Shown here: one piece after another, positions 1 through 35,737 of the stretch
Numbering within the stretch: position 1 is the stretch's first letter
Layout of the letters: each line of letters opens with the position of its first letter
Source of the DNA: Melioribacteraceae bacterium
Lineage (GTDB): Bacteria; Bacteroidota; Ignavibacteria; Ignavibacteriales; Melioribacteraceae
Direction: 5' to 3'
NCBI GenBank assembly: GCA_026983955.1
Contig: JALSTB010000154.1
Coordinates: 1 to 35,737 of the forward strand
Length of the DNA stretch: 35,737 nucleotides
Notes under the pieces: model-generated
What the model saw: only the letters and a program-made list of their open reading frames with translations
Database searches by the model: none
What the model was told of the DNA's origin: nothing
Translations under genes and position numbers: made by a program

Positions 1-1001
1 TGAAGTTGGGCAATACATACAAAGAAGCAGGCGTAAATCTTCAAGCGGGCGATGAAACCTTAGAGAAAATTAAACAATTTGTAAAATCGACATTCAATAA
101 AAATGTTCTAGCCGGAATAGGGCACTTTGGAGCTTTTTACGAACTGGATGTAAAAAAGTACAACAATCCGGTTTTGGTATCCAGCGTTGACGGTGTGGGC
201 ACGAAACTTAAAATTGCTATTCAGATGAACATTCACAATACTATAGGCCAGGATTTGGTAAATCATTGTATCAACGATATAGCGGTATGCGGAGCCAAAC
301 CGCTTTACTTTATGGATTATCTTGCATTCGGTAAACTCAAGCCGGAAACAGCCGCATCAATAATCGAAGGATTTGCAAAAGCATGCAAAGATAATAACGT
401 TGCTTTAATAGGCGGCGAAACAGCCGAAATGCCCGGTGTTTACGATGAAACCGATTATGACATTTCCGGAACAATTGTAGGCATTGTGGAAAAAGATAAA
501 ATCCTCGACGGCAAAAACGTTTCCCGCGGTGATATTTTAATAGGTTTTAAATCTTCAGGTTTGCACACAAACGGTTATTCGCTTGCGCGCAAAGTGCTTT
601 TGGGGAAATACGACTTGACGGAAAAACCGGGCGATCTCGAAAACACTTTGGGCATGGAATTGCTGAAAGTTCACAAATCGTATTTGAAATTAATTCAAGA
701 ACTCCATTCCCGTAATCTCGTTAAAGCATTTTCGCACATTACCGGCGGTGGTATTTTAGGAAACACCAAACGTGTGGTGCCGGAAAACCTTTCCATTGAT
801 ATTGATTGGAACGCTTGGGAACAACCGGATATATTCAAACTAATACAAAATACCGGCGGAATAACCGATGAAGAAATGAGACGTGTTTTTAATCTGGGAA
901 TAGGATTAATTGCCATTTGCGATGAACAAAATTTCAGCTCAGTAATTTCTCTGGCAAAAGGGATTAATGAAGAAGGAATCATTATCGGCAAAATAAAATG
1001 A
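1..1001 (+). CDS. purM: Phosphoribosylformylglycinamidine cyclo-ligase (AIR synthetase), 5' edge clipped
   Basis: PurM uses ATP to close formylglycinamidine ribonucleotide into aminoimidazole ribonucleotide, a cytosolic step of purine synthesis. The N-terminal TYKEAGV segment, the SSVDGVGTKLK nucleotide-binding stretch, the GGETAEMPGVY motif and FKSSGLHTNGYSLAR are all family hallmarks, and about 332 residues is near the usual PurM length. A TTG at position 6 could start translation. However, the codon two places upstream is NTG, with only its last two bases (TG) inside the window, so the natural start is probably an ATG one base before the window, giving Met-Lys-Leu-Gly. The stop overlaps the start of the next gene as ATGA, so the lipoprotein gene is probably translationally coupled. 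Function is firm; the exact start is an inference. Confidence 0.96.
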   Translation, partial: KLGNTYKEAGVNLQAGDETLEKIKQFVKSTFNKNVLAGIGHFGAFYELDVKKYNNPVLVSSVDGVGTKLKIAIQMNIHNTIGQDLVNHCINDIAVCGAKPLYFMDYLAFGKLKPETAASIIEGFAKACKDNNVALIGGETAEMPGVYDETDYDISGTIVGIVEKDKILDGKNVSRGDILIGFKSSGLHTNGYSLARKVLLGKYDLTEKPGDLENTLGMELLKVHKSYLKLIQELHSRNLVKAFSHITGGGILGNTKRVVPENLSIDIDWNAWEQPDIFKLIQNTGGITDEEMRRVFNLGIGLIAICDEQNFSSVISLAKGINEEGIIIGKIK

Positions 1002-1495
1002 AAAATTTGCTGAAATATTTTTTATTGGCTCTTGTTTTATGGAATTGCGACGGCGGAATTCAACCCGGTATGCAAGAACCCGGCTTCAGCGGAACGATTT
1101 ACTTTATCGGGGAATGGCCCGATAGCGTTAAACGGACTCACATCGTGCTCTTCGAAGAACCTCTTTTGGATACTACCGACTTCAGCGCCGGAAATCTAAA
1201 ATATGTAAGTAACGAAATCCCTTACGGAGTTAAAGAATATAAGTACACAACGGAAAACAATTCATTGTTCGGTGTGATAAAACCGGGTGTGTACGGTTAC
1301 CTTGCTGTTGCGCAATCGACGTTGGAAACAATTTCGTTGAAACGGGAAGACTGGACAATCGCCGGTATTTATTATAATTCCGGTGATACGACAAAACCCG
1401 GAAAATTAATCATTCCGGAAAATACGTTTTTGCACAATATTGATATTATTTGCGATTTCAATCATCCGCCAGTTCAACCGCCCGGAGGGAAATGA
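998..1495 (+). CDS. Small predicted lipoprotein, function unknown
   Basis: This 165-residue protein has a short basic start, a hydrophobic stretch and a cysteine at residue 17 (LVLWNC), which fits a type II signal peptide of the loose kind seen in Bacteroidota lipoproteins. The remainder is rich in beta-prone and aromatic residues and ends in a Pro/Gly-rich tail. I recognise no domain. Its start overlaps the purM stop by four bases (ATGA), and its own end contains the ribosome binding site of the TonB-dependent receptor that follows. The tight coupling to the receptor suggests a surface or outer-membrane partner of that transporter. This is inferred from position only. A lone unrelated lipoprotein riding on the purM transcript is the alternative. 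Confidence 0.8.
   Translation: MKNLLKYFLLALVLWNCDGGIQPGMQEPGFSGTIYFIGEWPDSVKRTHIVLFEEPLLDTTDFSAGNLKYVSNEIPYGVKEYKYTTENNSLFGVIKPGVYGYLAVAQSTLETISLKREDWTIAGIYYNSGDTTKPGKLIIPENTFLHNIDIICDFNHPPVQPPGGK
1484..1489 (+). promoter_or_regulatory. Shine-Dalgarno site deciding the TonB receptor start
   Basis: GGAGGG lies eight bases before the ATG at 1498 and only two bases before the ATG at 1492. It therefore selects 1498 as the start and rules out the longer reading from 1450, which would put an unlikely polar extension ahead of the signal peptide. The site is inside the last codons of the upstream lipoprotein gene. Confidence 0.7.
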
Positions 1496-1497
1496 AA

Positions 1498-3669
1498 ATG
1501 AGTAAGGTATATAAAATAATCTCCGGAATTTTCTTACTTATTCCGGTTGTTTTGTTTGCACAGGAAGGAACAATTTCCGGTAAAGTAACCGATGAGAACG
1601 GAACCCCGCTTGCCGGTGTGAATATATTGCTGAAAAATACAAACTCCGGTACGGCAACAGATTTGGAGGGTGATTTTAATCTTTCAAACATTCCTTACGG
1701 CAATTACACACTCATTGCCTCGATGGTGGGTTATAAAAAATTTGTGAAAAATATTAAGGTTAATAAACCCGGATTAAACCTCAAAATTGTACTTCGGGAA
1801 ACCACCTTAAAATTTAATGAAGTTGTTGTTACCGCCGGAAAACACAGGCAAAAAATATTGGATTTACCGGTAAGCGCCGAAGTGATTTCACCTTACTTCA
1901 TTTCAAAAAAGAACTTTATAAAGTTGGATGATGTTTTGCGTTATGCGCCGGGCGTTAACGTTACGCTCGATCAAGTCAGTATCCGGGGCTCAAGCGGTTA
2001 CAGCCGCGGCGCAGGTACACGCGTATTGGTTGCCATCGACGGAATTCCGGCTTTTACCGGAGATACCGGTGAAATAATTTGGGAATTGGTTCCGGTAAGC
2101 GATTTGGATAGAGTTGAAATTATTAAAGGTGCGGCTAGTTCACTTTACGGTTCAAGTGCAATAGGAGGAGTAATTAACATTATCACCAAAAGTATTCCCC
2201 GTCAACCTGTAACTTTAATCAAAACACAAGTGGGAATTTACGACAAACCTTTCCACAAACAATGGGATTGGTCCGATAAATACCGGACGTTCAACAATTT
2301 GACCGTGAGTCATTCCAACAGTTTCGGCAATTTGGGAGTTGCCATTTCACTTACACGATACGAAGATATGAGTTACAGATTAAACGATTGGCAAAACAGA
2401 TTTTCCGGTTATTTCAAAAGTTTATACAAATTTTCCGATTCGGTCTCACTCTCATTTATGGCAACAGGATTTTACAGGGATAAAGCAACATTCGACTATT
2501 GGAAAAGTTCCCGCGAAGCTCTCGTTCCTTCGCCCAATCAAATTGGCAACGAAGTCCATTCGGAAAGGTTTTTATTCGGTTCAATTTACAAAAATAAAAT
2601 TTCACAAACATTAAGCTTAACACTCAAATCGAGCTGGTACCGCTCGTTTTGGAAAGACAAATCGGAAAGTAAAAACTTCTCAAGTTCAAATCAATACAGG
2701 GTGGAATTAATTACAAACTATAAATTCCGTAACGGTTTGTTCATTGTAGGAGGTTCAGAAATCAATTACGGAACGGTAAACTCGAATATTTTCGGTAACA
2801 AACATTCTGCGGGCTTTGCTTTTTACGCTCAGGCGGAATATAATTTCAACAACCGGTTGAAATTCTCCGGTGGCGCACGTTTCGACTATAACAAACTCCA
2901 CAATTTAAATCCGGAATATTCATTTTCACCTAAAATCGGATTCAATTACAAACTGAATAAACAAACGGTTTTCAGAGGCAATATCACCAAAGGGTTCAGA
3001 GCGCCCACCTTGGCGGAAACTTTTACTTCAACCATCACAAGCGGAATAAAAGTTAAACCTAATCCCACACTGAATTCCGAAACAAATTATAATTTCGAAA
3101 TTGGTATCAACAAACAATTAACCGGAAATATAAATTTGGACTTTGCGGTTTTTAACAATGAATTTTACGATATGATAGAACCGGCAATCGATATAACCGA
3201 CGGGGAAGTTACATTCAACAATGTAACACGCGCAAGAATAACCGGAGCGGAATTTACAGGCAAATTCAAAATTCCTTCTATCGATTTCTCAACCGGAATT
3301 AATTACACTCTGCTACTAACAAAAGATTTAAATAAAAACAAAACACTGAAATACCGTCCTAAACATTCGTTCAATATTCAAACCGATTTTACGCCGGGTA
3401 ATTTTTCCATCGGTGCGGATTTCAGATATTGGAGCCGTGTAGAGGAAATCGATATTGAACTGGTCGATTTGGGACTTGTTCCGAACGGAGACGAACGTGT
3501 TCCGGTTTATGTACTCGATTTCCGTACAGGCTATAATTTTTTCTCTCTCGGTTTTCCCGCCAATTTATTTTTAACGGTGAATAATGTGTTGAATTACAAT
3601 TATGTTGAAATGATTGGTAACATTTCACCCATAAGAAATATTTCGTTAAATTTGGAATTAATATTTTAA
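1498..3669 (+). CDS. TonB-dependent outer-membrane receptor with N-terminal carboxypeptidase-D-like domain
   Basis: This 723-residue protein is an outer-membrane active transporter energised by TonB. Residues 1-21 form a signal peptide ending LFAQ. A CarboxypepD_reg-like beta domain follows (about 24-100; ISGKVTDENGTPLAGVNILL). A short linker with the FNEVVVTAGK segment leads to the plug domain (about 115-235; VSIRGSSGYSRGAG, VEIIKGAASSLYGSSAIGGVINIITK). The rest is a beta barrel of alternating aromatic strands ending in phenylalanine, the usual outer-membrane insertion signal. The spacing and plug sequence are closer to BtuB/siderophore-type receptors than to the much longer SusC type. The substrate cannot be read from the sequence; a metal chelate or cobalamin is a guess. 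It is probably cotranscribed with the preceding lipoprotein. Confidence 0.92.
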   Translation: MSKVYKIISGIFLLIPVVLFAQEGTISGKVTDENGTPLAGVNILLKNTNSGTATDLEGDFNLSNIPYGNYTLIASMVGYKKFVKNIKVNKPGLNLKIVLRETTLKFNEVVVTAGKHRQKILDLPVSAEVISPYFISKKNFIKLDDVLRYAPGVNVTLDQVSIRGSSGYSRGAGTRVLVAIDGIPAFTGDTGEIIWELVPVSDLDRVEIIKGAASSLYGSSAIGGVINIITKSIPRQPVTLIKTQVGIYDKPFHKQWDWSDKYRTFNNLTVSHSNSFGNLGVAISLTRYEDMSYRLNDWQNRFSGYFKSLYKFSDSVSLSFMATGFYRDKATFDYWKSSREALVPSPNQIGNEVHSERFLFGSIYKNKISQTLSLTLKSSWYRSFWKDKSESKNFSSSNQYRVELITNYKFRNGLFIVGGSEINYGTVNSNIFGNKHSAGFAFYAQAEYNFNNRLKFSGGARFDYNKLHNLNPEYSFSPKIGFNYKLNKQTVFRGNITKGFRAPTLAETFTSTITSGIKVKPNPTLNSETNYNFEIGINKQLTGNINLDFAVFNNEFYDMIEPAIDITDGEVTFNNVTRARITGAEFTGKFKIPSIDFSTGINYTLLLTKDLNKNKTLKYRPKHSFNIQTDFTPGNFSIGADFRYWSRVEEIDIELVDLGLVPNGDERVPVYVLDFRTGYNFFSLGFPANLFLTVNNVLNYNYVEMIGNISPIRNISLNLELIF

Positions 3670-3696
3670 CCTCAAACTCCAAACAAAGGAAAACGT

Positions 3697-5055
3697 ATGT
3701 TTATCGATTCTCACGCACATCTGTTTTATCCGAATTTCAACGGCGAAGTTGACCAAGTAATAGAACGGGCGAAAACCGCCGGCGTGGATTATATTTTAGT
3801 ACCGGCTACCGATTTGGCATCTTCGGCGCAAGCAATAGATTTGGCCGAACAATTCGACATGGTTTATGCCGCCGTTGGAGTTCACCCGCACGATACAAAA
3901 GAATGGGAAGATTCGTTGATTCCCAAATTGGAAAAATTGGCTCAACATCCAAAAGTTGTCGCAATCGGTGAAATCGGTCTCGATTATTACTACGATTTTT
4001 CACCAAAAGAAAAACAAATTCACGCTTTCAAAAAGCAAATAGACTTGGCATTAAAATTAAACAAACCTATTATCGTTCATAACCGTCAATCGAATGACGA
4101 TATAATGGAAATCATCCGTGAATACAAGGGTTCCGGATTACGTGCGCATTTTCACTGTTTTGCCGGCAATGCCGAAGATGCAAAAGAATTAATTGCAATG
4201 AGGCACTTCATTTCATTTACCGGAAATATTACATTCAAAAAAGCCGACGATGTAAGAAAAATTGCAAGCCAATTAAGCGTGGAAGACATGCTTTTGGAAA
4301 CAGATTCGCCTTTTCTAACTCCGGTTCCATACAGAGGCAAAAGAAACGAACCTTCATACATAACTTTTATTGCGGAAAAGCTTGCCGAACTTCAACATTT
4401 GAGGACGGAAGACGTGGCTCGAACAACATCTTACAATGCTTACCGCTTATACGGCATCGGGGAAAAACCGCCGTTGAGTTTTACTTATCAAATCGGAAAT
4501 TCACTTTATATCAATGTAACCAACCGTTGTAATGCCGATTGTGTTTTCTGCGACAGAAAAGGTGAAGCGGTAATAAACGGCTATAACCTTAAAATGGATA
4601 AATCTCAAGAACCGCCGGCTGAAAAATATATCGAAGAAATCGGCGATCCGAGAAAATATAAGGAAATAGTTTTTTGCGGTTACGGCGAACCGACAATACG
4701 GTGGGAAGTTGTTAAAGAAGTTGCCAAATATGTTAAACAACACGGTGGGAAAACAAGATTGAACACCGATGGACACGGAAACTTCATCAATAAACGTGAT
4801 ATCACTCCGGAACTTAAAGACTTAATTGATACTGTTTCAATTAGTTTAAATTCAACAGACCCGGAACAATATGCAAAACTTATGAGAGTTGACCCGAAAC
4901 TACATCAAGAGATGCTCGACTTTGCCAAAAAAGCGAAAAAATATTCAAAAGTCGTTATGACAATCGTAGGAATGAACGAAGTGGATTCCGGAAAAGCTAA
5001 AAAATTCGTTACGGAAGAATTGGGTGTTGATTTCAGGGAAAGGGTTTACTTCTAA
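3697..5055 (+). CDS. TatD-family metal-dependent hydrolase fused to a radical SAM domain
   Basis: This 452-residue protein joins two enzymes. Residues 1-255 are a full TatD-type hydrolase: metal ligands appear as DSHAH (H6, H8), GEIGLDYYY (E92), H128, HFH (H151, H153) and ETDSP (D203). TatD proteins are metal-dependent nucleases of the amidohydrolase superfamily. From about residue 268 a radical SAM domain begins, with the CX3CX2C cluster motif C278/C282/C285 in NRCNADCVFC, followed by a glycine-rich FCGYGEPT motif typical of SAM binding. A TatD-linked radical SAM family is known from family catalogues, usually as a neighbouring gene. I infer that the fusion reflects a shared, still unknown reaction. 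AAAGGA before the ATG is a good ribosome binding site. No stop or frameshift separates the halves. Confidence 0.9.
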   Translation: MFIDSHAHLFYPNFNGEVDQVIERAKTAGVDYILVPATDLASSAQAIDLAEQFDMVYAAVGVHPHDTKEWEDSLIPKLEKLAQHPKVVAIGEIGLDYYYDFSPKEKQIHAFKKQIDLALKLNKPIIVHNRQSNDDIMEIIREYKGSGLRAHFHCFAGNAEDAKELIAMRHFISFTGNITFKKADDVRKIASQLSVEDMLLETDSPFLTPVPYRGKRNEPSYITFIAEKLAELQHLRTEDVARTTSYNAYRLYGIGEKPPLSFTYQIGNSLYINVTNRCNADCVFCDRKGEAVINGYNLKMDKSQEPPAEKYIEEIGDPRKYKEIVFCGYGEPTIRWEVVKEVAKYVKQHGGKTRLNTDGHGNFINKRDITPELKDLIDTVSISLNSTDPEQYAKLMRVDPKLHQEMLDFAKKAKKYSKVVMTIVGMNEVDSGKAKKFVTEELGVDFRERVYF

Positions 5056-5074
5056 AACTAACGGTTTGTTTTTT

Positions 5075-6496
5075 ATGTTAAAAAAAACTTTTCTGATAAT
5101 ATGGTTTTTCACCAACTTAGCTTTGTTAGCCCAAAACAACGAGTTGACGAAACAAATTGATGAAATTCTCTCGGACGACTTTTTCGAATCGACCAACATT
5201 GCAATTGATGTGTATGATTTAACGGCGAACAAAACCGTTTACCGTAAAAACGAAAAATTGCTTATGCACCCCGCATCGAATATGAAAATTCTAACCAGCG
5301 TTGCCGCCTTGTTATCCCTCGATTCATCATTTACGTTCAATACATCGGTATATTATTCTGGTTTGTTAATGGAATCGGTCTGTTACGGCGATTTGTATTT
5401 CGTCGGTGGATGCGATCCGGATTTCACATCGGATGATTTGGATTCATTGGTAAAGTCGATTAAAGAATTCGGAATTAATGAAATCCGTGGGAACCTTTAC
5501 GGCGATGTTTCATTACTCGATTCGCTATTTTGGGGCAACGGTTGGATGTGGGACGATGACCCGAGCACCGATTTCCCTTACATGACGCCTTTAATTATTA
5601 ACGATGCCGCAGTTAAAATTTCTTACGAACCGAACTTGATCGATAAACCGGTTGTAGTTAAAACAATTCCCCAATCCAAATTTTTTGACATCGAAAATAC
5701 TTCGGTTACGATAAAAGAAGACACATCCGATCTTACAATTACCCGGGATTGGATAAACCGGGAAAACACTATAATTGTTAAAGGAACACTTTCTTACAAG
5801 GCTTTGCCGGATACAACGGAACTAAACCTTGTGCATCCCGAAAAATATTTTCTCACCCTTGCGGAAGAAAGTCTGAAAAAAAACGGAATAATATTCGACG
5901 GGTTTGTGGATACTGCCACAATGCCTTTGTTTACACATCATATTGCAACCTTCGAAAGGAGCTTGGATTCCGTACTTGTGAATTTAAACAAAGAGAGCGA
6001 TAACCTTAGTGCCGAAATGCTTTTGCGCGCCATGGCTTATACTTATTTCGGAAAACCGGCAACAGCAGAAAACGGATTGAAGCTGATCGACAGTCTGGTT
6101 AATATGACCGGATTGGATCCAACCGACTACAAATTTGCCGACGGCTCAGGCGTTTCAAGATATAATTTGGTAACCGCCGAGCTTCTTCTTGAAGTGTTAA
6201 AATATATATACTACAATCATCATGACAAGTATGTGAAATTATACAACTCTTTCCCCATTGCCGGCGTGGACGGAACGTTGGAAAACAGGATGACCAATTC
6301 AACTTCATCCGGGAATGTACACGCAAAAACCGGTTCACTCAGCGGTGTAAGTTCGCTCTCGGGTTATTTAACAACCAAGAACAATCATCAAATTGCATTT
6401 TCTATCTTAATGCAAAATTACATCGAAAGTTCCAGTGTTCCGAGATTGATTCAAGACAAAATCTGCGATATTTTAACTTCTTCAATAATTGAATAA
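5075..6496 (+). CDS. dacB: D-alanyl-D-alanine carboxypeptidase/endopeptidase, PBP4 type
   Basis: PBP4-class enzymes trim or cleave peptidoglycan peptides in the periplasm. The 473-residue product has a signal peptide (MLKKTFLIIW, ending in LLAQ) and the three active-site motifs of serine peptidase family S13: SNMK with nucleophile S68 and K71, SDN at 308-310, and KTG at 418-420. The long insertion between the first two motifs is characteristic of the family, and the length matches E. coli PBP4 (477). I chose the ATG at 5075 because it begins the signal peptide; an upstream start at 5024 would overlap the radical SAM gene and add a polar extension. It lies 19 bases after that gene, on the same presumed transcript. 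Confidence 0.93.
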   Translation: MLKKTFLIIWFFTNLALLAQNNELTKQIDEILSDDFFESTNIAIDVYDLTANKTVYRKNEKLLMHPASNMKILTSVAALLSLDSSFTFNTSVYYSGLLMESVCYGDLYFVGGCDPDFTSDDLDSLVKSIKEFGINEIRGNLYGDVSLLDSLFWGNGWMWDDDPSTDFPYMTPLIINDAAVKISYEPNLIDKPVVVKTIPQSKFFDIENTSVTIKEDTSDLTITRDWINRENTIIVKGTLSYKALPDTTELNLVHPEKYFLTLAEESLKKNGIIFDGFVDTATMPLFTHHIATFERSLDSVLVNLNKESDNLSAEMLLRAMAYTYFGKPATAENGLKLIDSLVNMTGLDPTDYKFADGSGVSRYNLVTAELLLEVLKYIYYNHHDKYVKLYNSFPIAGVDGTLENRMTNSTSSGNVHAKTGSLSGVSSLSGYLTTKNNHQIAFSILMQNYIESSSVPRLIQDKICDILTSSIIE

Positions 6497-6501
6497 AGCC
6501 G

Positions 6502-7353
6502 ATGGAAAATTTTGTAAAATTCCTCATAAAAACCGAGCCGTTCAACCCGGAACTTTTAAGCGGGGTTTTGTGGGAACTTGAAATTTCCGGAATTGAAGAG
6601 AGCGATAACTTTATTTCCGCTTATGCAAAAATAAGCTCGCAATTGGATAAAGAAGCAATCGAAAGGCTTCTAAATAAATTGAAGGCGGAAAATTTAATCG
6701 AAAGTTTCATCGTAACCGAAGAGGAAATTGAAAATAAAAACTGGAACGAAGAATGGGAAAAGAAACAAGAAATAATTAAAATTCCACCGCACATTGTTAT
6801 TCGTCCGTCATTCAAAAATTACGAACCGGAAAAAGAGGAAATTGTAATAATCATTAATCCAAAAATGTCGTTCGGTACGGGGAGACACGAAACAACCCGT
6901 TTGATGTTGGAAATGCTGCAAAAATATATTAATCAAGGAGATGAAGTTTTGGATGTGGGCAGCGGAACGGGAGTGCTATCAATTGCCGCAGCAAAAATGA
7001 GCGCAAGGCGAGTCCTTGCAATAGATAATGATGAATGGTGTTACATTAACGGTATTGAAAATGTTCAAATAAATAAAGTTTCCGGTATAGTGGAAGTACT
7101 GCACACGGAAATCGGTTCAATAAAAAACCGGAAATTCGATTTGGTTTTAGCAAACATTAATAAGAACATTTTGTTATCAATACAAAAAGAACTCGCCCGC
7201 ACTACTAATAAAAGCGGCAGATTAATTCTTTCGGGAATACTCAATTCCGATGAAAGCGAATTAATCCGAACTTTTGAAAACTATTCGTTTAACTTACTCG
7301 AAGTAAAAAGATTAAACGAATGGTCTGCTTTAACTTTTAAAAAGCAAAATTAA
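6502..7353 (+). CDS. prmA: Ribosomal protein L11 methyltransferase
   Basis: PrmA uses S-adenosylmethionine to trimethylate ribosomal protein L11. The 283-residue product shows the family order: an N-terminal alpha/beta domain, the NWNEEWEK linker motif, the diagnostic PKMSFGTGRHETT segment, the SAM-binding loop VLDVGSGTGVLSIAA, and the LANI motif. It sits five bases after dacB with no clear Shine-Dalgarno site, so translation may depend on coupling. Its stop TAA overlaps the stop of the opposing MarR gene within the four bases TTAA. Confidence 0.95.
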   Translation: MENFVKFLIKTEPFNPELLSGVLWELEISGIEESDNFISAYAKISSQLDKEAIERLLNKLKAENLIESFIVTEEEIENKNWNEEWEKKQEIIKIPPHIVIRPSFKNYEPEKEEIVIIINPKMSFGTGRHETTRLMLEMLQKYINQGDEVLDVGSGTGVLSIAAAKMSARRVLAIDNDEWCYINGIENVQINKVSGIVEVLHTEIGSIKNRKFDLVLANINKNILLSIQKELARTTNKSGRLILSGILNSDESELIRTFENYSFNLLEVKRLNEWSALTFKKQN

Positions 7354-7778
7354 GAAGCTATTTTATTCAACAGTTTCAACAATTGCTTCAATTCGTTTTC
7401 CGACAATTTATTCGTAAAACTTTGCAAAGTTTTTACATGTTCCGGAAAAAGTTTCTCGAATTTTTGTTTTCCTTTCGGAGTGATTTCCGCGTTAATAACT
7501 CTGCGGTCTTCTTTCGAAGGATTTCTTTTTACGAGATTTTCTTTTTCCAAATTGTCGATTACACATGTGATATTTGCACCGGTCACATGCATTTGTTCGC
7601 TAATTCTCTTCAAAGGAATACTTCCCTTTTCAGTTAGAATTTCAAGAACACTAAATTGAGGGCTGGTTAACTTGTGCGCATATACTTTTTGAGCATGAGC
7701 TCTTTTCAGTACTTCGTACGCTTTGTTCATTGTTTCCCACAATTCGAGTGCTGCTTGTGCTTTGGTTTGTTTAGCCAT
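7350..7778 (-). CDS. MarR-family winged-helix transcriptional regulator
   Basis: This 142-residue protein has the MarR layout: helices for dimerisation at both ends and a central winged helix (about 45-105). The recognition region is PLKRISEQMHVTGANITCVIDNLEKENLVKR, here noted as residues ending in the wing motif NPSKEDRRV, with ITPKG after it. MarR proteins are usually repressors relieved by small phenolic or lipophilic ligands. The start has a strong ribosome binding site (GGAAGGGAG). The gene follows the YgjP-type gene by 18 bases, so the pair is probably one transcript read from the promoter near 8504-8534. The divergent men operon begins close by and could be a target, but nothing in the sequence proves that. 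Confidence 0.9.
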   Translation of the reverse strand: MAKQTKAQAALELWETMNKAYEVLKRAHAQKVYAHKLTSPQFSVLEILTEKGSIPLKRISEQMHVTGANITCVIDNLEKENLVKRNPSKEDRRVINAEITPKGKQKFEKLFPEHVKTLQSFTNKLSENELKQLLKLLNKIAS

Positions 7779-7796
7779 GTTTCTTTCTCCCTTCCA

Positions 7797-8465
7797 TTAG
7801 TTAAGAAATAAGCCTAATTGATGTTTGTGGATTTTGTAATCGGGCATAATTGCCTCCACTAATTTCCAAAATTTTTTCGAATGATTCATTTCTTTTAAGT
7901 GACACAATTCGTGTACAACAACATAATCAATAATTTTATTGTTAAAATACATAAGTTTATAATTAAAAGAAAGTGTTCCGTTACTCGAACAGCTTCCCCA
8001 GCGGTTTTTTTGTCCGCGAATAACAACTTTATTGTATACAAATCCGGCTTTACCGGAAAAATATTCAACTCTTTTGGGTATATACCGTTCTGCTTCTTTT
8101 TTTAGCCAATCGTTATAAAGCTTTCTTATATTTTCAACTTTATTTGTATTCAATATTAATAATTTATTATCTAATATCAAAGATGTTTTCGATTGACGCA
8201 AATTATTTCCGGTTACTACTTTCAATTCATTTCCAAGGAAATAAAACTTCCTTAGTTTATTTTGAATATTTTGGTAATTTTTAAGTATCGCTTTATTTTT
8301 AATAAACATTAGTTCTTCGGCCTGTGAAATACTTACAAATCTCGGTACTATTAAATGTATTTCACCGTCCAAATTTATTTTTAACCGAACATATTTGGCT
8401 TTATTGCTCTTTTTAACCGAATATGTTATTTTATTGCCGTTTATGTTAACGGATTTATTATTCAA
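7797..8465 (-). CDS. YgjP-type (DUF45) zinc metallopeptidase-like protein
   Basis: The product carries the YgjP/WLM-like signature: RWGSCSSNGTLSFNYKL followed by VVHELCHLKEMNHSKKFW, giving the HEXXH zinc motif (HELCH) and a third histidine in NHSKKFW. Family members are predicted cytosolic metallopeptidases of poorly known role. I place the start at the TTG at 8465, giving 222 residues beginning NNKSVNINGNKITYSV, which matches the usual family start. A longer reading from a TTG at 8534 adds about 23 AT-biased residues, and that TTG coincides with the -33 element of a promoter (8504-8534). There is no ATG upstream in frame. The family call is firm and the start is moderate. Confidence 0.85.
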   Translation of the reverse strand: MNNKSVNINGNKITYSVKKSNKAKYVRLKINLDGEIHLIVPRFVSISQAEELMFIKNKAILKNYQNIQNKLRKFYFLGNELKVVTGNNLRQSKTSLILDNKLLILNTNKVENIRKLYNDWLKKEAERYIPKRVEYFSGKAGFVYNKVVIRGQKNRWGSCSSNGTLSFNYKLMYFNNKIIDYVVVHELCHLKEMNHSKKFWKLVEAIMPDYKIHKHQLGLFLN

Positions 8466-8503
8466 TATTAATATTACGATATAGTAATGTGCAAGTTTAA
8501 AAT

Positions 8504-8534
8504 TAAAATTAACTCTTTTAATTTGAAAGTTCAA
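8504..8534 (-). promoter_or_regulatory. Candidate Bacteroidota-type promoter for the YgjP-marR unit
   Basis: On the minus strand TTG (8534-8532) is followed, after exactly 20 bases, by TAATTTTA (8511-8504), one mismatch from TAnnTTTG. It lies about 39 bases before the proposed TTG start at 8465. It overlaps the -33 element of the oppositely directed menF promoter. Confidence 0.4.
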
Positions 8535-8552
8535 GTAGAAACGTTATATTTA
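8523..8552 (+). promoter_or_regulatory. Candidate promoter of the menaquinone operon
   Basis: TTG (8523-8525), 19 bases, then TATATTTA (8545-8552) matches the Bacteroidota consensus with one mismatch. The same bases read as a sigma-70 pair, TTGAAA-N16-TATATT. The predicted transcript would start around 8557, about 20 bases before the TTG start codon of menF. Confidence 0.45.
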
Positions 8553-8577
8553 TGTATTATTTTTTAGACGGGAAAAA

Positions 8578-9978
8578 TTGGCTGACTTATACGAAAAACT
8601 TGATAAATTCAACGAAATTATCGGGATAAATTCCGGAAATCTTTCAAAATCAATTAATCTGATTAGTTTTTCCACTGAAATTGAATTTGTGGATCTTAAT
8701 TTTTTAATTCGGAATTTTAATATTAAATCCGAATTTTTTTATTGGAGCATATCGGAACAAAACATCTCATTTCTTGCTTTCGAGCCGGTTGTTAATATAA
8801 CCGAAAACGGTTCGAAACGGGTTGAACTGACCGATGAAAAAATTTCCGTTTTACGGGAAAACTTCATTAATAATTGGCAAGAAAACAATCTGCATAATCC
8901 TCCGCTTTTTTTTGGTGGCATGAAGTTCGCACCGGACCAGAAAAGTGAAGTTTGGCAAGATTTTTCCGATTCCGATTGGTTTATACCACGCTTTTTAATT
9001 ATAAATAAGCAAGGCAAATCTTATCTGATTATAAATTATTTTTCCACTGAAGTGAAAACTTTACGGAACAAATTGGAAAATATTCTTAAACTTTTAACCG
9101 GAACGCAAAATGTTCAACCTTCAACTACTGAAAACAAAATTAAAATAGTTGACTTCAAAGAACATAACGGTTGGAATGAAAAAGTTATACTGGCTCTAGA
9201 AAATATTTCGAAAGGCTCAATTCAAAAAATAGTTCTTTCACGTGAAGTGGAATGGGAACTTTCCGGCAAACCGGATTTAAGCAATATTCTTAAAACTTTA
9301 AGTAAAAGATATCCCAAGTGTTATGTATTCGCATTTAAGAGAAGCAATTCCGTTTTCTTCGGAGCTTCACCGGAAAAACTTGCAAAAATCTCAAACGGAT
9401 GGATTGAGGCGGATGCACTTGCCGGCTCAATTTCAAGAGGCAAAACGGAAGAAGATGACAAGATACTGGAAAATGAACTTCTTCACAGCAAAAAGAATTT
9501 ACACGAACAACAAGCCGTAGTTGAATTTATTACTTCATCCCTCAGAAAAATTTCCGATGAAATAATTTACGATGCTGAACCGGTTATAAGAAAACTTCCA
9601 AACATTCAACATTTGTGGACGCCAATTAAAGCCAAACTGAAAAACGAAATGCCTTTGTTTTCGATACTGAAACAATTGCATCCCACTCCGGCAATTTGCG
9701 GAGCGCCATGGATGAATGCACTCAAATCGATTACGGAAATGGAAGAACACGATAGAGGTCTGTATGCCGGAATTGTAGGATGGCTCAGCTTCGAAAATGA
9801 AGCGGAATTTGCAGTTGCAATCCGCTCTGCACTTTATAAAGAAAATAAAATTTTCGCCTACGCCGGCTGCGGAATCGTTGAAGGTTCGGAACCCCGGGAA
9901 GAGTTTAACGAAACGGAGCTGAAATTAAAACCAATTAAAAATCTCTTCGTTTATGAAAATTCCTATCAACCGCAATAG
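8578..9978 (+). CDS. menF: Isochorismate synthase
   Basis: MenF converts chorismate to isochorismate, the entry step of menaquinone synthesis. The C-terminal half is a chorismate-binding domain with IVLSREVEW, ADALAGSISRGKTEEDD, LHEQQAVVEFI, the LHPTPAICGAP motif and the Mg-site region YAGCGIVEGSEPREEFNETELK. Length (466) fits MenF/EntC. The start codon is TTG at 8578 with a weak GGGA ahead. The only nearby ATG (8552) is out of frame. This is the first gene of the men operon and overlaps menD by 26 bases. The position beside menD makes MenF far more likely than a salicylate or siderophore role. Confidence 0.94.
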   Translation: MADLYEKLDKFNEIIGINSGNLSKSINLISFSTEIEFVDLNFLIRNFNIKSEFFYWSISEQNISFLAFEPVVNITENGSKRVELTDEKISVLRENFINNWQENNLHNPPLFFGGMKFAPDQKSEVWQDFSDSDWFIPRFLIINKQGKSYLIINYFSTEVKTLRNKLENILKLLTGTQNVQPSTTENKIKIVDFKEHNGWNEKVILALENISKGSIQKIVLSREVEWELSGKPDLSNILKTLSKRYPKCYVFAFKRSNSVFFGASPEKLAKISNGWIEADALAGSISRGKTEEDDKILENELLHSKKNLHEQQAVVEFITSSLRKISDEIIYDAEPVIRKLPNIQHLWTPIKAKLKNEMPLFSILKQLHPTPAICGAPWMNALKSITEMEEHDRGLYAGIVGWLSFENEAEFAVAIRSALYKENKIFAYAGCGIVEGSEPREEFNETELKLKPIKNLFVYENSYQPQ

Positions 9979-11710
9979 TTTTTGGTCGGAATTATTCACC
10001 GCACAACTCTCACAAAGCGGTATAAAATATGCTTGCATCTCACCGGGTTCCAGAAGCACACCGCTTACTTTAGCTTTCGCGTCAAACAAGAAAATAAAAA
10101 CATTTGTCAATCCGGATGAACGCTCAAACGCTTTCTTTGCTTTGGGTCTTGCCGAGCATTCCGGCTCGCCCGTTGCAATTGTTACTACATCGGGAACGGC
10201 AGTGGCGGAATTGTATCCTGCAATTATAGAAGCATATCAAAGACGAATTCCGTTAATTGTTTGTACGGCCGACAGACCACCCGAATTGTTAAATTGCGGA
10301 GCAAATCAAACAATAAACCAAGAAAATATTTTTGCCAATCATATCCGGAAGTTCTTTAATGCGGGTCTGCCTTCGTTAAACGAATCGAAATTATTGAAAA
10401 TCAAAAAAATTGCTGCCGAAGCCGTTGAGATTAGTCTGAAGAAAAATCAAGGTCCCGTTCATGTAAATTTCCCATTTAGAAAACCGCTTGAACCGGAAAG
10501 TTTCACCGATAAAATAGATAAACATTTTTACGATAAAATTAGAAATATAAATTTGCCGGCTTCATTTTCCACTTTGCCTTCCGTAAAACAACATAAAAAA
10601 GTTATGAAAGCAATTACCGGAAAATCAAAAGGATTGATTTTTTGCGGATGGGATAATTACCGTAGTGATTTCCCAAAGTTACTGGTAAAGTTTTCCCGCA
10701 TTTCCGGTTTTCCAATTATTGCCGACGGAATCTCCGGCTTGCGATTCGGTAAGCATTCCATGCAAAATATAATTTCGAATGCTTCCGCTTTTTTGAAATC
10801 AAAGGCATACGGCTTTTTGCTTGAGGCGGAAATTATTTTACAGTTCGGCAGTGCCCCCACTTCCAATATTGTGCTCGACTTTTTGAAGAAATCGCAAGCT
10901 GAAAAATTTTTAATAAACGAATATGGTGATTATAAAGATCCTTCACGCACTGCAAGAAACATAATCAAAATTAATCCATCGGAATTTTTAAGCGAATTAC
11001 TAACCGTCACAAAAAATGTTAACCACCCTAGAAATAACCGGCTGAATAAAATCCGCCAATTCGAACAACTTACGGAAAAGATAAAAGAGCAAAATATTTT
11101 AAATGCTGAATTTCCGTTCGAAGGGAGAATAATTCCCGAAGTACTAAAATCCATTCCGCCCAACAGCAATCTTTTCGTATCGAACAGTATGCCTGTAAGG
11201 GATTTGGATTTTTTCTCCTCGGCAATGAAAAAAAATATTAAAATTTATTCCAACAGAGGCGCCAGCGGAATAGATGGGATTATTTCAACGGCGGCGGGAA
11301 TTGCTGTAAAATCGAAATTTCCCACATATCTGGTAATTGGAGACTTGGCGTTTTTACACGATTCAAACGGATTGAATATTTTGCAGAACCAAAAAATCCC
11401 GCTACAAATTATTTTAATAGATAATAACGGCGGAGGAATTTTCGGAATGCTGCCAATTGCGAAAAACAAAAAGTATTTTGAAGAATACTTTCAAACTCCA
11501 CAGACTGCTGATTTTGCACTGCTCACAAAGGCACACGGAGGAAAATATTATAGAATTAAAAGTTGGAATATGTTGAAAAATACGATATTTAATTATAAAT
11601 ATTTAAATAATTTCTCTGTTCTTCATGTTAAAACCAATGCTGAAGATTCCATTGCACTACGGAAAAAATATTGGGAAGTCTTATCCGGAACAATTGAAAG
11701 TCAATTCTAA
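9953..11710 (+). CDS. menD: 2-succinyl-5-enolpyruvyl-6-hydroxy-3-cyclohexene-1-carboxylate synthase
   Basis: MenD is a thiamine-diphosphate enzyme that joins isochorismate with 2-oxoglutarate-derived succinic semialdehyde. The N-terminal domain has ISPGSRSTPLTLA, DERSNAFFALGLAEHSGSP, the VTTSGTAVAELYPA loop and ADRPPELLNCGANQTINQ. The C-terminal thiamine-binding domain has SNSMPVRDLDFF, NRGASGIDGI and the GDLAFLHDSNGL metal-pyrophosphate motif followed by IDNNGGGIFGMLP. At 585 residues it is full length. It overlaps the end of menF by 26 bases and ends directly against the menH start, so all three are likely translated in a coupled way. Confidence 0.96.
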   Translation: MKIPINRNSFWSELFTAQLSQSGIKYACISPGSRSTPLTLAFASNKKIKTFVNPDERSNAFFALGLAEHSGSPVAIVTTSGTAVAELYPAIIEAYQRRIPLIVCTADRPPELLNCGANQTINQENIFANHIRKFFNAGLPSLNESKLLKIKKIAAEAVEISLKKNQGPVHVNFPFRKPLEPESFTDKIDKHFYDKIRNINLPASFSTLPSVKQHKKVMKAITGKSKGLIFCGWDNYRSDFPKLLVKFSRISGFPIIADGISGLRFGKHSMQNIISNASAFLKSKAYGFLLEAEIILQFGSAPTSNIVLDFLKKSQAEKFLINEYGDYKDPSRTARNIIKINPSEFLSELLTVTKNVNHPRNNRLNKIRQFEQLTEKIKEQNILNAEFPFEGRIIPEVLKSIPPNSNLFVSNSMPVRDLDFFSSAMKKNIKIYSNRGASGIDGIISTAAGIAVKSKFPTYLVIGDLAFLHDSNGLNILQNQKIPLQIILIDNNGGGIFGMLPIAKNKKYFEEYFQTPQTADFALLTKAHGGKYYRIKSWNMLKNTIFNYKYLNNFSVLHVKTNAEDSIALRKKYWEVLSGTIESQF

Positions 11711-12544
11711 ATGTTCATCCAATTCGAAAACATTACTGTCAATGTTTTAGTTAATGAAAATCAAATTAATAGAGGCAAAACCCCTTTGATATTTTTACAC
11801 GGCTTTTCCGGCTCGGCGGAAGAATGGAAAGACTTTTTTAATCAAATTGATACTAATTACTTACCGCTTTCCATAGATTTAACCGGACATGGAAAAAGCT
11901 CCGCTCCCGCTGAAATAAAATATTATACGGTGGAATCATTAAAAAAAGTTTTATTCAATATTATTAATTATTTCAAATTTGAAAAAATTGTACTTGCAGG
12001 ATATTCATTGGGAGGGAGACTTGCACTATCCTTTGCCGTACAATATCCGGAATTAATTGAAAAACTTATTCTGGAGAGCGCCACAGCCGGTATAAAATCG
12101 GAAGCCGGAAGAATTGAGCGAATTGAACAAGACGAAAAACTTGCGGCTTTTATTTTGGAAAACGGAATAGGCCGGTTCGTGGAATATTGGCTTTCCCTTC
12201 CGCTATTCGACACGTTAAAAAACATTCCCGCTGAAAAATACGAACACTTGAAATCAATAAAACTCATGAATAATAAAACCGGTCTTGCAAACATGTTAAA
12301 AGGCTTCGGCACCGGCAAAATGCCACCGCTCTGGAACCGGCTTGATAATTTTACAAACCCAACATTATTAATTACGGGCGGTTCGGATAAAAAGTTCACT
12401 GCAATTAACCAAGAGATGGCGAAAAGTTTTCCGAATGCATACCATAAAATCGTATTGGGAAGCGGACATAATGTTCACATAGAAAAATCTGAGGATTTTA
12501 TTATTTTGGTAAACGGATTTTTATCGAAAAAACAGGGTGAATAA
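11711..12544 (+). CDS. menH: SHCHC synthase, alpha/beta hydrolase of menaquinone synthesis
   Basis: MenH eliminates pyruvate from the MenD product. The 277-residue protein is an alpha/beta-hydrolase with the oxyanion segment LHGFSGSAEEW, nucleophile elbow GYSLGGRLAL (S99), an acidic residue in ITGGSDKKF and the catalytic histidine in GSGHNVHIEK. The GYSxGGR form of the elbow and the position between menD and menB identify it among the many hydrolases of this fold. The ATG follows the menD stop with no gap, and menB begins three bases after its own stop. Confidence 0.9.
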   Translation: MFIQFENITVNVLVNENQINRGKTPLIFLHGFSGSAEEWKDFFNQIDTNYLPLSIDLTGHGKSSAPAEIKYYTVESLKKVLFNIINYFKFEKIVLAGYSLGGRLALSFAVQYPELIEKLILESATAGIKSEAGRIERIEQDEKLAAFILENGIGRFVEYWLSLPLFDTLKNIPAEKYEHLKSIKLMNNKTGLANMLKGFGTGKMPPLWNRLDNFTNPTLLITGGSDKKFTAINQEMAKSFPNAYHKIVLGSGHNVHIEKSEDFIILVNGFLSKKQGE

Positions 12545-12547
12545 ATT

Positions 12548-13381
12548 ATGAGTTTCAACTGGCAGAAAGTAAAAAACTATCAAGATATAATTTATGAAAA
12601 AATGGACGGCATTGCGAAAGTAACAATAAACAGACCGGAAGTACGGAATGCATTCCGTCCGGAAACCGTTTGGGAGATGTACGATGCATTTTCCGATGCG
12701 CGTGAAGATCCGGAAACCGGTGTTGTTCTTCTCACTGGTCAAGGTCCGGCCAAAGACGGAAAGTATGCATTCTGCTCCGGCGGCGATCAAAAAATCCGTG
12801 GTGACAAAGGTTACGTTGGTAAAGACGGTGTTCCGCGCCTTAATGTTTTGGATTTACAAAAGTTGATTCGCAGCATGCCCAAACCGGTAATTGCCCTTGT
12901 TGCAGGTTATGCAATTGGCGGTGGTCATGTATTACATGTTGTATGCGATTTAACAATTGCGGCGGACAATGCAATCTTCGGGCAAACCGGACCGAAAGTT
13001 GGCAGTTTCGACGGTGGTTTCGGGGCAAGTTATTTGGCACGCATAGTAGGACAGAAAAAAGCCCGTGAAATATGGTATTTGTGCCGTCAATACAATGCTC
13101 AAGAGGCTTACGAAATGGGTTTGGTAAATAAAGTTGTTCCGGTTGATGAACTTGAAAAAGAAGGCGTTCAATGGGCACGTGAAATTCTCGAGAAGAGCCC
13201 GCTTGCAATCCGTTTGCTTAAATCCGCCTTCAATGCCGAATTAGACGGTCAAGCCGGAATACAAGAACTTGCCGGCAATGCCACTTTGCTTTATTACATG
13301 AGCGAAGAAGCACAAGAAGGTAAAAAAGCTTACATTGAAAAACGCAAACCAGATTTTTCAAAATTTCCGAGGGTTCCGTAA
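12548..13381 (+). CDS. menB: 1,4-dihydroxy-2-naphthoyl-CoA synthase
   Basis: MenB closes the second ring by an intramolecular Claisen condensation of o-succinylbenzoyl-CoA. This crotonase-fold protein (277 residues) has the acyl-CoA oxyanion motifs FCSGGDQ and [18 protein letters not shown], and the MenB-specific [25 protein letters not shown] block (read as adjacent QTGPK, GSFDGG and ARIVG). The QTG arrangement is that of the type I enzymes, which use bound bicarbonate as the catalytic base; that part is family knowledge applied here. AGGGTGA before the ATG is a good ribosome binding site. Codon use around this gene is slightly less AT-biased than its neighbours, which would suit high expression. 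Confidence 0.96.
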
Positions 13382-13384
13382 TTC

Positions 13385-14284
13385 ATGATCGAATCTACAA
13401 TTAATAAACTTTCAAAATTCGATTCGTGGATTTTGGCAAGCCGGCCGAAAACATTGCTCGCTGCGTTCGTTCCGGTTATTGTTGGTTCATCCATTGCTTA
13501 TCATGACGGTAAATTCAAACCGCTTGCCGCATTGGTAGCTTTAATTTGTGCGGTGTTGATTCAGATAGGTACCAACTTTGTGAACGATTTATACGATTAT
13601 CTTGCCGGCAGCGATACCGCCGAGAGGGTCGGCCCCCAGCGGGTATTGGCTTCGGGATTAATTTCTCCCACAGAAATGAAAAAAGCAATATTTATCACTT
13701 TCGGATTGACTTTTATTCTAGGGCTTTATCTTGTGCATATATCGACTTATATAACGTTAATCATCGGAATTGTTTCAATTATTGCGGGAATTGCTTACAC
13801 AGCCGGACCTTACCCTTTGGCATATAACGGATTGGGTGACGTGTTTGTTTTTATTTTCTTCGGATTAATCGGAACAGTCGGAACTTATTACGTTCAAACT
13901 TTGGATGTAACACCTTTGGTTGTCTGGGCATCAATTCCGGTCGGTGCTTTAATCACAAATGTTTTGGTAGTTAACAACTACCGGGATATTGAACAAGACA
14001 GTAAAGCCGGGAAAAACACACTTGCAGTCAAATACGGAAAAAAATTCACCCGCTTCCAATATGTAACTTTCACCGCCATTTCGTATCTGATTTTGTTTGT
14101 TGTGTATTTCACTTATAAACAAAGTTTATTCGTATTTCTACCTGCAGTTTCACTTCCGTTGGCAATTAAATTAATCAAAATGATTTATACTTTTAAAGAC
14201 CAACAATTGAACAAAACATTGGAATTAACTGCAAAACTTTCTGCAATTTACGGTTTGCTTTTTGCAGCCGGAATTTTAATATGA
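13385..14284 (+). CDS. menA: 1,4-dihydroxy-2-naphthoate polyprenyltransferase
   Basis: MenA is an integral-membrane UbiA-superfamily enzyme that prenylates and decarboxylates DHNA to demethylmenaquinone. The first polyprenyl-diphosphate motif reads NDLYDYLAGSDTAERVGPQR, and the second region is NNYRDIEQDSKAGKNTLAVK. About eight hydrophobic helices are visible across 299 residues. The N-terminal LASRPKTLLAAFVPVIVG is characteristic of MenA. It begins three bases after menB, and its stop overlaps the menC start as ATGA. Confidence 0.95.
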   Translation: MIESTINKLSKFDSWILASRPKTLLAAFVPVIVGSSIAYHDGKFKPLAALVALICAVLIQIGTNFVNDLYDYLAGSDTAERVGPQRVLASGLISPTEMKKAIFITFGLTFILGLYLVHISTYITLIIGIVSIIAGIAYTAGPYPLAYNGLGDVFVFIFFGLIGTVGTYYVQTLDVTPLVVWASIPVGALITNVLVVNNYRDIEQDSKAGKNTLAVKYGKKFTRFQYVTFTAISYLILFVVYFTYKQSLFVFLPAVSLPLAIKLIKMIYTFKDQQLNKTLELTAKLSAIYGLLFAAGILI

Positions 14285-15360
14285 ATATAGAAAGTTTAAA
14301 TTTTTATTCTTATAAGTTAAAATTTTGCCAACCCCTTAGAACATCCAAGGAAACATTTATTTTCCGGGAAGGTTTTATCATCAGATTGACTGACGGACAA
14401 AACACACAATATTTTGGGGAGGTGGCACCACTTCCCTCTTTCGGAACGGAAACTGCAGGTGAAGCAAGTGATAAATTGAACCAACTGAAAAACATAATTA
14501 AAAATACAGACCTGCCGGAAATTTTTAATATTTTGAATTCCATCAAATTATATAATTTTCCCGCTGTAAAATCCGGCATGGAGCAAGCAATAATCAATTT
14601 TTCTTTTCTTAACGGATTTGAACCCGTGACCGGTCAATTTCAAACCTCTTCAAAAGAGTTTAAAGTTGCCGGAATAACCGGAGCTTCACAAAAGCAAAAT
14701 TGCAAACCGGTTATGAGCGAATTAATTGAAGCAGGAATTAAAACTTTCAAGATTAAAACCGGTAAGGAAAATTTTGAAAATGATTTGGCTTGCATAAAAA
14801 CATTACGGGATTTGGATGAAACCGTTGCCATACGTTTGGATGTTAACGGTGCATGGTCTTTCCGTGAAGCCAAAAAGAAAATTGAAAAATTAACCGGGTA
14901 CGGAATCGAATTTATAGAACAACCGGTAAAAAGTTTGAACGACCTTTACAAACTCTCGAAAATTTCACCAATCCCTATTGCGGTTGACGAGTCAATTAAA
15001 AATTACAAAACAGCAAAAGAAATTATCGAGTCCGGAATTTTCAAATTTGTTATTCTTAAACCGGCAGTGTTGGGCAGCATTTTAGATTCGTTAAAATTAA
15101 TTGATTTGGGCAATACTCATAAGGTTAACATAATTATTTCTTCATCATTCGAATCCGTGTTGGGAAAAAGCATTTTATATTTATTGGCTGCACAAACAAA
15201 CCACAATTTTGCACATGGGCTTGTAGCAAACAAAATTTTCGATGATGATTTATTCCGTGACCCTTTCTGCATCAAGGACGGAAAAGTTAAATTCGAACTT
15301 GCCCGTTATATTGATTTTATTAAACAGCTAACGGAACTTGAATATGATGAGCATAGATAA
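14281..15360 (+). CDS. menC: o-Succinylbenzoate synthase
   Basis: MenC dehydrates SHCHC to o-succinylbenzoate and belongs to the enolase superfamily. Catalytic signs are FKIKTG (the KxK pair), the metal ligands in RLDVNGAW, FIEQPV and VDESIK, and the second lysine in FVILKPAVLG. The protein is 359 residues, close to the usual length, with an N-terminal capping domain containing the PLPSFGTET stretch. It is coupled to menA by ATGA and overlaps the start of menE by 17 bases. An N-acylamino-acid racemase or dipeptide epimerase would look similar, but the operon settles the role. Confidence 0.93.
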   Translation: MNIESLNFYSYKLKFCQPLRTSKETFIFREGFIIRLTDGQNTQYFGEVAPLPSFGTETAGEASDKLNQLKNIIKNTDLPEIFNILNSIKLYNFPAVKSGMEQAIINFSFLNGFEPVTGQFQTSSKEFKVAGITGASQKQNCKPVMSELIEAGIKTFKIKTGKENFENDLACIKTLRDLDETVAIRLDVNGAWSFREAKKKIEKLTGYGIEFIEQPVKSLNDLYKLSKISPIPIAVDESIKNYKTAKEIIESGIFKFVILKPAVLGSILDSLKLIDLGNTHKVNIIISSSFESVLGKSILYLLAAQTNHNFAHGLVANKIFDDDLFRDPFCIKDGKVKFELARYIDFIKQLTELEYDEHR

Positions 15361-16798
15361 GCCAGGTGGCAATTGGTTGTTTGCACAAAAGGAAATCAAT
15401 CCGGATAAAATATTTTTAACAACGGATGATGGACAACTTACTTTTTCGGAAGTTTATGAACTTGTGATAAAATTCGAACATTTTTTATCAGGTAAAATAA
15501 AAAAAGATTCTTATGTTCCGCTTCTATGTGAAAATAATCCCGGTTTCATTATTTCGATCTTCGCACTTTGGCAATACGGAGCTACACCGGTTGTACTGAA
15601 TCATAAACTGACCCAACGGGAAATAACAGCAATTATACAACGGTATAACTTCAGCCATATACTGTTGCATTCCGGTTTGCAGAACAAATTTTCTTTTACA
15701 AATATAAATCTAATTATTTTCCCGGATTTGTTTGATTATGACGTTGAAGAAACCAAAGCCGGAAATTACAAATCGACTGCGGTTGTTTTATTTACTTCCG
15801 GCAGTAAAGGCGAACCGAAAGGAGTGAAATTATCTTTCGGAAATCTCTTCCACAACGCTTTATCATTTAATTATGAATTTAAATCTGCGGCGGAAGATAA
15901 ATTTTTAGCGTCGCTACCTTTTTATCACATTGGCGGATTTTCCATTATTACCCGCTCAGTTTTGTGTGGAATGCAAATTATATTTCCCAACGGACTTAAA
16001 ACGGAAAACCTATTAACCGCTTTAAAAGTACACAAACCCACATACATTTCATTGGTGCCAACAATGCTGAAAAGATTAATTGAGAAAGGCTTAACCCATT
16101 ACGAAGGGCTTAAGAACATATTTGTTGGCGGAGCCCCTTCAACTCGCAACATTTTAACAGATGCGCTTGGCAAACATCTGCCGGTAACATTGGTGTACGG
16201 GGCAACGGAAACGTCATCGATGATAGCATTTAAGAAGTTAAAAGATTCTAACGACGAATACAACGGTTTGAAACCGATGAGAAACGTTAACCTTAAAATA
16301 ACGGACGACCGTAAAAATGAAATGCCTGCAAATACAATTGGCGAAATTGTTGTTTCCGCTCCGCAAGTTGCACAAGGCTATTTACACAACAAAGAATCCT
16401 CAGCCGTTAAATTCGAAAACAATTCTTATTATACTGGCGATGCGGGATACATCGACGAAACCGGAAAATTGTTTGTGTTCGGGCGAAAAGACGGGATTAT
16501 AATTTCCGGCGGGGAAAACGTAAACCCGTCCGAAATTGAAGAAGCCCTCCTTTTACATCCCGGCGTTGAAGATGTTTATGTTTTCGGGGAAGCTAACGCG
16601 GAATGGGGCGAGCAAATTGTTGCTGCAGTTAAAATTATTGCTAATTCAAACATTACAATTTCAAATTTAAAAGAATATTTGCGCACTAAAATTGCTTCAT
16701 ACAAAATTCCGAAAAAATTCTTTTTCGTGGATGCGATTCCCCGGACAGAATTGGGAAAAGTGAAACAAAGCGAACTGAAAAATTTATTAAATATTTAA
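15344..16798 (+). CDS. menE: o-Succinylbenzoate-CoA ligase
   Basis: MenE activates o-succinylbenzoate with ATP and CoA. It is an ANL-superfamily adenylating enzyme: the P-loop is VLFTSGSKGEPKGV, the A5 motif YGATETSS, the A7-A8 region YYTGDAGYID followed by GRKDGIIISGGENVNPSEIE, and the catalytic lysine is in ELGKVKQSEL. I choose the ATG at 15344 (484 residues), which has GGAA a suitable distance upstream. The ATG at 15347 or a TTG at 15338 are possible. It is the last gene of the operon, and its TAA shares the bases TTAA with the stop of the opposing thioesterase gene. Confidence 0.94.
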   Translation: MMSIDKPGGNWLFAQKEINPDKIFLTTDDGQLTFSEVYELVIKFEHFLSGKIKKDSYVPLLCENNPGFIISIFALWQYGATPVVLNHKLTQREITAIIQRYNFSHILLHSGLQNKFSFTNINLIIFPDLFDYDVEETKAGNYKSTAVVLFTSGSKGEPKGVKLSFGNLFHNALSFNYEFKSAAEDKFLASLPFYHIGGFSIITRSVLCGMQIIFPNGLKTENLLTALKVHKPTYISLVPTMLKRLIEKGLTHYEGLKNIFVGGAPSTRNILTDALGKHLPVTLVYGATETSSMIAFKKLKDSNDEYNGLKPMRNVNLKITDDRKNEMPANTIGEIVVSAPQVAQGYLHNKESSAVKFENNSYYTGDAGYIDETGKLFVFGRKDGIIISGGENVNPSEIEEALLLHPGVEDVYVFGEANAEWGEQIVAAVKIIANSNITISNLKEYLRTKIASYKIPKKFFFVDAIPRTELGKVKQSELKNLLNI

Positions 16799-17199
16799 TA
16801 TTTTAAATATTTTCTTAATCCGTCGTATAAATCTTTTTGTAATTTCACTTTTTTGAATTCCGCTCTGTCCACCGCAACATGAACCGTTTTCCCTTTTGCC
16901 ACTTCATTGCCTTCGCTTGAAAGAATATTGTAACTTAACTCGAATGATGATTCCCTCAATTGTGTTACTGTAACGTTAATTTGAATTTCATCGTGCAGTT
17001 TTACGGGCGAAATATAATCGGCTTCCGAATGGATTATCGGAAGAATGTATTTTTCACTTGCAAAATAATTTTCCGCAGTATTTAAACTTTCGAGTAATTC
17101 TTCATACGCTTGGTGCAAAAGTTTAAATAACTCGACAAAATAAATAATTCCACCCGGATCAACCTGGTCGAAATAAATTTTCTTTTTAACAGAAAACAT
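16795..17199 (-). CDS. 4HBT-type hotdog thioesterase, candidate DHNA-CoA hydrolase
   Basis: This 134-residue protein has the 4-hydroxybenzoyl-CoA thioesterase pattern DQVDPGGIIYFVELF, with D14 at the usual catalytic position, and the hotdog core VKLHDEIQINVTVTQL...SFELSYNI. Known DHNA-CoA hydrolases in cyanobacteria and plants are of this fold. The men operon ends tail to tail with it (four-base overlap) and otherwise lacks a DHNA-CoA hydrolase, which MenA needs to receive free DHNA. Assigning it to that step is an inference from context. A general acyl-CoA thioesterase such as YbgC is the alternative. The start has only a weak GGGA ahead. Confidence 0.82.
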   Translation of the reverse strand: MFSVKKKIYFDQVDPGGIIYFVELFKLLHQAYEELLESLNTAENYFASEKYILPIIHSEADYISPVKLHDEIQINVTVTQLRESSFELSYNILSSEGNEVAKGKTVHVAVDRAEFKKVKLQKDLYDGLRKYLKY

Positions 17200-17230
17200 A
17201 ATTTTCCCGTTTGTGTATTAATATTTGCAC

Positions 17231-17268
17231 TTGCCAAAATTGATATTCATCGTAATTTAATATATAAT
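17231..17268 (+). promoter_or_regulatory. Candidate promoter for the thioredoxin-like/MORN pair
   Basis: TTGATA (17240-17245), 17 bases, TATAAT (17263-17268) is an almost perfect sigma-70 promoter. An overlapping Bacteroidota-style reading is TTG (17231-17233), 19 bases, TAATTTAA (17253-17260), a poorer match. Either would start transcription about 30-45 bases before the ATG at 17309. Confidence 0.45.
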
Positions 17269-17308
17269 TTCTTTTCCAAAAAAATAATTTACTCAAGGAA
17301 AAATATTC

Positions 17309-17713
17309 ATGGAAATATTTTACATAATTGCCGGGCTGTTAATTATTCTTTTCTTCTTTGCGCAATTCCGGATGTACAGAAAATCGAAGAGAACCGTCGG
17401 CACTCCGGTACCGTACGAGAAAATAAGCGACAAGTTACAATCGTTGATTGAGAATGAGAAATCGATAATTTATTTTTATTCGCCCAATTGCCATGCATGT
17501 AAACAGCAAACTCCGGTTATGGAAGAGCTTGGCGAAGAAGTACAAAACGTGATTATGATTGATGCATCGCAAAACATGAAAGATGCAATGGCATTCGGTG
17601 TAATGGGAACACCGTCAACAATATTCATTAGGGATAATAAAATTCAAGATGTGATGATTGGCTTTCGCGGTGAAGCATCTTTGCGTAAAAAAGTGGATTT
17701 ACTATATACATAA
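17309..17713 (+). CDS. Membrane-anchored thioredoxin-like protein
   Basis: This 134-residue protein has one N-terminal membrane helix (about residues 3-20) followed by a positively charged RMYRKSKR segment. A thioredoxin fold follows, with redox motif CHAC (C61-C64) in FYSPNCHACKQ and the cis-proline loop MGTPSTIF (P102). The basic residues after the helix suggest that the catalytic domain stays in the cytoplasm, by the positive-inside rule, but a short uncleaved signal anchor facing the periplasm cannot be excluded. Role: thiol-disulfide exchange, substrate unknown. The repeat protein gene follows after 18 bases. Confidence 0.88.
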   Translation: MEIFYIIAGLLIILFFFAQFRMYRKSKRTVGTPVPYEKISDKLQSLIENEKSIIYFYSPNCHACKQQTPVMEELGEEVQNVIMIDASQNMKDAMAFGVMGTPSTIFIRDNKIQDVMIGFRGEASLRKKVDLLYT

Positions 17714-17731
17714 TTTGGAATTACAAACCTG

Positions 17732-19075
17732 ATGAGTAATTATTATTTCCCTTTCAAATTTTCAATTCTGCTTTTCATTTTTTTGTTGCCGGTAAATCCC
17801 GCTTTTTCACAATCCGGCAAAAAAGAAATAAAGAAAACCTTTTACGAAAACGGGAAACTCAAATCCGAAGGCGAATACGTAAACGGGGTAAAAAACGGAT
17901 ACTACCGTGAATACTACGAAAACGGCAACTTGTGGAAAGAGTGGTATTACGAAAACGGCTTGGAAGAAGGACCATCGTACTGGTATTTTGAAGACGGCAC
18001 ATTGAGTATGATTTGGAATTACAAACACGGAAAACTAGACGGTAAACAACAATGGTTTTACGAATCCGGTGAACTTTGGGCAACTCCCAATTTTGTAAAC
18101 GGTGTGCGCGAGGGTTATACGGAAACATATTACAAAAGCGGCGCGCTTCAAGGAATTTGGCTATACAAAAACGGAAAGCTGAACGGTACTTCAAAGATTT
18201 TTTATGAAAACGGCAAACTGGAAGTTGAACGGAATTACGTCGACGGCAAGTTGAACGGAATCAGTAAGGTTTACAACGACTACGGCGGCGTTGCACTCGA
18301 AGCAAATTATAAAGACAATGTTTTGGACGGAACTTCCTATTTATATTATCCCGACGGATCAATTAAAGTAATTGATACTTATAAAAACGGACAAATAGTA
18401 AAACGTAAACGTTACGATATTGTCGGCAATTTCGACAAAGTGGAAGAGGATTTTAAAGATTACTACGCCGACGGAATTATGAAATCGGAACAACATTTCC
18501 ACGAAGGCGAACTGGACGGATTGAATAAATATTATTACCATAACGGGTTTCTCAAATCAGCGTTGTATTACAACCGGGGCAAGCTCGATAGTACCTCAAA
18601 GTATTATTCGGAAAGCGGGATTCTACAACGTGTAACAAATTACTCGAATAATGTTAAAGAAGGCAAAGAGCTGATTTACAATGAAGACGGCATACTCGAA
18701 AAAGAACAAAATTACTCCAACGGTATTCTGTCCGATACGCTAAAAACATTTTACGAATCCGGAGAGTTAAAATCGATCACCGTTTATAAAAACGGCACAC
18801 CTGAAGGCAAGGCGGTTTCGTTTTACAAAAGCGGTAATAAATACGAAGAGTTCAATTATGCAAACGGAAAGCGAGAAGGTTACTACACACAATATTTTCC
18901 CGACGGTGAAATGAAAGCATACGGATTTTATAAAAACGATTCATTGGACGGAAAATACTACGAATATTTTGAGAACGGATTACTTAAACTCGAAGCAGTT
19001 TACTCGAAAGGGAAAATACAAAACCAAGTTAAATACAATCCGGACGGAACGAAAGTAAGATCAGCTACTCAATAA
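17732..19075 (+). CDS. Secreted MORN/YwqK-type repeat protein with fifteen 24-residue units
   Basis: After a signal peptide (residues 1-27, ending AFSQ) and a short linker, residues 39-436 consist of repeats with the pattern [E/P]-[N/D/S]-G-x-L-[K]-x-x-x-x-Y-x-N-G-x-x-[D/E/N]-G-x-x-x-x-[Y/F]-[Y/F]. I count seven exact 24-residue units (39-206), one unit with a 15-residue insertion (207-245), seven more exact units (246-413) and an incomplete last one. This is the MORN-variant repeat of YwqK-like proteins, often named antitoxin components without evidence. The exported form suggests a surface or periplasmic beta scaffold. Its end overlaps the opposing gene by 11 bases. Function is unknown. Confidence 0.88.
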   Translation: MSNYYFPFKFSILLFIFLLPVNPAFSQSGKKEIKKTFYENGKLKSEGEYVNGVKNGYYREYYENGNLWKEWYYENGLEEGPSYWYFEDGTLSMIWNYKHGKLDGKQQWFYESGELWATPNFVNGVREGYTETYYKSGALQGIWLYKNGKLNGTSKIFYENGKLEVERNYVDGKLNGISKVYNDYGGVALEANYKDNVLDGTSYLYYPDGSIKVIDTYKNGQIVKRKRYDIVGNFDKVEEDFKDYYADGIMKSEQHFHEGELDGLNKYYYHNGFLKSALYYNRGKLDSTSKYYSESGILQRVTNYSNNVKEGKELIYNEDGILEKEQNYSNGILSDTLKTFYESGELKSITVYKNGTPEGKAVSFYKSGNKYEEFNYANGKREGYYTQYFPDGEMKAYGFYKNDSLDGKYYEYFENGLLKLEAVYSKGKIQNQVKYNPDGTKVRSATQ

Positions 19076-20021
19076 AAACCGGTTTATCATCAAGCAACAC
19101 TTTTATTTTATCATTCTCAAAAATCAATTGTGCATGCTGAAATTCACGTTCGTTCAAAACAGAAAGTAATTCATCCGAGCCATTCAATTTACTTTGCCGC
19201 ACAACCGCAATTTTATTATACCAAATGCCGTTTTTCAATTCCGCGTCGGTTGAAGTAACCGACACAATTTCATTATTATTAAATGCGGCTGTTAAAATAT
19301 ATTCGTCTTTTCCGAAATTGCGCTCCCACATCACTTTCTTATTTGTCAAATCGAGCAAGAAGATTTTATGCTTGTCGTACCCAAGAAAATAATTACCATT
19401 TTGAGAAAAACTTCCCTCGTCAAATTTTTGATTAACTTCAAAAACCGGATTGCCGCTCAAATCAAAAATTCCGGTAATTCGCTTCAAATTATTTACGTCC
19501 CAATAATATGTTGATACCGCAACAAGATTTTTATCCTTAAAAATCTTTATTCCGCTTCCGTAGGTTCCGGTAACTTTGAACTCGTTAAGCAAAGCACCGC
19601 TATTATTATAAATCTTAACAATTGAATTTATAAGATTATGTTGGGAAATCAGAAAAGCAACAACTCCATTGTCCGGATCGGAAAACACGGTCCTTTCATA
19701 AGCAAAAGGAATTTTCCCAAAGAGTGTAGCCGTACTTATTTTATTACCCTCCGGATTGTAAAACTCAGCATTACCTGCCAGTACATCAACCAGAACAACT
19801 CCGGCGTTATCAAGTAAAACCGGGTGCGGTGCCGTTTCCTTCGATGTAAGAGCTTTGTTTATTTTATACAAAAGTTCGCCTTTCCCATCAAAAACTTTTA
19901 CTTCGATAACTTTTTTTGAATCATTTTCTTTGAAATTGGTCTTAACACTAAAATCCGTTTTATTGTTAACTTGACCGAATATTACCGTTACCGAAAAAAT
20001 TATGCTTAAAATAGTTTTCAT
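19065..20021 (-). CDS. Exported propeller-like protein, function unknown
   Basis: This 318-residue protein starts with a signal peptide (MKTILSIIFSVTVIFGQ). The remainder is made of recurring short beta blades with VFDGKGELLYKI, VKIYNNSGALLNEF, TGIFDLSGNPVFEV and IFLLDLTNKKVMWE, which looks like a WD40/PQQ-like beta propeller without the exact family signature. No sorting tail is visible. It is the last gene of the long minus-strand run, 13 bases after the M23/type IX protein, and its TAG stop lies inside the end of the repeat protein gene. I do not recognise a function. A surface or periplasmic binding role is a guess. Confidence 0.75.
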   Translation of the reverse strand: MKTILSIIFSVTVIFGQVNNKTDFSVKTNFKENDSKKVIEVKVFDGKGELLYKINKALTSKETAPHPVLLDNAGVVLVDVLAGNAEFYNPEGNKISTATLFGKIPFAYERTVFSDPDNGVVAFLISQHNLINSIVKIYNNSGALLNEFKVTGTYGSGIKIFKDKNLVAVSTYYWDVNNLKRITGIFDLSGNPVFEVNQKFDEGSFSQNGNYFLGYDKHKIFLLDLTNKKVMWERNFGKDEYILTAAFNNNEIVSVTSTDAELKNGIWYNKIAVVRQSKLNGSDELLSVLNEREFQHAQLIFENDKIKVLLDDKPVFIE

Positions 20022-20034
20022 TTTATTTTGAAAT

Positions 20035-22380
20035 TTATTTTAGTAAAATCATTTTTTTAGTTTTCATTCTACTGCCGTATCGCAATTGATAAAAATAAAT
20101 TCCGCTGCTTAAACCCGAAGCATTGAAGGTAACATTGTAGTTGCCCGCTTTTTGTTTCGTATTCACCAAAGTTGAAACTTCACGACCTAAAACGTCATAT
20201 ATTTTTAATGTTACATTTTGTAATAACCGGCCTGACCGTTCAGCAACGGGAATCGAATAACTTATCACTGTTGAAGGGTTAAAAGGGTTCGGATAATTTT
20301 GGTGCAGTACAAATTCAAGCGGAAGGCGGGATTTCGACTGATCTATTCCGGGGACCACACCAAAATATTGCAGTGCCCTTTCCATGAATTTATTTAATTG
20401 AGCTTGCTCAAGTGTTTCCAAAGCAAATGAAACATAAATCATCTGCGCTGTTAAATCACTCGTTCCGAAAGTGCCGGTATAAGCAACGCCGCATTTTCTG
20501 AAGTGCAAGTTGTCGTTCCTTAAATAATTATAAACAAGTATGGAATCGGCACCGTTCACCGGTTCGATATCATCGGGTGAATCTTCCTCGTAGGTTTTAC
20601 CGAACTGCAACGAAAGATTTTCAAACTTAGTAGCCGTTACGCCCTGGGCTTGGGTTAACAAGGTATTTCCCGTGTGTTCCAACCTTGCTTTCAGGTAATG
20701 CCTGTAAAATAAAGTATCCGAAAATTCGGAATATTGATGTTCCAAATCCAAATCGTATCCGATATCGTCACCGGTTACCAGAATTTTTCCACCGTGTTCA
20801 AGGTAAAGAGCAATTTTTCCTTGTTCTGTGTTTTCAAAAGTATTTTCCGTTCTCGATTCGTCGCCGGTAAACCAAAGCACAATATCGTAATTGTCAAGGT
20901 CAACATTCCCGTTAATCACAGCATCATTAGCACAAGATTCAATATTCAAATTAAAATTTTTTAATGAATTAAAATACATTGTATTAAAAGAGTGGGACGG
21001 TTCGTTCCAACTGCCGCCGTTTCCATGCCGGTCGAATCCATCAACAATTAAAACTTCCGGTATATTCAAACTGTCTTCAAATGCAGAACGTGAATACACA
21101 TCGCTCTTTTTCCCTTCCACACCATTGGAATCTACATAAGTTAAGTAAAAATATTGTGCATCAACGGGAACGGAAGGATTAAATTGTGCAGGAGAACTCA
21201 AAGTGTATCCGGTTAAATCTTTGGTGAGAACACCTTCATCTGCAACCAAATACCAAACTTGCAAAGTGGTATCGTTGCTACCGTACAATCTGTAACCTTT
21301 CAATGTGTTAAGTGTAACCCTTTGCCATTCTACACGCAGTGATTTTTTACTGTCCGGGTTCTCCACACTCAGTAAGACCGGTGGCTCTGCCGTTATTCCA
21401 ATCTTGAAATATTTCTCTGTGTAATTATTTCTTGTATCTTCAGTAAAAATTTGCAACACATAATTTCCTTCGGGAAATTGATCGGTATCTAGATAGCCGT
21501 CGTTTACAACCAAATTATCATTAATATACGATTCACCTTTTCCGTTGGTTAACCAGTAAACCGGATTGCTAAGCGTAGCCATTCCTTTTACAAAAACTTT
21601 ATGAACATACGAGTTGAGCGGTTTGCGATCGAATTTATATTTTACTCCACCGTCCGGCGGCTCGTATATTATTTGAGTTGTATCGGCATTCCAAATTCTA
21701 TAACCGAGCAAATATGTTCCGTTATTGGCTTGTGTTGAATAGCTGCCGTTCTTTTCTTCCACTTTAATAATAATATCAACCTTGCCATTCAAACTGTTTT
21801 TGTCAATTCGCACATCAGAGTTATTCTTTCTGAACTCAAGCGAAGAAGAATGGATTACAGGTGTATAACTGTCGTTGTAAGGTGTCAGTCCGCCACCCTT
21901 TCTAACCGGATTTATTTCCGTACCCAAACTTGATGAGGAAGCGCTGATTAGCTCTCTTTCAATTAAATGAACATGTGCCGCCCCGTTGGCAATCGAACCC
22001 ACAACAGTAATACCAGCTTTTACGCTATCGCCAATATCCAAAGAAGGATTAGGTACAACGTGATAGTAGGTAAGGTGTTTTTTTCTGAATCCGAAAACCG
22101 TTTTAATATTTATGTATGAGTTGGTACCATTTGTTCTTTTACTATTAACAATTCCGTCCAAGCAAGCATACACCGGTTCACCGTCGGCTTTTCCGATATC
22201 AACAGCATTGTGAAAATGATCGGATGAGCCGGTATTTCTGAATTCGCAGAATGTGCCGTTAATCCCGTGGGAAGAATTTAACGGTTGAACCGGCCAAGGG
22301 TATTTAATTGTATCAGTCTGTGCATTCAGAGAAATTGCAAAAAGGAACGATATTTTCAAGATTATTAAATATTTATTCAT
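20035..22380 (-). CDS. Type IX-secreted protein with M23 peptidase domain and C-terminal sorting tail
   Basis: The 781-residue product has a signal peptide (to about residue 20, LNAQ). An M23/LytM-like domain covers about 28-145, with zinc ligands plausibly H57 and D61 (HNAVDIG) and the HVH pair H136/H138. Fibronectin-like segments lie around 200-420. A domain near 440-660 (VLIVDGFDRHGNGGSW, VLWFTGDES, LEHGGKILVTGDDIGYDL) resembles glutamine-amidotransferase-like folds. The last about 85 residues are a type A sorting domain (NYPNPFNPSTVISYSIP, KIYDVLGREVSTLV, LSSGIYFYQL, KMILLK). This implies export by Sec and then the type IX system. M23 enzymes cut peptidoglycan peptides or elastin-like substrates. 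The actual target is not shown. Confidence 0.88.
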   Translation of the reverse strand: MNKYLIILKISFLFAISLNAQTDTIKYPWPVQPLNSSHGINGTFCEFRNTGSSDHFHNAVDIGKADGEPVYACLDGIVNSKRTNGTNSYINIKTVFGFRKKHLTYYHVVPNPSLDIGDSVKAGITVVGSIANGAAHVHLIERELISASSSSLGTEINPVRKGGGLTPYNDSYTPVIHSSSLEFRKNNSDVRIDKNSLNGKVDIIIKVEEKNGSYSTQANNGTYLLGYRIWNADTTQIIYEPPDGGVKYKFDRKPLNSYVHKVFVKGMATLSNPVYWLTNGKGESYINDNLVVNDGYLDTDQFPEGNYVLQIFTEDTRNNYTEKYFKIGITAEPPVLLSVENPDSKKSLRVEWQRVTLNTLKGYRLYGSNDTTLQVWYLVADEGVLTKDLTGYTLSSPAQFNPSVPVDAQYFYLTYVDSNGVEGKKSDVYSRSAFEDSLNIPEVLIVDGFDRHGNGGSWNEPSHSFNTMYFNSLKNFNLNIESCANDAVINGNVDLDNYDIVLWFTGDESRTENTFENTEQGKIALYLEHGGKILVTGDDIGYDLDLEHQYSEFSDTLFYRHYLKARLEHTGNTLLTQAQGVTATKFENLSLQFGKTYEEDSPDDIEPVNGADSILVYNYLRNDNLHFRKCGVAYTGTFGTSDLTAQMIYVSFALETLEQAQLNKFMERALQYFGVVPGIDQSKSRLPLEFVLHQNYPNPFNPSTVISYSIPVAERSGRLLQNVTLKIYDVLGREVSTLVNTKQKAGNYNVTFNASGLSSGIYFYQLRYGSRMKTKKMILLK

Positions 22381-22401
22381 ATATTTATAAAATTTTAAAT
22401 A

Positions 22402-23061
22402 TTAATCTTTCCAAATAAAATCGAATAACATAACGCCGCCGGTGAACATTATTACATTATAACTAACCAGAATTGCGAGGTAAACCCAAGCAAATTCAAA
22501 CGTTTCACCGTCCATGGAAAATTGAGTAAGCTTTACAAGCGTTAAAATCAACGGTAGCAGAATCGGGAAAGACAACACGGGGTAAAGTGTTCCCTTTGTA
22601 TTTGCCTTTGAAATTATTGCCGCAATCAGAGTTGACGAAATTGCAATACCCGTACTTCCCAACAAAAGAGCAACGGTGAACAATAATAAATTTTGAATAA
22701 CAAATTTTTCAAACAAAATAGAATACAAAAAGGTAATTGCAGCTACCATCAAATAAACGAGCACCAGATTAAAAATAAGTTTACCGAAAAACACGGTGGA
22801 CGGTGATGCAATTAATTGCAGTGTGAGGGTTGTCCCCCTTTCTTCTTCGGTAACAAATACTCGTGAAAGACCGGACATTGCCGAAAAGAAAATCACCACC
22901 CAAAACAATCCGCCGGTTAAATATTCCGATACCGGTTCATCTCCAATTGAAAACATAATTACCGAAATGGTAACCAAAATGAACATTGCCAAAGCATTTA
23001 TAGCGTATCTTGTACGCAGTTCCGATTCCCAATCCTTTTTAAATAACGCTAACGCTTTCAT
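22402..23061 (-). CDS. ccmB: Heme exporter subunit CcmB (cytochrome c maturation)
   Basis: The 219-residue integral-membrane protein has six hydrophobic helices and the CcmB pattern: FKKDWESELRTRYA at the N terminus, FSAMSGLSRVFVTEEERGTTLTLQLIASPS (read as FSAMSGLSR and EEERGTTL blocks), and PVLSFPILLPLIL. CcmA and CcmB form the ABC transporter of system I cytochrome c maturation. Its ATG overlaps the ccmA stop by four bases (ATGA). ccmC, ccmE and ccmF are not in the window. Adjacent ccmA strongly supports the call over a generic ABC-2 permease. Confidence 0.9.
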   Translation of the reverse strand: MKALALFKKDWESELRTRYAINALAMFILVTISVIMFSIGDEPVSEYLTGGLFWVVIFFSAMSGLSRVFVTEEERGTTLTLQLIASPSTVFFGKLIFNLVLVYLMVAAITFLYSILFEKFVIQNLLLFTVALLLGSTGIAISSTLIAAIISKANTKGTLYPVLSFPILLPLILTLVKLTQFSMDGETFEFAWVYLAILVSYNVIMFTGGVMLFDFIWKD

Positions 23062-23717
23062 TGTTTTGATTTCTTCGGATGATTCGAGTTAGTTTTATAC
23101 TTGGCAATTTCCAAAATCTCATCGCAAAGTTCAAGGTCGTTTTTTTCATTCGATGCAATAATCACCACCGAATTTTTTTTAACCTCTCCGATAACACCGT
23201 ACACGGTTTCTTTTCCTTCATCATCAAGATTCGAAGTCGGTTCATCCAACAGTAACAGTTTTGGAGAATGTTGTAATGCAAAAATGAATTTCATTCTTTG
23301 TTTCATTCCAGATGAGTAAGCTTTCAACAAATCGTTTTCACGCTTTAACAAACCGAAACGTTTCAATAAATCATTTATTTTATTTTCATCATAATTTATT
23401 CCGCGGATTTTTGCAAAATATTGCAAATTTTCAACGGCGGAAAATTCATCGTAAAGCACAAGGTAGGGCGATACAAATCCCAAATAGTTATGAAGTTTTT
23501 CCGGAATTATTTCGGTGTTATCATTGAAATGAACCACTTTACCTTTGCTTGGTGAGAGGACGCCGGCAATAATTTTTGTCAATGTCGATTTTCCCGAACC
23601 GTTGCTTCCGGCAATTCCGTAAATTTTGTTTTCGGAAAAGTGAAAATCGATTCCCTTAAAAATCAATCTTCTGCCGAAGCTTTTTGAAATATTATCGAGT
23701 TCAAGAGAATACGGCAT
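23058..23717 (-). CDS. ccmA: Heme exporter ATPase CcmA-like
   Basis: This 219-residue ABC ATPase has Walker A GSNGSGKST (37-45), the signature YSSGMKQRMKFI, Walker B KLLLLDEPTSNLDDEGK and a histidine-less switch region IIASNEKND, where the usual switch histidine is replaced. It is coupled by ATGA to ccmB, which identifies it as the CcmA of the cytochrome c system. It lies ten bases after the secreted metallopeptidase gene with no clear ribosome binding site. The loss of the switch histidine is a point to compare with homologues; ATP hydrolysis in known CcmA is not the heme-transport step itself. Confidence 0.88.
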   Translation of the reverse strand: MPYSLELDNISKSFGRRLIFKGIDFHFSENKIYGIAGSNGSGKSTLTKIIAGVLSPSKGKVVHFNDNTEIIPEKLHNYLGFVSPYLVLYDEFSAVENLQYFAKIRGINYDENKINDLLKRFGLLKRENDLLKAYSSGMKQRMKFIFALQHSPKLLLLDEPTSNLDDEGKETVYGVIGEVKKNSVVIIASNEKNDLELCDEILEIAKYKTNSNHPKKSKQ

Positions 23718-23727
23718 ATATTAAAAT

Positions 23728-25389
23728 TTATTTATTTTGAATTAATATTTTTCCTTTTTTAATTGTATTGCCGGATTTGGTAACATATAAATAAATTCCG
23801 GTAGGAAGTTTGTTTCCATTTGAATCCATTCCGTTCCATACAACTGTAATTTTGTCGGTTGCAAATATTTTGGCTCTCCCCGAAAAAACCAAATCCATTC
23901 CGGTAGTATAAATATTGAAATCGGCATAACCGCTTTCGTTAAGAGCGGCAGGCAAGTTCAAATACGAACCACTGTTGCCATATTCGAACGGTTGCGGGAA
24001 TGCATAATCGATTTCGTTCCGGTTTAATTGTCCTTTAGTCAATACATTATTAAAAATATTCGATTCATACAATTTCTCCGTGTTGTCCGGTGAAATTTTG
24101 GAATAGTAAAATTCATTTATTTTTTTATATCCGTCCGAATTTTCAGAGGATAAAGAGTAATCGAACTTCAATCCGTTATTCTGCGGATCCAAACCTCCTT
24201 CAATGTCGGTATTTGAAATGATTGAAACAAGTGTGTCGGTAAACCCTTTTGAAAAATCGGGAAACACCAAATAGTTATTTGAAACCGGCTCGGAGTTAAT
24301 CATTACTTCTTTTTTGGGAGGAACGAATTCAATGGTTGTTGTGGGCTGAACAAGCGGATAATTGGCTGCTTCATCAAAATATTTTCCGGATTTGGTTCTG
24401 TAACCTGTAAAGTAAACCCAAATACCAAACGTGTTAAATTCCTGCTTGAACGAATAACCTTTTTCTTGTATTGCTTTTGCGATTGCAACCAATGCGCGGT
24501 CATCCACCAGAAGTTCCCAACTGCGTTTAATAATGTTGAAACCCAACATAGAGTTTTCCGGTGCAAAACGTTCAACTAAAAATATGTTCCAAATTGCCAA
24601 ATCGTATCCGCTGTGTGCCGATATTGTTGAGAACGGACGGTAAAAATAAGAGTTCATATAAGCGTAGTAATCGTTTACATCGTCGTACACAAATTCTTCC
24701 ATCGATGTGGAAGTAAGTTCATAATACCAAGTATCTTCTTCTCTGAAAATATAATTCCCCAATTGTATTGCATGATGAAATTCATGTGCGGCGGTAACCC
24801 TTGCCGCATTAATTCCGGTAGTGTTGTAATTCGCAAAATCGTTATCCATCACCATGAAAGAAGTACTTGTTAAATTGGTAACTTGATCTTCCGGCTCGGT
24901 ATATCCGTAAAGCCCGCCGGACAAGTTAAGGACGTAAACATCATACTTATCGTCTCCACCTGCATTGTTATCTTTAGGCGGAGGCGGATAGCCGAGATAA
25001 TTTACTTCGAAGTTGTATGCCGAATCCAATGCAACAGCCAATTGATTTATATCATAACCCGGTTTGTTTGTATTATCGAAAAAATAATGAACGCGGAAAA
25101 AACCGGACGGTGAAACAATGCTTGTATCGGCGGAAGGTCTTTGCATTATTTGTTGTATCCGGTATTGTTGTTCTTTTGAGAATTTATCGATGTTAGATTT
25201 GATTGATGCCACCAGACCGAAAGCACATTTTACAGTATTGTTTACGTTTTGAATTGTTCCGTTTTTACTTTGCGGTGCCGAACCGTTTGTAATTTTAATT
25301 AACTCGCTGAAGAGAGAATCGGTATTTTGCGAATAAAGGTTTGAGTTCAAAATTATAAGCACAATTATAAATATATAAGCTTTAATCAT
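23728..25389 (-). CDS. Secreted HEXXH metallopeptidase-like protein (MXAN_6640-like)
   Basis: The 553-residue product starts with a signal peptide (ending NLYSQ). A catalytic-looking zinc motif, AAHEFHHAIQ, places HEXXH at H202-H206, and MEEFVYDD about 25 residues later offers a glutamate third ligand, as in gluzincins. The DDKYDVYVLNLSGGLYGYT stretch before it is typical of the MXAN_6640-type putative metalloproteases. The C terminus (TVVWNGMDSNGNKLPTGIYL...KGKILIQNK) resembles a FlgD-like/type IX sorting tail. It overlaps the upstream FG-GAP gene by eight bases and precedes ccmA by ten. Peptidase activity and type IX export are predictions. Confidence 0.85.
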   Translation of the reverse strand: MIKAYIFIIVLIILNSNLYSQNTDSLFSELIKITNGSAPQSKNGTIQNVNNTVKCAFGLVASIKSNIDKFSKEQQYRIQQIMQRPSADTSIVSPSGFFRVHYFFDNTNKPGYDINQLAVALDSAYNFEVNYLGYPPPPKDNNAGGDDKYDVYVLNLSGGLYGYTEPEDQVTNLTSTSFMVMDNDFANYNTTGINAARVTAAHEFHHAIQLGNYIFREEDTWYYELTSTSMEEFVYDDVNDYYAYMNSYFYRPFSTISAHSGYDLAIWNIFLVERFAPENSMLGFNIIKRSWELLVDDRALVAIAKAIQEKGYSFKQEFNTFGIWVYFTGYRTKSGKYFDEAANYPLVQPTTTIEFVPPKKEVMINSEPVSNNYLVFPDFSKGFTDTLVSIISNTDIEGGLDPQNNGLKFDYSLSSENSDGYKKINEFYYSKISPDNTEKLYESNIFNNVLTKGQLNRNEIDYAFPQPFEYGNSGSYLNLPAALNESGYADFNIYTTGMDLVFSGRAKIFATDKITVVWNGMDSNGNKLPTGIYLYVTKSGNTIKKGKILIQNK

Positions 25390-27451
25390 TCACCGTCCTG
25401 AAATTGATAGTATTTTCAAGCGAATCGGAATAGACGAAATATTTTTTGTTGTTAAGTTGCAATATTTCAAAATATGATGGAGCATGAATCTTGAATAACT
25501 TCACAAAATCGATTTTATTTTTTTCCTTCAACAGTTTCGCACTGTAAACGTATTTTGATTCTGCATCGTAAAGGTAAATATACGCTTTATTTTTATTGTT
25601 CTCATAAATTTTCAAATTTGATGAATCTTTAATCCGGGCGGGAATATCTTCCCCTTTTACATTTAATTTTATTAACCGTTTGTTTTTCAAGAGGAAAAAC
25701 GTAAAGTTGTTTTCACTGTTTGTGATATGCAACGATTCATTTTTATCTGCATTTAGTATCACCGTAACTTTTGTATTGACCGAATCACCGTCCGCTTTAA
25801 CCTTTGATAAATCGACTATATTTTCACTTCCGGTAAGAGGATTATATTTTTTAAAAATAATTCCCTTTGTATTACGGACATAGTAATAAACGGAACCACT
25901 CTCTTTAACGGTAACCGCTTTACCTACAAAATTAGTATCGATTAACATCGTGTTGGAATTTACAAAATGCCCTTTAAGCCGGTCAAAGCTTTCCACAAGG
26001 AGGCTATCGCTGTTTCTTTCGAGTACAGCTATTGACGAACCGGAATGTGCAATAACCGAAATTATAGGAAAAGACGAATAAACGGCTTCCCGCTTAATTC
26101 TGTAGCCGTTGAAATCACGGGTTAATATTTCAACCAATCTCCCGCCCGGAGAATAGCAATGAAACTCAACTTGTGCTCCGGATTTCTTAAACAAATCAAT
26201 CTCGTTGTGTTTTTCCACCAAATCGTCAACGAATAAAGTAGAAAAAAATTCCGTGCCCTTGCCGGTCAATGTTTTCAACGTGTTGTCGTATGAATCGATA
26301 AAATAAAAATCGAGCTGCTTGTCAAAATTCAAATCATCCACATAAAACTTTTTGACTTTCCCCCCTAATTTAATCGCAACGGAATCGGTCAACTCAAATT
26401 TTGAATAACCGTAAAATCTTCCGCCCGGTGAAATTAATTGCAAACTGGAATTGGAAAAACCGCCAATTTTCATTTCGGTAAAAACGTTTCCACCGCTTAG
26501 TAAAAACGGTTGAGAATATTCCTTACCGTTCGAAAGTTTCAGATAGCAATCTTTTTTATTGTCGTCCAGATAAATTAAATCCGGCATTCCGTCTGAATTG
26601 AAATCGGAAAAACCGTATTCATAAATGCTTTGCGGAGTGCCAATCGTTTTCTTTCGGTTAAAGGAGGAAACCGAATCGCCAAACAAAATTACAACGGAAT
26701 TACCGGCGGAAAAGGAAATATCGGTAAAATCATCCCCGTTAAAATCGAGTACGGAAAGATTTTTTATATTTTGCCGGAAAGGTATGCTTCTTGTTACTTT
26801 ATAGAATCCGTTGTTATCGTTCATCAGAAGAACAATCTCATTTGCAATCAAATCAATTGCCGCTAAATCCGGAAAGCCGTCGTAATCCAAATCTATAAAT
26901 TTCAAGGATGATAATATTTTATTTTTAATTATTTTATTTTCAGATAACTTATATTTAAGTTGTGTAACAAGGGACAAACCGTTAAAGTTATTGCCGTAAA
27001 CAACTGCTTCATTACGACCGTCGTTATTAACATCGCCAATTAGAAGTTTTCCGGGGTAGGAATCGAGGCTCTTCCTGTTAAGCAAAATCATCGAGCCTTT
27101 ATCCGTAAAAGATGTAAGTCCTATTTTTCTTTTTTTCTCCGAAGCAAAGAGATAAAAATCACCTAGCGGTTGAACGGAATTGAATTTTCCGAAATCGGAT
27201 AACGGATAGAAAAAGAATTTCTGCGCAACGGTAAATTTTTTGCCGGTTTTGTTAATTACGGCAAATCTTTTTTCCGGTGAACCGATAAGTATTACTTCTT
27301 TTTCAGTATCACCGTCGATGTCAATTATTTTAAATCTGGAAAATCCTTCCGGAATGGTAAATTGATTAACCTGGCAGAAACCGTTCAATGTAATTTGTGC
27401 GAATAAAACTTTGGCAAACAGAAAAAAGATTAAAATTTTATTTGCCGCCAC
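25382..27451 (-). CDS. Exported FG-GAP/VCBS-repeat beta-propeller protein
   Basis: The protein contains at least five calcium-binding-like FG-GAP blades: DIDGDTEKEV, DVNNDGRNEA, DLDYDGFPDL, DFNGDDFTDI and DFNSDGMPDL, plus a degenerate DLNFDKQLDF. Such propellers are usually extracellular binding modules. A good signal peptide (NKILIFFLFAKVLFAQ) starts cleanly at a GTG at 27451, which overlaps the preceding thioesterase gene by 14 bases. ATG starts at 27496 or 27514 would put a basic, Gly-rich stretch before the signal and overlap that gene by up to 77 bases. With the GTG the product is 689 residues. No sorting tail is visible. Function is unknown. Confidence 0.83.
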   Translation of the reverse strand: MAANKILIFFLFAKVLFAQITLNGFCQVNQFTIPEGFSRFKIIDIDGDTEKEVILIGSPEKRFAVINKTGKKFTVAQKFFFYPLSDFGKFNSVQPLGDFYLFASEKKRKIGLTSFTDKGSMILLNRKSLDSYPGKLLIGDVNNDGRNEAVVYGNNFNGLSLVTQLKYKLSENKIIKNKILSSLKFIDLDYDGFPDLAAIDLIANEIVLLMNDNNGFYKVTRSIPFRQNIKNLSVLDFNGDDFTDISFSAGNSVVILFGDSVSSFNRKKTIGTPQSIYEYGFSDFNSDGMPDLIYLDDNKKDCYLKLSNGKEYSQPFLLSGGNVFTEMKIGGFSNSSLQLISPGGRFYGYSKFELTDSVAIKLGGKVKKFYVDDLNFDKQLDFYFIDSYDNTLKTLTGKGTEFFSTLFVDDLVEKHNEIDLFKKSGAQVEFHCYSPGGRLVEILTRDFNGYRIKREAVYSSFPIISVIAHSGSSIAVLERNSDSLLVESFDRLKGHFVNSNTMLIDTNFVGKAVTVKESGSVYYYVRNTKGIIFKKYNPLTGSENIVDLSKVKADGDSVNTKVTVILNADKNESLHITNSENNFTFFLLKNKRLIKLNVKGEDIPARIKDSSNLKIYENNKNKAYIYLYDAESKYVYSAKLLKEKNKIDFVKLFKIHAPSYFEILQLNNKKYFVYSDSLENTINFRTVND

Positions 27452-27920
27452 GGCGGGATTCCAGACGGTTTTGCCTCCTTTGGAGCGCTTCTTCATATCT
27501 TCTTTTTTCTTCATCGGTTTCCGGTATTATTCCGAATGTTTCCACAGGTTTGTTATTTTCGTCAACGCTTACGAACGTCAGATAAGCCGAATTGGTATGA
27601 ACACATTTCCCTTTCGAAAAATTTTCAGCGTGAACTTTAACGCCCACTTCCATCGAAGTTTTAAATGCCCTGTTCACCGAAGCGACAAGGGTTACAACAT
27701 CTCCCAGTTTAATCGGTTCGTGAAAATCTATTTTATCGACCGAAGCGGTAACGCAAACCCTTTGCGAATGTTTTCCGGCGGCAAGTGCAGCACAAATGTC
27801 AATCCAGTGCATAAGCTGACCGCCAAGCAAATTCCCGAGCTGATTCGTATGGTGCGGCAAAACCAGCTCCGTCATTGTGATAATCGATTCGCTTACACGT
27901 TTACTTTTTCTTTCCGGCAT
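27438..27920 (-). CDS. Acyl-CoA thioesterase, hotdog fold (YciA/ACOT type)
   Basis: This 160-residue protein matches the acyl-CoA hydrolase pattern of YciA and brain-type ACOT: MTELVLPHHTNQLGNLLGGQLMHWID (as NQLGNLLGGQ and MHWID), followed by VTASVDKIDFHEPIKLGDVV. It hydrolyses acyl-CoA to free acid and CoA in the cytosol; chain-length preference is not readable. The C-terminal tail is very basic and overlaps the start of the FG-GAP gene. It begins three bases after the BamD-like gene, so it is part of the same transcript. Confidence 0.92.
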   Translation of the reverse strand: MPERKSKRVSESIITMTELVLPHHTNQLGNLLGGQLMHWIDICAALAAGKHSQRVCVTASVDKIDFHEPIKLGDVVTLVASVNRAFKTSMEVGVKVHAENFSKGKCVHTNSAYLTFVSVDENNKPVETFGIIPETDEEKRRYEEALQRRQNRLESRRGGK

Positions 27921-27923
27921 ATT

Positions 27924-28673
27924 TTATTTCGATGCAATAATTTCGTTTTGCAGTTTTTTTAATTCACCGGCATATTCACTACCGGAATACTTTGCCAAAA
28001 ACGTTGCTATATCTTTAAGCGCTTCATTCTTTCTGTTTTTATCTATCAACAATTTGATTTTACGGTACAATGCAACCGGGGCATATTTGGAATCGTGATA
28101 TGTTTCGAACACCCTTTCATAATAGATTATTGCTGCATTGTAATATTCCATCTTCTCATAAATCAATCCCGCATTGTATTCCTTTTCGGCAAGTTTTTCA
28201 TTTAATTCCCGAATTTTCTTTTCGGCTTCTTCAACCCTTTTATCCAACGGGAAATAATCAATGAACGCTTGAAATTCATCGATGGCTTTTTTTGTATAAC
28301 TTTGCTCAAGAGGATACGGCGGCGAAAGTTCGTAATACGAATCGGCCAGCATGAATTGGGCATCGGGAACAAGCGGACTTGCCGGAATATCCCTTATCAA
28401 TTTACTGAATTCGTATGCGGCAAGTAAATACTGCTCTTGTTTGTAATAAGCCATTCCCAAATAAAATTGGGCGTCATCATTAACCGGATTACCAGCATAT
28501 TGAAGAATAATAGATTGAAATTCCTTGATTGCTTCTTCGTAATCACCGTCATTATACAACGACATGGCATATTTCAAATGTTCTTCAGGCAACATGTCCG
28601 TAGTATTTTTACTACCCGAACATGACCATACAAAAATCATTAATATTAAAACGACGTATTTTCCGTAATTCAT
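27924..28673 (-). CDS. bamD: BamD/YfiO-like outer-membrane assembly lipoprotein
   Basis: The 249-residue product is a lipoprotein (lipobox ending FVWSC, C18) followed by TPR-like helices: LKYAMSLYNDGDYEEAIKEFQSIILQYAGNP (as DGDYEEAIKEFQ), YLGMAYYKQEQYLLAAYEFSKLI and YNAAIIYYERVFETYHDS. This is the architecture of BamD, the essential partner of BamA in folding beta-barrel proteins. I choose the ATG at 28673, six bases after GGA; an ATG at 28679 is possible. A consensus promoter lies just upstream (28700-28729). It heads the long minus-strand run. Confidence 0.88.
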   Translation of the reverse strand: MNYGKYVVLILMIFVWSCSGSKNTTDMLPEEHLKYAMSLYNDGDYEEAIKEFQSIILQYAGNPVNDDAQFYLGMAYYKQEQYLLAAYEFSKLIRDIPASPLVPDAQFMLADSYYELSPPYPLEQSYTKKAIDEFQAFIDYFPLDKRVEEAEKKIRELNEKLAEKEYNAGLIYEKMEYYNAAIIYYERVFETYHDSKYAPVALYRKIKLLIDKNRKNEALKDIATFLAKYSGSEYAGELKKLQNEIIASK

Positions 28674-28699
28674 AAACATTCCGTATTAAATTCAAACTG

Positions 28700-28729
28700 T
28701 AAAACTAACTATTTTTTTTCACCTCTCAA
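28700..28729 (-). promoter_or_regulatory. Candidate Bacteroidota-type promoter of the bamD run
   Basis: TTG (28729-28727), 19 bases, TAGTTTTA (28707-28700), one mismatch from TAnnTTTG. It sits about 27 bases before the bamD start codon and in the only sizeable gap (60-66 bases) in this strand's gene run, so bamD and the genes after it need not depend on the upstream gene's promoter. Confidence 0.45.
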
Positions 28730-28739
28730 ATCGGTAATC

Positions 28740-29333
28740 TTAGTTCGATCTGACCGTGAAAAACAGAAAAATTGCAACCGCTACGGTTCCAAGAGCAATT
28801 ACCGGCTCGAGGAGACTGTCGAAAAACGGTATCCCGGGTTTTTCAATTTCTGCAACAAAACCGTTATTGAAATCGTTGATATTTTCATAATCCAGCGTAT
28901 CGGCTTTGAGAAGATTAAAGTATTTACCTTTCGAAACTTTTCCGTTTTCGTACAAAATAAAACTTCCCGATATTTTTATTTTTCTTTCGGTTTTATATCC
29001 GCCTAAAAAACTTTCACGGAATGCTTCGGAAAAATCCACCGAAACATCATCCAAAGCATAATTTAATTTCAAGCCGGACGGTTTATTTTTTAAAACATTA
29101 ATCCCCTTCCCGGTCAATGCGTAAACTATTCTGTTTTCGAACCGTTTCAATTGTGGCGGCGAGTTGTATTCAAATAACAATTCTCCGCTATTTTCAACGG
29201 AAGGGAAAATCATATCAACCGATTTATCCAAAAGGGAATTAATCACTTCCATGTTTGACTCCGGCTGTGCAGAAAGTTCCCCATGCAGCACCGTACACAA
29301 CATAATTGACATAAAAAAAACGTAACGAATCAT
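28740..29333 (-). CDS. Exported protein with C-terminal membrane anchor, function unknown
   Basis: This 197-residue protein has a signal peptide (ending ELSAQ), a beta-rich middle (LLDKSVDMIFPSVENSGELLF, KIKISGSFILYENGKVSKGKY) and a hydrophobic helix at the extreme C terminus (about 171-194, PVIALGTVAVAIFLFFTVRSN). The arrangement would leave most of the protein in the periplasm, tethered by its tail. I recognise no family. It is divergent from porQ, and a near-perfect promoter precedes it, so it may belong to the envelope or type IX secretion functions nearby. That is an inference from position only. Confidence 0.78.
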   Translation of the reverse strand: MIRYVFFMSIMLCTVLHGELSAQPESNMEVINSLLDKSVDMIFPSVENSGELLFEYNSPPQLKRFENRIVYALTGKGINVLKNKPSGLKLNYALDDVSVDFSEAFRESFLGGYKTERKIKISGSFILYENGKVSKGKYFNLLKADTLDYENINDFNNGFVAEIEKPGIPFFDSLLEPVIALGTVAVAIFLFFTVRSN

Positions 29334-29371
29334 AAATCAGGCATTCCGTTTAAGTTTTACTTATCCGGTTT

Positions 29372-29402
29372 CAAATTTACTTAGATGTAAAGTGCCAATC
29401 AA
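29372..29402 (-). promoter_or_regulatory. Candidate promoter of the tail-anchored exported protein
   Basis: TTG (29402-29400), 20 bases, TAAATTTG (29379-29372): a complete match to the Bacteroidota consensus TTG-N19-21-TAnnTTTG. It lies about 39 bases before the ATG at 29333. One arm of an inverted repeat (29388-29395) falls in its spacer. Confidence 0.5.
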
Positions 29403-29466
29403 GGTTAATATAAATCAACTTCTTACTTAAACGGCACGTAAGCGGATAAAGTTCCGTTGCACTTTA
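29388..29466. repeat. Long-range inverted repeat TAAAGTGC/GCACTTTA in the porQ divergent region
   Basis: TAAAGTGC at 29388-29395 is the exact reverse complement of GCACTTTA at 29459-29466. Between them, CTTAC (29422-29426) pairs with GTAAG (29438-29442). The left arm sits in the spacer of the minus-strand promoter. It could be a paired operator or a folded leader; I cannot decide which. Confidence 0.4.
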
Positions 29467-29472
29467 AATAAA

Positions 29473-29492
29473 TCCCATTTTCTACAATGGGA
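29473..29492. repeat. Short perfect hairpin between divergent genes
   Basis: TCCCATT, six bases, AATGGGA form a seven-base stem. No T-run follows on either strand, so it does not look like an intrinsic terminator. A regulator binding site or an mRNA hairpin upstream of porQ is possible. Apart from this, the inverted repeat and the promoter, I see nothing coding in the 237-base gap 29334-29570. Confidence 0.4.
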
Positions 29493-29570
29493 AAATCCGG
29501 CTGAAAAATTAATTACCTTGCCATTAATTTTTTTTATATTTAATATCGTCTCGTAAATTTTGAGGAGTTA

Positions 29571-30479
29571 ATGAAGAAACTGATTTTATTGGTTTTAATT
29601 TCGAATGTAATATTTGCGCAGAACACTTTTGAATTTCTCCGTCTCGATACCAGTCCGCGCGCTGCGGCGTTAGCCGGCAGTTTCGTATCGAACAACGATG
29701 ACCCGAACGTAATATTTTACAATCCGGCCGGAATTGCACAATTGGAAAAGAAACCGGCCTCGTTTTCCTTCTTAAAACATTTATTGGATATAAATTCTGT
29801 TAGCTTGGCATATTCCCAATTGTTCGAGGGCATCGGAAGATTCGGAGCCGGTATTCAATATATCAATTACGGAAGTTTCACCGAAGCAAACGAATTCGGA
29901 GAGAAAACCGGTAAATTCGGTGCCGGTGAATTTGCTTTGACAATTGGTTATTCAAACGAGTTGGGCAACAATTTTTATTACGGTGTAAATACAAAATTCA
30001 TCTATTCTTCAATTGCCGACAGATACTCAACCGGCATAGGATTCGACCTCGGATTACAATACACAATTCCGGGCAGTAAATGGAATTTCGGCTTATCTAT
30101 TCTTAATGCCGGAACCCAAATAAAATATTTTTACAGCACGCGGGAAGAGTTACCGCTGGATATAAGAATCGGGGTTTCAAAAACACTTGAACATTTGCCC
30201 TTCACCTTCTATGTTTCTTTAAATAAATTGAACGAAGAGAAAGACCGTTTCAAGCAATTTACCGTTGGCGGTGAATTCCGGCTTTCTAAAGTTTTGCGTT
30301 TGCGTTTTGGTTACGATAACGAAAAACGGCGCGAACTTAAAATCGGGACAACCGCAGGAATTGCCGGATTCAGCATAGGCGTGGGTTTCGTTGTAAAAGA
30401 ATATCATATCGATTATGCTTATTCATCGATGGGCTTTATCGGAGCACTACACAGAATCGGTGTAACCACTTCATTTTAA
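29571..30479 (+). CDS. porQ: PorV/PorQ-family outer-membrane protein, probably PorQ of type IX secretion
   Basis: The 302-residue product has a signal peptide (LISNVIFAQ) and the PorQ-like start NTFEFLRLDTSPRAAALAGSFV, then DDPNVIFYNPAGIAQLE and a series of amphipathic beta strands of a FadL/PorV-like barrel, ending in phenylalanine. PorQ is an accessory outer-membrane protein of the type IX secretion system. The sorting-tail protein at 20035-22380 is a candidate client. GAGGAG gives a good ribosome binding site. The stop overlaps the opposing TPR gene at TTAA. PorV is the alternative, but that is usually about 100 residues longer. Confidence 0.87.
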   Translation: MKKLILLVLISNVIFAQNTFEFLRLDTSPRAAALAGSFVSNNDDPNVIFYNPAGIAQLEKKPASFSFLKHLLDINSVSLAYSQLFEGIGRFGAGIQYINYGSFTEANEFGEKTGKFGAGEFALTIGYSNELGNNFYYGVNTKFIYSSIADRYSTGIGFDLGLQYTIPGSKWNFGLSILNAGTQIKYFYSTREELPLDIRIGVSKTLEHLPFTFYVSLNKLNEEKDRFKQFTVGGEFRLSKVLRLRFGYDNEKRRELKIGTTAGIAGFSIGVGFVVKEYHIDYAYSSMGFIGALHRIGVTTSF

Positions 30480-31645
30480 TGCAAGTAAGGACGCTTCAAA
30501 TATTTTTCCGCGCGCTCATGTGAATTTTTATACTCGTCCATAGCCAAAACTTTTTTGTACTGTGCAATTGCTTTCTCCCTCTGATTAAGCTGGTCATATA
30601 CCATTCCCAAATACAAGACTGCATTTACTTGAAAACCGGAGGGTTCGTCACCGTCGATTTTTCCGGAAAGTTCCACACAACGGTTAAACATTACAAGTGC
30701 GGAATCGAGTTTTTTATCAATATCGTATTTCACACCGATATAATAAACCGCTTCACGTTCAACTTTTTCAGTGTATCCGGTAAGTCCGGCTTTACATTTG
30801 GCTAAAATGTTTCCGAAGACCGAAACTGCGCTTTTGTAATCACCCTTGCGAACGTAAATCCGCCCGTAATATCTTTGAAATGTAGGATTATCGGGAAAAT
30901 CATTAACGAGCATTTTGGCATAATACAGTGCTTGATTATATTTCTCTTCATATTGATAATACAAAGTCAGCAGAAAAAACCGTGCTTCAATTTTCGCATA
31001 TTTTGCACGCTGCGCAACTTCTTTCAACTGTTTAATTCCCAATTCTTTATTACCTTCGGGAAAGAAAATCATCACAGGTTTGATAAACGGATATTTTTCC
31101 GGAATTGCTTTTGCGTAGTAATTATAAATACCGAAACCTAGTTTAACCTCCACATTCTCCGGATCCAACTCGTAAACCTTGTAAACCAGAGGAAGAGCGT
31201 CTTTCCCGTCCAAAGCGGCATTCAGCCATTCTTTCCGCAAAGCATACAATCTGCCGCGGAAGCCGAGCGAGCCACCTTTGAAAAACATTGCGTCGATGTT
31301 TCCGGGATCTTCGTCTAAAATACTGTCGCACATAGCGATAACATTTTCCAATTTATCCACAAAAATATCGTCGTAGCTTTCGTTTTTTGTATCGAGCATT
31401 ATTTTCCACCAAACAATCATTGCATCGAAAAATTTTCCTGCGGGGTGATGCGGATATTTACGCCGGACAAGCTCGAATGTTTTTTCAGCCTGTTCAAATT
31501 TGATATTGTAAATCTGGTAAATTCCGGCGGTTATTAATGAATCGAACTGCGAATCGTTAAGCTGGGCGGAACTAACAGCAGATATGCTTAAAAATAATAT
31601 TAATAAAATCTTTATTTTTAACTTTAAAATAATTTTTCCGTTCAA
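30476..31645 (-). CDS. Exported TPR-repeat protein
   Basis: The protein is all helical with tetratricopeptide repeats, for example QIYNIKFEQAEKTFELVRRKYPHHPAGKF (shown as EQAEKTFELV), NQALYYAKMLVNDFPDNPTF, DYKSAVSVFGNILAK and REKAIAQYKKVLAMDE. A signal peptide ends in AVSSAQ. No ATG exists upstream in frame. A TTG at 31645 gives a compact signal peptide, has GGA seven bases ahead, and lies about 30 bases after a promoter match (31674-31705). A TTG at 31717 would add 24 residues and lie upstream of that promoter. With the chosen start the product is 389 residues. TPR proteins scaffold complexes; the partner is unknown. Confidence 0.82.
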   Translation of the reverse strand: MNGKIILKLKIKILLILFLSISAVSSAQLNDSQFDSLITAGIYQIYNIKFEQAEKTFELVRRKYPHHPAGKFFDAMIVWWKIMLDTKNESYDDIFVDKLENVIAMCDSILDEDPGNIDAMFFKGGSLGFRGRLYALRKEWLNAALDGKDALPLVYKVYELDPENVEVKLGFGIYNYYAKAIPEKYPFIKPVMIFFPEGNKELGIKQLKEVAQRAKYAKIEARFFLLTLYYQYEEKYNQALYYAKMLVNDFPDNPTFQRYYGRIYVRKGDYKSAVSVFGNILAKCKAGLTGYTEKVEREAVYYIGVKYDIDKKLDSALVMFNRCVELSGKIDGDEPSGFQVNAVLYLGMVYDQLNQREKAIAQYKKVLAMDEYKNSHERAEKYLKRPYLH

Positions 31646-31673
31646 TCTCAAATCCGTAACCGTTTTGAATTTT

Positions 31674-31705
31674 GAAATATATTGTTTTCTACTCAAATAA
31701 GCCAA
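31674..31705 (-). promoter_or_regulatory. Candidate promoter deciding the TPR gene start
   Basis: TTG (31705-31703), 21 bases, TATATTTC (31681-31674), one mismatch from TAnnTTTG. Transcription would begin around 31667, downstream of the TTG at 31717 and upstream of the TTG at 31645, supporting the shorter protein. Confidence 0.4.
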
Positions 31706-31827
31706 ATAAAGTTTCAAAGCAAATTCAGGATGTTCCGGTTTTAAAGGCGCCGTTCCATTTCAATAATGTTATTTTTATTAATTTGTTTTTTATATTTCCG
31801 GATTTTATAACAAACAAAGGCGGGCAA

Positions 31828-32178
31828 ATGAATATTCAAATTTTCGGAACGAAAAAATGCAATGACACAAAAAAGGCGGAACGGTTTTTCAAGGAACGCG
31901 GAATAAAATATCATTTTCGTAATCTTAACGAAAAAGGAATCAGCAAAGGCGAGCTGGAGAATATAAAACATGCAATACCACTCGAAGAATTAATCGATAA
32001 AAACGGGAAGGAATTCAAAAAAAGAAATTTGCAGTATATGGTTTACGATACGGAAACCGAACTTTTGGAAAACCCGTTATTATTTAAGACGCCTGTTGTA
32101 CGAAACGGTACAAAGGTCACGCTCGGATATCAACCGGAGATATGGAAACAATGGATAGCGGAAGAAACCGGCAATTAA
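31828..32178 (+). CDS. ArsC/Spx-family thioredoxin-fold protein
   Basis: The 116-residue protein has the ArsC-family pattern: IFGTKKCNDTKKAERFFKERG (as KKCNDTKKAE) with a single N-terminal cysteine (C11), RNLNEKGISKGEL, and KTPVVRNGTKVTLGY around the conserved cis-proline. The CxxC of Spx is absent, so it is closer to YffB/ArsC-like proteins of uncertain function. I start it at the ATG at 31828, which follows GGCGGG. A longer reading from 31672 adds a non-homologous hydrophobic stretch. Possible promoter: TTGTTT (31783-31788), 17 bases, TATAAC (31806-31811). Its stop shares TTAA with the opposing HAD gene. Confidence 0.88.
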   Translation: MNIQIFGTKKCNDTKKAERFFKERGIKYHFRNLNEKGISKGELENIKHAIPLEELIDKNGKEFKKRNLQYMVYDTETELLENPLLFKTPVVRNGTKVTLGYQPEIWKQWIAEETGN

Positions 32179-32810
32179 CCGGAAGCAAATCCACCGGGAA
32201 TAATGTTTCTTTTCAAAAATTCCGATTTTAAATTATTAAAACCGGTATAATGAATTGCATCCCATCCCAATTTTTTCGCGGCTTCAGTGTATTCTTTTAT
32301 ATCATCAATGAAAATATGTTCCTCAGCAGGTTTGCCGGTAAATTCTTCAACGGCTTTGTAAATCTCTTGCTCCGGTTTGGCTGCACCGGTTTGATGCGAT
32401 AAAATCAACTTATCGAAGTATTTCAAAAAATCATATTTTTTCCAACCGTATTCCATATGAATTTCATTGGTGTTGGAAAGGAGAACCAGAGTATAATTAT
32501 TTTTCAATCCGGGTAATAAACCGGCAACATCTTCATTTAAGGTAAAAATATCGGAAAAGTAATGACAAAACTCTTCCTCGGTCATTTGATAATTTGTCCA
32601 TTCCATCATGATTTCCAAAAATCCGGTTTTGCTTAACCTCCCCTTTTCAAAATCGCGGTGAATGTTATATTCGTTTTTATATCGCAGAACAAATTCATCA
32701 CCCAACCCGTTTTGTCTGTCGTTCAATTCCTGCAAAAAGCCGGAGTAGTCGAACGGAATTAAAACGTTCCCGAGATCGAATACGATTACCGAAATATTAC
32801 GTTTTTTCAT
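32175..32810 (-). CDS. HAD-superfamily phosphatase, YihX-like
   Basis: This 211-residue hydrolase has HAD motif I VFDLGNVLI (nucleophile D12; the second position is glycine rather than aspartate, as is normal in the YihX subgroup), motif II LLSNTNE, motif III lysine in GAAKPEQEIY and motif IV IFIDD. A helical cap lies between motifs I and II. Members dephosphorylate sugar phosphates such as alpha-glucose-1-phosphate. The substrate cannot be assigned here. It follows the LolA-like gene by 50 bases on the same strand. Confidence 0.9.
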   Translation of the reverse strand: MKKRNISVIVFDLGNVLIPFDYSGFLQELNDRQNGLGDEFVLRYKNEYNIHRDFEKGRLSKTGFLEIMMEWTNYQMTEEEFCHYFSDIFTLNEDVAGLLPGLKNNYTLVLLSNTNEIHMEYGWKKYDFLKYFDKLILSHQTGAAKPEQEIYKAVEEFTGKPAEEHIFIDDIKEYTEAAKKLGWDAIHYTGFNNLKSEFLKRNIIPGGFASG

Positions 32811-32860
32811 TTCTTAAATATCTGTTTATTTAAATATCGCGCATTATTTTTCCGCACGTT

Positions 32861-33598
32861 TCAATCGGCCGCAAACAGATTGTCATCCAAACCGGAGTTT
32901 ATTTCTATGGATTTAACGTTAAATTCCACTGAAGAATCCCCTGCTTTTTGAATTAACTTAAATGGATATTTCACTCCCCTTACTTCGTGGTAATCTCCGA
33001 ACTCCGTGATTTCATTAAATTTTTGATTATTCATAATCAAAGGAAATTCTTCTCTTATTTTAAGACCGCTTTTTTTATCGAAATATTGCACGAATCCGGT
33101 ACCCGAGGGGGTTTTGAAAGTTACCTTATAAACATCATTTCCGTTTATCCGTACAACTCCCGTCAATTCGGGTTTCAAACCGGATTTTTCAAATTGAACC
33201 GGTAAATACATCAGGGCACGGATTTTTAACAATTCCAATTGTTTTCCGGTCAACCGCTCTTCTTGTCCCATTGCAACAATTTTCGCATGTGAACCGTCGA
33301 AGACCGTTTCATATTCGGTCGTTCCAAAGTCGATTGTTTGAAAAAATTTTCCGGGAGCTTTCTGTTTGATGACAATTTGTACTTTAATTCCACTGTTAAC
33401 CGATTCAAGCACAACCGTTTTATCTTTAACTTTTAACAAATTATTTTTTCCACCGGTTGCTTCAACATATTTTTGCAGCACTTCACGGACGGTTACGTTT
33501 ACCGTTTCTTTACTTTGCGCATTTGTTATTCCGGCAAAGAAAAATATAAAAGTCCAAACCAACGCCGGATTTTTTAACGACCGCTTTACGGTTTTCAT
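32861..33598 (-). CDS. Exported LolA/LppX-like periplasmic protein
   Basis: The 245-residue product has a signal peptide (MKTVKRSLKNP...AGITNAQ), then VREVLQKYVEATGGKNNLLKVKDKTVV (start VLQKYVEATGG), a pattern common in Bacteroidota outer-membrane lipoprotein-sorting or insulinase-associated proteins. Repeated antiparallel strands follow, including VVRINGNDVYKVTFKTPSG, FDKKSGLKIREEF and EVRGVKYPFKL. This is the half-barrel fold of LolA-like carriers of hydrophobic ligands. I choose the ATG at 33598 because it begins the signal peptide; an ATG at 33655 adds 19 unlikely residues. The gene lies 83 bases after glyS. Confidence 0.8.
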   Translation of the reverse strand: MKTVKRSLKNPALVWTFIFFFAGITNAQSKETVNVTVREVLQKYVEATGGKNNLLKVKDKTVVLESVNSGIKVQIVIKQKAPGKFFQTIDFGTTEYETVFDGSHAKIVAMGQEERLTGKQLELLKIRALMYLPVQFEKSGLKPELTGVVRINGNDVYKVTFKTPSGTGFVQYFDKKSGLKIREEFPLIMNNQKFNEITEFGDYHEVRGVKYPFKLIQKAGDSSVEFNVKSIEINSGLDDNLFAAD

Positions 33599-33681
33599 TA
33601 ATATTAAACTAATTGAATTTATAAATTTTGAAATTCCGTCAACATATCCCGGCATTAAACCGGTTTGACTCTGCTTTCCGC

Positions 33682-35187
33682 TTATTTCAATTTGACGATG
33701 AGATAATCCAGAATTTCCGGAATTTTAATTCTCACTTGTTGCATGGAATCGCGTTCCCGGACCGTAACCGTATTGTCATCCAGTGTTTGGGAATCGACAG
33801 TAATACAGAAAGGCGTGCCGGCTTCATCCTGACGCCGGTATCTTCTTCCTATTGCGCCTTTATCGTCGTAAAACACTTTTAAGTGCGGGCGTAATTCCGT
33901 TTCGATTTTCTTTGCAATTTCAGGCATACCGTCTTTATTGACCAAAGGTAAAATTGCGGCTTTAATTGGCGCCAGCTTAGGATGAAATTTCAATACAACC
34001 CGTTTTTCACCTTTTACTTCCTCTTCGTGATAAGCATCCACCAGAAAAGCCATGAATGCCCGGCTTGCACCCGCAGAAGTTTCGATAATATAAGGAATGT
34101 ATTTTTCTTTTAATTCTTCATCGTAATATTTTTGTGATTTCCCCGAAAATTCTTCGTGGCGTCTTAAGTCGAAATCCGTCCGGTTATGTATCCCTTCTAT
34201 TTCACCCCAGCCGAATGGGAATTGATATTCAATATCGGTGGCTTCCTTTGCGTAGTGTGCCAATTTATCTTCGGGATGATCATGATAGCGTAATTTTTCC
34301 GGCGTCATTCCGAGTGATTTGTACCAATTCATTCTAATTTCTTTCCATTGATCATAATATTTTTTATCGTCACTCGGTTTAACGAAATATTGCATTTCCA
34401 TTTGTTCGAATTCCCGTGTGCGGAACAAAAAGTTCTTAGTGTTAATTTCATTACGGAAAGCTTTACCGATTTGAGCAATACCGAACGGAAGCTTTTGCCT
34501 GCTTGCATTTTGGACGTTCAGAAAATTAACGAAAATTCCCTGGGCAGTTTCGGGTCGCAAATAAATTGCATTTCCCTCTTTTTCAACCGGACCCAAAAAA
34601 GTTTTGAACATCAAATTAAAACTGCGCGGTTTGGTAAATGAATTTTTTGTTCCGCATTGCGGGCAGCTTACAAGCGAAAGAAGAGCTTCACTTAATTTAT
34701 CTTTTTCGAGAATGGAGGTAAATTTATCGTTTAATTCCAAATCAGCAGAAACAATTTCTTTTAATTCCGGCAGCAAGTCGGAATTTATTTCTTCCAAATT
34801 TTGCACGAGTTGTTTAATTGCTTTTTCTTTCCGTTTACCGGAAAGGAACTCGGCAAGTGTATCCAACCTGAAACGTGCTTTGCATTGTTTACAATCAATC
34901 ATCGGATCGGTAAAGTTTTCCACATGCCCTGAGGCTTCCCAAACTTTCGGGTGCATCAGTATTGCCGCATCCAGTCCTTCCACATCGTCGCGGTAGGTCA
35001 TTGCTTTCCACCATTCGCTTTTAATATTGTTAAGCAGCTCAACGCCAAGCGGACCGTAATCCCAGCAACCGTTTAAGCCGCCGTAAATTTCACTCGATTG
35101 AAATACAAATCCCCTTCGTTTCGAGAGGGAAACAATTTTTTCAATTACACTGTTTTGTTCGTTTTTCCGTGCGATGTTACACCTCAA
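33682..35187 (-). CDS. glyS: Glycyl-tRNA synthetase, homodimeric (alpha2) type
   Basis: This class II synthetase charges tRNA-Gly. It has the type signature VSLSKRRGFVFQSSEIYGG...GCWDYGPLGVELLNN, zinc-knuckle cysteines CKQC and CPQC, motif 2 GIAQIGKAFRNEI and motif 3-like HPKLAPIK in the anticodon-domain boundary region. It is full length (about 500 residues). No in-frame ATG starts it. A TTG at 35187 is the first usable codon but has no ribosome binding site. GAGGTG lies directly after it and would serve an ATC at 35175. The true start is therefore uncertain by twelve bases. Confidence 0.95.
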   Translation of the reverse strand: MRCNIARKNEQNSVIEKIVSLSKRRGFVFQSSEIYGGLNGCWDYGPLGVELLNNIKSEWWKAMTYRDDVEGLDAAILMHPKVWEASGHVENFTDPMIDCKQCKARFRLDTLAEFLSGKRKEKAIKQLVQNLEEINSDLLPELKEIVSADLELNDKFTSILEKDKLSEALLSLVSCPQCGTKNSFTKPRSFNLMFKTFLGPVEKEGNAIYLRPETAQGIFVNFLNVQNASRQKLPFGIAQIGKAFRNEINTKNFLFRTREFEQMEMQYFVKPSDDKKYYDQWKEIRMNWYKSLGMTPEKLRYHDHPEDKLAHYAKEATDIEYQFPFGWGEIEGIHNRTDFDLRRHEEFSGKSQKYYDEELKEKYIPYIIETSAGASRAFMAFLVDAYHEEEVKGEKRVVLKFHPKLAPIKAAILPLVNKDGMPEIAKKIETELRPHLKVFYDDKGAIGRRYRRQDEAGTPFCITVDSQTLDDNTVTVRERDSMQQVRIKIPEILDYLIVKLK

Positions 35188-35205
35188 GCATTAATTGTAA
35201 ATGTG

Positions 35206-35213
35206 CAAATATA
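35206..35213 (-). promoter_or_regulatory. Candidate -7 element of the glyS promoter
   Basis: TATATTTG on the minus strand is an exact TAnnTTTG match about 18 bases before the TTG at 35187. No TTG is found 19-21 bases upstream (TTC instead), so only half of the promoter is supported. Confidence 0.35.
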
Positions 35214-35270
35214 ACAGAAATTTGGAAAATTAAGAATATTGTTGAAAGCGGGAAATGTTTTACGGAGGAA

Positions 35271-35474
35271 TTATTTTGAATTATCTTCTTCTATCCAATC
35301 CACACTCAAGAAGCGAAGGAGTTTATCAATCTCAAGGGCTTTTTGCATCATCTCGATTTCCTGAGCTTTTCCGAATTGCTCTGTTCTGTAAGCCCTTGCC
35401 CATTCGGGTAATTTGTTTCTGATTTTCTTTAACTCTTTAACGAGCCGGTAAACCAATTCCAGTTCTGCTGACAT
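35271..35474 (-). CDS. Small helical protein, function unknown
   Basis: This 67-residue protein (MSAELELVYRLVKELKKIRN... WARAYRTEQFGKAQEIEMMQKALEID) is charged and predicted to be almost entirely helical, with no signal or membrane segment. It has no obvious Shine-Dalgarno site, but a promoter match (35485-35516) ends about ten bases before the ATG, which would make the mRNA nearly leaderless. It lies 83 bases upstream of glyS on the same strand. I recognise no family. Confidence 0.65.
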   Translation of the reverse strand: MSAELELVYRLVKELKKIRNKLPEWARAYRTEQFGKAQEIEMMQKALEIDKLLRFLSVDWIEEDNSK

Positions 35475-35484
35475 ATATGTAAGG

Positions 35485-35516
35485 TAAAAGTATTTTTGTT
35501 AAATTTTCTAACTCAA
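35485..35516 (-). promoter_or_regulatory. Candidate promoter of the 67-residue protein gene
   Basis: TTG (35516-35514), 21 bases, TACTTTTA (35492-35485), one mismatch from TAnnTTTG. Its closeness to the ATG at 35474 implies a 5' leader of only a few bases. Confidence 0.35.
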
Positions 35517-35572
35517 TTATCGGCAAGAAAAGTTGAATTGTTAATGTTTGAATACAAACTTGCAGATTGTTT

Positions 35573-35737
35573 TTAATTTCCGGTGATTTCATCCGTAAAT
35601 TTCACATATATATCAATTCCCTCAATTGATGCGGGAATTTTCTCTATTAATTCTTTATTTTTTTTGGAGACCAATATTCTGATTACAAATTTACCGTTAT
35701 GTTTTCCAACACCAACGCCGGTAACGCCGGGAATTTT
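35573..35737 (-). CDS. 3' end of a gene leaving the window, GVGVG-module protein
   Basis: Reading in from the right edge, 54 codons are open to a TAA at 35573-35575. The peptide begins KIPGVTGVGVGKHNGKFVIRIL and ends EGIDIYVKFTDEITGN. The combination of a GVxGVGxG turn, a beta strand and an I-x-G-[IV] segment before the end resembles the small domain found ahead of some trypsin-like peptidases and also alone. Because the stop follows the module at once, no peptidase domain comes after it here. The start lies beyond the window, so total length is unknown. Confidence 0.6.
   Translation of the reverse strand, partial: KIPGVTGVGVGKHNGKFVIRILVSKKNKELIEKIPASIEGIDIYVKFTDEITGN

Follow-up and report, generated by a model that had tools for sequence, protein, structure and literature searches.

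The question raised by this locus is why convergent genes should overlap at every one of their meeting points. The DNA analysed (hereafter the window) is the 35,737-nucleotide contig JALSTB010000154.1 of a Melioribacteraceae bacterium (assembly GCA_026983955.1). For this window, the original prediction held that all five tail-to-tail gene pairs overlap, four of them by the tetramer TTAA, and that no bidirectional intrinsic terminator can lie between the genes. We consider it quite probable that a compact genome has here produced minimal convergent overlaps of an ordinary kind, and this estimate applies to the explanation as a whole, including the proposed origin, persistence and transcription of such pairs.

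Convergent junctions of the window

Both the ORF list and the gene calls indicated five tail-to-tail junctions, all overlapping as predicted and all with zero intergenic DNA; the gene calls of the window contained no sixth convergent junction. These calls were made with our own gene finder and checked against the ORF list of the window only, and small genes missed by it would enlarge gaps. At junction 1, the plus-strand gene for PrmA, ribosomal protein L11 methyltransferase (6502-7353; Pfam PF06325, 197 bits), meets the minus-strand gene for a MarR-family regulator (7350-7778; PF01047), and the tetramer TTAA at 7350-7353 is shared by both stops. At junction 2, the same tetramer at 16795-16798 is common to an AMP-binding ligase gene (15338-16798, plus; PF00501 and PF13193; the name MenE-like is inferred) and a 4HBT-type thioesterase gene (16795-17199, minus; PF13279). 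Junction 4 joins the gene for a PorV-like outer-membrane protein (29571-30479, plus; name inferred, PF03349 below cut-off) to a TPR-repeat protein gene (30476-31717, minus; Pfam match, start codon uncertain) through TTAA at 30476-30479. At junction 5, an ArsC-family protein gene (31828-32178, plus; gene caller and Pfam) and a HAD-family hydrolase gene (32175-32810, minus; Pfam) share TTAA at 32175-32178. The longest ORF of the ArsC-family gene begins at 31672, and the gene caller placed its start at 31828. Junction 3 is formed by a MORN-repeat-variant protein gene (17732-19075, plus; PF07661) and the gene for a 318-aa protein with no Pfam match (19065-20021, minus), of which G001, a genome of the same genus, has a 48% identical homologue in the corresponding position; the overlap at this junction is 11 nt (19065-19075). 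Pfam matches were obtained for 9 of the 10 junction proteins, the PorV-like protein being counted although below the Pfam cut-off. In each of the four TTAA pairs the two frames represent genuine genes, with Pfam matches for 8/8 proteins on the same count and homologues in relatives for all eight.

The length of these overlaps would follow from the geometry of stop codons. A gene ending in pyrimidine-TA-purine presents a ready stop codon to one antisense frame, composed of the third base of the last sense codon and the TA of its own stop. The letters of these codons rule out overlaps of 1, 2, 3 and 5 nt. The shortest convergent overlap is 4 nt, with TTAA, CTAA, TTAG and CTAG as the possible tetramers. 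Four of the five window junctions belong to this minimal class, in which one such tetramer is read in two opposed frames, and all four are TTAA; junction 3, with its 11 nt, lies outside. The dominance of TTAA is attributable to an AT-rich genome with a preference for TAA. After loss of a spacer or mutation of a stop codon, an opposing gene in the suitable frame would halt at this ready stop, leaving a 4-nt overlap. Since such an overlap would constrain only a single, mostly synonymous base, it may be expected to outlast longer ones. While the overlaps and their numbers are observed directly, this history is deduced from the junctions of relatives.

Spacing in the genome and clustering in the window

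The original prediction recognized that the window would be a coincidence if four-base convergent overlaps were rare in the genome, and proposed a tabulation of overlap lengths. We made this tabulation on a sample of 1,125,853 bases (36% of the genome), made up of stretches, with pairs lost where these were cut; one of the 89 convergent pairs detected is possibly counted twice, as 2 kb are repeated between two of the stretches taken from contig C2. Overlap was found for 18 pairs, 12 of them by exactly 4 nt, and the latter was the commonest convergent spacing in the sample, so that such overlaps are not rare. Given overlap, a random antisense-frame null predicts exactly 4 nt in about 17% of cases; the observed share was 12/18 (p = 4e-6), a difference consistent with selection against longer overlaps. 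Of the gene ends in a smaller sample drawn first, 34% were pyrimidine-TA-purine and 25% were TTAA. Convergent ends were overlapping or within 20 nt of each other for 52 of the 89 pairs.

Overlap was observed at 5/5 window junctions against 13/84 elsewhere in the genome sample (Fisher p = 2e-4), where the lengths were only 4, 14, 15 and 20 nt, and the exactly 4-nt overlap at 4/5 against 8/84 (p = 9e-4); these tests were post hoc, run after the cluster had been noticed. As a share of overlaps, exactly 4 nt did not differ between the window (4/5) and the remainder (8/13; p = 0.36). Five overlapping junctions in succession form a local cluster above the genome rate. The minimal-overlap model gives no account of this clustering, which counts against it. 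For the cluster, chance together with selective reading is possible, though we regard it as distinctly the less probable side: the run would be an after-the-fact fluctuation in one window, picked for its features, from a genome in which 13/84 of the other pairs overlap and 4 nt is the leading spacing; the overlap rate of the whole sample does not differ from that of E. coli (5/36; p = 0.46). Against this stands a permutation p of 0.002, likewise post hoc, for a run of at least five overlaps anywhere in the sampled contigs. In addition, the sister genome G001 overlaps at 4/5 corresponding junctions, and comparison of the two sequences suggests that most of the cluster probably predates their split; this agreement represents one shared history and not a second test. 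The chance reading concerns the cluster, and is compatible with the explanation of each junction as a minimal overlap.

Two other sources of the cluster were considered and rejected. Contamination of the contig is contradicted by synteny, since 4/5 pairs lie on one G001 contig with their order unchanged and at near-identical distances; the fifth pair sits on another G001 contig. A clade-wide rise in overlaps gave no clear effect: in the 60 of 80 named loci covered, three clades showed overlaps at 17/36, 2/27 and 5/47 junctions with the PorV junction included, and at 3/17, 2/11 and 3/23 without it.

Orthologous junctions and transcript ends

Orthologous junctions were counted in those of the 58 genomes whose retrieved locus has both genes. 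Four ortholog pairs gave 95 genome-junctions, all convergent, of which 45 overlap, 15 by exactly 4 nt with TTAA, TTAG or CTAA as the tetramer. Spacing at these pairs ranges from 4-nt and longer overlaps to gaps that reach hundreds of nt, and TTAA itself is therefore not conserved. Among the 65 named loci having both genes, the PorV/TPR pair was convergent in 60; 16 of these 60 overlap, 8 by exactly 4 nt, and 25 have gaps above 20 nt. This pair was counted in two overlapping, non-independent sets (20 genomes and 60 loci), and L312 and L314, both among the 60 loci, represent one genome. A quick 61-row tree of the two joined proteins required no fewer than 6 switches between overlap and its absence and no fewer than 12 between close and gapped spacing. 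The ligase/thioesterase pair was convergent in 36 genomes with a retrieved locus; 21/36 overlap, only 1 by exactly 4 nt and the rest by 8 to 35 nt, indicating that the minimum is not favoured everywhere.

These comparisons bear on the idea that the overlaps are maintained as regulatory devices, in which mutual antisense read-through couples the paired genes in an excludon-like manner. Convergent adjacency is indeed old for these two pairs, and transcripts that overlap where convergent genes have no terminator are reported in PMC7154746 and, for Rickettsia prowazekii, in PMC3027695. The junction itself, however, is not what is conserved, as the same pairs are gapped in other relatives; the best ligase and thioesterase matches lie apart in some genomes (for example, G009, G019 and G050); and a shared function of the partners is not evident in most pairs. 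We therefore judge such coupling to be very improbable, the least probable of the explanations considered here.

How transcription ends at junctions without spacers was approached by a hairpin scan, which looks for a canonical hairpin followed by a T tail and would miss atypical ones. With the threshold used, no hairpin carrying T tracts on both strands was detected at the five window junctions, and four of the five had no hairpin at -6 kcal/mol. One of the 10 window gene ends carried a hairpin with a T-rich tail, on the minus strand at 32182-32168; this marginal structure (5 pairs, -6.7 kcal/mol) holds the shared TTAA in its loop and extends into the coding end of the ArsC-family gene. In its final form, after an earlier per-end version, the test was made per junction with re-paired gene ends as control. 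For the genome sample, hairpins were detected at 4/52 junctions that overlap or are at most 20 nt apart, against 40/600 in the control (p = 0.77), and at 12/21 junctions with gaps of 21-100 nt. Close junctions thus stay at the hairpin background, indicating that many transcripts there end otherwise or run on.

At ortholog junctions of the relatives, hairpins were present in 7/45 overlapping pairs, 5/22 at 0-20 nt, 5/21 at 21-100 nt and 0/7 above, and the contrast of this genome between close and 21-100-nt junctions was absent at these four, which counts against the termination step of the minimal-overlap explanation. A mild excess was instead noted against the control, for overlapping junctions (7/45 vs 6.7%, p = 0.04) and for all spacings of 20 nt or less (12/67, p = 0.003). 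The latter suggests that some overlaps may carry embedded terminators, formed from the last codons of the overlapping genes, for which E. coli offers a precedent in the putative intrinsic terminators assigned to 23/116 genes in convergent overlaps (PMC2174442). The minus-strand hairpin of junction 5 points the same way. As a general explanation this is nevertheless unlikely, in view of the four window junctions without hairpins and the background level in the genome sample; moreover, the excess in relatives was measured against re-paired gene ends of this genome rather than of the relatives, and the related sequences are non-independent. The original prediction on termination is accordingly upheld in part. 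There is no intergenic DNA to hold a bidirectional terminator, but an intrinsic terminator can sit within coding sequence; and the claim that transcripts must run into each other or stop by another mechanism agrees with the hairpin counts for many junctions, not for all, given the embedded terminators that some may carry.

Under the minimal-overlap explanation, transcripts of such pairs would often have no recognizable intrinsic terminator and would most likely run into the antisense strand of the partner. We predict that the transcripts of close pairs are likely ended by Rho acting on the untranslated antisense RNA, or by encounter with the opposing polymerase. The rho gene is present (G000:C171; 709.6 bits, cut-off 509.45). 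The C/G ratio of the downstream RNA was 1.26 for close convergent ends, 1.15 for gapped convergent ends and 0.84 for close co-directional genes; an excess of C over G arises from purine-rich coding strands, and is hence weak evidence for Rho. Tentatively, and with considerable doubt, two kinds of convergent ends may exist here and perhaps throughout the family: a minority with a gap large enough for a terminator, and a majority (52/89) that abut or overlap and show no detectable intrinsic terminator. Most convergent transcripts would then depend on Rho or collision, and overlapping stops would be the visible mark. Spacing of 20 nt or less was found for 11/24 junctions in G001 and 8/13 in G011; a lineage-wide division is opposed by only 3/22 in G048 and by 15/51 in the named loci with the PorV junction excluded.

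Comparison with known convergent overlaps

Among annotated genomes, E. coli K-12 provides a direct comparison. In 250 kb, with coordinates from the RefSeq annotation of protein genes and with one pseudogene-ended and one rRNA-ended junction omitted, 5/36 convergent pairs overlap, 3 of them (tatD/rfaH, flk/yfcJ and yrbL/mtgA) by exactly 4 nt as in the window. Convergent ends within 20 nt or overlapping make up 8/36 in this RefSeq set, against the 52/89 obtained here with our own gene finder. With respect to transcription, convergent genes of Rickettsia prowazekii often lack site-specific termination between them, and antisense RNA results (PMC3027695); the evidence is RNA in that case and inference in ours. 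Head-on collision of RNA polymerases in E. coli ends converging transcripts without a one-sided terminator, according to the preprint PMC13082048, in which the template has a collision-positioning RNA hairpin, unlike the four junctions here that lack one at the threshold used. The ortholog junctions of Melioribacteraceae and other Ignavibacteria, varying from overlap to gap, are a by-product of this study that could be used for tests of terminator-less convergence.

The 4-nt convergent overlap is a class already published across prokaryotes. Of the 1890 convergent overlaps that the survey PMC2174442 lists for 58 prokaryotes, 1218 measure at least 5 nt, leaving by subtraction 672 (36%) of 4 nt; the overlap counts agree with a model of stop-codon mutation, and the four tetramers (CTAA, TTAA, CTAG and TTAG), the length and the stop-codon geometry are the same as here. 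What differs is the share of exactly 4-nt overlaps, higher in this genome sample (12/18 vs 672/1890), and the occurrence of five overlapping junctions in succession on one 36-kb contig. However striking it looks, the pattern is gene packing at its geometric minimum, as already described across prokaryotes.

Overlapping convergent junctions in the window

The window makes up the whole of contig C154, whose draft assembly holds 3,118,183 bases in 190 contigs and is 98.4% complete, and carries five convergent gene pairs within its 35,737 bases. The original prediction that all five overlap, four of them by exactly TTAA, was borne out by both the ORF list and a gene finder, written for this analysis and trained on the sampled genome, which gave identical gene ends at the five junctions. 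The 4-nt overlaps were located at 7350-7353 (PrmA/MarR), 16795-16798 (AMP-binding ligase/4HBT thioesterase), 30476-30479 (PorV-like protein/TPR protein) and 32175-32178 (ArsC-family protein/HAD hydrolase), and an 11-nt overlap at 19065-19075 (MORN-repeat protein/unknown 318-aa protein). The names PorV and, for the ligase, MenE are probable assignments.

The genome sample consisted of 81 stretches (1,125,853 bases, 36% of the genome, 978 genes called) and included 89 complete convergent pairs, 18 of which overlap, 12 by exactly 4 nt. In the sample without the window, 13 of 84 pairs overlap, 8 by exactly 4 nt, the commonest spacings being −4 (8 pairs), 0 (6), +1 (4) and +7 (4). The window, with 5/5 overlapping, thus differs from the rest of the sample (p = 2e-4, post hoc), and a run of five overlapping junctions was rare under permutation across 39 contig groups (p = 0.002, also post hoc). 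The five overlaps form a local cluster, which was noticed first and tested afterwards. In the whole sample, convergent spacings peak between −20 and +20, with a second peak at about 55-73 nt.

Some neighboring features were also observed. For the MORN pair (17732-20021), the MORN protein of the same-genus genome G001 is 85% identical and its convergent partner only 48%, and the partner seems, as judged from these identities, to evolve much faster. A 160-aa ORF on the minus strand (27438-27920) shares 77 nt with the beginning of the following gene (25382-27514) and is absent from the gene finder's calls, probably owing to its overlap limit; a start codon there may therefore be misplaced. The minus-strand protein at 7797-8534, with a TTG start in its longest frame, contains a metal-protease-like HELCH stretch and presumably resembles YgjP/DUF45 hydrolases. 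Elsewhere in the genome, contigs C121, C69 and C34 contain open frames of great length, reaching about 4,500 aa, that match AMP-binding proteins. Similar frames occur in G001 and another relative, G002, and all of them have the appearance of nonribosomal peptide synthetase clusters.

Length of the overlaps

Stop codons end in A or G, and an opposing stop codon, as written on the plus strand, starts with T or C. From these letters it follows that overlaps of 1, 2, 3 and 5 nt are impossible, and the smallest convergent overlap is 4 nt, requiring only pyrimidine-TA-purine at the gene end. This motif was found at 34% of gene ends in the first sample, and TTAA at 25%. Under a null model, in which the opposing frame enters at random and stops at the first antisense stop (overlaps up to 60 nt), no 5-nt overlap arose, and 17% of overlaps were expected to be exactly 4 nt, against 12/18 observed in the sample. 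This excess would fit the near-absence of amino-acid constraint at 4 nt, unlike longer overlaps.

The general form of these overlaps is an already published class: excerpts of PMC2174442 list 1890 convergent overlaps across 58 prokaryotes, 1218 of them of at least 5 nt, name the four tetramers of the 4-nt class, and describe an origin by stop-codon mutation that agrees with the counts. Most simply, the window overlaps would represent compaction down to the smallest overlap possible, a reading that does not explain why five of them lie together in a single contig. In the literature on Melioribacter or Ignavibacteria, no title about convergent overlaps was found among the matches listed.

Convergent junctions in relatives

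The convergent adjacency is old, and the junction itself is not fixed. Counting only genomes whose fetched locus has both genes, overlap was observed in 11/26 relatives for PrmA/MarR (exactly 4 nt in 8), 21/36 for ligase/thioesterase (1), 7/20 for PorV/TPR (4) and 6/13 for ArsC/HAD (2). When pooled, 45/95 overlap, 15 by exactly 4 nt, with TTAA, TTAG and CTAA as tetramers. The best ligase and thioesterase matches lie apart in some relatives (e.g. G009, G019 and G050). In G001, four of the five window junctions overlap (three by TTAA, one by 14 nt) and the fifth has a 4-nt gap. Among all convergent pairs in smaller samples, 6/24 overlap in G001 (4 by exactly 4 nt), 5/13 in G011 (4) and 2/22 in G048 (2).

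The PorV/TPR junction was followed through a scan with a PorV alignment, from which 80 of 138 confirmed loci were kept. The named match that scored best (Melioribacteraceae bacterium) is 89% identical, and others carry the titles Melioribacteraceae, Ignavibacteriales, Ignavibacteria and Bacteroidetes. Among these 80 of 138, PorV and TPR matches are both present in 65 and form a convergent pair in 60, of which 16 overlap (8 by exactly 4 nt), 19 are spaced by 0-20 nt, 17 by 21-100 nt and 8 by more. On a tree of 61 rows, the minimum number of changes was 6 for the overlap state, 7 for the exactly-4 state and 12 for close (overlapping or spaced by up to 20 nt) versus gapped. Overlap is concentrated in the window's clade, indicating that inheritance and turnover both contribute.

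Transcript ends and comparison with E. coli

A scan for terminator-like hairpins (folding energy of at most −6 kcal/mol and a T-rich tail) detected them in the genome sample at 2/18 overlapping junctions, 2/34 at 0-20 nt, 12/21 at 21-100 nt and 3/16 beyond 100 nt. As compared with 40/600 for re-paired gene ends, close junctions stand at background, and the 21-100 nt class is the one with terminator-like hairpins (p = 2e-5). The trend is the same but weaker for all junctions in the titled loci (80 of 138): 2/27, 2/30, 12/44 and 3/27, respectively. In E. coli, the identical scan detected hairpins at 0/16 close ends and 10/34 ends at 21-100 nt. The contrast is absent at the four ortholog junctions (7/45, 5/22, 5/21 and 0/7 in the same order), where close junctions exceed the control (12/67, p = 0.003). 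In the window, 1/10 gene ends has a marginal hairpin (minus strand, 32182-32168), with TTAA in the loop.

For this genome, whose close junctions are at hairpin background, it is reasonable to propose that converging transcripts run into each other or end within coding sequence, but the exclusion of intrinsic terminators did not hold, as these may lie within the coding ends of overlapping genes. A rho gene is present, and the C/G ratio over the 200 nt that follow close convergent ends is 1.26, versus 0.84 for close co-directional ends, a difference that strand bias alone can yield. In Bacillus subtilis, antisense read-through into convergent genes is restricted by Rho (PMC9931155, in excerpt), and for E. 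coli a preprint describes head-on collision as a prevalent way of terminating convergent genes (PMC13082048, in excerpt).

In an annotated 250 kb of E. coli K-12, 5/36 convergent pairs overlap, 3 by exactly 4 nt, a rate like that of the genome sample (p = 0.46). The two differ in close spacing: 52/89 pairs in the sample lie at 20 nt or less versus 8/36 in E. coli K-12 (p = 3e-4), with genes called by different methods.
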